Origin: Antedon mediterranea
Lineage: Eukaryota > Echinodermata > Crinoidea > Comatulida > Antedonidae
Assembly: GCF_964355755.1 (NCBI RefSeq)
Contig: NC_092670.1
Span: 397,001-461,000, forward strand
Length of the DNA stretch: 64,000 nucleotides
Direction of reading: 5' to 3'
Below the pieces are notes generated by a model, which saw only the letters and a program-made list of their open reading frames with translations, made no database searches and had not been told where the DNA came from. A program made the translations under genes and the position numbers. Below, piece by piece: positions 1-64,000 of the stretch. Every line of letters starts with the position of its first letter. The first letter of the stretch is position 1.

Positions 1-26
1 TACATTTTACATAAATTTGGCATTAC

Positions 27-434
27 CTTTTCCGCGTTTCTCCAAATGTTTCACATGCACGTTTTCTCATTTCTGCACCATCAGCCTTTTTCTTCTCTTC
101 ATCTCCTCTTTCCTTTGGTAACATTTCTATATCCTCCTCTTCTTGGATGAATTCTTCAATACTTTCCCTTATTTGCTTTTCCTCATCTGTCTCCTCCACT
201 GCAATTCCACTGGCTGCCTTTTCTTTGTTATTTTTTCCTTTCACCTTATCCATCAAATTAGATATGCGATCTCGCACTGCCCGCCTGTCAACTTTGTATT
301 CACGGGCCTTCATTGCATCAGCAACAGCCTGCCATGCCTTTCCCCGCTCAGTTGTGCCCTTCTTAGACTGAAAAGGTCTAGCCAAGATTACTTCTCCTAT
401 TAGGATCTGATCCTTTTGGTTGTCCCAGATCATG
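27..434 (-). CDS. SANT/Myb-like DNA-binding protein, single exon, partial gene
   Basis: A 136-residue open frame reads on the minus strand. Its N-terminal half has the pattern of a Myb/SANT-like (trihelix-type) domain: an early Trp in WDNQKDQ, a second Trp in ERGKAWQAVADAMK, then KVDRRAVRDRISNLM. A Glu/Lys-rich, probably coiled tail follows (RKRACETFGETRKR). Proteins of this shape are common in cnidarian and echinoderm genomes, often as transposon-associated or domesticated DNA-binding genes. The frame is preceded by a good acceptor (ATTTCAG, exon from 434) and ends at AAAAG|GTAATG, so the TAA at 23-25 may lie inside an intron. I read it as an internal or penultimate exon of a gene that continues off the left edge, or as a transposon-borne exon. 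The first Met is therefore not necessarily the start. The function beyond probable DNA binding is unknown. Confidence 0.55.
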
Positions 435-2220
435 CTGAAATAAATAATAAAATCACATAATTTATGATAGTGTTTTTTAATGTAATATTTTTCTCATCAA
501 TTCAGTGTAGGAGTTTTTAATCTAATGAAGTAATAAATGAAAAAAGCATACTATTATATAATATTATATGTTTTATGCATACAAAAAAAAAGTTTACAAT
601 AATAATATATTAAAATAAATGTAAAAAAGTGAGCACTATTGAATTATCCAAAAAAGATCTAACTAACCGGTTTGTACTCTTTTTTGTGTTAATTTCTTCT
701 GCCTGTTTTGAAAAAAAAATAAATAAAAAATCAAGATAAAAACAATAAAATGTACACAAGCTTATCTACATATATCTTATATTGTATGACAATAAGATAA
801 ATACTTTAAGCTACATTGGCAGGGAGTTGTTATAAATCTAATAAAGTAAACAACTCCTTTGTTTTAAGCAAAGCAGGATTGAATTGAAGATAATTTGATT
901 AGCTAGTTTTTATCAATATTATTGAACTTGTCATTTTCTGTCATCTTTTGAGTAGGGGGTCCTACGTATCTAGACCTCCTATTTGTGCAAGTTGTGTTTA
1001 TTTGTAGGACCGTGTAGGGATAGCCTAAATGCCAGCAGCTAGTGTATCGCAGCTAGGCCCTAGGCTAGTTAGTTCGATTAGGCCACTGGTTTGCCCTCTA
1101 TTATACTACTACTAGCCTAGGCTAGCTAGGCTAGGCCCTAGGCCGAATCTCTAAGCCAATTTTTGTATTTTATATTTGGCATCACTGATCTAGAGCACTA
1201 CATTAATGAACATTCATTTAATATGCTATAGCCTAGTCTATGTTTGATTACATAAAGCTAAAATAACGACTGATTAAACTGCTTTACCTATGACGATACT
1301 GCTTCCATCGTGTCCTTCGTATTAAAATACACAGCTGAATGTTCGTTTCAGACAGGACGCTATTTCTTCTCACTACCGTTCTGAAATTTAGCGGTACGGC
1401 GAGTCTCAAATTTCTGCGCATGCGTAGATCACATTTCGGTTCAAATTACCGTACTGAACTACTTCCGTACTAAAACGAAAGCTCGCTATTAACGCCACTG
1501 GCGCGGAGTAACAGCTCCCTAACGCTAATCCGCGGCATGGTTCGCACACAAAAATATGTACGCCGCGTACATAACTCCACCGTAACTCCGTGAGTCTGAA
1601 CATACCCATAGTATTTTCTGTTTATACTGTGTGTATGTAGTACATTATCAAAACTCGAGTAATTTGTTAACTGTAGTGTAAGTAAAACCAATATTACAAT
1701 TTTCTTGTTATACAATTATTATTTAACCATGTAGGTTTATGTAATGATTTAGTTTGTAACATACAGAACAGCATGTACAGTGTCACACTGTAATGGCCAA
1801 TCAGATTATAAGGGACATACATTATTTTGGATAGCTATTAATAGGTTAGGACTAGCAGTTTACTTTTTCACCTGTTGAACCTGAATGAATGGCATACTGT
1901 TACAGTGTTTTGTTTATAATTATTTTAGTAAGGAATACCTGATTTATAGCAGTTGATGTAAAAGGGTTGCAGTGTTGCGTATGTCTTTATACTTTCCTTA
2001 ATAATAATTAAACAATTATTTAATCAAACTTTATAATCTAGTAATGGGGCATTCCACAGTATTTTTTGTTACGGACAGTACATTTTTGAGAATATAACTA
2101 GACATCTTAGAAATAAAAAAGAATACAAGATTCAAAGTAGAATAAATGTATACATATATGGCCAATGTTAATTATGAAAGTCAAAATAAGAAAAAAGACT
2201 ACAAAAAAATGTTATTATGA
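435..2220. other. AT-rich non-coding stretch
   Basis: No convincing gene or element is visible. Positions 1040-1150 are crowded with AGGCCTA/GCTAGGC-type short palindromes, a compositional trait also seen around 17440-17600 and 51800-52060. Positions 1290-1600 are locally more GC-rich with several CpGs and could hold a promoter or first exon of the minus-strand gene at the left edge, but I see no specific signal. Confidence 0.4.
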
Positions 2221-2374
2221 AAATTTCATGAGTTGCGGATGGGACGGCAAATAGACATGACTTTTAAGAAGGTTTACGTATTATTTCTCCTCATTTAAAA
2301 TTTCATGAGTTGCGGATGGGACGGCAAATAGACATGATTTTTAAGAAGGTTTACGTATTATTTCTCCTCATTTA
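2221..2374. repeat. 77-bp tandem duplication
   Basis: Two adjacent, nearly identical 77-bp copies start with AAATTTCATGAGTTGCGG at 2221 and 2298. They differ at only one or two bases, so the duplication is recent. No coding content. Confidence 0.85.
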
Positions 2375-2934
2375 AAAGAGACTTTAAAATTTGTGTGTAT
2401 TATAGTTGTTTTAGATAACTGAATGTTAATTATACAAATTTAACTGCAAATTTAAATATGATTTATATGTCGTTACGGACAGGAAATTTCTAACGTCGCG
2501 GACAGGATACTTTTGTCCAGGTTAAAAAATTGTATAATTTTGCTATTAAAAAACACTCCGTAAAAATCCCATCCATAAAAAAAAAATCCCATCCATTAAA
2601 AAAAATGTCCCATCTAACATTCAATAAATTTTGCTAGTAATGTTTTTATAATAAAAAATACAAGTTTTAAAAAACATTTGGTTAAATCTATTGCAATTTA
2701 ATATCCTTAGGAGTTGAAAATCAGGATTAAGAATTAAAAATTAAATATCAATTTTGGAGCCATTATTTCAATAAACACAAGTGAGGAAAAACCCCAATAG
2801 AAATGTCTCAGAAGTAACAATTATGAATTTTGAAAGTATTAAATTAATAAACAATTTTAATAAAATACTTATTATGAACAATTGGAGCTTACTGTGAAAT
2901 AAAAATTTAACTATATTTACTGTATGGGGGACCC
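2375..2934. other. AT-rich non-coding stretch
   Basis: No gene is visible. Short reiterated phrases (TCCCATCCAT with A-runs near 2565-2620) suggest an old transposon remnant, but I could not find paired termini. Confidence 0.35.
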
Positions 2935-3279
2935 CGACCAAAAAATGATGTTTTAGTCCCAAAAAAATTAGTTAACACTGCAGTAGAAATTTAATATTTT
3001 TTTTTACATTGATATACCAAGTGGGTCGTACATTACATGGTTCAATCACTTTTATGTTGGTTCAGTGGGGTTTGCTATGTTTTTGTGGAGGTTTGCGGGG
3101 TTTAGCAATTATTTTTGACCAAAAAATGATGTTTTACCCCAAAAATAAGTAGTTAACAGAAATTTAATTTTTTTTTTACATGGATATACCCGGTGAGTCG
3201 TACACTACATGATTCAATCACTTTTATGTTGGTTCGGTGGGGTTTGCTATGTTTTTTTAGGGGTTTGCGGGGTTTAGCA
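2935..3279. repeat. Diverged tandem duplication, about 180 bp x 2
   Basis: Both copies contain ACCAAAAAATGATGTTTTA, then GATATACC, GGGTCGTACA or GAGTCGTACA, ATGTTGGTTC and TTTGCGGGGTTTAGCAAT in the same order (about 2937-3116 and 3117-3279). The foldback element begins just after the end of the second copy. Confidence 0.75.
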
Positions 3280-3282
3280 ATA

Positions 3283-6200
3283 TAGTCCAGTCAAAAATCA
3301 CCCTCACCATGGTATAAGAACGTACCCTACTCATGTCGTATTATTGTGTACAGCGAATGCGACGAAGCGTGACTGAAATTACGAGACGCTGTTAGCGCCC
3401 GTTGAAAAAAGCATTAACAAAGCTAAAAACCTACAAAATTAATAGTTTATACAATAATTTAAATATAGTTTACAATAAATTGTATAATAAAATACATAAC
3501 TTATAAAGAAAACCCAAGTATAAACTAAAATATTTACAAATATGTGTTTAAAAATGTACAAATCAAAATGGCCTTCCATAAAATAAAGTGCGCCCTCACG
3601 CGTCATACTTTTATCGGACTTGTATGGATGGTATATATATTGTACACGGCATTAATATACGAAACCCGATGCGGTTTGTTAGTTATTGCCTTTTTTTACG
3701 CAAGAGGCAGAATATTTTATTTTCACAAATTTATTTATATTTTTTATCATGGAAAAACGGATTGTATATATTTAAACACATGGATTAAGTGTATATTTGT
3801 ATATATCTGCTGAAGCGTAATGATCTACTAGTTCTGCTGGTTTTATTTTGGAAATTCTTTTTTTTTCACAGCATTAGGCTTACTTGCGTGGATATCACAA
3901 TGCATTGCATATTTTGAACTATCATTCGCGATTATAATCTTAATTAGAGTAAGAACCAATTATTTAAGGATAATCCATTTCACGTAGGCCTATACGAAAG
4001 ATACTACCTCAAATAGACCTACTTTTCACTTTCCAACAATTATTAAGAGCGTATCAAAGGGCTGGTTGGCATTCGTCTGAATCAACATTTTACATTTTCC
4101 CCTTTCACCCGCCGCCACCCACCGATGCCCCACTGCCAATGGGGAGGAGGAGCCGGTTTGATCCTCTCTGAATCCGTCTGGCCTTCACACATCGTACCGA
4201 TGTGTGAAGTTTGAGCCAATAAAACGTCATTCATGACGATTCTTTAAGTTCGAAGTCGTCTTCCAGAATTCAAAGCATTCTAAAGTTAAAGTGTTTTTCC
4301 ACTAAATAAAAGAGAGTGAGAATGTTGGAGTGTGATGTAAGATTCGCGAGAAACTACATACTGTATTACCCAATTCTCCTTTGTTAAAGACGTGACGTAT
4401 TAAATACTTTCTAATATAAAGTTTTTTGGTGGAGAGTAGTCCTACAATGATAATTATTATTGGACATTTTATACAAAAAAGCATGTCATAAACAATCAGT
4501 TCACCTCCACGGCCTGAAAGTTCTCACTTGGGACAAAAAAGTAAAGTCCAGAACAAAAGTTTTATATGCATTTATTTCAAATATTGTTATCCGCCGAGTC
4601 CGACGCATTTTAATGCATTTAAATAATATTTAAAAAGCTTGGGAGAAAACAGTAGTTTAATTTGTTGGCTTATTCAAATGCTTAGAAATGACGTTTTAAA
4701 CCTAAAAGAGGCTATTTTCCTCAAAAGTGAAGATGAAAAGAATAAAACAGTTATCCGTCAGACGTCTTCGAACATAAAGAATCTTCGGTGGCAGGATTAC
4801 ATTTTCTAAAACACGAAATTGTTTTACACATCATACTCATACGATATGGATCATGATGCCAATATTCAATTCAAAGAAACTTAAAACTAACAATCACAAG
4901 GATTAACTTTGTTGCTAACCGGGCAATGAGAAAATATTTCAGACGACTTTATTAATTTAAATCCTTATTATATTGTATACGCGAAATGGACTATCATTTA
5001 AAAATGATTCTTACTCAAGGGCCCTGTTTCTGCTGCCAATCCCAAATATACCGTATAAATATACCGTATATATACCGTATATGAAATTCGTGCACCGTTT
5101 CCGCTGCACATACTTCGTGGGTGGGCTGTAAAAAAAGTTGGCTTTCATATACCCAAAATGCATTTTGTGAGACGGAAGTATGGATTGACCTAGAGTCTCG
5201 TGTAGTGAGGTTACATGACAAAAACAAAACAATGATGGTTTCTCAAAACGTCTTAGCATTGCTTTCTATTTTAAATCTAATGATCAGAAGTGGCAACGAA
5301 TTTACATCGCACAAACAATCTAGAAATGTAGAATGGGCATTGACTACATTTATGCAAAGAATACGACGGCGTTTGCCGATAACTTTGGCGTTATTAAGTC
5401 TACCACAAATTCTGCTTTTATTTTGTTTGAGATACTTTTGTAAATCTCGGTATCTCTTCTGTTGCCATGTAGTCTCCCCCCAACTTTCGCTTCTCCCCAC
5501 AATTGAATTGCAAAAATAGTTATTTCTTCAGTCCACAGTGATATTTTGATCTGTTGCTTGCTTATTATACACGTGTGTGTCAATGTAGCAGAAAAACCAA
5601 ACAAACGCATCACGCTCTGTTAGTTTTTGACCTCGTGTCATGGGCCGGGTCACATATACGGTATATTTTGAGTGCAGCAGAAACGGGGTACGAAATATAC
5701 GGTATATTTTGGAATATACCGTATAATATCCACAAACGATGGGGATATTTATGCGGTATATATACCGCATATATATACGGTATATTTTTTATGAGACCCA
5801 TTTCTGCTGCCAAAAAATATACCGTATATAAAATATACCGTATATATACGGTATATTTTTGGCAGCAGAAACGGGGCCAAGTTAACATTGACTATAATCG
5901 CGAATAAACAATGCATTGCGATATCCGCGCAAATAATGCTGTGAAAAAAAGAATGTCCAGAATTAGGCTAACCAGATAACTAGGAGATCATTACGCTTTA
6001 GCAGATACAATACGGCGCTTCACTTAATCCATCATGATGGTAGACTGGAGGTTGTAATGTAATGTGTTTAAATATATACAATCCTTTTTTTCCGTGATAA
6101 AAACTAGAAATATATTTGTGAAAATATAATATTCTGCCTCTTGCAGAGGCAATAACTTACAAACCGCATCGGGTTTCGTATATTAATGCCTTGTATACCA

Positions 6201-6670
6201 TCCATACAAGTCCGATAAAAGTATGACGCGTGAGGGCGCACTTTATTTTATGAAAGGCCATTTTGATTTGTACATTTTTAAACACATATTACTGTATCTG
6301 TAAATATTTTAGTTTATACTTGGGTTTTCTTTATATGTTATGTATTTTATTATACAATTTATTGTAAACTATATTATTTAAATTATTGTATAAACTATTA
6401 ATTTTGTAGGTTTTTAGCTTTGTTAATGCATTTTTCAACGGGCGCTAACGGCGTCTCGTAATTTCAGTCACGCTTCGTCGTATTCGCTGTACACAATAAT
6501 ACGACATGAGGCGGTTATAAATTGGGTATAAAAGTCTAATTTTCTCGTAAAATCCCAAGTTTTGCAAGACGCAACATCAAGAAATGTTATTACCTACAGT
6601 ATATACATAGAACCTACGGATGAAATTTTATTAGGGTACGTTGTGGTGAGGGTGATTTTTGACTGGACTA
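3283..6670. mobile_element. Foldback transposable element with long inverted arms
   Basis: The outer ends are inverted copies: TAGTCCAGTCAAAAATCACC at 3283 and its complement ending at 6670, flanked by ATA at 3280-3282 and 6671-6673 (possible 3-bp target duplication). Inverted similarity continues inward for roughly 650-780 bp: left arm to about 3945, right arm from about 5885. The arms carry indels, including about 125 extra bases near 6505-6635 in the right arm. The loop 3946-5884 holds no recognisable transposase, so the element is probably non-autonomous. A DNA transposon of unknown superfamily is the best reading. Confidence 0.8.
5020..5878. mobile_element. Nested palindromic MITE-like element (CCGTATATATACGG type)
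   Basis: The terminal inverted repeats are GGCCCTGTTTCTGCTGCC at 5020 and the complement of GGCCCCGTTTCTGCTGCC ending at 5878. The flanks share AAG (5017-5019 and 5879-5881), a possible 3-bp target duplication. The subterminal regions are dense in self-complementary ATACCGTATATATACGGTAT blocks at both ends. A partial internal terminus near 5640-5690 (GTGCAGCAGAAACGGGG) suggests a further nested copy. No transposase frame is convincing. It sits exactly against the inner end of the right arm of the foldback element. Confidence 0.7.
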
Positions 6671-6879
6671 ATACCCCTAAAAAACGTACTGTTGGAATGG
6701 GACTTTAAACCGAAATTGTGTCGTGTCCAGATTTCACATTTCACACCTAATTCATTAACCCGGAAAGTGTCACTGGTTGCTTGTATTTACACTGCAAAAT
6801 ACCAACCAGTGTAAATATTCTAGATTAATCGAAATATCTTCCTCTCGCGGATGAAGAGACACCCCAGTTTAACAGGACA

Positions 6880-8266
6880 AATGTCAAATGGTTTATTTAC
6901 GGGTATGGTTTTACTCGATGTCCAAAAGGCCTTTGACTCGGTCAATCATGATATTTTGTGTAAAAAACTTAAGTATCTAGGATGCCGGTCTATCGGTTGA
7001 TTTCAAGCGTACCTGTCTGGGCGAAATCAGATTGTCGATATTAAAGGCACCAAATCGGACTCTATTGAGATTGGATGTGGAGTCCCCCAGGGTAGCCTTT
7101 TGGGTCGATCCTCTCTTGTTTCTTATTTACGTGAACGACCTACCATCTAGTATCGAAAGTGATTGTAAAGTTGTTTTGTACGCTGACGATTGTGCAATTT
7201 TTTACTCCCATAAAGATCCAATCTCAATCCAATCTAAACTCCAAACCAATCTCGTATCATGCAATAATTGGCTGATCGACAATCAACTTTTGCTTCATAT
7301 GGGTAAGACCGAATGCATCTTGTTTGGTTCTAAACGTAGATTAAGCAAAGTAAACGAATTCAATATAGATTGCTTTGGAACGACTATAAATGGATCAAAG
7401 TCTATCAAATATCTAGGTATTGAGATTGACCAAAATGTATCAGGTGGCGTCATTGCCCGCTCTGTTATAAACAAAGCAAACGGCAGACTGAAATTTCTGT
7501 ACCGCCAATCATCATTTCTTAATTCACATTGTCGCAAAATTCTTAGTTTTGCTTTAATCCAACCGATGTTCGATTATTCGGTTTGCTCATGGTCTTCTAC
7601 GGTAAATAAAAATTTAAAATCAAAATTACAAACGACTCAAAACAAAATGGTTCGTTTTATAAAAAAGTTAGGTCCCCGATCACATATTGGTCAATCTCAG
7701 CTAAACGACGTTGGTATGTTAAAAGTCCAAGATTGCGTCAAATTTCTTAGAGTCTGTCATGTTTTTAAAATATATAATCATTGTTGTCCACCTTATTTAT
7801 GCAATCGTTTTATTAGAATTTCAGAAAGTCATAATTACAATACTAGGGGATGCAATTTTAATTTTAGAATTCCAACTATCAAGCCAATGGCACATGTGAC
7901 CTTTTTTTACAATGCTATTAAGGAATGGAATAACTTACCAATTAACATTAAGGAATCACAAACTGTTTGTTGTTTTAAAAGTAAAGTTAAAAAGTATCTA
8001 CAGGAACGTACACTAGCACTAGAAACTATTTAATAAGCGCTTCTTCTATTTTTGATAGTCCCTTTTGCTGTTTTTTTTGTAATTTTTATATGTTTCATTG
8101 TATGTCTTTTTGATGTTCTTTCAAAGGACCTCATTGGAAACAAGTCCGTAGAGGACTTTTATGAGTTATCCTTGGCATCCTTGTTTTATTCTTGGTTTTT
8201 TATATTTGCTATTTTTAATTGTATGTCTGTGATTTTTTATGTACTGATGCCGAAATAAATCAAGTC
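6880..8266 (+). pseudogene. Decayed, 5'-truncated non-LTR retrotransposon (reverse transcriptase)
   Basis: Translation from about 6890 gives LLDVQKAFDSVNHDIL, a stop codon (TGA near 6999), then GVPQGSLLG at 7080-7105. After a frame change comes FLIYVNDLPSS and the catalytic YADD at about 7180. The C-terminal connection follows, with SIKYLGIEID and the SYNTRG-like phrase NYNTRGCNF, to the stop at 8031-8033. These are blocks of a CR1/L2/Jockey-group reverse transcriptase. The in-frame stop and at least one frameshift make it non-functional, and the endonuclease half is missing. A 3' UTR runs to about 8266. Confidence 0.85.
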
Positions 8267-8497
8267 AAAATCAGACAAAATGCTACTTACGTTGTTATTT
8301 GTCCTAGGCCTACTGTAAATTCAAACTATATTTTCAAGTGATATTTATATTTACATACTTTTGTACAGAATTTTAATTTCAGTGTATTTTATTTATGATT
8401 GGTGGGTTATTTCTTTTTTTCAGTGACTTCTGGAAAGTGTACGAATACCCAGTGGTGGACAGGTCAGACTTACAGTACTTAATGCCATTACATAATA

Positions 8498-11400
8498 ATG
8501 AATCTATACAAATGTGAACATTGTGGAGATAAACTTGTGTTAAATGATTTGAAGATACATTTGGGGATGCATATGCAGACTAAGAATGAACTACTCAATG
8601 ATGACAATGATTTCAAGCTGAACGTTCAAACACACCAGGAGTTTAAACTTCTTCGATGTCAAGTGAAGGTTGTGAGACTTTGCCTAGATTTAAATAGTGG
8701 ATGGAGCAGACATTTGGGAGAGTACACAGGAGAGACACCATATGAATGTGAACATTGTGGGAAGAACTTCAAACAGAGTGAAAATTTGATAAATCATTTG
8801 AAAATACACACAGGAGAGACACCATATGAATGTGAACATTGTGGAAAGAAATTCAACCAGAGTGAAAATTTGATAAATCATTTGAAAATACACAGAGGAG
8901 AGACACCATATGAATGTGAACATTGTGGAAAGAAATTCAACCAGAGTGAAAATTTGATAAATCATTTGAAAATACACAGAGGAGAGACACCATATGAATG
9001 TGAACATTGTGGAAAGAAATTCAAACATAATGACGATATGAAAAAACATTTGAAAATACACACAGAAGAGACACCGAATGAATGTGAACATTGTGGGAAG
9101 AAATTCAAAGAGAGTGATGATTTGATAAATCATTTGAAAATACACACAGGAGAAACACCATATGAATGTGAACATTGTGGAAAGAAATTCAAACATAATG
9201 ACAATCTGAAAAAACATTTGAAAATACACACAGAAGAGACACCGAATGAATGTGAACATTGTGGGAAGAAATTCAAAGAGAGTGATGATTTGATAAATCA
9301 TTTGAAAATACACACAGGAGAGACACCATATGAATGTGAACATTGTGGAAAGAAATTAAAACATAATGACAATCTGAAAAAACATTTGAAAATACACACA
9401 GAAGAGACACCGAATGAATGTGAACATTGTGGGAAGAAATTCAAAGAGAGTGATGATTTGATAAATCATTTGAAAATACACACAGGAGAAACACCATATG
9501 AATGTGAACATTGTGGAAAGAAATTCAAACATAATGACAATCTGAAAAAACATTTGAAAATACACACAGAAGAGACACCGAATGAATGTGAACATTGTGG
9601 GAAGAAATTAAAAGAGAGTGATGATTTGATAAATCATATGAGAATACACACAGGAGAGACACCATATGAATGTGAACATTGTGGAAAGAAATTCAAAGAG
9701 AGTGATGATTTGATAAATCATTTGAAAATACACACAGGAGAGACACCATATGAATGTGAACATTGTGGAAAGAAATTCAAACATAATGACGATCTGAAAA
9801 AACATTTGAAAATACACAAAGGAGAGAGACCATATGAATGTGAACATTGTGGAAAGAAATTTAAACAAAAAAGGAATTTGAGAAGCCATTTGCGAATACA
9901 CACAGGAGAGACACCATATGAATGTGAACATTGTGGAAAGAAATTTAAAAATAAAGGGAATTTTAAAAAACACATGAGAATACACACAGGAGAGACACCA
10001 TATGAATGTGAACATTGTGGAAAGAAATTCAACCAGAATGAAAATTTAAGAAGACATATGAGAATACACACAGGAGAGACACCATATGAATGTGAACATT
10101 GTGAGAAGAAATTCAACCAGATTGCATATTTGAGAAGCCATATGAGAATACACACAGGAGAGACACCATATGAATGTGAACATTGTGGGAAGAAATTCAA
10201 ACAGAATGGGAGTTTGAAAAAACATTTGAGAATACACACAGGAGAGACACCATATGAATGTGAACATTGTGGGAAGAAATTCAAACAGAATGAAAATTTA
10301 AGAAAACATATGAGAATACACACAGGAGAGACACCATATGAATGTGAACATTGTGGAAAGAAATTCAACCAGAATGAAAATTTAAGAAGACATATGAGAA
10401 TACACACAGGAGAGACACCATATGAATGTGAACATTGTGAGAAGAAATTCAACCAGATTGCATATTTGAGAAGCCATATGAGAATACACACAGGAGAGAC
10501 ACCATATGAATGTGAACATTGTGGGAAGAAATTCAAACAGAATGGGAGTTTGAAAAAACATTTGAGAATACACACAGGAGAGACACCATATGAATGTAAA
10601 CATTGTGGGAAGAAATTCAAACAGAATGAAAATTTAAGAAAACATATGAGAATACACACAGGAGAGACACCATATGAATGTGAACATTGTGGGAAGAAAT
10701 TCAAACAGAATGGGAGTTTGAAAAAACATTTGAGAATACACACAGGAGAGACACCATATGAATGTGAACATTGTGGGAAGAAATTTAAACATAAAGTAAA
10801 TTTGAGAAGCCATTTGCGAATACACACAGGAGAGACACCATATGAATGTGAACATTGTGGGAAGAAATTCAAACAGAATGGGAGTTTGAAAAAACATTTG
10901 AGAATACACACAGGAGAGACACCATATGAATGTGAACATTGTGGGAAGAAATTCAAACAGAATGAAAATTTAAGAAAACATATGAGAATACACACAGGAG
11001 AGACACCATATGAATGTGAACATTGTGGAAAGAAATTTAAACATAAAGTAAATTTGAGAAGCCATTTGCGAATGCACACAGGAGAGACACCATATGAATG
11101 TGAACATTGTGGGAAGAAATTCAAACATAAAGGGAATTTGAGAAGCCATTTGCGAATACACACAGGAGAGACACCATATGAATGTGAACATTGTGGGAAG
11201 AAATTTAAACAGAATGGGAATTTTAAAAAACAAATGAGAATACACACAGGAGAGACACCATATGAATGTGAACATTGTGGAAAGAAATTCAACCAGAATG
11301 TAAATTTAAGAAGACATATGAGAATACACACAGGAGAGACGCCATATGAATGTGAACATTGTGGAAAGAAATTCAAACAGAATGAAAATTTAAGAAAACA

Positions 11401-13417
11401 TATGAGAATACACACAGGAGAGACACCATATGAATGTGAACATTGTGGAAAGAAATTTAAACATAAAGGGAATTTGAAAACACACATGAGAATACACACA
11501 GGAGAGACACCATATGAATGTGAACATTGTGGAAAGAAATTCAAACATAATGGGAATTTTAAAAAACATTTGAGAATACACACAGGAGAGACACCATATG
11601 AATGTGAACATTGTGGGAAGAAATTCAAACAGAATGGGAATTTTAAAAAACATTTGAGAATACACACAGGAGAGACACCATATGAATGTGAACATTGTGG
11701 GAAGAAATTTAAACATAAAGTGAATTTGAAAACACACATGAGAATACACACAGGAGAGACACCATATGAATGTGAAAATTGTGGAAAGAAATTCAACCAG
11801 AATGAAAATTTAAGAAGACATATGAGAATACACACAGGAGAGACACCATATGAATGTGAACATTGTGGGAAGAAATTTAAACAAAAATGGAATTTGAGAA
11901 GCCATTTGCGAAAGCACATAGGAGAGACACCATATGAATGTGAACATTGTGGGAAGAAATTCAAACAGAATGAAAATTTAAGAAAACATATGAGAATACA
12001 CACAGGAGAGACACCATATGAATGTGAACATTGTGGGAAGAAATTCAAACAGAATGGGAGTTTGAAAAAACATTTGAGAATACACACAGGAGAGACACCA
12101 TATGAATGTGAACATTGTGGGAAGAAATTTAAACATAAAGTAAATTTGAGAAGCCATTTGCGAATACACACAGGAGAGACACCATATGAATGTGAACATT
12201 GTGGGAAGAAATTCAAACAGAATGGGAGTTTGAAAAAACATTTGAGAATACACACAGGAGAGACACCATATGAATGTGAACATTGTGGGAAGAAATTCAA
12301 ACAGAATGAAAATTTAAGAAAACATATGAGAATACACACAGGAGAGACACCATATGAATGTGAACATTGTGGAAAGAAATTTAAACATAAAGTAAATTTG
12401 AGAAGCCATTTGCGAATGCACACAGGAGAGACACCATATGAATGTGAACATTGTGGGAAGAAATTCAAACATAAAGGGAATTTGAGAAGCCATTTGCGAA
12501 TACACACAGGAGAGACACCATATGAATGTGAACATTGTGGGAAGAAATTTAAACAGAATGGGAATTTTAAAAAACACATGAGAATACACACAGGAGAGAC
12601 ACCATATGAATGTGAACATTGTGGAAAGAAATTCAACCAGAATGTAAATTTAAGAAGACATATGAGAATACACACAGGAGAGACGCCATATGAATGTGAA
12701 CATTGTGGAAAGAAATTCAAACAGAATGAAAATTTAAGAAAACATATGAGAATACACACAGGAGAGACACCATATGAATGTGAACATTGTGGAAAGAAAT
12801 TTAAACATAAAGGGAATTTGAAAACACACATGAGAATACACACAGGAGAGACACCATATGAATGTGAACATTGTGGAAAGAAATTCAAACATAATGGGAA
12901 TTTTAAAAAACATTTGAGAATACACACAGGAGAGACACCATATGAATGTGAACATTGTGGGAAGAAATTCAAACAGAATGGGAATTTTAAAAAACATTTG
13001 AGAATACACACAGGAGAGACACCATATGAATGTGAACATTGTGGGAAGAAATTTAAACATAAAGTGAATTTGAAAACACACATGAGAATACACACAGGAG
13101 AGACACCATATGAATGTGAACATTGTGGAAAGAAATTCAACCAGAATGAAAATTTAAGAAGACATATGAGAATACACACAGGAGAGACACCATATGAATG
13201 TGAACATTGTGGGAAGAAATTTAAACAAAAATGGAATTTGAGAAGCCATTTGCGAAAGCACATAGGAGAGACACCATATGAATGTGAACATTGTGGGAAG
13301 AAATTCAAACAGAATGTGCACGTAAAAGCTCATATGAGAGTGCACACAGGAAGGAAATTAAAAAATCACAGTGGCCGGAGAAGACATTTGAGAGTACACA
13401 CAAGAGAGACATCTTAA
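8498..13417 (+). CDS. Giant poly-C2H2 zinc-finger protein, 55 tandem fingers
   Basis: A 1,639-residue single-exon frame. The acceptor TTTCTTTTTTTCAG ends at 8423, and an in-frame TAA at 8480-8482 supports the ATG at 8498. After about 80 residues with one degenerate finger ([10 protein letters not shown]) come 55 consecutive C2H2 modules. Each is exactly 84 bp (28 aa) with no indel, counted from TATGAATGTG at 8741 to the last at 13277. Consensus: [10 protein letters not shown]-x7-H-x3-H with linker TGETPYE, where Thr replaces the usual Lys of TGEKPY. Early linkers alternate TGETPYE and TEETPNE, giving a two-finger period. Nuclear nucleic-acid binding is likely from the family. There is no KRAB, BTB or SET domain in this exon, though upstream exons may exist. 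Finger position -1 is mostly Gln or His and +3 mostly Asn. Confidence 0.92.
10591..13278 (+). repeat. 16-finger higher-order duplication (1,344 bp x 2) inside the zinc-finger array
   Basis: Positions 10591-11934 and 11935-13278 are the same 16 fingers in the same order, offset by exactly 1,344 bp (16 x 84). I found only a few differences: Lys for Glu at about 10600, Gln for His at 11231 versus 12575, and Asn for His at about 11776. A smaller four-finger (336-bp) duplication lies at about 10003-10338 and 10339-10674. A 168-bp two-finger period covers about 9000-9600. This shows stepwise, recent expansion by unequal exchange. Confidence 0.9.
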
Positions 13418-13634
13418 ATATTGTTTGTGGGAATTCAAACAGAATGGGCAAATAAAAACGCATTTGAGAATACACACAGGAATGTGAAATTTAAACATAA
13501 ATAGTCGGAGAAAACATTTAAGAATGTACACAGAAGAAACACTATATGAATGTGAACATTGTGGAAAGAAATTAAAACTGAGTTGGTGCTTAAAAAAACA
13601 TTTGAGTTACCAATGTGAGAACAAACTAACTTGA
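13418..13634 (+). pseudogene. Decayed zinc-finger modules downstream of the array
   Basis: After the TAA at 13415-13417 the sequence still resembles fingers, with indels and stops: TTGTGGGAATTCAAACAG, CATTTGAGAATACACACAGG and TATGAATGTGAACATTGTGG. The last module reads [20 protein letters not shown] followed by Cys and then TGA near 13634. These were probably part of the array before a truncating mutation, or they form the 3' UTR. Confidence 0.75.
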
Positions 13635-13769
13635 ATTGTTTAATTGGTATAATCATTGTTGTCTAGTCTTGCCTGTTCATTGATATTTAAGTTTTGTTAT
13701 CATGGTTTTTCTTTAATTGTTTTATATTTTCAATATCATTGAATATTATAGTATACTTTCTCTTAAGTT

Positions 13770-15384
13770 CTGTCTACACTATCAAACTGCTCAACCACTT
13801 TCTCTTAAGCTCTGTCCACACTATCAAACTGCTCAACCACTTTCTCTTAAGCTCTGTCCACACTATCAAACTGCTCAACCACTTTCTCTTAAGCTCTGTC
13901 TACACTATCAAACTGCTCAACCACTTTCTCTTAAGCTCTGTCTACACTATCAAACTGCTCAACCACTTTCTCTTAAGCTCTGTCCACACTATCAAACTGC
14001 TCAACCACTTTCTCTTAAGCTCTGTCTACACTATCAAACTGCTCAACCACTTTCTCTTAAGCTCTGTCCACACTATCAAACTGCTCAACCACTTTCTCTT
14101 AAGCTCTGTCCACACTATCAAACTGCTCAACCACTTTCTCTTAAGCTCTGTCTACACTATCAAACTGCTCAACCACTTTCTCTTAAGCTCTGTCCACACT
14201 ATCAAACTGCTCAACCACTTTCTCTTAAGCTCTGTCCACACTATCAAACTGCTCAACCACTTTCTCTTAAGCTCTGTCCACACTATCAAACTGCTCAACC
14301 ACTTTCTCTTAAGCTCTGTCTACACTATCAAACTGCTCAACCACTTTCTCTTAAGCTCTGTCCACACTATCAAACTGCTCAACCACTTTCTCTTAAGCTC
14401 TGTCCACACTATCAAACTGCTCAACCACTTTCTCTTAAGCTCTGTCTACACTATCAAACTGCTCAACCACTTTCTCTTAAGCTCTGTCCACACTATCAAA
14501 CTGCTCAACCACTTTCTCTTAAGCTCTGTCCACACTATCAAACTGCTCAACCACTTTCTCTTAAGCTCTGTCTACACTATCAAACTGCTCAACCACTTTC
14601 TCTTAAGCTCTGTCCACACTATCAAACTGCTCAACCACTTTCTCTTAAGCTCTGTCTACACTATCAAACTGCTCAACCACTTTCTCTTAAGCTCTGTCCA
14701 CACTATCAAACTGCTCAACCACTTTCTCTTAAGCTCTGTCTACACTATCAAACTGCTCAACCACTTTCTCTTAAGCTCTGTCTACACTATCAAACTGCTC
14801 AACCACTTTCTCTTAAGCTCTGTCTACACTATCAAACTGCTCAACCACTTTCTCTTAAGCTCTGTCTACACTATCAAACTGCTCAACCACTTTCTCTTAA
14901 GCTCTGTCTACACTATCAAACTGCTCAACCACTTTCTCTTAAGCTCTGTCTACACTATCAAACTGCTCAACCACTTTCTCTTAAGCTCTGTCTACACTAT
15001 CAAACTGCTCAACCACTTTCTCTTAAGCTCTGTCTACACTATCAAACTGCTCAACCACTTTCTCTTAAGCTCTGTCTACACTATCAAACTGCTCAACCAC
15101 TTTCTCTTAAGCTCTGTCTACACTATCAAACTGCTCAACCACTTTCTCTTAAGCTCTGTCTACACTATCAAACTGCTCAACCACTTTCTCTTAAGCTCTG
15201 TCTACACTATCAAACTGCTCAACCACTTTCTCTTAAGCTCTGTCTACACTATCAAACTGCTCAACCACTTTCTCTTAAGCTCTGTCTACACTATCAAACT
15301 GCTCAACCACTTTCTCTTAAGCTCTGTCTACACTATCAAACTGCTCAACCACTTTCTCTTAAGCTCTGTCTACACTATCAAACT
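13770..15384 (+). repeat. 42-bp satellite, about 38 copies, containing a MITE terminus
   Basis: The unit is CTCTGTCTACACTATCAAAC followed by TGCTCAACCACTTTCTCTTAAG. Variants CTGTCTACAC and CTGTCCACAC intermix in the left half, while the right half is all CTAC. The first part of the unit equals the terminal sequence of the MITE family seen complete at 47795-47932. The array runs into TTTATGAGACTAAAAAGTGTAGACATCGCT at 15385-15412, which resembles an internally deleted MITE. Long open frames through the array exist only because 42 is a multiple of three. Confidence 0.93.
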
Positions 15385-15412
15385 TTATGAGACTAAAAAG
15401 TGTAGACATCGC

Positions 15413-16315
15413 TTTAGAGAACTTTTTTGTAATTTGTCTTCTTTTCATGTTTTTTATTTTCTGTTTAAAAATAATTTGTTTGAATTGCGGTCGTTCAAAT
15501 GTTATATTTGTTGCATATTTATACAGTATATGTTTGTTGAATTCAACAGAAAGATATTGCATGATGTGTTTATGAATAAATATACAGTACCTTGAATTAT
15601 TATTATATTGTGTTACTGTACAATACTTTTAGTCTTTGAATTATCATTCATTATTTCTTTATTGGCCAATCAATTTGGAAGCCCTGATATCATTTAGAGG
15701 GGGCGGGGGGTATGCTTTGTAAAATAAATAAAAACAAATAAATGACACATGCCACATTTACGTATTCACGTAGGCCTACAGCAATTTTTATAAAAAATAA
15801 AGAGTAATAATTAACTTATAACTTGCTTCTATCATTCCATCGGATCAATTCTATGATCCAAACAATCGCAATCATCTAACATGCACACTTTATAAGGCCG
15901 TGGCCGGTATTGTATTCTTACGCCGAGATATTGTTCAAATACATGTGCTTTTTGGTCTAGAAATAATATGCTATACAGTATACATATATATTTCCATATT
16001 TCAAAGTCCATTTTCTGGGAACCTAGCAGCTCTATTTTTCAAAATTATTAGCTCCACCCAACCATGGTGGGCTGATCTTGTAGACTTATAATTTCGTTTC
16101 ATATATCATGTATACGTGCAATTACTGTAGTTGCTTTTAACTAAACCTGCAGGGACCTGCAACTCTATTTTTCAATTTCTCAGCTCAGCCCCAACTGCAT
16201 GATGGAGCTGAGGTCCTAATCCTTATATATTAACAAATCATGTCGTAACATCATTAGGAAACAAACCAAGATAATCTTTTTTAATATGTAAATGTGAGGA
16301 CGCAGCGTTGTTTCA
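15413..16315. other. AT-rich non-coding stretch downstream of the satellite
   Basis: No gene recognised. AATAAA-like signals occur near 15570-15595. A G-run occurs at about 15701. Nothing else is supportable. Confidence 0.4.
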
Positions 16316-16470
16316 GCTTGGCTCTCACTAGGATCATAATCAATAGAAAATTTCTATTGACTATGCTAGGATGTAACGCAACAAGGAAGTCGCAATAAAC
16401 AACGTAGCTTTCATTTGGTCAATTCACTTGCGTTGCAGCTTGCGTCTTTACGTTTGGGAACCAAGCCACA
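16316..16470. mobile_element. MITE, GGTTCCCACTAGCGACGCAA family, copy 1 (diverged)
   Basis: Left end AGCTTGGCTCTCACTAGGAT, right end TTTGGGAACCAAGC. The interior has TGTAACGCAACAAGG and CAATTCACTTGCGTTGCAGC, matching the better copy at about 16499-16682 in the same arrangement. Confidence 0.65.
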
Positions 16471-16498
16471 ATTAGCTGATTTAGAGAGTACAGTTTAA

Positions 16499-16682
16499 GC
16501 GTGGTTCCCACTAGCGACGCAACGCAAGGATGTAACGCAACGCAAGTGAATTGACCAATTACAAGCGATGGCTTTAGCTTATTCGCTTGTGATTGCTAAC
16601 TGTCTATAACTTTGCTTGTCATTGGTTAAAACGCTTGCGTTGCGTTTACGTCCTTGCATTACGTTCTAGTGGGAACCAAGCT
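16499..16682. mobile_element. MITE, GGTTCCCACTAGCGACGCAA family, copy 2 (best copy)
   Basis: The ends are AGCGTGGTTCCCACTAGCGA on the left and TTCTAGTGGGAACCAAGCT on the right. Inverted GACGCAACGCAAGGATGTAA and TTTACGTCCTTGCATTACG lie inside. The flanks share TTA on both sides, as expected for a PIF/Harbinger-type TWA target. The interior, CAATTACAAGCGATGGC to CTTGTCATTGG, is also inverted. No coding capacity. Confidence 0.75.
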
Positions 16683-16984
16683 TTACATAGACATCGTATT
16701 GATGTTGATCAAGTAGTTCATGGTTGGATTTCCGATCATACCAAAAAACGCAAACGTCAAGTAGCGGGGGCACCAGTAGCATTTTAAACAAGATTAAGAA
16801 CCACACCTATCATCAAGGTTTAATCATAACTCCATGATTTAATCATAACTGCATGTCTAATATAAACAGATCTTCACTTTGAATTTGATTAGACAACACA
16901 CAATTAAAATCTGTAGTAAATAATAGCAAATAATTCTCAATGTTAGAGTTGTATTATATCATGGAAAACCGCGGATTACTCATT

Positions 16985-17168
16985 CTTCTGATAAACTAGC
17001 GACGCAACAACGCAAGACGTAACGCAACGTTTTGACCAATCACAAGCGATGGATTATTCGAACAGTGGCTTGTCATTGGTAAACTCGCTTGCGTAGCACG
17101 TGAGTCCATCCCTTGCGTGGCGCGTGAGTCCTTCCCTTTGCGTTGCGTCCTAGAGTGGAAACCACGCT
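16985..17168. mobile_element. MITE, GGTTCCCACTAGCGACGCAA family, copy 3
   Basis: ACTAGCGACGCAACAACGCA at the left and TTGCGTTGCGTCCTAGAGTG then GAAACCACGCT at the right bracket the family interior (ACCAATCACAAGCGATGG, TTGTCATTGG). The right arm has a small internal duplication of CGTGAGTCC. Confidence 0.65.
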
Positions 17169-18040
17169 GCTGCTATCCAACAAGAGACTACTAGAAGCAC
17201 ACAAAAAAGTTCACAATCAATGAGGGCGGTATACAACAACAAACTTCCCTCTTTGGTGGTGGTGGTGGTATTATTTTATGTGTAGGCCTAATATATTTTC
17301 TTGAAACAATGAAATCAAACATAACTCTTTTTTGTGGTGTATTACTAGTGGTAGCATTCGTTATTTTGATTCTTACATCGAAATCACAAACAGGTAATAT
17401 AATGTATATCATATGAGAACTGAGGACGTGTACTTAAGAAAGAAGCCTAGCTAGGCTAGCTAGCTACTATCTAGGCTAGGCGGATGCCTAGCTAGGCTAT
17501 CTAGGCCCAGCGGGAAAGTCTGCTATTATTTTTATTATTCAGGCCTCCCTACTATTTATGCTAGGCTTGGCCTAGGGGTGTAATTAGTATTCTAGGACAA
17601 ATTAGGCCTAGTAAAACAATAAATTTGAACTGGGTAGTATCTGAGAAACAAACTCTACACTATTTTACTTTTTACTAGCCTAAGTAGGCATATAAAATGG
17701 GATATTAATATATATTTACATTTTTTACTTCAATTCAAATTTTTTGGGCGTCACAAACTAACATTAAGAGTAGGACACTGAGCTCGCCTTACCAAGATAG
17801 GAACCCGTAACAGGTTTTTGATGTTATCTCTGGCTGCGACAAATAACTGCTATGCACATATTCTCCGTGGCATGCAGCGTCTGTAAGGGGCATGGAACTG
17901 ATCATGTCGCAGCCACAGGTAAACCCTTTGATCTCTGGAGCTCAACATCCTGTTGCTAGATTGCCTTGCTAGGCCTAGATAGAGAAGTTTGATTTAAATA
18001 ATTTTGGAGCAATATTAAAGTTCATATAATTTATTTTCAG
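17169..18040. other. Upstream region of the SLC5 gene
   Basis: The stretch before SLC5 exon 1. A 5' untranslated exon is expected here, because the coding exon starts at an acceptor (TTATTTTCAG ending at 18040), but I cannot place it. Positions 17440-17600 are packed with GCTAGGC/CCTAGC palindromes. Confidence 0.4.
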
Positions 18041-18051
18041 GTGAACGAAGA

Positions 18052-21000
18052 ATGAAATCCGTAGAAGACACAGATGCCAGCTCTGGTAATGTGCATGCAT
18101 TTGGAATCGTTGACTACCTTATATTTGGTGCTATGTTAGTGGTTTCAGCTGCAACTGGACTATACCATGCGTTTGCTGATAGTGGCCAAAATACTACTGC
18201 AAAGTGAGCTATTTTTCAAGTAATGATTGAGTAAGAACAGTTTTCTGTTTGGACTCATACAAGATAAAGGATAAATACAGATTCTACGTGGGACAGGCTA
18301 CGTGGTTTTCCGCTTACCGTTACCCCTCATCTGTGTAAATTGGCCTTAAGACATAAATCGTGTTGCTAAATATAAACATGATACTTTTGATCATCAATCA
18401 ATCAAAAGTCTATGGTTGTCTGTTGTCTGTCAACATAAATTGCGGATAGATTCTTAGAGGATTAGTTAGATCGAATACATTATAATTTTTCTATATTTAT
18501 TGCAGGTTTTTAATGGCTGACAGAAGCATGTTTAGTCTTCCAGTAGCCATCTCTGTGCTTGCCTCATTCTGCTCAGCAATCACTATCCTTGGAATACCTG
18601 CAGAGATCTTCAAACATGGAGTACAATACTGGCTCATTATTTGGAGTTACTTTCTGGTTATACCTATAACAGCATTGGTGTTTATCCCAGTTTTCTATGA
18701 CCTGAAAGTTATCAGTGCCTACGAGGTGAGAATAAAACATAAAACACTAATTTTTCGTATTATTTAAGCTGGGACTTCTGGCTTATGAGCTATAGAGCTT
18801 CATTGTCTCTTTTGAAGCCCCAGACGATTTTTTCAAACAAATAAATGCTATGGCTTGTATTGGGTAAAAGTAGTATAAACACATTTCTAAAAAAGATAGG
18901 TTAAATTATAAGAAGCCTGCAGCACATGTGTTGAAAAACATGCTATCAATTTGGTTTTTTTCTCTGAAAAATCTCCACATTTTTTGGAATACGAATATGC
19001 CTATGCTGTTAACACTATAACTGTTATTCTGATACAGTATCTTGACCGGCGATTTAGTAGGTTGATACGTGTTCTAGGTGCTTGTATGTTTATCCTGCAA
19101 ACTGTATTCTACATGGCTGTTGTCTTGTTCGCTCCAGCTTTAGCTCTTGAAGTTGGTAAGTAATACCATTTATTATCTCCAGCACCTCTATATTGTCATG
19201 GCTACAACAAAAATGCTATGTGTTTACTCACTACATATATTTAATGATTTCTACTTGTACATTTCAGTAACAAGTCTAGATGTGTGGAAGACTGTGTTGA
19301 TGACTGGCCTTATCTGTACTTTCTATACATCCCTAGTAAGTGGTATTTGTTGGCAAGTTGCCATATAACCTCACAATATACACTATCAAACTTTATGTGA
19401 CAAAAAAAATGTGATATGCCCATATATGGACAGGATTTCATATCACTACCATATTTGGGAATATTACTACCATATTTGGGCACACCTTCATTGTGGATAC
19501 TTTTATGTTCTGTAACAAGATAATCATTATTGGCACTTTTTCCTTGTGTGTGTGTGCCATATTACATTTTATTTATTTATATATTTATTATTTATATTTA
19601 TTTTTGTTATTTTTTAACAGGGTGGAATTAAAGCTGTAATATGGACAGACGTATTCCAATTTCTAGTACTAGTTGGTTCCCTTGTGGTTGTCGTTGTCAT
19701 GGGTACAATTCGTGCAGGTGGCATAGATCATGTATGGAACTATAACAAGGAAAAAGGACAACTTAATTTTATAGTGTAAATATCTTTTGATTTCATGTTT
19801 TATTGTGGCAACTCATGTGTATATTGATGTTCTTATTATGATACTGTCAAATTATTATAAGCTCTATCCCGTACTGTATATGATTCCCTCACTTACCTAT
19901 GCTATACTGTCAAATTATTATAAGCTCTATCCCGTACTGTATAGGATTCCCTCACTTACCTATGCTATACTGTCAAATTATTATAAGCTCTATCCCGTAC
20001 TGTATAGGATTCCCTCACTTACCTATGCTATACTGTCAAATTATTATAAGCTCTATCCCGTACTGTATATGATTCCCTCACTTACCTATGATACTGTCAA
20101 ATTATTATAAGCTCTATCCTGTACTGTATATGATTCCCTCACTTACCTATGATACTGTCAAATTATTATAAGCCCTATCCCGTACTGTATAGGATTCCCT
20201 CACTTACCTATGATACTGTCAAATTATTATAAGCTCTATCCCGTACTGTATATGATTCCCTCACTTACCTATGATACTGTCAAATTATTATAAGCTCTGT
20301 CCCGTACTGTATAGGATTCCCTCACTTACCTATGATACTGTCAAATTATTATAAGCTCTATCCCGTACTGTATAGGATTCCCTCACTTACCTATGCTATA
20401 CAGTCAAATTATTATAAGCTCTATCCCGTACTGTATATGATTCCCTCACTTACCTATGCTATACTGTCAAATTATTATAACCTCTATCCCGTACTGTATA
20501 TGATTCCCTCACTTACCTATGATATACTGTCAAATTATTATAAGCTCTATCCCGTACTGTATATGATTCTCTCACTTACCTATGATACTGTCAAATTATT
20601 ATAAGCTCTATCCCGTACTGTATATGATTCCCTCACTTACCTATGCTATACTGTCAAATTATTATAAGCTCTATCCCGTACTGTATATGATTCCCTCACT
20701 TACCTATGATACTGTCAAATTATTATAAGCTCTATCCCGTACTGTATATGATTCCCTCACTTACCTATGATACTGTCAAATTATTATAAGCTCTATCCCG
20801 TACTGTATATGATTCCCTCACTTACCTATGATACTGTCAAATTATTATAAGCTCTATCCCGTACTGTATATGATTCCCTCACTTACCTATGCTACTGTCA
20901 AATTATTATAAGCTCTATCCCGTACTGTATATGATTCCCTCACTTACCTATGATATACTGTCAAATTATTATAAGCTCTATCCCGTACTGTATAGGATTC

Positions 21001-24000
21001 CCTCACTTACCTATGCTATACTGTCAAATTATTATAAGCTCTATCCCGTACTGTATATGATTCCCTCACTTACCTATGATACTGTCAAATTATTATAAGC
21101 TCTATCCTGTACTGTATATGATTCCCTCACTTACCTATGATACTGTCAAATTATTATAAGCTCTATCCCGTACTGTATAGGATTCCCTCACTTACCTATG
21201 ATACTGTCAAATTATTATAAGCTCTATCCCGTACTGTATATGATTCCCTCACTTACCTATGATACTGTCAAATTATTATAAGCTCTATCCCGTACTGTAT
21301 ATGATTCCCTCACTTACCTATGATACTGTCAAATTATTATAAGCTCTATCCCGTACTGTATAGGATTCCCTCACTTACCTATGCTATACAGTCAAATTAT
21401 TATAAGCTCTATCCCGTACTGTATATGATTCCCTCACTTACCTATGCTATACTGTCAAATTATTATAAGCTCTATCCCGTACTGTATATGATTCCCTCAC
21501 TTACCTATGATATACTGTCAAATTATTATAAGCTCTATCCCGTACTGTATATGATTCTCTCACTTACCTATGATACTGTCAAATTATTATAAGCTCTATC
21601 CCGTACTGTATATGATTCCCTCACTTACCTATGATACTGTCAAATTATTATAAGCTCTATCCCATACTGTATATGATTCCCTCACTTACCTATGATACTG
21701 TCAAATTATTATAAGCTCTATCCCGTACTGTATATGATTCCCTCAGCCTTTTTTGTGATACAGTTTTGTATGTCCTTGAGTGTCCTTGTAACTGTCCTGT
21801 TTCATCATCTTTTTTTTTTTTTTTTTTTTTTTGGTTATCCGCAACTTAGTTGCAGGATAACCCATGTGATTGTAAATATCTTTTTTTTTCATCATCTTTG
21901 TTCTTCTTTCTTTCCCTGATTTTTGTGAGCAGCATATCCCCTATTGCTTGTGAATATATCTTTTGTATAACTTTGTCATTATATGGACATTTACCTGAAG
22001 TTGTGCACCTCCATATTTTGAATGACGTCAGAGTTGCGCAACGTGACTTACGCGTGATTTTATGAATTTCAATGATTGATCATAGGATAAAAAATAAAAG
22101 TCATTTTGTATTGACATTTGGTGAATATTTAAGTCATATCAAAGGCAAACTTTCTATGGATTAAAAATGGCATGTTTTACAAGAAGTTACGTGCGCACGC
22201 GCATTTGAAGTTTCAAAATGCGCAAAATTAATTTCTAATCAACTTTCTACGCTGATCATGACATTTTAAGCATGTCAAAAATTCCCGCGCGCGCGAAAAA
22301 ATTGACGCGTATGGTGCGCACGGAGTACGAAAATCATGTTTTTTTCTCTTGAATTGTAATTTTCCAGCCTTTGCTAGTCATTTTAAAAAAGATTTACATC
22401 ATTTCAAATTAAAATGACGTCATACGAACACGTTGATTTAGACAATTTGCGTGCGTTTTAGTTGCAAAAGTGACAAGATATTGTCAAAATTATGCCTACT
22501 TTGAATCTATTGTAGCTCCTCAGAATCAACCGTTACCCCCAATTTTTTAAATTTAATATGTAAGCAGATATGTTGTAGATATGAATTCATGCAGAATCTT
22601 TACCCCTCGGATGTTATGACGTCATCGTATGGCCACACGAATGTAAAATATTGGATTTTTGACTGTTTCGCTATTGCTCATTACATTAAATAGAGTGCAT
22701 ATTGCTTATACGTATTCCATTTCCTCATATATTTTAATACTGTCTAGGTCCATCAACTATCTTTCGCATGAGTTAAAAATATTTTAATTTTTATGACGTC
22801 ATCATGTCTAAAAATGTAAATAACGTCGTTCACCTATTTTCATCTTTACAGTAAGTTTCAATCTGTTATAGCTCGTCAGAATAAAAAGTGATAATCATGA
22901 TTAAAACGTTTTCTGGAAGCTATTGGATTGTAGATACAAATTCATGTGAATATTTTGCCAATCAGATGTTGTGACGTCATTATATGGGCAGTTGAATTCA
23001 AAAGGTCATATTTTCATCTCTTGCGTAAAAGTTCATTGCGTTTAAACGAGAGCGCATCTCTCTTTTACGTGCCCAGAATTCCTCAAATTTGTATTAATGT
23101 AATTATTTAGATAATTATCTTCTAAAATTGTTATCTTTATATGTCAATTCGATGACATCATCGTGTTAATAATTGGATTTAAAAGATGGTCTCGTAATTT
23201 CGTCTATACTACACTGTATATAACATATAACAGTGTATTCTATAATATGCTGTATGCTACATGGTACAATTCAGCACTGAAAACATGTTTAATTCATGTC
23301 ATAGGATGGCATAATATTTGTCGAAGTTCATATAGTTTAAAGTATGTGCATGTTGCCTTTGCGCGGATAACCCGAACTCGTCAAAGTGACGAGTTCAAAT
23401 CTAGTTTTTCTGTATTCTTCTTTCTTTCTGTCATTTTTGTGTCTCGCGTAACTCAAAAACGTGTAAACATAACATTTCATAACTTTGTCAACATGTGGGC
23501 ATTTACGTGAAATTGTGCACCTCCTATTTTTGAATGACGTCAGAGTTGCGCAACATGACTTACGCGCGTTTTTCCGAATTTCGCGTATTTAACATAGATC
23601 GAAAACGATATAACTATTTAAATTGAAACTGAAAAAAAGTTTAAGTTATATCTTGCGCTAACTGACTATGGGGAAAAAATGGCATGTTTCAAACGAAGTT
23701 ACGCGCGCACGCGCGTTTAAAATTTCAAATTGCGAAAAATCAATTTCTAATCAACTTTCTACGCGTTTCATGTCATTTTAAGCATGTAAAAAATTCCCAC
23801 ACGCGCGCTTTTTTTTACGCGCGCGGTGCGAACGTAGCGTTGAAAACAATTTTTCTCTCGTGATTTATGTTTTCAAGCCTTTTATAGTAATTTTACCAAC
23901 TTTGAAACAATTTCGACTTCAAATTACGTCATACGGGCACGTCGAATTGGATAATTTATGTGCGTTTTTGAGGTAAAAGTTCAAAAATTTGTCAAAATTA

Positions 24001-27000
24001 TACCTTTTTTTAAACAATCATATATTCTAAACTACGAGGTGAACTTTATTTAAATTACATATCCAGGAAGATGATAAGTTGTAGATAAGGAATCATGCAT
24101 TGATATGGCAAACCGGACATTGTGACGTCATCGTCACGCGAATATAAAATATAGGATTTTTGTATCTTTCGTCATAGCGCATCTCATTTAATAGAGCGCC
24201 TCTCCACTTATCCGTATTCCATTTTAACCCAGATTTTGAAATTTTCTAGGTCAATCAACTATCTTGCGCAAGAGTAAAAAATTTTTTAATTTTTATGACG
24301 TCATCATGTCTAAAAATGTAAATAACGTGGGTCACTTATATTTATCTTTACAGTAAATTTTAATCTGTTATAGCTCATCAGAATAAAATGTGATAATCAC
24401 GATTAAAACGTTTTCTGGAAGCTATTGGATTGTAGATACGAATTCATGTAAACATTTTGCCAATCGGATGTTATGACGTCATCATATGGCCAGTTGAATA
24501 AAAAAAGACGTATTTTCATATTTTGCGTAATAGTTCATCACATTTAAAAGGGTGCGCATCTATATTTTACGTATTCAAATTTCTTCTACACGTTAATATG
24601 TTGTTCCTGAGATTATTTCCTTCTGAAATTGTTATCTAAGTGTTTCATTTTGATACCGTCGCCATGTTAAAAATTGGAATAAATGGCGGGTCCCGTAATT
24701 TCACCTATTCTACACTGTATGTAATATGTATACAGATTATACACAAAATTGACAGAATTCAGCACTAACAGCATATCATATTCTTCAGTTCTTGTCATAA
24801 TTCCATAATCTTTATCTGTGTGCAATATTCCAACTTATGACGTGCACGTGGCGTTTGTCGTGGTGCGGATAACTAACTCGTCAATGTGACGAGTTTCATG
24901 TCTAGTTAAATTTTAGTTTATCCACTTTTTTTAAATTTGTTTTTTTAATCTACTACGACCAAGGAGTTCCCTTTATTAAAGGATGACAAAGTTGTATGAA
25001 TCTTAAAACCTGATGTATTGAAATATTTCAGTCTTGATCCCGACCCACTCATGCGAATCAATCTGTGGAGCGTTATCATTGGTGGAACATTGACTGCTTT
25101 ACCCATATGGGCTGTCAGCCAAACTGCTGTCCAACGATTTCTAACTTCAAAGGATTTAAAAGGAGCACAAAGGTATATTGTTAAACTGGTTTCTTGGAAG
25201 AAAATGATTATTTTGACATATGTAGCTATTTTGTGGCTAAGCAGAATCGTAATACCTAGCCATAACAAGATGAGTAGGGGGTTACCCCAGTGTACTAGTA
25301 TACATACATCCACTGTCACACACAGACAGTTAATCATTGTAACGGCTCCTTGATTTCGGGTCACTATTACTATATTACAAATCAACATCTATTGCTATTT
25401 TCAAAAAAGAACTTAAAACGCATCTAATACAAGCGGCTTTGATTTTTAATTCGGTTTAGTTGCTGGCACTATAAAAATACCTAAATTATTATTATTATAT
25501 TATAAATAATAGGTTGAATAAAAAGTAAATAAATAAAAACATATCTGCCACAATTTGTCAACTTTGACTATAACAATTTGTATTACGTTTTAGATCCATT
25601 TGGTATTCACTCCCTGGCAACATCATCATGGTTTCTCTCGTCTCTTTTTGTGGTCTTGTTCTTTATGCATTTTATGATGGTGAGCTTTATTTTATTAATT
25701 TAGAAAAAATTTATTTCATACACATCCAACAGCGAGTAACTTGCCAATTACAGGATGGATAAAATATTTAATAATGTGTCGTGCTTATAAACTAGGTCTC
25801 ATTAGGGAGTGGAGTTGAAAGAGTCGCTTTTGCTAAATAAACAAACATTATACCAAGTTCACAAGTCTCAATTACACATGAGTAGATGTTTGGAAGCTTA
25901 TTGGTGGTATGAGTACAACATGCATGGTTTAAATTGATTACCTCTCTGTTGTTAATATGTGCTTCTCCAATAAATTATATAAAAGGCCTGAGGCACTATA
26001 AATAAGAAAATATAAACTTTTGTTAATAAGTTTATAAAATGTAGTGAATAGAATATATAAATTCTGAATTAAATTTTGGTGTTTTTGCTTTGTATTAATA
26101 GACATGTTGATTATTTTGTATGCACATTGATTTCAGTGATTATGATTTAAGATGTGTGTATATTTTGCAGGTACCACCCCAAGTAGACAAGTTCCAGACT
26201 ATAGTTCAATAGATCAGGTAAACCGTTTCTTATTGAATGTGCCATTAGGACACAGTGTGACTGCCATTAGGACACAGTGTGGCTGCCATTAGGACACAGT
26301 GTTACTGCCATTAGGACGCAGTGTTACTGCCATTAGGACGCAGTGTGACTGCCATTAGGACGCAGTGTGACTTCCATTAGGACGCAGTGTGACTGCCATT
26401 AGGACGCAGTGTGACTGCCATTAGGACACAGTGTGACTGCCATTAGGACACAAGTGTGACTGTCATTAGGACACAGTGTTACTGCCATTAGGACACAGTG
26501 TTACTGCCATTAGGACACAGTGTTACTGCCATTAGGACACAGTGTTACTGCCATTAGGACGCAGTGTGACTGCCATTAGGACGCAGTGTGACTGCCATTA
26601 GGACGTAGTGTGACTGCCATTAGGACGCAGTGTGACTGCCATTAGGACGCAGTGTGACTGCCATTAGGACGCAGTGTGACTGCCATTAGGACGCAGTGTT
26701 ACTGCCATTAGGACACAGTGTGACTACCATTAGGACACAGTGTTACTGCCATTAGGACACAGTGTGACTGCCATTAGGACACAGTGTTACTGCCATTAGG
26801 ACACAGTCTCATAAAATTGTGATTGGTGATCAAGTAATTCCCCATGTTAAGCAAACCAAATTTCTAGGTGTTTTAATTGACCAAGAGCTAAATTTTAAAA
26901 ATCATATAAAAGAAATTGAATTAAAAATTTCTAAAAACATTGGCATACTTTATCGTCTGTCTTCCTTTTTACCGTCTCAAATTTTACGCAATATTTACTG

Positions 27001-30000
27001 TTCCTTTATTCTGCCTTTTATTAGTTACTGTAACATTGTATGGGCCAATAATTACCCTTCAAATCTTAATAAAATACACGTCCTTCAAAAGAAAGCTGTT
27101 CGTCTTATCTCGGGTAACTCACGTCTTGCTCATACTAATATCCTTTTTTATAACCTTAAACTCTTAACTGTGCACGATATTAATAAACTCCAACAATGCA
27201 TTTTCGTTTATGAACATATTAATTCCAAACTGCCTTCTAACTTTTCCTGTAATTTTTTAACTAACTCTGAAATCCATTCGTATAACACAAGAGCATCACG
27301 GGACCTTCATCTTCCTCAACCTAAACTAACTAAAATGAAACATAACATTCGCTATAGTGGTTCTAAACTATTCAATAATCTACCTCCCGAAATTTCATCA
27401 TCGTCTTCTAGCAAAATGTTCTCTTTTAAACTTAAAGAATATCTTATTTCAAATTATAACTAATTGTTTTCTCTATTTTGTAATATTTTTTTAACTTTAG
27501 AAACTTTTTCGAAATTGCTTCCTTTACTGTTGGTGTGTGTGTGTGTGTCTGTTGATCTTTATGTGTATGTGTAGTTATATGTTTACATTTATATATATAT
27601 AAGTATATAATCTTCTTACATGGCTTCCCAACATACAAGTTTCAATTGGATTTTTTTTTTCCAATTGATCGATACTTTCTTGGGTTTTTTTGCCTCTTTC
27701 ATTTTGTATATAACTGAATCATCTTTTTATACATTATGATTTACTGTATTATATCTCTAAAAAAAAAAAAAAATATTTATTTATAAAATATCAGAAATTA
27801 TAATGTTTTTTTACTCAAATATGAATGAAAGAAATAAATGTTTATTTGAATTGAATTTGAAAGTGTTACTGCCATTCATCAAGTATTAAGTGAGTGAGTG
27901 GCCTAGCGGTTAAGACAGTGCAACCTAATTACGTAGCCATAACATTGGCAAGGGTTCGAGGCTCACTCGCTCCATGTTTCTGGTGGTAGAATGAGTCTTC
28001 TTGGATAAGGACTATAAACCATAGATAGGTTCAGTGTACACATCTAGCTCGTGTGCACTTTAAAAAACCTAGTACATGTTTCGAGACAAGTAGGGTTACC
28101 CCGATGTACTAGTACATCACAGCCACCGATCATTACTAGGCCCTCTGGGAGACCAGTCTTTGATTGAAGAGGTCACCCAGTAAAAAGAAGAAAAGATAAA
28201 TAATAAGTAAGGTTTTGGTTTAAATTCTTTTTTCAGATACTTATTTTCTTTGTCAGTCAAGAGTTTGGTAATATTCCAGGAATACAAGGTCTCTTTGTAG
28301 CCTGTTTATTTGCTGGAACATTAAGGTAATATTTCCTAACTCCCTAGCTGCTGTAACATTGATTGATGATATTAAACATACCATTTTCTATAGACTTGCC
28401 CCAAGTCTGTATTGTTTTTTTTTATGATTTATTTGTTTTTATTTCGACCGCGATTTTTGTCTGAAAATACAGACTTGTGAAACACGTATAGAAATCGATT
28501 TGCAGACCGCAAACATCTGATAAGAATGACGTAGGTTATCATACCGTATTTGGCTATATGGGGCGGGCGGTATGTAAATATGGATTTCGAATCAACCAAT
28601 GATCATTTTGTTTCAAAATGAAAAAGATCGAGTACGTACAGTGCTGAATGTACGAATTACGATCGAGACTGTTGAAATATGAAATCGTGTTGCCAAGTTG
28701 TTTTGTTTTATTGTTTAGTCCTTAGCCTAGGCCTCCTTCGTAGGTCGTACTCAACTCGCACGTATGATCTGCCAAATAAAACGCCAATAAGAGGTAGGCC
28801 TACATACCACCACCGGCACACAACAGGATTCACACACAACAGACAGGGCTACGACACCACTACACAGAACAGGATAGAGTCTGGGTGGGAATTAAATCAA
28901 ATTATCTCCACGTAATATTAAATGATCCATTTCAATGTTTGATTTGCGGAGAAGCAAGACGAGTTTTCATATTCTTGGGAAAAATCCCATCAAATGTTTA
29001 CCAGACTACTACTAGGCATATAAAATCATTTCTAGCCTTCAGAAACTTTCATCAATGTACCCAAGTACATTGTCTAAACGTAACATAGCGCATGCGTACC
29101 ATCTTAGTTGTTGAGTCTTTGAAATTCTGAAATATGAATATTAAAACGGTGTACGAGTGAGTAGCCAATCGCATGCAGCTGAAACTAGTCAACCGGATAA
29201 TCTATGCACCAAGAATTCTTGGTGTCAAACCACGTGACTTTTGCGTGTTTCCCCAGACGGAGTATCCAAACTCAAGTAATACAGGTATGAAACGCCATAT
29301 GTGCAAAAATATTTATATTTTTACTAATATTAAGAAAAAACTCCGTCTGGAGCCCAGACTACATTTTCTATAGCATTGTTGCATCTGGGTTGAACTCCCT
29401 AGCTGCTGAAACATTGCTTGATAATATTAAACATGCCATTTTCTATAGCATTGTTGCATCTGGGTTGAACTCCCTAGCTGCTGAAACATTGCTTGATAAT
29501 ATTAAACATACCATTTTCTATAGCATTGTTGCATCTGGGTTGAACTCCCTAGCTGCTGAAACATTGCTTGATAATATTAAACATACCATTTTCTATAGCA
29601 TTGTTGCATCTGGGTTGAACTCCCTAGCTGCTGAAACATTGCTTGATAATATTAAACATACCATTTTCTATAGCATTGTTGCATCTGAGTTGAACTCCCT
29701 AGCTGCTGAAACATTGCTTGATAATATTAAACATAATATTGTTTTCTTTTTAGCACTGTTGCATCTGGGTTGAACTCCCTAGCTGCTGTAACATTGATTG
29801 ATATTGTTAAACCGATTCGAAGAGCAAGGAATAAAGAGGGCAGTGTTGCAAGTGGTCCTCAAGATAGGTCTGACACAAAGCTGTCAAAAATGTTAAGTAA
29901 GTTTGAAGTTTATAAGATATCTTGTATGTTGTATGTTTTAAAACAGGACGGTAGCTGTCACTCATCTGTGGTTGTGAATGTACAATTTTAGAAGTATGAA

Positions 30001-32501
30001 AAGTAAGACATATATCTTTTTTTATATTTCCTTTTGTGCATTTATATATCAGATATACTATTGTTACTGTTATGGGGGATGTGCATAGAGGTGCTTGTCA
30101 CCTGTTCATCCTATCTGATATACTATTGTTACTGTTATGGGGGATGTGCATAGAGGTGCTTGTCACCTGTTCATCCTATCTGATATACTATTGTTACTGT
30201 TATGGGGGATGTGCATAGAGGTGCTTGTCACCTGTTCATCCTATCTGATATACTATTGTTACTGTTATGGGAGATGTGCATAGAGGTGCTTGTCACCTGT
30301 TCATCCTATCTGATATACTATTGTTACTGTTATGGGGGATGTGCATAGAGGTGCTTGTCACCTGTTCATCCTATCTGATATACTATTGTTACTGTTATGG
30401 GGGATGTGCATAGAGGTGCTTGTCACCTGTTCATCCTATCTGATATACTATTGTTACTGTTATGGGAGATGTGCATAGAGGTGCTTGTCACCTGTTCATC
30501 CTATCTGATATACTGTACTATTGTTACTGTTATGGGGGATGTGCATAGAGGTGCTTGTCACCTGTTCATCCTATCTGATATACTATTGTTACTGTTATGG
30601 GGGATGTGCATAGAGGTGCTTGTCACCTGTTCATCCTATCTGATATACTATTGTTACTGTTATGAGGGATGTGCATAGAGGTGCTTGTCACCTGTTCATC
30701 CTATCTGATATACTATTGTTACTGTTATGGGGGATGTGCATAGAGGTGCTTGTCACCTGTTCATCCTATCTGATATACTATTGTTACTGTTATGAGGGAT
30801 GTGCATAGAGGTGCTTGTCACCTGTTCATCCTATCTGATATACTATTGTTACTGTTATGGGGGATGTGCATAGAGGTGCTTGTCACCTGTTCATCCCTTT
30901 CTTTTCGCTGCCTTTATGTTATGTTCAGGATCAAGTTTAATAAATAAAATTAAATAAACATTGGTTACATTAATCTTTCTAAAGGGTTAAACCTTAAAAC
31001 ATAGCAAAACGCTGGGCGTCAGCAGCCGAGGTGTGTATGGTGTGTAAACTATGTTAGATGGGTGCCTAACTTAAAATATCAGTTCCCGTAAAGAAGACAC
31101 ATTCTCACTATTCTAAAATAGGAATAAATGTGTGTTTGTAATTTTCAGCATGTGGATATGGTGTGATTTGTATACTGTTAGCATTTGTGGCATCTAATAT
31201 TGGGAGTCTAATACAAACAGCAAACACCGTGTTTGGTGCAGTAGGAGGCCCTCTATTGGGTTTGTTTTCTCTTGGTATTCTCTATAGGCGTGCAAACTCG
31301 GGGTAAGTTTGACTATTTTATTATTTTTATTTGTTTATTTATTTATTTATTTTTTCATCATACGTTACCATTAACAGGGCTGAAAGATATAACATATAAT
31401 ATAATATGATATTACAGATAACAAGACAACATTTAGATATTAGTGACATGATAATGTTAAAATATCAAAATAGAGTTGTATTGTATTTTTTATACCACTA
31501 TTTTGGAATCTCTTTATAGCGGTGCTTTAGTTGGCCTGTTGTCAGGCTTTCTCATTTCCTTGTGGATCACCATAGGTGCTATTACCAACACACAGGATGG
31601 TGTTGTTAATCCTGATGTCTTTGTATTATATCAAGTAAGTATATTAAAGAACAGGATTTAGTCTTTAGAGGTCAACTCTAAAGTCAGTATACAACAAGTA
31701 CAAATAGAGCAATGGATGCATGATGAACGTATATTATGTATTGTCTTTGTTCTATGTTGTACAACCAAGATTTATCAAAATATAAAAAATATACAAAATG
31801 TTAAAAATGCCTTTGAAAATGAATTAGTATTTGTATGTATTCTATTCCACAGATATCTTTCTTATGGTATAGCACAGTTGCTTTTCTCACTACATTTCTA
31901 GTTGGCATAGCAACAAGTGAAATTGTCAGGTGTGCATTTGTAGATGAGCAGCGTAAATCTGTTGACCTTTTGACCCTGGCGACATTTCTAAGGTAGGTCA
32001 ACAGGTAGAAGATTTTAATATCACTGCCTGAACCAGTTTTATTGATTAATGTGATGTGCCCATATATGGACATGATGATGTCATATCACTACTATATTTG
32101 GGCATATCACTACCATATTTGGGCACATCACACTTTTTTTGTTAAACTAGTTTGAAATGTAGACAGAGCCAATAGTTGTTTATCGTCTTATCTAACAAAA
32201 TTTGTAGTTCTTCATGTTGAATTGTTCTACTTCCAAGCTATTGTCCTGCAACAAATGTTGTTGATAACCTTTGCAGCTGTATGTAAACTTATTATGTTTA
32301 TCTGTGATTTTAATTGTTTTCAGGCCGAAAGGATGGAGAAAACCATCATCATCATCAAGCACCTCCATAAGCCTAGATGACTCCTCTAGAGAACAGCTCT
32401 TAGGGCAAAATGACAGTGAAGATAATGAGGAGGATGGTGGTGGTGGTGATAGTTATGTAACAAGTAAAGAAACGTCTTTAGCAAATAACGTGGAGAACTA
32501 A
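18052..32501 (+). CDS. SLC5 family sodium-coupled solute cotransporter, 14 coding exons
   Basis: Exons: 18041(ATG 18052)-18203, 18506-18725, 19038-19155, 19268-19335, 19621-19775, 25032-25172, 25594-25679, 26171-26217, 28237-28325, 29754-29896, 31149-31302, 31520-31634, 31853-31992, 32324-32501. They total 1,806 nt, 601 codons plus stop, with all phases consistent and GT/AG ends. The product is a multi-pass plasma-membrane symporter resembling the SMCT/SMVT branch (SLC5A6/A8/A12). Blocks include FLMADRSM, ILGIPAEIFKHG, GGIKAVIWTDVFQ, SQTAVQRFL, GLFVACLFAGT, STVASGLNSLAAVTL and GGPLLGLFSLGIL. The exon 9/10 junction forms the Na+-site helix (STVASGLNSLAA). A Ser-rich, acidic cytosolic tail ends the protein. 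Known family substrates are monocarboxylates, biotin/pantothenate and iodide; which applies here cannot be read from sequence. The introns are very repeat-rich. Confidence 0.93.
18285..18351. mobile_element. MITE fragment, GGCCAATTTACACAGA family (right end)
   Basis: CCGCTTACCGTTACCCCTCA then TCTGTGTAAATTGGCCTTAA matches the right end of the complete copy at 49424-49617. The left end was not found. It lies in SLC5 intron 1. Confidence 0.55.
19372..19495. mobile_element. MITE fragment, CTCTGTCTACACTATCAAAC family
   Basis: TACACTATCAAACTTTATGT, ATGCCCATATATGGACA, CATATCACTACCATATTTGG and GGGCACACC appear in the same order as in the copies at 32041-32165 and 61352-61430. Both outer termini are decayed. 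Located in SLC5 intron 4. Confidence 0.65.
19836..21748 (+). repeat. 58/60-bp satellite in SLC5 intron 5, about 33 copies
   Basis: The unit contains ACTGTCAAATTATTATAAGC, TCTATCCCGTACTGTAT and GATTCCCTCACTTACCTATG. It alternates between 58-bp units and 60-bp units carrying an extra TA (GATACTG versus GCTATACTG or GATATACTG). Marker variants (CAGTCAAATT at about 20401 and 21389; GATTCTCTC at about 20566 and 21554) recur at 988 bp, showing a higher-order duplication of about 17 units. The array starts about 60 bp after the exon 5 donor. Confidence 0.93.
21795..23404 (+). mobile_element. Helitron-like non-autonomous element, unit 1
   Basis: This AT-rich unit, about 1.5 kb, ends in a hairpin (AACTCGTCA, 3-nt loop, TGACGAGTT at about 23375-23395), then five bases and CTAGT at 23401-23405. 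That is the 3' architecture of Helitrons (hairpin then CTRR, insertion before T). The interior has repeated TGACGTCAT-type words. It aligns along its length with unit 2 (GTTGCGCAACGTGACTTACG at about 22033 against GTTGCGCAACATGACTTACG at about 23542). The exact 5' end is unclear, near the T-run at 21811-21832. No Rep/Helicase frame is visible. Confidence 0.5.
23405..24905 (+). mobile_element. Helitron-like non-autonomous element, unit 2 in tandem
   Basis: A diverged direct copy of unit 1 that starts where unit 1 ends. Its terminus is again GCGGATAAC, hairpin AACTCGTCA-ATG-TGACGAGTT, then TCATGT and CTAGT at 24902-24906. The two copies share AGTTGCGCAAC, ATGACGTCATCATGTCTAAA and GCTATTGGATTGTAGATA at matching offsets of about 1.5 kb. 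Head-to-tail tandem copies are a known Helitron behaviour. Confidence 0.5.
25350..25505 (+). mobile_element. LINE 3' end remnant
   Basis: The translated phrase FKKELKTHLIQAALIFNSV matches the typical C-terminus of L2/CR1-type reverse transcriptases. It is followed by a short 3' tail with TTATTATTATTATATTATAAATAAT. It lies in SLC5 intron 6. The preceding GTAGGGGGTTACCCCAGTGT resembles a piece of the SINE at 27890-28195. Confidence 0.5.
26235..26812 (+). repeat. 22-bp minisatellite in SLC5 intron 8, about 26 copies
   Basis: The unit is GCCATTAGGACACAGTGTGACT-like, with ACACAG/ACGCAG and GTGAC/GTTAC variants. It begins about 25 bp after the exon 8 donor. Its last copies abut the LINE fragment, and AGTGTTACTGCCATT reappears at 27862, just after that LINE. 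Confidence 0.92.
26813..27860 (+). mobile_element. 5'-truncated non-LTR retrotransposon (C-terminal reverse transcriptase)
   Basis: An open frame of 214 codons (26819-27463) covers only the region after the palm domain: KFLGVLIDQELNFKNHI, ILPFISYCNIVWANNY, LQKKAVRLISG, SYNTRAS and LFNNLPPEI. This is the CR1/L2-type C-terminus. A 3' UTR follows, with a GTGTGTG tract, and ends in TTTGAATTGAATTTGAA. The frame is intact, so insertion is fairly recent, but it lacks the endonuclease and catalytic motifs. Confidence 0.8.
27888..28195 (+). mobile_element. tRNA-derived SINE
   Basis: GTGAGTGGCCTAGCGGTTAA carries an A-box-like TGGCCTAGCGG, and GGGTTCGAGGCT about 50 bp later matches a B box (GGTTCGANNCC). 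The head resembles a Ser/Leu-type tRNA, but the stems are not convincing, so I do not call it a tRNA gene. A body of about 220 bp follows (GGATAAGGACTATAAACC, GGGTTACCCCGATGTACTAG), with an A-rich end near 28190. Located in SLC5 intron 8. Confidence 0.65.
28326..29753 (+). repeat. Exon-10-derived tandem repeat with decoy acceptors (75-bp period)
   Basis: Intron 9 contains copies of the start of SLC5 exon 10 with its acceptor: TTTTCTATAG|CATTGTTGCA, GGGTTGAACTCCCTAGCTGC. The decoy AGs end at 29373, 29448, 29523, 29598 and 29673 (exact 75-bp steps). The real acceptor, TTCTTTTTAG, ends at 29753, 80 bp further. A partial copy also follows the exon 9 donor (28326-28391) and is split from the rest by an insertion at about 28392-29360. 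The repeats are open in frame with each other, but the 80-bp last step shifts the frame and reaches TGA at 29771, so use of a decoy would truncate the transporter. Confidence 0.88.
28392..29360. mobile_element. Unclassified insertion splitting the exon-10-derived repeat
   Basis: Repeat sequence CATTTTCTATAG stands on both sides (ending at 28391 and starting at about 29362). The roughly 970 bp between them is unrelated to the repeat. It begins ACTTGCCCCAAGTCTG and ends CGTCTGGAGCCCAGACT, weakly inverted ends. It contains a short frame starting MKSCCQVVLFYCLVL (28679-28915) that looks like a signal peptide, but I do not support it as a gene. The family is unknown. Confidence 0.45.
30047..30896 (+). 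repeat. 65-bp satellite in SLC5 intron 10, about 13 copies
   Basis: The unit contains GATATACTATTGTTACTGTT, ATGGGGGATGTGCATAGAGG and TGCTTGTCACCTGTTCATCC. Spacing is exactly 65 bp (for example 30061, 30126, 30191). One unit near 30511 has a 5-bp insertion, and copies differ by only one or two bases. Confidence 0.93.
32041..32165. mobile_element. MITE, CTCTGTCTACACTATCAAAC family (left end lost)
   Basis: GATGTGCCCATATATGGACA, CATATCACTACTATATTTGG, GGGCACATCACACTTTTTTT and AAACTAGTTTGAAATGTAGA followed by CAGAGC match the right half and body of the copy at 47795. Located in SLC5 intron 13. Confidence 0.7.
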
Positions 32502-32985
32502 ACACCACAATTACTTAATTTTACTCAGAGTTGTTACACCCAATATGCACTAATAGCTAGAGGGCATTAGGTTCAGTAATCGAAGGTCACAGCAGCACGA
32601 GGTCAGCACCCTACAAGACAATAATGATACACGATGTACAGTATTAGATGTCGAACCACAATGGCCGCATCATTCGTGTTATCGTCTTCTCATTGTTTGG
32701 ACGGTACCAATCGCTACGAGGGGTATTCCTTAATGGTACCAATTTTTAGGGGGCGCTATTTTTATATCTTTATTTCAGACTATAACAGAGTGAATTGGGA
32801 GAGATTATTATTTTAAGGTAATGGTATTAGAGTATCTTTCAATTTAAATGTCTGTCGGTGAAAGGGAATATTTTTATATATAATATTTATAAATACTAAT
32901 TTAAACTTATTTTATAATGACTTTACGCAATTCACTTTTTAAAATATGTTGAGATTTTCGTTTCCATTTATTTATTTTACATAAT
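32502..32985 (+). other. 3' UTR and flank of the SLC5 gene
   Basis: No further coding exon. Probable 3' untranslated region. An AATAAA lies at 32991-32996, at the edge of the next satellite. I cannot locate the true cleavage site. Confidence 0.4.
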
Positions 32986-35900
32986 GAAATAATAAAATGC
33001 GCAGAACACATTATGTGATTCTGCGCATTTCAATTATGATATAGTGACCAGTTATGTCAAAATATAAATGATCAAAGTATCAACTTTTTAAAATATGTTG
33101 AGGTAGCCTTCTACGCATGTCAATTATGATATAGTATCCAGTTATGAAAATAAAAGTATCGTAATTTTACCCATTTTCGGAAAAATCCCTGTACTTAATC
33201 CCTGTACTGTAGTACAGGAATACTTTTCTTGAAAAATCACCAAAATATAGATTTTTCACAACACAGTTGAGGTAACATGCGCTGCATACCAAAAAATAAT
33301 GATCAAAATTTGGCCGATTTTTAGAAAAATCCAGGCTCTACTATAATACAGGCATTTTTTACGAAAAATTGCAAAAAAAACGACTTTTCAAAATACTTAT
33401 GAGATAACATGCACAGAACGTATTGTGTGATTCTGTGCATGTAACAAAAATAGAAATTTGGCCGATTTTCGGAAAAATATACTATATCTATATACTAGAA
33501 CAGGGATTTTTTAGAAAAATGCCCAAAATATCGACTTTTAAAAATTTAATTATTATGCAATAATATGGCTATGGCGCACATATTGCGTTGTATCATCGTA
33601 TAGAGCCATAGTAACCAGTTTTGTCGAAAAATAAAAGGGTCGAAATTTTGCCATTTTTGGAAAAATCCCTGTACTATAGTACAGGGAAATTTTCGAAAAA
33701 TGGCCGATTTCCGACCTTTTTATTTTTTGATATAAATGGTTACTATAGCATAATAAACATGCGCAGAGTCGAATAATGCGTTCTGCGCATGTAAATTGTG
33801 CTATAGTAACCAGTTTTATCGAAAAGTAAAAAGGTAAAAAATTGGCTATTTTTTGAAAAAAATCCCAGTACTATTATAGTACAGGGAAATTTTCGAAAAC
33901 TGGACGATTTTCGACCCTTTTATTTTTTGTCATAAATGGTTACTATAGCATAATAAACAGGCACAGAGACGAATAATGGGTTCTGCGCATGTCAACTGTG
34001 CTATAGTAACCACTTTTGACATATATGGTTACTATAGCGTAATAAACATGAGCAGAGTCGAATAATGGGTTCTGCGCATGTCAATTGTGCTATAGTAACC
34101 ACTTTTGACGTAAATGGTTACTATAGCATAATAAACATGCGCAGAGTCGAATAATTCGTTCTGCGCATGTCAATTGTGCTATAGTAACCAGTTTTATCGA
34201 AAAATAAAAGGGTCGAAAATTGGCAATTTTTTAAAAAAAATCCCTGTACTATAGTACAGGGAAATTTCCGAAAAATGGCCGATTTTCGACCCTTTTATTT
34301 TTTGATATAAATGGTTATTATAGTATAATAAACATGCGCAGAGTCGAATAATGGGTTCTGCGCATGTCAATTGTGCTATAGTAACCACTTTTGACATAAA
34401 TGGTTACTATAGCATAATAAACATGCGCAGAGCCGAATAATGTGTTCTGCGCATGTCAATTGTGCTACGGTAACCAGTTTTATCGAAAAATAAAAAGGTC
34501 AAAAATTGCCCATTTTTTTGAAAAATCCCTGTACTAAGTAGAGGGACATTTTAAAAAAATGGTCGATTTTCGATCCTTTTATTTTTTTACATAAATGGTT
34601 ACTATAGCATAATAAACATGCGCAGAGACGAATAATGGGTTCTGCGCATGTCAACTGTGCTATAGTAACCACTTTTGACATATATGGTTACTATAGCGTA
34701 ATAAACATGAGCAGAGTCGAATAATGGGTTCTGCGCATGTCAATTGTGCTATAGTAACCACTTTTGACGTAAATGGTTACTATAGCATAATAAACATGCG
34801 CAGAGTCGAATAATTCGTTCTGCGCATGTCAATTGTGCTATAGTAACCAGTTTTATCGAAAAATAAAAGGGTCGAAAATTGGCAATTTTTTAAAAAAAAT
34901 CCCTGTACTATAGTACAGGGAAATTTCCGAAAAATGGCCGATTTTCGACCCTTTTATTTTTTGATATAAATGGTTATTATAGTATAATAAACATGCGCAG
35001 AGTCGAATAATGGGTTCTGCGCATGTCAATTGTGCTATAGTAACCACTTTTGACATAAATGGTTACTATAGCATAATAAACATGCGCAGAGCCGAATAAT
35101 GTGTTCTGCGCATGTCAATTGTGCTACGGTAACCAGTTTTATCGAAAAATAAAAAGGTCAAAAATTGCCCATTTTTTTGAAAAATCCCTGTACTAAGTAG
35201 AGGGACATTTTAAAAAAATGGTCGATTTTCGATCCTTTTATTTTTTTACATAAATGGTTACTATAGCATAATAAACATGCGCAGAGACGAATAATGGGTT
35301 CTGCGCATGTTAATTGTGCTATAGTAACCACTTTTGACATAAATGGTTACTATAGCATAATAAACATGCGCAGAGTCGAATAATGGGTTCTGCGCATGTC
35401 AATTGTGCTATAGTAACCAGTTTTATCGAAAAATAAAAAGGTCAAAAATTGCACATTTTTTTGAAAAATCCCTGTACTAAGTAGAGGGACATTTTCGAAA
35501 AATGGTCGATTTTCGATCCTTTTATTTTTTTACATAAATGGTTACTATAGCATAATAAACATGCGCAGAGACGAATAATGGGTTCTGCGCATGTTAATTG
35601 TGCTATAGTAACCACTTTTGACATAAATGGTTACTATAGCATAATAAACATGCGCAGAGTCGAATAATGGGTTCTGCGCATGTCAATTGTGCTATAGTAA
35701 CCAGTTTTATCGAAAAATAAAAAGGTCAAAAATTGCCCATTTTTTTGAAAAATCCCTGTACTAAGTAGAGGGACATTTTCGAAAAATGGTCGATTTTCTA
35801 TCCTTTTATTTTTTTACATAAATGGTTACTATAGCATAATAAACATGCGCAGAGACGAATAATGGGTTCTGCGCATGTTAATTGTGCTATAGTAACCACT

Positions 35901-36480
35901 TTTGACATAAATGGTTACTATAGCATAATAAACATGCGCAGAGTCGAATAATGGGTTCTGCGCATGTCAATTGTGCTATAGTAACCAGTTTTATCGAAAA
36001 ATAAAAAGGTCGAAAATTGGCCATTTTTGGAAAAATGGCAGATTTTCGACCCTTTCAGTTTTGACATAAATGGTTACTATAGCATAATAAACAATATGCA
36101 GAGTCGAATAATGCGTTCTGCGCATGTCAATTGTGCTATAGTAACCAGCTTTATCGAAAAAAAATAGAGCTATATTAACCAGTTTTGTCGAAAAATAAAA
36201 GGGTAGAAATTTAGTATCATTACGTTATGTAATTCTGCGCATGCCAGTTATGTTATAGTAACCAGTTATGTCAAAAAGTAAATGACCAAAACATCGACTT
36301 TTTATACATATTGTTGTATCTGCGCATGTCAGTTATGTTAAAAAATAAATGACCAAAACATTGACTTTTTAAACATGTTGAAGTATAATGCGCAGAACAC
36401 GTTATGTAATTCTGCGAATGTCAGTTAAGATATAGTAACCAGTTATGCGCCAAATATACATTCAAAAGTATAATATCACC
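32986..36480. repeat. Palindromic satellite region with 284-, 305- and 659-bp periods
   Basis: The array is built from inverted blocks. One palindrome centres on CCCTGTACTATAGTACAGGG and extends outward through AAAATGGCCGATTTTCGACC and CTTTTATTTTT to GGTTACTATAGCATAATAAA. A second pairs CATGCGCAGAG with TTCTGCGCATG. Units recur at 284 or 305 bp, and a 659-bp block at 34194-34852 is repeated almost exactly at 34853-35511. The edges (32990-33700 and 36030-36480) are more diverged. Any open frames here repeat with the satellite and are not genes. Confidence 0.9.
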
Positions 36481-36489
36481 CGCCCAAAT

Positions 36490-36755
36490 AGAACCAAAAT
36501 GCACCAATTACTTAATACCAGATCCCAAAAAAAACTATCAAACTTAGCTAAATTTATTCATGAAATTTTGTATTTGTTTTAGTTAGATGTTGCTTTTCGA
36601 TATATCAATTATGTATAAGACCAAATATTTATGTCTGGAAGTGTTTAGTTTGTTTCTGTATAAGATTGAAAGAATGTTCTTTCATACCCTGAAAAAGGGT
36701 CGATAAAGAAATAAAGAATCATTGTCATTGTCATTTTCATTGTCATTGTCAAAAA
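36490..36755 (+). mobile_element. LINE/SINE 3' tail inserted in the palindromic satellite
   Basis: GAAAAAGGGTCGATAAAGAA, ATAAAGAATC and then ATTGTC-type hexamer repeats (about 36718-36752) are a typical non-LTR 3' tail. Satellite sequence (AAAAATAAATGACCAAAACA) resumes right after, as before the insertion at about 36340. Confidence 0.6.
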
Positions 36756-37350
36756 ATAAATGACCAAAACATCGACTTTTTAAACATTTTGAAGTATCAT
36801 GCGCAGAACACGTTATGTAATTCTGCGCATGTCAGTCATGTTATAGTAACCAGTTATGTCAAAAAATAAATGAGTATCATGCGGGCGAAATTTGGCCATT
36901 TAAAAAAGAAGTTTTACTGAATGGAAAGCGATATTTATTGGAGATATTGAACGGTATTCGTTAAATGTAGAGAACAATCTTGAGTTGACAAACTGGTTGA
37001 CAAGGCGAAGTTGAGGTAAATAGAACATCGTTCAATGATCTAACACTACCTATTGGTAGACTACTGGATGCAATGTTACCAAACTTTTTATATGAAACAC
37101 GCAAAACCAATAATATATTGTTATTGTTGCAAGGTATTGCTTTGTGCATGTGTTCCATGTCAACAACTAAACTTGTATAGCGATTTCCACAATGTTCATT
37201 GTGAATTATGTATATCTTAATAATATTATATAGATGTTGAGCACAGAGTTGTATGTTATCCGCGCTGCCAAAGATTATTAATAAAGTTAGATAATTGATG
37301 CCATCAAGTTATCGTGGTTCGCCATCCTCGTCCTGATGATCACCGGTTTA
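36756..37350. other. End of satellite and flank
   Basis: Satellite-like sequence continues to about 36880 (ATGCGCAGAACACGTTATGT). The rest is AT-rich with no supportable gene; it may be the distal 3' UTR of the minus-strand synaptotagmin gene. Confidence 0.4.
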
Positions 37351-37357
37351 GTCACGA

Positions 37358-37502
37358 CCGTAGTGACGCCATATGATGCGTAGTGACGCCTTATGACGCG
37401 TCGTGACGCAATATAACGCGTAGTGACGCCGTATAACGCGTAGTGACGCCGTATAACGCGTAGTGACGCCGTATAACGCGTAGTGACGCCATGTGGAGTG
37501 TA
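37358..37502. repeat. 20-bp CpG-rich minisatellite in the SYT17 3' UTR
   Basis: About seven copies of CGCGTAGTGACGCCGTATAA, with variants at the left end (ATGATGCGTAGTGACGCC). It lies immediately 3' of the SYT17 stop codon on the minus strand. High CpG is notable in otherwise AT-rich DNA. Confidence 0.88.
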
Positions 37503-37507
37503 ACGCA

Positions 37508-40500
37508 TCATGAAGACATGGATGGGTTGGTCTGCATGGTGATGAGGCCGCCACATTGGTCTGGTGCTTTGAGTGCGTGCCATTGGGCGACAGGTGAACG
37601 CTGTGATTCAATCATTCGAAGCCAGTGTGTGTTTTCTGATAAACCTACAAGTTAAGGGACAACGAAACAATATTTTGGAAATGATACTTATAATTGGCCA
37701 AACTAAATTACGACGAAGAAGTTAGGGGCAACCTGCTTTTAAATAAATACAGGGTTAGGGTTGACCAAAACAAATTGTAACACTATTTTGGAAATGATAC
37801 CTGATTAAAATAACGGCCTTATAATTGGCCAAACTAAATTACGACGAAGAAGAAGAAGGGGCAGGTTGACCAAAACAAATTCTGTTTTGTTATAAAAGAA
37901 GATAAGATCTACTAAATTCAATCAGACACGGTTAACAAGGTTCTCTCTCACCTGATGAGTATTTGCCTAAGTTGATCTGTCCCGTCACAGCATCTCGGCT
38001 TTTACAGTTATAGTCCAACACAGATAATACAAACACGATTTTATCCAGCGACGATGGCAACACGTTGAAGTGAAAACTTTCATTGAAAACGGGGTCAATT
38101 GTGTTTTTCTTCACTGAAGTCTTTTTCGTTTTTATTATTTTGTCCATTAGTATCAGTTGGATTTTAACAAAAGGATCTGAAAAGACAAATAACATTTGTT
38201 ATAGCATTGTTTTTGTTGTTTTAATGTATGATGCAAAAATATCTTGACTGAATATCAGAAGACAGAGACACAGTAAGACAGAGAACTTGAAAATAGAAGA
38301 AAATTGTCTCATCGTTAAGTCAGTGAAGAAGTGTACTTACCAGAACCGCCATTGATATCTGTCTGAAGAAGCTGTTTAATCTTGATGACATCAAGCTGAA
38401 GACGCTGTGCAACTGGTAGGTAGTTCAAAGATATCAAAATGTCTCCACGTGTTGGATTATTCTATAGTTGTATACAGAGATAAGAAAAGACGTTTTAAAA
38501 GTCGTATCGTAAAATATAATTATACGTACGTATCTTAAGCTTGGTTCTTCTGACTAAAATGCAAATAATAAGGACGTAGCGCAACGCAAGTGATTTGGAT
38601 TATTCTGACTGTCACTTGCCATTGGTCAACTAGCTTGCGTTGGTTCCCACTAGCGACGCAACGCAAGGACGTAACGCAACGCAAGTGATTTGGATTATTC
38701 TGACTGTCACTTGCCATTGGTCAACTAGCTTGCGTTGTGCTTACGTCGTTGCGTCCTAGACCTGGTATCATACTAAGTAATTAGTACACACATTTAGAAT
38801 GGTAGGCCTATATAATCTTATGTGTAATTGTAATCTGTACTTTCACTGAAACTGATATTCTATTTATTAAGCGTTGTTCGTTCACCTTTTGGTATTTAAA
38901 ATTTCTAAAAACGTGTTTGAAATAAATAATTTAAGAGCCGATTCTCGATTGTCATAATCTCATTTCTCTCGTAAATCTGTCTTGCTATATCATAGTTGAC
39001 CTTTGCAATATAAGAAGCACTATCGAAAAACATGCTATTTAATTTGTTTTAAGATTATGAATGCGTGTGTTGAATAGTAGAGAACTAACTGCGTGAATGA
39101 GTTTAATCAAGCGTGACTTACATGCGCACTAGGCTGAAGAGCTTTCCATATATATGCACCTTTCATTAAATTAATTCCATCCAGTGGCATGGTATATTCA
39201 CCAATCACACAATGTCTTGAATATTTATCAAAATCCTGAACAGACAAGTGTAGCAGTCTTCTTTGAGCTTCCCTGTACGCAAGATCAAATCGGAAACTTT
39301 CGTCAAAATCAGGAGATTGAGTCTTTGCTTTCACAACTGTCTGCTTCGAGTTTATTTGGTCTGGTAAAAGAGACACTTTGACATAAGGATTTGAATGCGC
39401 TAAATCAATTTTATCAGGATCATATACAACAGGCGGTGGCAAATCCCGCGCTTTCACAACTCTTACTAACAACTGTTCGTTTGTGAAATCATATCGAACA
39501 CCAAAGTGAATCTTACCAAGATGTTGAATTTCGAGATCGTCTTCATCTTCCGGTACTCCATAAAGCTTGGGTTCAATTTGAGCATCAGAAAACTGATGAA
39601 AATCAGCCCCAAAACGCCTCGTTGGGGTCCGTGGCTGCACCATTTCAGAATTGGTCGTTGGTGACCAGAACTCAATCGGTTTCATATCGATTAACGGTGC
39701 AGGAATGCTGCATCGTCGATCTGTAGAAGAACGACGTGAATCGGAATTTGAAGATCGTCTAGAGGAGCCAACCGAAGGCTGTCGAACTGTTCGGCAAGGA
39801 GGTTCGGCACAGATCGGATAGCTGTCTCTTGAATCGGTAAATGCGTCGTCATCGTCGTCATCTTCGTCAACATGGGAAGAATAGTCACAAGGAAAACAAG
39901 ACGAGGACTGACAGCAGATAAACTGGCTGAACTTTGACAGAATACCGGATCCAGTCTAAAATCAAAGTCAAAGTTTATTGTTTCACACAATACAATATAC
40001 AGAACATACATTAATAAATACAATTGTGTGAGGAGGGCGCATTAAGCCAAGGCTTTAAGTTTGGTCCTCCAGATAAAAGATATATATTATTATTTAAGTG
40101 AGAGAAAAAACACTTCTTACTACTAAATAGTTTGAAATAAGTATTTGTTTGTATTTTGTTCTAAATCTCTGAATTGGTATAACACGATACAAAAGTAATG
40201 ATAAACATGTCCCAAATGTACTCTAATATTTTATTGAATAAAAAGAAAATCATCTACTATAGGATCATCATCTATCATACAATAGTATAATTATGCACTG
40301 ATGAAGGGCTATAGTGTTGCCCGAATCCTCTACTATAGGATCATCATCTATCATACAATAGTATAATTATACACTGATGAAGGGCTATAGTGTTGCCCGA
40401 ATCCTCTACTATAGGATCATCATCTATCATACAATAGTATAATTATGCACTGATGAAGGGCTATAGTGTTGCCCGAATCCTCTACTATAGGATCATCATC

Positions 40501-43500
40501 TATCATACAATAGTATAATTATACACTGATGAAGGGCTATAGTGTTGCCCGAATCCTCTACTATAGGATCATCATCTATCATACAATAGTATAATTATAC
40601 ACTGATGAAGGGCTATAGTGTTGCCCGAATCCTCTACTATAGGATCATCATCTATCATACAATAGTATAATTATACACTGATGAAGGGCTATAGTGTTGC
40701 CCGAATCCTCTACTATAGGATCATCATCTATCATACAATAGTATAATTATGCACTGATGAAGGGCTATAGTGTTGCCCGAATCCTCTACTATAGGATCAT
40801 CATCTATCATACAATAGTATAATTATACACTGATGAAGGGCTATAGTGTTGCCCGAATCCTCTACTATAGGATCATCATCTATCATACAATAGTATAATT
40901 ATGCACTGATGAAGGGCTATAGTGTTGCCCGAATCCTCTACTATAGGATCATCATCTATCATACAATAGTATAATTATACACTGATGAAGGGCTATAGTG
41001 TTGCCCGAATCCTCTTACTATCCGGATCATCATCTATCATACAATAGTATAATTATACACTGATGAAGGGCTATAGTGTTGCCCGAATCCTCTACTATAG
41101 GATCATCATCTATCATACAATAGTATAATTATGCACTGATGAAGGGCTATAGTGTTGCCCGAATCCTCTACTATAGGATCATCATCTATCATACAATAGT
41201 ATAATTATGCACTGATGAAGGGCTATAGTGTTGCCCGAATCCTCTACTATAGGATCATCATCTATCATACAATAGTATAATTATGCACTGATGAAGGGCT
41301 ATAGTGTTGCCCGAATCCTCTACTATAGGATCATCATCTATCATACAATAGTATAATTATACACTGATGAAGGGCTATAGTGTTGCCCGAATCCTCTACT
41401 ATAGGATCATCATCTATCATACAATAGTATAATTATGCACTGATGAAGGGCTATAGTGTTGCCCGAATCCTCTTACTATCCGGATCATCATCTATCATAC
41501 AATAGTATAATTATACACTGATGAAGGGCTATAGTGTTGCCCGAATCCTCTACTATAGGATCATCATCTATCATACAATAGTATAATTATGCACTGATGA
41601 AGGGCTATAGTGTTGCCCGAATCCTCTACTATAGGATCATCATCTATCATACAATAGTATAATTATGCACTGATGAAGGGCTATAGTGTTGCCCGAATCC
41701 TCTACTATAGGATCATCATCTATCATACAATAGTATAATTATGCACTGATGAAGGGCTATAGTGTTGCCCGAATCCTCTTACTATCCGGATCATCATCTA
41801 TCATACAATAGTATAATTATACACTGATGAAGGGCTATAGTGTTGCCCGAATCCTCTACTATAGGATCATCATCTATCATACAATAGTATAATTATGCAC
41901 TGATGAAGGGCTATAGTGTTGCCCGAATCCTCTTACTATCCGGATCATCATCTATCATACAATAGTATAATTATACACTGATGAAGGGCTATAGTGTTGC
42001 CCGAATCCTCTGCTATTTTTTATGTCTGTTTTGATTTAGCTTTTTGCTTATTTTATTTTATTTATTTATTTATTTTATTTATTCGGTATATAAAAATATA
42101 TTACAAAACGACAGTCAAGGACTGAAATGAAATGTATTACAAATGACTAAAAATTTGTTAAAATTGCTATAAAAATAGAAATAGTATCTTCATTGAGATC
42201 CAGCCACTGATACCCATAGCATTGTCATTATTTTCAGTAATTTGCCATTGGATTTATACAATAATAATAACAATAACTAATGCAATCAAATTATAATTAT
42301 TAAAAAATATGACAATTTAATAACTAACAACATGAACTAAATATGTCAAAAACAGTAACATGAATACACACAAATTAGTTTTTCAGTGTGATGGTCTACT
42401 TATTATTAGGGCGTCTCGAATCTTACATCGAAAGAAATCTGTTCACAACTATAACATTAATCATGTTTTCCTGCAGAATACATCTAACACGATCGATTTG
42501 GTATCAATATAGGCCTAGTTAATCAGGCGATGGTCAAATCTCGCGTAATACCGTATTGTACATCGACTGGGAAACGAAATACGCAAGCTAGTGGGTTCTC
42601 ACTAACGACGCAACGTAAGGACGTACGCGCAACGCAAGTGAGTTGACCAATGACAAGCTACTGTTCAAATAATCCACTTGTGATTGGTCAAATTACTTAC
42701 GTTGCGTTACGTCCTTACGTTGCTAGTGGGAACCAAGCTTAAAGCTTGGTTCCCACTAGAACGTAACGCAAGGACGTAAACGCAACGCAAGCCTTTTAAC
42801 CAATGACAAGCCAAGTTATAGACAGTTAGCAATCACAAGCGAATAAGCCATCGCTTGTGATTGGTCAATTCACTTGCGTTGCGTTACGTCCTTGTGTTGC
42901 GTCGCCAGTGGGAACTACGCTTTAGCGACAATTATATCACCTTTGTATATCTGTTTACCCTTGACGAGTTCGCGTTAATGCACTTTAACTGGACGCGGCA
43001 GAAACGTTGATGTGAACGCAAATGAAAAATAACACTCAACAAATCATTGGTTTAAGAACGGTCGAGCTGTTACTTAACTCCCTGATGGAGTGACTTAATG
43101 AGTAAAACTACTGTTAGAACAAGTATATAGGAACAGAAGACAGAAGGCCATGTAATAAGATATTACATCGCAAAGATAGACCTCAAACAATGCGTAATTA
43201 TTATTTAGTAATAATTAGTTTTAAATTGTTCATATTTACTAATTGAATACAATTATATAGTGTAGATGCAAGGAAAAAGTCCATACCTAATAAAATACAA
43301 TACAAATATACGGAAATAAGCATAAACTGTGTTTATACATTATTATTACTGTATACTGTATTCAATTTAGCATAATGACTGTGTTTATACATTATTATTA
43401 CTGTGTATACTGTATTCAATTTAGCATAATGACTGTGTTTATACATTATTATTACTGTATATTGTATTAAATTTAGCACATTTGACACGTGATCTGGTCA

Positions 43501-44071
43501 AGCCCAATTAAGTGCACTCAAGTTGGAGGAGGTGTGGTTGTGACGAAGGAGGACTGGTGTGGTTGTGACGGAGGGGGGACGGAGGGGTCAACACGAATTA
43601 TAGATTTTAAAATAAATCCGGTAATAATGTGGGTCTTCAGCGTACACTATTTTCCCCGTGTTTTCTTTTGTTTTTTACTGAGCCTGCTATTCTCTTTAAG
43701 CTTATAAAACAATCACATTAAACATTTACAATTTGTCCATCTTCTTCATAATACTAGCGTACTGAGTTTTCAGCGGCGGATTGCATTAACATTTCACGAA
43801 GTTAAGTTGTTTACCTTAACATGTCATTATTTTATTAATAAATGTTCTTACGACGCAAAAAGGTTACATGCACGATGTTCGCATAATAACTGCTTGCAAG
43901 ATAAGCTATCCGGCGGCAGCTGCAGATACATGTCTTGACATTTAAAACACAATAACATTATCAATATACTCTAAATCATACTTATGTTTCTAACTCACAT
44001 AAATTATTATACAAAGTAAAATATATCCACTTCAGATAAATAACATTACGTACCTTGGAATAAAAACCCAT
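37508..44071 (-). CDS. SYT17: Synaptotagmin-17 (B/K protein) orthologue, 5 coding exons
   Basis: Exons in transcript order: 44071-44054, 39955-39122, 38461-38341, 38176-37952, 37644-37508. They total 1,335 nt, 444 codons plus stop, in phase. The N-terminus has a Cys cluster (FICCQSSSCFPCD) as in B/K proteins, where such Cys can be palmitoylated, then an acidic run and the conserved PLIDMKPIEF. C2A contains LLVRVVKARDLPPP, HSNPYVKVSLLPDQ, EAQRRLLHLSVQDFDKYSRH and CVIGEY. C2B contains DPFVKIQL and TKKTSVKKNTIDPVFNESF, and the end includes WLRMIESQRSPVAQWHAL. The family acts in membrane trafficking with little Ca2+ dependence. Exon 1 (MGFYSK, ATG at 44071) is inferred from phase and a GTACGT donor and is the least certain part. 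Intron 1 holds a 76-bp satellite and MITEs. Confidence 0.9.
38540..38760. mobile_element. MITE, GGTTCCCACTAGCGACGCAA family, with internal duplication
   Basis: AAGCTTGGTTCTTCTGACTA at the left, then AACGCAAGTGATTTGGATTA twice (about 38582 and 38681). A second left-end-like GGTTCCCACTAGCGACGCAA lies at about 38642, and the right end is TTACGTCGTTGCGTCCTAGA. It is either one element with a duplicated arm or two nested copies. Located in SYT17 intron 2. Confidence 0.65.
40255..42013. repeat. 76-bp satellite in SYT17 intron 1, about 23 copies
   Basis: The unit includes TCCTCTACTATAGGATCATC, ATCTATCATACAATAGTATA and ACTGATGAAGGGCTATAGTG. Spacing is 76 bp (40326, 40402 and so on). A marked variant, TCTTACTATCCGGATC, recurs four times (about 41013, 41473, 41778, 41932), always next to the ATACACTGATG form, so blocks moved together. 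TATCATACAATAGTATAATT is partly self-complementary. Confidence 0.93.
42014..42590. other. AT-rich intronic DNA of SYT17
   Basis: A TTTATTTATTTATT run at about 42052-42082, otherwise nothing recognisable. Confidence 0.4.
42592..42740. mobile_element. MITE, GGTTCCCACTAGCGACGCAA family, tandem pair copy a
   Basis: GTGGGTTCTCACTAACGACG at the left, TTACGTTGCTAGTGGGAACC then AAGCT at the right, with GACCAATGACAAGC and TTGTGATTGGTCAA as inner inverted arms. It is separated from copy b by only TAA. Confidence 0.75.
42744..42922. mobile_element. MITE, GGTTCCCACTAGCGACGCAA family, tandem pair copy b
   Basis: AGCTTGGTTCCCACTAGAAC at the left and CGTCGCCAGTGGGAACTACG then CT at the right. The interior (ACCAATGACAAGCC, TAGACAGTTAGCAATCACAA) is the reverse orientation of copy 2 at about 16499. 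It is followed by TTA. Confidence 0.75.
42923..44053. other. SYT17 intron 1, distal part
   Basis: Contains a roughly 53-bp triple repeat (43326-43480: ACTGTGTTTATACATTATTA, GTATTCAATTTAGCA). A short purine-rich GGAGGTGTGGTTGTGACG duplication lies at about 43527-43575. No gene recognised. Confidence 0.6.
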
Positions 44072-44590
44072 CTTACGTAATAATACTTCAGGTGAGCTAG
44101 CTGTAGATTTTTTTCAACTGCAGCGGACCAACAAAAGATGCACGGAATACCTTATAATTATTTAAAATATTAAAAACAACTCATTATTGATGGAAACAGA
44201 TGCCGACTGCTGGTTAAATTGATTATAAATGTACCAGCTATTACAAGGCACCCTTCTACGAATCAACAATTAATCTGCAGCAACAATTTACGACGAATCC
44301 GTAATCAATTTTCCTTGGAAACCACTCGTGACGTCATATAATTATGTCTTTTTTTCTTACAGTTATATATTGCCTGAGGGCGCGCGTTCGTACCTTAGTT
44401 TAATAGCAAAAGATATAAAAAAAGAAACTAACCATAGTTTTGACAGACGGCCTCTGAAGAAATTGTGTCAATAAATTCGTCATTCTAAAAACGAACAAAA
44501 AATGTAGGCTAGCTCGTAATATTATTGAACATCGATCGATGACAAGAAATAAGTCATTAAAATCTAACAACTAAACAGTGTAAAAAGAAT
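44072..44590 (-). promoter_or_regulatory. Putative SYT17 5' region
   Basis: The sequence immediately upstream of the inferred SYT17 start on the minus strand. It is relatively repeat-free and bounded by the hAT element's target duplication at 44591. No TATA box or other site can be asserted. Confidence 0.35.
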
Positions 44591-44598
44591 ATATAGAT

Positions 44599-46510
44599 CA
44601 GGGGTGGCGCCAGGATCTTCCCGACGCGGGGGCTACATTCCCCGACGAGGGGGCTATGCGAGCAAAGCGAGCATCACAAGGCTGGGGGCCAGGGGGCCGC
44701 CAAGGGCCCCCGGTGGGGGTCCAGGGGGCGAAGCCCCCGGAAGCAACGCGTTCTAGCGTCATTTGAGGTCATTTTAATCAGATTTAGGGTAGCCATTTTT
44801 TTCCATTTTTTATAATGCATAAATAAAATACTGCGTGCAAAAAAACGATGTGCGATGACTGTTTCAATCCATCTTTTTCAATTTAAAAAATAAAAGTTCA
44901 AAGAAAATTTAGAAAAATAGAGTTGGAGGTCCCGGAAATTGGACTTATTATACTTCAAAACATGGAAAAAAATATATAAGTCCCTATCATAGTTGTGACT
45001 GAGCTAAGAAATGTTTGAAAAATAGAGATGTTAGGTCCCGGAAAATGCACTTCTTGTACTTTGAAATATGACCAGCTTTATTGTTGGGGCTGAGCTAAGA
45101 AAATGTTTAAAACTAGAGCTGCAGGTCTTCAAAAAATTGCATTTTATACTTTGGAAACATCAGGCACAGAGGCTTAAAAAACGCAAGCGTAGACCTTTTT
45201 CAGTCGGGGAAATAAGTTTATTCCTCCCAAGTGTATGCCTGCGTACCATCTGGACTTCCGAGTGGTGAGAAATTCATGACATACAGGACATTGAAAATTT
45301 AATAACTTAGCTATAATAAGATGTTGGCTAAGCGAAAATGGCATGTTTTTTTGTTTAGTAATGGATGAAATATTTATTTTAGGTGCCCCACGGTACAGAA
45401 GGTTACTTGTAAATTAAAAAATTGGTGAACATACGAACAATTAACATAATTCGTTTTTGCTGTAACTAGTGTAGCGTACGTCGGCACAGTACACGACGTA
45501 ACCGTCGGTAAACTTCGCCTGGAAAATAACTACAGTACACATTTTGGTCCCTGGATGGAACATGATATCACGACTCAACGTTGAACGATTCGTACAAAGG
45601 GATACCGCCAGACAAGTGCGTACCTATAGCTATTGTTTATAGTAGTAATTTAGATCGCTGGCAATAATGAATGCATATAAAGTGCATAATTTCACTCTGA
45701 CGTACTCTCACGGTCAATGAAACGTCGAGGTTTTCTAGGCGCTGAAGCTACGAAGTGAACGCGAACGAATTATATTCCCCGACAAAAAGTACCCGAACCG
45801 TCGGTAAACTTCGCCTGGAAAATAACTACATTACACATTTTGGTCCCTGGATGGAACTTGATATCACGCGGCTCGACCCAACGTTGAACGATTCGTACAA
45901 AGGGATACCGCCAGACAAGTGCGTACCTAGCTAATGTTTAGTAGTGATTAGATCGCTGGCAATAATGAATGCATATAAATTGCATAATAGCACTCTGACG
46001 TACTCTCACGGTCAATGAGACGTCGCGGTTTTCTAGGCGCTGAAGCTACCAAGTGAACGCGAACGTTTTTTACTGTATATTATATTCCCCGACAAAAAGT
46101 ACCCGTGTTCCCTTCGGTAACCGTCGGTACACTTCGCCTGGAAAATAACTACATTACACATTTTGGTCCCTGTATGGAACATGATATCACGCGTCTCGAC
46201 CCAACGGTGAACGATTCGTACAAAGGGATACCGGCAAACAAGTGCGTACTAGCTATTTTTTAGTAGTTAGATCTCTGGCAATAATGAATGCATAAAAGTG
46301 CATAATAGCCCTCTGACGTACTCTCACGGTCAATGGAACGTCGTGGTTTTCTAGGCGCTGAAGCTATATGAAGTGAACGCGAACGTTTTTTACTGTATGT
46401 TATATTCCCCGACAAAAAGTACCCGTGTTCCCCGACGGTGGGGCTAGGCTCCCCGACGAGGGGGATAGAGCCCCCGTAGCCCCCCCCCCCCCCCGCTGGC
46501 GCCACCACTG
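44599..46510. mobile_element. Non-autonomous hAT-type DNA transposon with 8-bp target duplication
   Basis: The ends are CAGGGGTGGCGCCAG at 44599 and CTGGCGCCACCACTG ending at 46510. They are flanked by the perfect 8-bp duplication ATATAGAT at 44591-44598 and 46511-46518, the hallmark of hAT insertion. Subterminal zones are G/C-rich (GGCCAGGGGGCCGCCAAGGG; GACGAGGGGG at both ends; a C-run at about 46478-46494). The interior carries three copies of a roughly 290-320-bp repeat (AACCGTCGGTAAACTTCGCC at about 45505, 45797 and 46119). No transposase frame, so it would need a transposase supplied in trans. Confidence 0.9.
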
Positions 46511-46523
46511 ATATAGATGTTAA

Positions 46524-46766
46524 GTAAAAGTGATTATGGAGTCCAGTAGTAGGTTAATACTTCAAATAGTATATATAGTGATTATGGAGTCCAGTAGTAG
46601 GTTAATACTTCAAATAGTTTATATAGTGATTATGGAGTCCAGTAGTAGGTTAATACTTCAAATAGTTTATATAGTGATTATGGAGTCCAGTAGTAGGTTA
46701 ATACTTCAAATAGTATATATAGTGATTATGGAGTCCAGTAGTAGGTTAATACTTCAAATAGTTTAA
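46524..46766 (+). repeat. 48-bp tandem repeat, 5 copies
   Basis: Unit GTGATTATGGAGTCCAGTAG, TAGGTTAATACTTCAAATAG, TWTATATA. The exact 48-bp period starts 6 bp after the hAT target duplication. Its open frame (MESSSRLILQIV repeated) only reflects a period divisible by three. Confidence 0.9.
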
Positions 46767-47427
46767 AAACGCACGTTTTTCCCAAATAGCAACCAACATT
46801 CACCAAATGAATGAGTCCAAGCATAAATGATGATGTTCTAATATAAAACTGACTTTTTAAAATAAAAGATAACTTGAAAAAATATTAAGAAAAAATGTTG
46901 AAAATTTATTATAAATCCCACGTCATCACCAGTACTAAAGTACACTCACTTAAATACCAACATTACAGAAATAAGATTTCAAAACTGTTTAATAAAACGA
47001 ACTAAGCGTGTGCAAAGCCACTAAAATGTACAAACTGTCGTACAGTAATTAATTCATATCCTTATTTCAATAAAATTATAAATGTGAGTATATGCTTAAT
47101 TTTGTATTACTTTTGCTATACTTCATATTATTATCAATGATGGAGCCTATAAAATATGTACTTTTGCTGACCAAATTTCCATTAATTAATTAGTTTTAAG
47201 TTTATAGTAACATCAGGGAGTTGGTAACATCGTGTTAATTTTCTTTTCAACTCCAATCATGACCAAATTAAAGCATAAATATCTATTCTTTGTATTTTCC
47301 ATTCACTAATCTGTCTGATCATAATGGATCTATTTGTATTTGGACATATACATTGGTTAGGTTACTTTCTGATATTTATATACAAATTGGTCAATTGGTG
47401 TGACTTATTAAATCAAGTTTTAAAAGA
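46767..47427. other. Convergent intergenic/3' region next to DNAAF5
   Basis: AT-rich with no gene seen. Expected to contain the DNAAF5 3' UTR on the minus strand. Confidence 0.4.
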
Positions 47428-50400
47428 TCATAAGATTGGTTTGAGATGGTCAGACAATTTCTGGCAGTAGATGTCAGTTCTGTGCTTATGTCGGACAGCT
47501 TCAAGTTCATCTAGTAGCAGTGATGGCTTGATTTTACCTGCTTCCTTTAACACATCTGTAAAACAAACAACAAAAAAGCATTGTTAATGTTCTAGCTGGT
47601 ATTGACTGATAATAGACTCCAGAATTTGATGCTGGTAAAGTTTTAGTTAGGTTAATGTGGAAATATGTTTTTGTTGAATTTACAGGCTGCCTGGTTATAG
47701 TGTGAATAAACATCTATCATATCAACTAAAAAAATCCTTTTAAAAAGGTTTATTCAACAGAAACAAACATTTTTATTCCAAGGATGCACGATATAAGCTC
47801 TGTCTACACTATCATGTGACAAAAATGATGTGGCCATAATTATATGGCCACATTGATGTCGTATCACTACCATAATAAGGAATATCACACTTTTTTTTTG
47901 TCAAACTAGTTTAGTAGTGTAGACAGAGCTGTAGAATGCTTGCAATATGTGTTTTGTGATCCAAATATTTAATTTAGTCTAAATAAATAAAAAATGAATG
48001 AAATAAGTCCTACCAAGGAGTTGCTGTTGAATGTGTGGATCAGGATCATCAAGATGTACCAATAGTCCTTTATACATTTCTTGCAAGTGAGCACCATATA
48101 AGGACGTGTCATAGTTCACAGGAAAGCATTGGAAGTATATCAAGAAGGTCTTAGCAACAGCTACTCTGATGTCATCACTGCTGTCATCCAGTCGTTTTAA
48201 TAACTCTACATAAAAACTGTGTAAGTGGTCTGGATCAAAGCTCTTCCCACAAACAAGTAGAAACTTGCTGAAAATACGACAAGTAATGAGTCTGGTAGAT
48301 TTCACTTCGTCCTCTAGAAGGCTTTTCAACTGTGTCAACAGGTCTTTTGATAATTCAATTGTCTGAAAGAAAAATGTGTAAGGTGATTTATTAAAAAGAC
48401 ACAATGTTAGTATATGGCCTTATATATGTCCTTACAAAATGTTTTAATATTTTATGAAATATGTGGTGGTATATAATGATGGAAATTGTTTAATATGAAT
48501 AAACAACCCGAGAGTTTTATAATTTTATTTAAGCTTTCTTGTTCCCGACACCCGACCTTTTCAGCTTTGGCTGCTGGTGGGAATTTGATGATTTTTAACA
48601 ATAGTAAATAAATAAAATAAATAGTTTGGTACCTGTTTTTGAGTGAGAAGTTGACTTTGAAAGAGAGCCCAAAGGCAGGATACAGCTGTGGTCCTGACAG
48701 CTGCACACACTCTGCCTGCATGCCAGACACAATTTGGTAGTATCATGTCCTTAACTACTATAGTGGCAAAAGAACCAAAGCCTTGCTGGGAATCAATGGA
48801 AGCACCAGAATTCATCAACAGTCGTGATAAGAGTGAAAAGAACTTAAGTCGAAGTTCAGCATCTTTAGTTGGTTGAAGGTTTTCACTCAGCATGGGAATG
48901 ATGTCCGTTAGAAGAGCACCGAGAATTACTCCTGTCAACAAACAGTTTTACATTCATTTATCATCAAACAATGGTCATTATTACAAATAATGCTCTAAAC
49001 GAACACTACTATTAAATATTATTATTATTCAAAGTGTAATTCAAGAAAAGCATACAGGCAGCCAAATGCTGAAATGAGTACAATTTTACAGATATAAAAA
49101 CTTTCAAATTAATGTAATAGTAATCAAACATTAAAAAACACATCCAGAACATTCAACACCTTATAATAAAGATTTATCATGTATTATTAGCGTTCATCAC
49201 CATAACCATATATGGTAGGATTGTAAGGGTAAACCTTTTGTACATGCTTAATAATGTTCACTACTATTAAATGTTCTACACTGACCAAGAGATGGCAATT
49301 AACCACAACCCTGTGCGATAATTAACATCTTTGATTATCTACTTGTGAACTCTGAAGTCCTCCACAAGAAAGGGTTTCTTATGGCTGATAAGATTGGATT
49401 AAATTAAAAAATTTAAAATGCTTAACGGCCAATTTACACAGACAAGCGGTAACGTTAATACAAATATAGAATCTATGTTATTCATTATGACCATTTACAC
49501 ACAACACGGAGCAGACAGGTGGTTTCCGCTCAGGATAGATACATATTGTATGTGGAACAACCTATGCAGTTTTCCTCTTACTATTACTGTACTTCTCGTC
49601 TGTGTAAATTGGCCTTAAGTGTATTTAAATAAACAATACCTGCTTCAGTAAGTAAAGTGTCAAAAATTAAACGTTCCAAAGAATAATTGTTCCAATCCTT
49701 ATAATTTCCCTTCAAAGTCTCCAGCAAATCTTTTGTATGTTTTTCATACAGTTCAGTTGTGTTACTCAAACCCTGGATGTTGGCAAGTGTTTTCAGTGAG
49801 ATGTTGGCCTATTGACAAACCAAATTAATGTTTCACATTATGTGCAATTTTGAATCACATAACAAACATGGTAATTTACCAATTTCAACATTAAATGCAT
49901 GTAGTGTCCTGTCAACAACTTTGCATGATTGTCACTCTCCTCTTTATCAGAATACTACCTCCTGTATCCACAAATTAAACATTATGTACAGAGGTAAGTC
50001 TATACTCTAAATATTGTCTGTCTTTGCATTGTGATTTTTACAGTTTTATTGTTTTTTTATAAGATTTTTAATGTCTTTTTTTGAAATGTTTTTTAATCTT
50101 CTATTGATCTAAAAAAAAAACAGGACCATATGTAAAACAAGTGCAATATCTATTACCTGATGATATGTAAAACAAGTGCAATATCTATTACCTGATGATA
50201 TGTAAAACAAGTGCAATATCTATTACCTGATGATATGTATCATATGTAAAACAAGTGCAATATCTATTACCTGATGATATGTTTTTAAACAGTATAAATT
50301 TGTTTTTAAATAAATAAATAAATAAAAACAAATCCACAATATTAATAACTTTATCATTAATCTTTTTGTTTCTGTCTGTAAATGTGTTTGAATTCATTCA

Positions 50401-53400
50401 AGTTTATATTTACCTCAGTATGAATATGTGCATCTCGAGCGAGTGCCAGCATATTCAATAAGACTGTAAACAATTGCAGGCTGGATGACTGGAGTCTATC
50501 TGGATATTTACTTCCTGTTGACATGATGGCATTCACACAGGAAACTAGTTGCAGTTGGTACAATGCCTAACAGAGGTGCAAATGATTGTAAATGTTATAT
50601 ATAAAATTTCTGTAGCTGCTTCTTGGTTTAATAACAATTACACTGAAAAAAATTCTAATAAAAAAACTTACATTTTCAACTCGACAGACTTCAACCTCAG
50701 CTAATGTGGTTGATATTTCACTCATGTAAGCCTCAAACAAGTCAGGCCTTGAGCCTCTAATAATAGCAGCCAACGTCATGAGGACATGAGCACTTTGTGT
50801 GCTTTTCAGACTGGGTAAAATCAGTTTGCAGTACACCTCTGGACAAACATACCAGCCTACAATTTCAGCTGCTTTAATGACCTGAAATAATAAATGTATG
50901 AGCTTGATGGTTAGCAATAGCATGCCTTTTTCTTGTACCTCAAGTTCTGGGTTTAATGGCAGACTAGACTATTCCACTCCCTAAGTCTTGAATGAAACTT
51001 AAATATAGTTATAAAAAGCATGATATTTATTATCAGACACTGGCCTGATGTGTAGACTTAATTCAACTGAAAATGTTTTAGTCTCAACGATTATAGGCAA
51101 CGTCTTATATAAGTCAAAGATGCTCTCCAGGTGGAATGCCATCCTGAGATGAGAGCTTTTAGTGTCAACGATTATAGGCAACGTCTTATATAAGTCAAAG
51201 ATGCTCTCCAGGTGGAATGCCATCCTGAGATGATTAGTGGTATTTATTATTATTCAAGGTTTATTTATTTCAATTGTTCTTGCAGTTAATAAAAAACTGA
51301 ATTACAACAATCTTGACAATATATAAAAATTGGATACATAATATAAAAACATTTAACATTAAATTGTACTGTACTTATGGGTTTCTTCTCTATAGGGGTG
51401 GTAACCATTCTTTAAATTCAGAATTAAAGGGGGATTCTGGGTTTAAAATTGCTTTTAAATATCGTTTATTTATTAAATAAAAAATATCATAACAATATAG
51501 ACATGTCAGAATGAAGAAGTAATAACGAGAAATTAAAAAAAATTAATTTCATATACATTTTAGGGTAAATTCATGGAAAGTCTGTTTTAGCAGCTTAGGG
51601 AAGCTCATTAATATTCATGAGATATTCACAAAATCACGTCATCAGTGGATTCCAAACTCGCGACGTCATGTACGTTGTGTTTGTTAACTTCAAATCTCTC
51701 TCCGAGAGCCTAAATCATTTGTTTTCATGGGTGAGAGCCATTCTGACTAGGGATTCCATGCCACGATGGCTACGTTAAAACATTGGGGCCCATCATGGGC
51801 CTAGCTAGCCTACTAAACGATTGGCCCATAATAATAAAACTCGGTGGATTCCAAACCTATCCTATCAACCAAACTCCTAAACAATCTAAACCTAAAACAT
51901 TCTACAAAATCGGCTGTAAATATTGAGGCAAAAAAGGTACGATCGCCGTCCGCACGTATGGTGTCCCGATCGTCTAAAAGTAGGCCTAAAATAGGCCTAG
52001 TTTACTCTCCAAGAAAGCAGATACTGCATCAAGCAAGTAGACCAGGTAGTAGGAAGGAGACCTAGCCGATTCGGCCCAGTTAAAAATTGAGCTAGCTAGT
52101 GTAGTAGACCCTATATGCGAATTGATACTACCAGGCCTTTTAATAAAGTATTATAGGCTTGTTAAAATTAGCAATATACTTATGTTTACAAATATTCCAA
52201 CTCTCTCATTCGAGCTATATTATCTATACCATTCCGGTAGGTCGAGTCGACCTTCAACCAAATACTGTACATCGTTCATGTTGTGATTATAGACGGGGTA
52301 TACTCGACCCGACCAGTTTGGTATTGTATACTGTATCTGCTTATCACGTGACATGCCAGGCATGGGCAGGTAGAGCACGTGTATCGTCGTCTCGCTCTCC
52401 CCGCTCAGCAGGAATGCATACGTTACGCTTCATTGATTTTGAAGGCTTTCCCTAAGTCAGTGCGAAAATCGGCAAACGTAAAGTGCAAACATATCTAATT
52501 TTTCACTGTTTTGATGAATTTTCATAGAAAATTGACTTTATAAATGGGAAGACCGACTAAAATTACATTAGATAAGTATAATTTCACAAAAGTAATTAAT
52601 ATGGTTAATGATAACGAGTCGTCGGAACATTGACCATTTCACGAATTTCCTATTCTGTAAACACAGTGTCATATCGCCGTAGCTGCACTTGCAATCTGGC
52701 CTCATTTCACAGCCTTCGTTCTGCTTCACTGGTCGCTCATATAAATTGAAACTTTTACCGTTCAAGAGACAAACAAATATATTTTACATTTTTTACTATT
52801 CATTTTAAACCCGGAACCCCCCTTTAAGTAAAGAAGTACCAAACTTAATACATAATTCGGTTCTTTGTTCCTTAAGGGGTTGTAATTTTAAAATCGAACA
52901 AGCTGCTTCATATGAGACATAATTGTGACCTAATGTGATTCGACACGCACGTTTTTGTACTCTTTCAATAGCATTGGTATGTTCATCGGTGAGGTTTGGG
53001 TGCCAAACCGGTGTAGCATATTCTACCACAGGTCTAACGTAACTTAAGTAAATCATTAGGTCAGGCTTTGGCAATGAAAATTTAGTGAGAAGTTTGAGCA
53101 TATGAATTCTACCATTAGCACGTTTGATCATATCTTGAACTTGGAGGTTCCATTTAAGATCGGAACTAATATGTAGGCCTAGAATTTTGACGGAGTCAAC
53201 CACATTGATAATCTCGTTATTTATACTTAATGGTTCAATATTAAGTGCTGTTTTCATAAAAGTGACATTCATAGAAGCACATTTACTTGGATTAAGTTTC
53301 ATAAAATTTTCATTTCGCATTGTATACTTCCCGTGGGTAAACGATTGGGCATTGTCTAGTTAAGAACTGGAATGCCTGCTGCAACTGACGTGAGGTTGTT

Positions 53401-56371
53401 ATTTATCAGATTAGCAGCAGCTACATAGTTTTTTTCGTCAATATCTGGAGGTATGTGTATTTTAACACAACTGGTTTTTCCGGCACCTGCTAATTGTTTA
53501 ATTTCTTTGTGCCATTGTGCTGGATTACTTTTTTTATGTTTCTCAATACGCGTATGGTAAAAATCTTTTTTTGCAAGCGATACCTCTTTGATAATTTTAT
53601 TTCTTAGTTGTTTCATATTTTCCTTGTTTTGGGACCGAAACGCTATTTGTCTTTTCTGTATTAATTTCTTGATTTTTTGTGTCATCCACGGTTTATCCCT
53701 CGTAAATCGTTTTACAGTTTTTTTCCGGGAAATGGGAGTTGATTGATTTGGTGAGTAATTTGGTAAAACGTGTCACACTTATTCTGGACGCCAATAGATT
53801 CCGATACAGCTTTCCAATCTTCATGGACGATCCAGGATCCGAATTCGCGTATGCTGGATTCCTTTAAAGTAATTGTAATATTGGCTTGTATCTTTAGGTT
53901 TCCAAATTATTGAGTTATGGTCACTAACACCAATAGGTGGGTATTTAGTACAGTCTTGTTTATTTTAAATTAATTTATGTAATGTAATTTTACTTTCTAT
54001 GGACCAGAGACACCGAACTAAAAGATTGAATGAATAAAAAAGATTGAATATATATTGTTGTACCAACTGCAGATTGATTGAATTATCCACCCTCTGGTTA
54101 GATGTACTGTATATGAAATACTAAATGATCAACAATGAACCTCTTGAATACATACCCTTTTTACAATCTCTGGCTCCTCGTCTGCACACGCTCTGTACAT
54201 TCCTGTCAGTAATTTCTCCATGTGTTGTGTGCTATTGTCCTCAGAATTGATGAGCAAAGTGTGGAGTAATTTCACAGACATCAGTCGGTTAGCAACAGTC
54301 CAGTCAGTTAGGTCTTTCAGAAGGCCTGGTAAAATCTTGGACATATTTCGGAAAATCAATGTACGACATCCAAGTCTAGGCCTAGAAGCTGAAAAAAAAT
54401 TTGAAAGAATAATTCATCTTTTGACAAATTGTTGTTTAATATTTTCTTCACATTGCTTGCACACCTCCACTATCATAGTATGATCATAGAGATATTATAT
54501 AATATCTCTATGGTATGATGCACACCTCCACTATCATAGTATGATGCACACCTCCACTATCGTAGTATGATGCACACCTCCACTATCATAGTATGATGCA
54601 CACCTCCACTATCATAGTATGATGCACACCTCCACTATCGTAGTATGATGCACACCTCCACTATCATAGTATGATGCATACCTCCACTATCGTAGTATGA
54701 TGCACACCTCCACTATCGTAGTATGATGCACACCTCCACTATCATAGTATGATGCACACCTCCACTATCATAGTATGATGCACACCTCCACTATCATAGT
54801 ATGATGCACACCTCCACTATCATAGTATGATGCACACCTCCACTATCATAGTATGATGCACACCTCCACTATCATAGTATGATGCACACCTCCACTATCA
54901 CAGTATGATGCACACCTCCACTATCACAGTATGATGCACACCTCCACTATCGTAGTATGATGCACACCTCCACTATCATAGTATGATGCACACCTCCACT
55001 ATCGTAGTATGATGCACACCTCCACTATCATAGTATGATGCACACCTCCACTATCATAGTATGATGCACACCTCCACTATCATAGTATGATGCACACCTC
55101 CACTATCGTAGTATGATGCACACCTCCACTATCGTAGTATGATGCACACCTCCACTATCATAGTATGATGCACACCTCCACTATCATAGTATGATGCACA
55201 CCTCCACTATCGTAGTATGATGCACACTTCTTACCAATTCCCGGCGCAATCTCCAATTCTTCAACAAAATTAATTTTATTCTTCAATTCTTCCTCATTCT
55301 CTTCTTCATACTTGGCACCAACTTCATCCCACAGTTTGTAAGCCTGCAAGAAAAAAAAAATTTCAATAAATCAACTGTTTCAACAATTCATTGTTTTGGC
55401 CACAATTAATTTTCTTTATTTTTTATTGATGAGAATGTGATAGATAGTATATAGTATTTTTAATAACTTCCTATTTTTTAGAAGGTAGAAATCATAACAA
55501 TAACCTTTTGATTAATATCTGGAAGTTCATCTGATTGGCTGGTTAGAAGAATTGGAATTAATTTATGATGGAACGAATAGCGGTCAACAAATTCCAATAG
55601 CCACCACCCGACAATCTCTGTGATGGCTAGCCGAACCGATGGTGCATGATCAAACAGACGTTGCGTAAGATGAGAGATAACATTTTCCATAGGCTTGTGA
55701 CTTCCAAATTGTAAAACGTCTCCTATCGTAATGATACACTGTACTCGTACTTTGGAATGTTGATGGCTGATACTTTGAAGAAGTGGGTTTATTAATGATT
55801 CGGACTGCATATGGAAATGTTCTGGAATCCCTCTTGCAACCTTACATGTGCACACACAGCTCTGTTTGCGAACCTCTGCATACGGATCTAATATTGTCCT
55901 TTCCATAATCTTAACAATGTCATCCAGGTATGGCGCAATCTTCTTGTTTGTCAAATCAACCGTTTTCGTCAACAATTCAACCAAATTAAGCCTTAATTCT
56001 TCTGCATTTTCCACAATATCTTGATTCCCTAGCCGCTGAACTATTGTTGGTATCAGGTATGGGAGGAACATTTCTGGATTCGAAACACTCTCCATAAAAT
56101 CACCCACTAACAAAATAGACAGCTCCCTACATTTTTCAACCTGATCTCCTATACTTTTCAACAGCGGCTTCAATAACCCATCAAAAACCCTTTGTAAAAC
56201 ATCTTTTTCTGGCAATGGAATCCGACCTAATGTTTCTTTTCTCATTCCATCAAGTGCCCTTTTCTTTACCATTCGTGTCCCTTCATTTAAACAATTTACA
56301 TGCCTTGCAACAGCTTGTAAAATAATATTAGATTTAATTTCTACACTTCCAACTTCTGAATTGTCCGCCAT
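47428..56371 (-). CDS. DNAAF5: Dynein axonemal assembly factor 5 (HEATR2), 9 coding exons
   Basis: Exons in transcript order: 56371-55505, 55343-55235, 54388-54156, 50881-50672, 50566-50414, 49808-49640, 48931-48633, 48362-48014, 47555-47428. They total 2,517 nt, 838 codons plus stop, in phase, close to the vertebrate length of about 855. The product is an all-helical HEAT-repeat protein needed for cytoplasmic preassembly of axonemal dynein arms. Recognisable blocks are PLLKSIGDQVEKCRELSILL, YAEVRKQSC, FDHAPSVRLAITEIVGWWL, SRPRLGCRTL, DWTVANRLMSVKLL, GWYVCPEVYCKLILPSL and LKEAGKIKPSLL near the C-terminus. I chose the Met of MADNSEVG; an upstream in-frame Met at 56422 would add 17 residues. 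Intron 3 is about 3.3 kb and carries a LINE with a nested transposon. Confidence 0.94.
47795..47932. mobile_element. MITE, CTCTGTCTACACTATCAAAC family, complete copy
   Basis: Both termini are present: AGCTCTGTCTACACTATCAT on the left and GTAGTGTAGACAGAGCT on the right. The body has GATGTGGCCATAATTATATG, TATCACTACCATAATAAGG and ATCACACTTTTTTTTTGTCA. Its terminus is the sequence amplified in the 42-bp satellite at 13770-15384. Located in DNAAF5 intron 8. Confidence 0.8.
49424..49617. mobile_element. MITE, GGCCAATTTACACAGA family, complete copy
   Basis: Inverted ends GGCCAATTTACACAGAC at 49428 and GTCTGTGTAAATTGGCC ending at about 49614. TTA lies on each side, possibly the target duplication. 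The interior has no coding capacity. Located in DNAAF5 intron 6. A right-end fragment of the same family lies at 18285-18351. Confidence 0.75.
50127..50282. repeat. 35-bp tandem repeat in DNAAF5 intron 5
   Basis: Unit ATGTAAAACAAGTGCAATAT, CTATTACCTGATGAT. About four copies, the last separated by an extra ATGTATCAT-type segment. Confidence 0.88.
51075..51240. repeat. 83-bp tandem duplication
   Basis: CAACGATTATAGGCAACGTC to GGAATGCCATCCTGAGATGA occurs at about 51085 and 51168, nearly identical. Located in DNAAF5 intron 3, next to the LINE 3' end. Confidence 0.88.
51238..53965 (-). mobile_element. Non-LTR retrotransposon remnant in DNAAF5 intron 3, interrupted by a TTAA-type transposon
   Basis: Minus strand. 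An endonuclease-end phrase, PPIGVSDHNSIIW, lies at about 53915, then the linker PWMTQKIKKLIQKRQ and RNKIIKEVSLAKKDF (53356-53700). The reverse transcriptase is internally deleted, because the next frame (53320-52805) begins at MKLNPSKCASMN beyond the catalytic box. The C-terminal region follows: DSVKILGLHISSDLKW, YVRPVVEYATPVWHP, RVQKRACRITLG. The frame stops at the nested element and continues on its other side as SEFKEWLPPL (about 51400). The 3' tail, with AATAATAATAAA, ends near 51238. Confidence 0.82.
51428..52823. mobile_element. Kolobok-like (TTAA target) non-autonomous transposon nested in the LINE
   Basis: Inverted ends AGGGGGATTCTGGGTTTAAA at 51428 and the complement of AGGGGGGTTCCGGGTTTAAA ending at 52823. 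TTAA lies on both sides (51424-51427 and 52824-52827). The host LINE reading frame matches up exactly across the insertion if one TTAA is counted, which proves the boundaries. TTAA duplication with AGG termini points to Kolobok; piggyBac is the alternative. No transposase frame was seen in the 1.4-kb interior. Confidence 0.85.
54475..55229. repeat. 26-bp minisatellite in DNAAF5 intron 2, about 29 copies
   Basis: Unit CATAGTATGATGCACACCTC, CACTAT, with CATAG/CGTAG/CACAG variants. On the gene strand it starts within about 8 bp of the exon 2 donor (exon ends at 55235). The other end carries a small inverted AGAGATATTATATAATATCT at about 54487. Confidence 0.93.
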
Positions 56372-56662
56372 GTTGTTGCTTAGGACGCACACAAGTGGCC
56401 TAATAAATGTTGCCACTAACATTAACTGTACTTATATTTTAAATTTATCAACTGTTTATGACATTCAATTATACAATATTGAGTTTCTATATTATTTCAA
56501 AACGTATTTATAGTAAAACAATAATTTATTTTATAAGACATTTTTTTATTAAAATAAATTTTATGATGAGGTCACAAAGCACATGTAATTATTTGTTTAT
56601 GTGTGTTTTTGTTTTTTCGGCGGATCGTGGGCCACGCGATCACTCACATTTTTTTACGGAAG
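56372..56662. promoter_or_regulatory. Divergent (bidirectional) promoter region between DNAAF5 and UTP6
   Basis: The two start codons, DNAAF5 on the minus strand at 56371 and UTP6 on the plus strand at 56663, are 291 bp apart head to head, so transcription must start inside or very near this segment. Mostly AT-rich. A CpG-containing patch (TTTTCGGCGGATCGTGGGCC then ACGCGATC) lies 25-55 bp before the UTP6 ATG. No consensus TATA box is assignable. Confidence 0.6.
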
Positions 56663-59600
56663 ATGGCTGAATTTGTACAACAAAGTATCGAAGAAGCTCT
56701 GCCAGAGCTTGAACAACTTGAAAGAGTCGGCCTATTTACAAATTCAGAGATTAAGTATGCATAGCTTTAAAATCCAGGCCGTTTTTATAAATTACCTAGG
56801 TAGGCCTTACGCTAGCCAGGCAGGGTCCGAGCGAGTTGGGTAGACCATCGCGGGCGTAGGTGCTCTTGTCCGGTAGGCCCTTTCAGTCTGGGATAGGCCT
56901 AGGCTAACTTTTGTTATATGAAAACATCGGTATAATACTCCATATAGTAGATTTTTAAGTTGTTATGTTATATTGGATTGGATATTATTTCACAAATTGA
57001 ATTATAATATTGTTATGCAGGTCAATAATTAAGAAAAAAAGAAGCTATGAGTATAGGTTGGTTCGTAGACAAAAAGAAAAAGACGATTTTCTACGTTATA
57101 TTCAGGTAAATATTTCTGATTTTTAGGAATCCGTAACTTAATTAAATACTCGTATAGAATTTGTAAACAATCTAAAATAACATGTACATGATTTCCTTTA
57201 TTTTAGTATGAAATAAGTCTGCTGACCCTGATTAAGACGAGACGAGAGGTAAAGTACAACTGAATACCACAATGTCTGTGTGTCATATTGATAACAAAGT
57301 ACAACTGAATACCACAATGTCTGTGTGTCATATTGATAACAAAGTACAACTGAATACCACAATGTCTGTGTGTCATATTGATAACAAAAAAGAAACAGAA
57401 TAATAAATACATTTAATAAATTTTATTTCAGAAAATCAGATATTTTTTCAAGAAAGAGGAAATTGAGTTTAATATTGTGTCCAGGGTTGCCAGGCTATTT
57501 AAGGTTGGTGCATCATCTCACTTTCTTCAAAGTACAATAAATACTCACAATCAAGATAATATATAGAAACACGTCAAGGGACACACAAGCTTCGGCTTTA
57601 TAAGTCTCAACATCAAGTAAATCACTTTTATACTTCAATAACTGTTTTGTACTTTATTTCAGAGGGCATGTACACTGTTTCCTGATGATCTCAACATTTG
57701 GTTGTCTTATATGGAATTCCTCAAAAAATGGGTAAAGTTGTTGTAAAGTCTTCTACACAATCCTGTAAATGTTCACTGTAATAATATCTATGCTTTGTAT
57801 TTATCTTACTATTTTTATTTCTGTTTTACAGAATAAGAAAATAATGTTAAGCAAGATGCTAACAAAGATGCTGAAAATCCATGGCAACAATCCAGGTATG
57901 TAGTAAAATCTGTGGTAACAATCCAGGTATGTAGTAAAATCCATGGTGACAATCCAGGTATGTAGTCAAATCTGTGGTAACAATCCAGGTATGTAGTAAA
58001 ATCCATGGTAACAATCCAGGTATGTAGTCAAATCCATGGTGACAATCCAGGTATGTAGTCAAATCTGTGGTAACAATCCAGGTATGTAGTAAAATCCATG
58101 GTAACAATCCAGGTATGTAGTCAAATCCATGGTGACAATCCAGGTATATTAGTGCTCTCTCACCAGGTCTGCTCACTCAATTTAATTATATTAAAATTGC
58201 TTGTTTAAATCCTAAGGTATGTGGATAATGGCATCCAAGTTTGAGATGGAGGATAACAACTCATCTGAGAATGCTCGAAGTCTCCTGCTGCGTGCCCTTC
58301 GACATCATCCAACATCTCAAAAGATATGGCAAGAGGTAATATTTTCAAAGTAGATTAAGTTAAAACTTTTCAAATGATTGTGTTTTTGTTTTCAAGGTTT
58401 TTATATTTGTTATTTTTTCTTATAGTATTTTCGAATGGAGCTTATGCACGCTGATAAAGTAAGTAAACTTACATTCAATATTTCATTCAACATTGATTGA
58501 CACTTCACCTCACTAACTTTACAAATAAATCTGTAAAATGTCTTTTATTTTAATAGATACGAAAACGCTGGGCCTTGCTGAAGCAAGGGAACATGAAAAC
58601 TGATGAAGAAGAGATGACAGATAATGTAATGGAAGGTCTAGCAGCCAAAGTAGTGTACAAGAAAGCATTGCAAGCCATCAGCAATGACGCCAACTTCCAC
58701 ATGTCCTTTATTCCTATTTTAAAGCAATTTGATTTTACACAAAAACTGGAAGATGAAATATATGCAGAGTAGGTTGACTGTATAGTTACTTCATTAAGGA
58801 TAAAAATGATACAATTACCAAATCAACAAATGAGGCATATTATTAATAATAATTAGGAATTTTTAAGTGCATAAAGCGTGTATTTGCTGCACATAAAAAC
58901 AAAAGTAATCCATGAAATAAATATAAAAAAAAGAAAATTAAAAATGAGAGTAACAGGCCATAAAATATATGGATCTTAACTGAGTTGAATGGTTTATCGA
59001 GGGTGAAATATTTATTAACTAGTATATAGAGTAAACATGAAACCTAGTCATTATTGTAAATACATGTTTTATCCCTGTGTAACAATGTTGTTGTTTTCAG
59101 TGTTCAAACAAGTCATCCATCAAATGAAATAGTGTGGGATGCTATTGCTAGGAGGTGTTTAACGTTGAAGACAGGTGAACAGGAGGGTAAGACAATGTAC
59201 AACAACTCATAATGATCATTTGTGATAATATTAAGTTAAATTGACATAGGATAAACTTAAAAGTGAGTTAATAATTTGTGTTTTTTACTTTGCTAGAGCT
59301 AGAAGAGCAGTGTTATAAAGTGTATGAAGAGGCTTCAACAAAGTTAAATACAGACAAGATATGGTGCTTATATGCTGCCTTTTGTCTAGAAAGAATTGAC
59401 CAAAATGGTTCCTCAAACCTCAAGGAAAAGGTACATAGAAAATAACATGCTTTTAAGAATTACATTATTCATTCAACATTAAGTCACCACATTATAACAT
59501 GTTATACAATTTTGTTGTTTTAACTTAGAGAGCTGAGCAAGCAACACAAGTTCTAACAACAGCTGGTAAACATAGCAAATTGTCTGTAGATATTTATAAC

Positions 59601-61823
59601 AAATGGGTGAGTTACATGATAAGTATATATATAGTAGTATATTAGGTGAGTCTATAGCATTTGTCTAAATTCAATACAAGTGTGGCATGAATTTAACCAT
59701 AAAATAGTAGTATATTAGGTGAGTCTATAGCATTTGTCTAAATTCAATACAAGTGTGGCATGAATTTAACCATAAAATTCATTATTTGGTTGTTTTTAAA
59801 GGTTCGCCTATTATTGAGACTTGGTATGTTAGAAAAAGCGACAGCAACGGCTGTCATGGCAACTGAAGCATATCAAGATAGTGTGGCTTTGTGGATTCAA
59901 AGGTTAACTCTTTATTCAGCATTACTAGAAACAGGTAAGTGAGGTCAAAGGTTAACTCTTCATTCAGCGTTAATAGAGACAGGTCAGCGAGGTCATGAAA
60001 TCAAACAAATAAAAAAGAAAAACATGCATATGTTTTTCCCACTGCTAAACAACTCTCATGAAATAGAACTATTACATACTAAAGTAGAAGGTTATTAAAT
60101 TAATAAATAATTACTAACAAACAATGTAATATTAAAACTAAAAGTACATTTAATTAATTTAATTGTAGGAGATAAAAGTAGTAAGAAGATGATGTGTCAG
60201 TTGATTGATGAAGCGGTTATGAAAGTTAGACCTGAGGTGAGTAACCCATAATTCTTCATTTGATTAATATAACCTGAAGTTTCGGAGATAATTGTCTCAT
60301 TTCCTCATTATTGTTTTCTGAACCGTGACCTTGTTAATTTCATGTGAATGATGGAATCAAGTTGATCTGTATCTTTTTACAAAAGAAAACATAATGTGTT
60401 CGCACTAAACTCTTGATTGTTGCTTTTGAAGGATGCCTTGTTGCTATGGGAATACAGTTTGAATTGGTATAAGAAGAATGATCCAGATAATGTAGAATTA
60501 ATAATGGAGGTAATATACCAGACATTACTGGAGAGGATCTAATGACATATTAATGGTCTTAATACAATATTAGAAAGTGGAAATAAAAGATTTTATGAAT
60601 GGATGAGGAATTTGAAAGAAATTATGAAATATAAAAATTAAAGTATTCTTTCTTCATAATATAATGATGGTGATATTCTATGGTACAATTTCTATAATAA
60701 TATAACTTTAATACAGTAATAAATGGCACAAAATAGTAAAACGTGCTCTGTCTAACAATGATGAAGCATGTTAATATATTATAATACAGTAATAAATGGC
60801 ACAAAATAGTAAAACGTGCTCTGTCTAACAATGATGAAGCGTGTTAATATATTATAATACAGTAATAAATGGCACAAAATAGTAAAACGTGCTCTGTCTA
60901 ACAATGATGAAGCGTGTTAATATATTATAATACAGTAATAAATGGCACAAAATAGTAAAACGTGCTGAGGGTAGCCTATTTAGTTAAAAATGATCACTAT
61001 AAACAAATGTGTTGGTCTTTGATTGATCTAGGGAAGGGGAGCGATAACATAATATTAATAGTCTTGTCAAAAATATATATCAAAATGGAGGATGGTGCAA
61101 CCCAAGAGCTACCAGCTCACACTTGAACAATAATTGCTAAATTGAAAAACCTATTTTTATTACCTGCAGAGAGGATTAAGTGAAAAGGCTGAAATCTCAA
61201 TGGTTTTTACAGAGCATTACTTAGACTGGGCTGTCTCACAAGGCATTGGTAAACTAAGGAAGGCTTACAAGAAATTGGTTAGCTCTCGACCTTTGCCACC
61301 TGCATTTTATCACAAATATATCAAAATAGAGTTGTCAGAGGTAAGTGTGTAAAGCCCTCTACACTATCAAACTTTATGTGACCAAAAAATGTGATGTGCC
61401 CATATATGGACATGATTATTATAACTACCATGTACTGTAGTGACATAAACATTTTGAAATTTACTAAGGAAAAATCTTGAAATGAATTTTTTTTAAAGGA
61501 GAATCCAAAAGTGGGAAGAATCAGAGCAGCTTATGAAGCCGCAGTTAAAGAAGCTGGCTCTACAAATCCAGGTACAGTTTGCAATCGACCATTTTAGATT
61601 CAACCAACAATTTTGATTTACTTATTGAAGCCTCAAATTGAATACCAAATTACTTTATCTCTCAGGACTATGGTTAGAATACATCCGTTTGGAAATGGAT
61701 CCTGCAATGGGAAAGCCAGAGATGGTGAGCAAGCTGCATTGGCGCGCTATGAAGGGACTTGATGGAAACTACACGGAAGAGTTTGTGACTAAATACACCT
61801 TACTTCAAGCAGGCCATTTGTAA
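56663..61823 (+). CDS. UTP6: UTP6, small-subunit processome component, 18 exons
   Basis: Exons: 56663-56754, 57021-57105, 57207-57248, 57432-57503, 57663-57731, 57832-57895, 58217-58335, 58426-58458, 58557-58768, 59101-59186, 59297-59430, 59529-59606, 59802-59934, 60169-60236, 60432-60509, 61170-61340, 61499-61571, 61666-61823. They total 1,767 nt, 588 codons plus stop, in phase (human about 597). This HAT-repeat (half-a-TPR) nucleolar protein is part of the U3 snoRNP/SSU processome for 18S rRNA maturation. Signatures include the N-terminus LPELEQLERVGLF, KRSYEYRLVRRQKEKDDFLR, FPDDLNIWLSYMEFLKKW, LLRALRHHPTSQKIWQEYF, RMELMHADKIRKRW and the C-terminal QAGHL. An AATAAA lies at 61871. Several introns carry arrays that touch or copy splice sites. 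Confidence 0.95.
57251..57388 (+). repeat. 45-bp tandem repeat abutting the UTP6 exon 3 donor
   Basis: Unit AAAGTACAACTGAATACCAC, AATGTCTGTGTGTCATATTG, ATAAC at 57251, 57296 and 57341. The first copy starts 2 bp after the donor GT. Confidence 0.88.
57865..58150 (+). repeat. 31-bp repeat of the UTP6 exon 6 end plus its donor site
   Basis: Each unit is AAAATCCATGGTAACAATCC then AG|GTATGTAGT, copying the last 20 or so bases of exon 6 (ATCCATGGCAACAATCCAG) and the donor. The real donor follows 57895; decoy donors follow 57926, 57957, 57988, 58019, 58050, 58081, 58112 and 58143 (exact 31-bp steps). The last is the weaker GTATAT. Reading past the real donor meets stops quickly (ATGTAG). Confidence 0.93.
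59635..59780 (+). repeat. 73-bp tandem duplication in UTP6 intron 12
   Basis: TAGTAGTATATTAGGTGAGT to GAATTTAACCATAAAAT occurs twice, nearly identical. It is intronic and ends about 20 bp before the exon 13 acceptor tract. Confidence 0.85.
59890..59990 (+). repeat. 48-bp duplication of the UTP6 exon 13 end and donor
   Basis: The exon 13 tail CAAAGGTTAACTCTTTATTC, then GAAACAG|GTAAGTGAGGT, is followed 48 bp later by CAAAGGTTAACTCTTCATTC and GAGACAG|GTCAGCGAGGT. The second donor, GTCAGC, is weaker. Read-through from the real donor hits TGA at once (GGTAAGTGA). Confidence 0.88.
60711..60966 (+). repeat. 73-bp tandem repeat in UTP6 intron 15, about 3.5 copies
   Basis: ATACAGTAATAAATGGCACA, AAATAGTAAAACGTGCTCTG recurs at 60711, 60784, 60857 and 60930. 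No relation to exon sequence. Confidence 0.9.
61352..61430. mobile_element. MITE fragment, CTCTGTCTACACTATCAAAC family
   Basis: CCCTCTACACTATCAAACTT, TATGTGACCAAAAAATGTGA and TGTGCCCATATATGGACATG match the left half of the family. The right half is lost. It begins about 12 bp after the UTP6 exon 16 donor. Confidence 0.7.
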
Positions 61824-63046
61824 AATGAAAATATCCAAGTTTAGTATGAATGTTTAAAGGTTGAAAGAGCAATAAAATATGTATGATCAACTACTCCATT
61901 GTGTTCTCACGAGTTTAGATTTGACACTTTAATAAAACTCAATATTATAACCACAAGTACTGTACTGAAGAGGGTGTCTAGACAACTTAGATTTCAGATA
62001 TATCTAGGTTTTCTAGAACAAGAAGAAGTAAAGGTGAATTTGAGCCCTGGAAAGTTAAATTGAAAGTAAAAAGTTCAATAACATTAATTTAATAACAGTT
62101 ATAAGCAAAACAATGAAGGAAACAATAAAACAAATAAATATATAATTCTTGTTCACATCGAAATGTTATATAATAGGTCCTGATGTACATCAATGTAACA
62201 GAAATGAATGAATTTATAAAATAACTGGAGAAATAAGGTATTTGAGCTTTTGTTGGAAAGTCTACTCTTATCACTGAATAGATCGTTCCATTATTATAAG
62301 AGGGGCCTACAAGGCTCTAGAGCCCATTGGAAATGGCTACTGATTATTTAAAAAAAAAATTAAATGAATATGGTTTAGTTTACTATCAAGGAAGACCTGT
62401 AGGCCCAGTACTGTACTAATAAATTGTACTGTATCCCTGAACTCTGGTGGTGGAGATTTAGTGGGCGTGGCTTTAGACGGACATATCTGATTGGTCCATT
62501 TGCGCGGGAAGTGAGTAGCGATGACCCACGTGGGAGAGAAGTGCGTTTATGATTATTTTGTATTTGTACAGTAGGTCTTTATTTCAGCTAGCTAGGCTAT
62601 GGTTCCATTAACTAGAACTGTAATAGGCTAACTCTATTTATTGTTTGTTGACTAGACAAATTGTAGATAAAGGTGTATTCTACCAGCCTCAGTCAGGGAA
62701 GAGTGAAAATGATTGTGCCTAGGCCAAGTAGGTCCAGTGACCTGACAATACACAATGCATTAAAAGGCAGTGAGATGGGCATACATGTTGCATTGCATGC
62801 AGTGTTGCCCTATAATACAGTAGGCCTAGAGTACTAATCTTCCTGTGGAAAATATTTGTCCATGTCAATTTTTTTTTTTGGTGTAGGAACTAAAAACCAT
62901 TTAATTTGTTTTTGACCCTGGTTTTCTACCTAGTTGTACTATCTGAATACTTTAGGTTTAAATATAATATTTATCAAACAATGTACATTATGGTAGTTAT
63001 AGTATAATAAAGTAATATATAGGCCTAAAAATATTTTTTTTTCCAG
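61824..63046 (+). other. UTP6 3' UTR and intergenic DNA, probable promoter of the last gene
   Basis: AATAAA at 61871-61876 is the likely UTP6 polyadenylation signal. Positions 62440-62540 are more GC-rich (GGGCGTGGCTTTAGACGGAC, GACCCACGTGGGAG with an E-box-like CACGTG) and may be the promoter of the next gene, whose first coding exon starts at an acceptor (TTTTTTTTTCCAG ending at 63046). A 5' untranslated exon is therefore expected in between. Confidence 0.5.
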
Positions 63047-63051
63047 AAACA

Positions 63052-63977
63052 ATGCCTTCATCTTTCTTCGAAAGCAATGATGTCGACGAGTGGAGCAGAG
63101 TATTGGGCATTTACAAACAGGTTCTACAACTTAAAGCTTCTCAAATAAAGAAACCTGGAGCAGGCAAAACTTTGATTGAGCTAGACTACTGGTAAAAATT
63201 ATAAAAATAAACAGCTAACAAGCCAGTTTTAACGCTTTTGGAGCTCTATCAAACCTTGTACAGTAATCTCATCCAACCAACTAACATGCACATTAAAATA
63301 AGCAATATTCAGTATTTTAAAAGGCCCCAACCACCCCATAAATTATTTATCCCCTCTCCCCCTACACCCCAAACTAAATATGAGTATAACGTGTTAGGGA
63401 CTTTGATATACATTTGTACTGTAGTACTATCTATACAAGTATACATAATTATACAGTTATTATAAGTTTGTTTTTTTTATAAAGGTACCAAGAAGAGTTA
63501 TTATAAGTTTGTTTTATTATAAAGGTACCAAGAAGAGTTATTATAAGTTTGTTTTATTATAAAGGTACCAAGAAGAGTTATTATAAGTTTGTTTTATTAT
63601 AAAGGTACCAAGAAGAGTTATTATAAGTTTGTTTTATTATAAAGGTACCAAGAAGAGTTATTATAAGTTTTTTTTTTATAAAGGTACCAAGAAGAGTTAT
63701 TATAAGTTTGTTTTATTATAAAGGTACCAAGAAGAGTTATTATAAGTTTGTTTTATTATAAAGGTACCAAGAAGAGTTATTATAAGTTTGTTTTATGATA
63801 AAGGTACCAAGAAGAGTTATTATAAGTTTGTTTTATTATAAAGGTACCAAGAAGAGTTATTATAAGTTTGTTTTATTATAAAGGTACCAAGAAGAGTTGA
63901 GTGGTGAAATCCAAAGCAGAAAAGATAAATACCTAACACATGCTGAACTGAGCAAACTAATGAAATGGAAACTGGCA
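63052..63977 (+). CDS. Conserved uncharacterised protein, first two coding exons (gene continues off the right edge)
   Basis: Exons 63047-63191 (ATG 63052) and 63884-63977 join in phase: MPSSFFESNDVDEWSRVLGI, then LIELDYW|YQEELSGEIQSR and HAELSKLMKWKLA, with a GTGAGT donor at 63978. The phrase Y-x-E-E-L ... L-T-x-x-E-L-x-x-L-M-x-W-K-L is, from memory, typical of a small conserved eukaryotic protein family without an assigned function. I do not recognise a domain with known activity. The intron between the exons is filled by a 40-bp repeat built on the exon 2 start. Confidence 0.75.
63470..63883 (+). repeat. 40-bp repeat of an exon start plus its acceptor site
   Basis: Unit TTATTATAAAG|GTACCAAGAAGAG, then TTATTATAAGTTTG. 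Acceptor-like AAAG|GTACC copies precede 63485, 63525, 63565, 63605, 63645, 63684, 63724, 63764, 63804 and 63844, ten decoys. The true exon starts at 63884, where GTACCAAGAAGAG continues as TTGAGTGGTG. In every decoy the continuation GAGTTATTATAA gives an in-frame TAA. Confidence 0.93.
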
Positions 63978-64000
63978 GTGAGTCTCCTGTAGTTCTCTAG

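Follow-up and report, generated by a model that had tools for sequence, protein, structure and literature searches.

Do tandem arrays that copy an exon edge together with its splice site betray a process aimed at exon-intron borders, or can they be left behind by short duplications that fall across a border by chance? The question is raised by a 64-kb stretch of genomic DNA, hereafter the window, in which the original prediction described four arrays where an exon edge is repeated along with its splice site, and a further two that start within 2-8 bp of a donor. All six arrays were recovered by TRF, and comparison with rebuilt gene models, in which the predicted exon numbers proved correct, confirmed the four edge copies (SLC5 exon 10, UTP6 exons 6 and 13, and exon 2 of the last gene) and placed the starts of the two donor-adjoining arrays 2 bp (UTP6 exon 3) and 7 bp (DNAAF5 exon 2) past the donor. 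The arrays had been assigned to three unrelated genes; they sit in four. These are an SLC5-type sodium:solute symporter gene (18041..32501, + strand; 14 exons in the model, Pfam SSF), whose 5' end may be incomplete, DNAAF5 (47428..56371, - strand; 9 exons, open-frame model and Pfam), UTP6 (56663..61823, + strand; 18 exons, open-frame model, Pfam and alignment to human UTP6), and a last gene for which the Pfam search gave no match. The UTP6 model was colinear over its full length with human UTP6 (7mq8). The window also holds, at 8483-13417 on the + strand, a single 1644-codon open frame in which an 84 bp C2H2 zinc-finger unit is repeated in tandem about 54 times.

Two of the window arrays copy an acceptor and two copy a donor, all on the + strand. 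The array at SLC5 exon 10 (29362..29812; 75 bp x5.9) repeats the acceptor and the first ~60 bp of the exon, and the functional copy of the exon (29754..29896 in the gene model) is the 3'-most. The real acceptor scored 11.6 bits and the upstream decoys 2.6-4.2 bits. Part of this unit (44 bp) recurs at 28338..28381 (+ strand), 12 bp past the exon 9 donor, and ~1 kb of unrelated sequence lies between it and the main array. Both ends of intron 9 (28338-29812) thus carry exon 10 edge sequence, with the partial copy beside the exon 9 donor; an array may once have spanned the whole intron and later been split by this unrelated sequence, and the partial copy is a possible trace of an origin of the intron from an array. 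A SINE-like tRNA-derived sequence (gtgagtgagtggcctagcggttaagac...) is present upstream of SLC5 exon 9, at 27890-27975. In the last gene, where the coding part of exon 1 is at 63052..63191 (+ strand) and exon 2 starts at 63884, the array (63455..63898; 40 bp x11) copies the exon 2 acceptor AAAG|GTACCAAGAAG and contains 11 acceptors of similar strength.

The donor arrays are both in UTP6. The exon 6 array (57874..58147; 31 bp x8.8) consists of the exon end and the donor CAG|GTATGT, and of its nine donor copies eight are identical at 10.7 bits and one scored 8.6. At exon 13 (59802..59934, + strand, from the gene model and the human UTP6 alignment) the exon end and donor are repeated at 59897..59995 (48 bp x2.1); here the copies share 88% identity and the second donor has decayed from 12.3 to 4.2 bits. 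The two adjoining arrays, at UTP6 exon 3 (57251..57388, + strand; 45 bp x3.1), where the edge is not copied, and at DNAAF5 exon 2 (54513..55227, - strand; 26 bp x27.5), are accompanied in the same introns of the window by seven arrays that are clear of any edge (19837-21745, 26240-26807, 30047-30896, 50128-50282, 51076-51233, 59631-59778 and 60709-60966). In addition, a 73 bp dispersed repeat (57552-57624) lies between UTP6 exons 4 and 5, in the intron; about 39-40 copies were scored in the genome, those elsewhere at 75-100% identity.

The reading frame indicates which copy would serve as the splice site. At UTP6 exon 6 (57832..57895, + strand) the frame is kept by the first donor only, and the outermost site alone likewise gives an open frame at UTP6 exon 13 and exon 2 of the last gene. 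If the second donor were used, the UTP6 protein would end after residue 143 at exon 6 and after 408 at exon 13; use of any inner acceptor in the last gene leads to a stop seven codons in, and the inner acceptors of SLC5 exon 10 would add a longer repetitive stretch that is followed by a stop. The original prediction had taken the expansion of the arrays into the intron, with their placement, as a sign of a process favouring slippage or repair at borders or of selection against copies that reach into exons. The direction itself was borne out, but it is a consequence of the copy that is used, because the decoys lead to stops: inner copies would be intron under any originating process, and the direction of expansion adds no information. 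The decoys match the real site in strength at UTP6 exon 6, at last gene exon 2 and at two loci outside the window described below (L087, and the C3 myosin copy m34 with eight at 9.3 bits), whereas they are weak or decayed at SLC5 exon 10, UTP6 exon 13 and CCT7 exon 3. Unit length was divisible by 3 in 5 of the 13 edge-copying arrays found in the window and in sampled loci, which is the chance level. Frame-preserving selection on unit length is thereby ruled out, and this lack of bias fits surplus copies that are untranslated.

Such arrays recur elsewhere in the genome, in loci fetched regardless of their repeats. The assembly comprises 354 Mb, nearly all of it in eleven contigs of 22-41 Mb. 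The sample was composed of 3-4 kb pieces around exons of the chaperonin, aldehyde dehydrogenase and myosin head Pfam families and also took in five SSF genes; it amounted to 59 merged stretches of 218 kb (seven of them not picked by exons), plus 26 kb. To model the sampled exons we used a small spliced aligner, which reproduced the SLC5 junctions exactly. Nine further edge-copying arrays were found outside the window, bringing the overall count to eight donor and five acceptor arrays. Three of the donor arrays (units of 90, 85 and 87 bp) lie within 3.2 kb of one gene at C4:29705175-29708369, which we take to be CCT7, as we take the C3 family below to be myosin-19-like. The other donor arrays are in a C7 myosin gene (58 bp x13.6), the C3 myosin-19-like family (83 bp unit) and a C7 chaperonin gene (44 bp x7), and the acceptor arrays are in L087 (71 bp x3.1), a C5 myosin gene (52 bp unit, degenerate) and a C1 myosin gene (150 bp x2.2). 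Two additional sampled arrays (m23 and L085) adjoin a junction, and one myosin array (m19 1465-1520) was not counted because its donor is ambiguous. A 21 bp tandem motif (CATATCACTACCATATTTGGG and relatives), common to many loci unlike the locus-specific units of the edge-copying arrays, forms arrays of 2-4 copies across many unrelated introns; it was seen in the window at 19440-19480 and 32082-32131 and in stretches m4, m5, m10, m19, m22, m46, m47, m49, L085 and L086.

The original prediction knew of no named system of this kind, but one was named in amphioxus in 2002: mirages, which are minisatellite-like tandem duplications across exon-intron boundaries (PMC3087553, PMC3902484). They were described for Adh3 by Canestro et al. 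2002, as recounted in PMC3087553, and are also carried by the globins BflGb6 and BflGb9 (PMC3087553); PGBD5 and TnC were later added (PMC3902484). Amphioxus mirages occur at donors and acceptors and have a unit of about 10-160 bp, with many copies carrying AG/GT signals. The four window and nine sampled arrays resemble them in that the unit holds the exon end and the adjoining intron with its splice signal, in that both donor and acceptor boundaries are affected, and in that the correct protein comes from the outermost copy, here as judged from predicted frames. The window and sampled arrays are mirages by structural definition. They differ in being found in another genome, in that several per cent of the junctions sampled carry them, housekeeping genes included, and in that the copy-number differences were seen among 97-99% identical paralogs, the instability of mirages being one between alleles or tissues. 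This genome is probably not a cephalochordate one, as its 11 chromosome-sized contigs compare with about 17-20 chromosome pairs in amphioxus species. Intron creation by boundary-spanning duplications, as well as dual-specific sites, has been covered in PMC4974935 (potato RdRp) and PMC10809524. As in intron gain by tandem duplication (PMC4974935), the duplication here crosses an intron-exon boundary and the splice signals are inherited from the parent copy, but the arrays are seen to lengthen existing introns, and no new intron was seen. The units of UTP6 exons 6 and 13, CCT7 exon 1 and last-gene exon 2 contain AG|GT, as do the dual-specific AGGT sites of PMC10809524; however, the copies here are not in-frame protein repeats, and we found no evidence in these units of one site acting as both donor and acceptor.

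We next consider placement. The test set was made up of 16 nearly fully modelled genes or parts of genes, which together span 79.4 kb and contain 248 junctions and 26 arrays; each array unit was put at random in its own gene, wholly exonic positions being thrown out. Nine edge-spanning arrays were observed against 4.7 expected (1.9-fold, P=0.024). The three complete genes of the window alone gave 3 against 2.3 (P=0.40) and the blind sample alone 6 against 2.4 (P about 0.017-0.018). The excess was lost under stricter counting: P was 0.16 without two borderline cases, 0.13 without CCT7, and 0.13 without both CCT7 and the window. Junctions in the modelled genes are spaced at ~320 bp and array units are mostly 31-90 bp; since the genes are so intron-dense, a randomly placed unit often spans a junction, and random placement alone yields about half of the observed edge-spanning cases. 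The claim that arrays are placed non-randomly is thus not established. A placement bias at junctions of up to ~2-fold is possible; a strong one is not supported.

These observations are best explained, in our estimate with a probability of roughly 0.8, if the arrays are mirages formed by small tandem duplications that straddled a border by chance and were then amplified, so that no border-targeting machinery is necessary. First, a short segment would be duplicated head to tail, probably through slippage or repair at a microhomology of a few bases, at a site that would be near random within the gene. The 45 bp and 73 bp arrays of UTP6 end in partial units of 3 bp and 2 bp, respectively, which is consistent with such short microhomology. 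Second, when the segment spans a junction, the outermost copy (the 5'-most donor or the 3'-most acceptor) would retain the correct protein and the remaining copies would fall in the intron and be removed, as the frames predict, whereas wholly exonic duplications would mostly be lost to selection. Third, copy number would drift via unequal exchange, and inner splice copies would either degrade or persist as strong decoys.

The C3 myosin-19-like family offers a series of such states. Copies of the gene (more than 12, and more than 20 by exon matches) are spread over ~5.5 Mb at C3:19616601-25124037 (G000; L070-L076, L078-L079, L081-L084), an amplification that we consider unusual, and some copies contain stop codons. 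Thirteen copies were sampled, most of them 91-99% identical. The number of full copies of one exon edge is 1, 1, 1, 2 and 8 in five paralogs that are 97-99% identical (group A). In group A a partial second copy comes after the exon edge, and the other paralogs are unduplicated except m33, which belongs to a separate C3 lineage and has three copies of its own sequence type. Judged by sequence type, the family gained arrays at one exon edge at least twice. We read the series as the product of a small tandem duplication and of later unequal exchange, and comparison with the unduplicated copies suggests that the first duplication in group A occurred at a 2 bp microhomology. The trio of mirages in CCT7 and the repeated gain at one C3 edge form a counterpoint, in that the gain looks locally recurrent.

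This local recurrence, together with the 9 edge-spanning arrays against 4.7 expected, would favour a mutational hotspot in which exon-intron borders are preferred for tandem duplication through R-loops, co-transcriptional breaks or polymerase pausing, and the non-spanning arrays also lean to the first 65 bp past donors (7 against 4.6 expected, P=0.10). We nevertheless regard a hotspot as unlikely. The arrays show no lean to acceptors (4 non-spanning arrays against 4.6 expected), the P value of the excess rises to 0.13-0.16 without the borderline cases or without CCT7, and array coverage is lower at junctions (2.8%) than at intron positions far from them (14.7%), a figure that leaves out the borderline cases because it is based on TRF ranges. 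In a genome-wide motif test, the consensus donor CAGGTAAGT was searched for twice at 20-50 bp spacing, with the reversed motif as a control. For 3315 donor motifs there were 10 distinct tandem sites, and for 2032 control motifs 12 (Fisher P=0.13, the donors having the lower rate), so no genome-wide excess over the reversed motif was found at this spacing; at 51-81 bp the donor gave 87 matches, which by our count add 16 distinct sites, and the control gave 30, the latter not reduced to sites. No evidence was found to support the R-loops or co-transcriptional breaks that the original prediction had proposed. A milder version, that borders in this lineage are ~2-fold favoured for tandem duplication and that a few per cent of junctions carry multiplied and still strong sites which the spliceosome ranks by position, we hold to be doubtful, although somewhat less so than the hotspot.

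The retention of splice-site copies for function, as decoys, in recursive splicing, in regulation or as raw material for introns, as has been put forward for mirages and for AGGT dual-specific sites, appears improbable. Precedent exists for intron creation by such duplications (PMC3087553, PMC4974935, PMC10809524), and full-strength decoys are present at UTP6 exon 6, C3 m34 and the exon 2 acceptors of the last gene; however, identical copies are explained by recent homogenisation, use of the decoys leads to premature stops, unit lengths show no frame bias, and the decoys of SLC5 exon 10, UTP6 exon 13 and CCT7 exon 3 are weak or decayed. An assembly or collapse artefact is very improbable, because the copies are distinguished by substitutions and indels (identity at UTP6 exon 13 is 88%) and the pattern is shared by numerous unrelated loci and by paralogs of differing copy number. 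Insertion at borders of a dispersed, introner-like or transposon element with splice signals can be dismissed for the four arrays of the window. Dispersed repeats such as the 73 bp element of UTP6 do occur in the genome, but each unit is made of local exon and intron, none lies at many unrelated loci in the manner of introners, and none was found in the 354 Mb genome beyond its own locus (for SLC5 exon 10 this includes the partial copy in intron 9), which shows, as far as the search reaches, that the units are locus-specific and that no dispersed element carried them in.

Taken together, our data indicate that the phenomenon is real, recurrent, already named and of ordinary mechanism, with a placement bias that is modest at most. 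What is new is the presence of mirages in a genome that is probably not that of amphioxus, and a paralog series showing their expansion. If the genome is indeed not that of amphioxus, mirages arise commonly as a by-product in genomes that are dense in introns and rich in minisatellites, and are no cephalochordate oddity. The near-identical C3 paralogs represent expansion caught in progress, and genes in which eight strong donors are identical, or eleven acceptors alike, are natural experiments on positional splice-site choice, as well as on how introns lengthen or arise.
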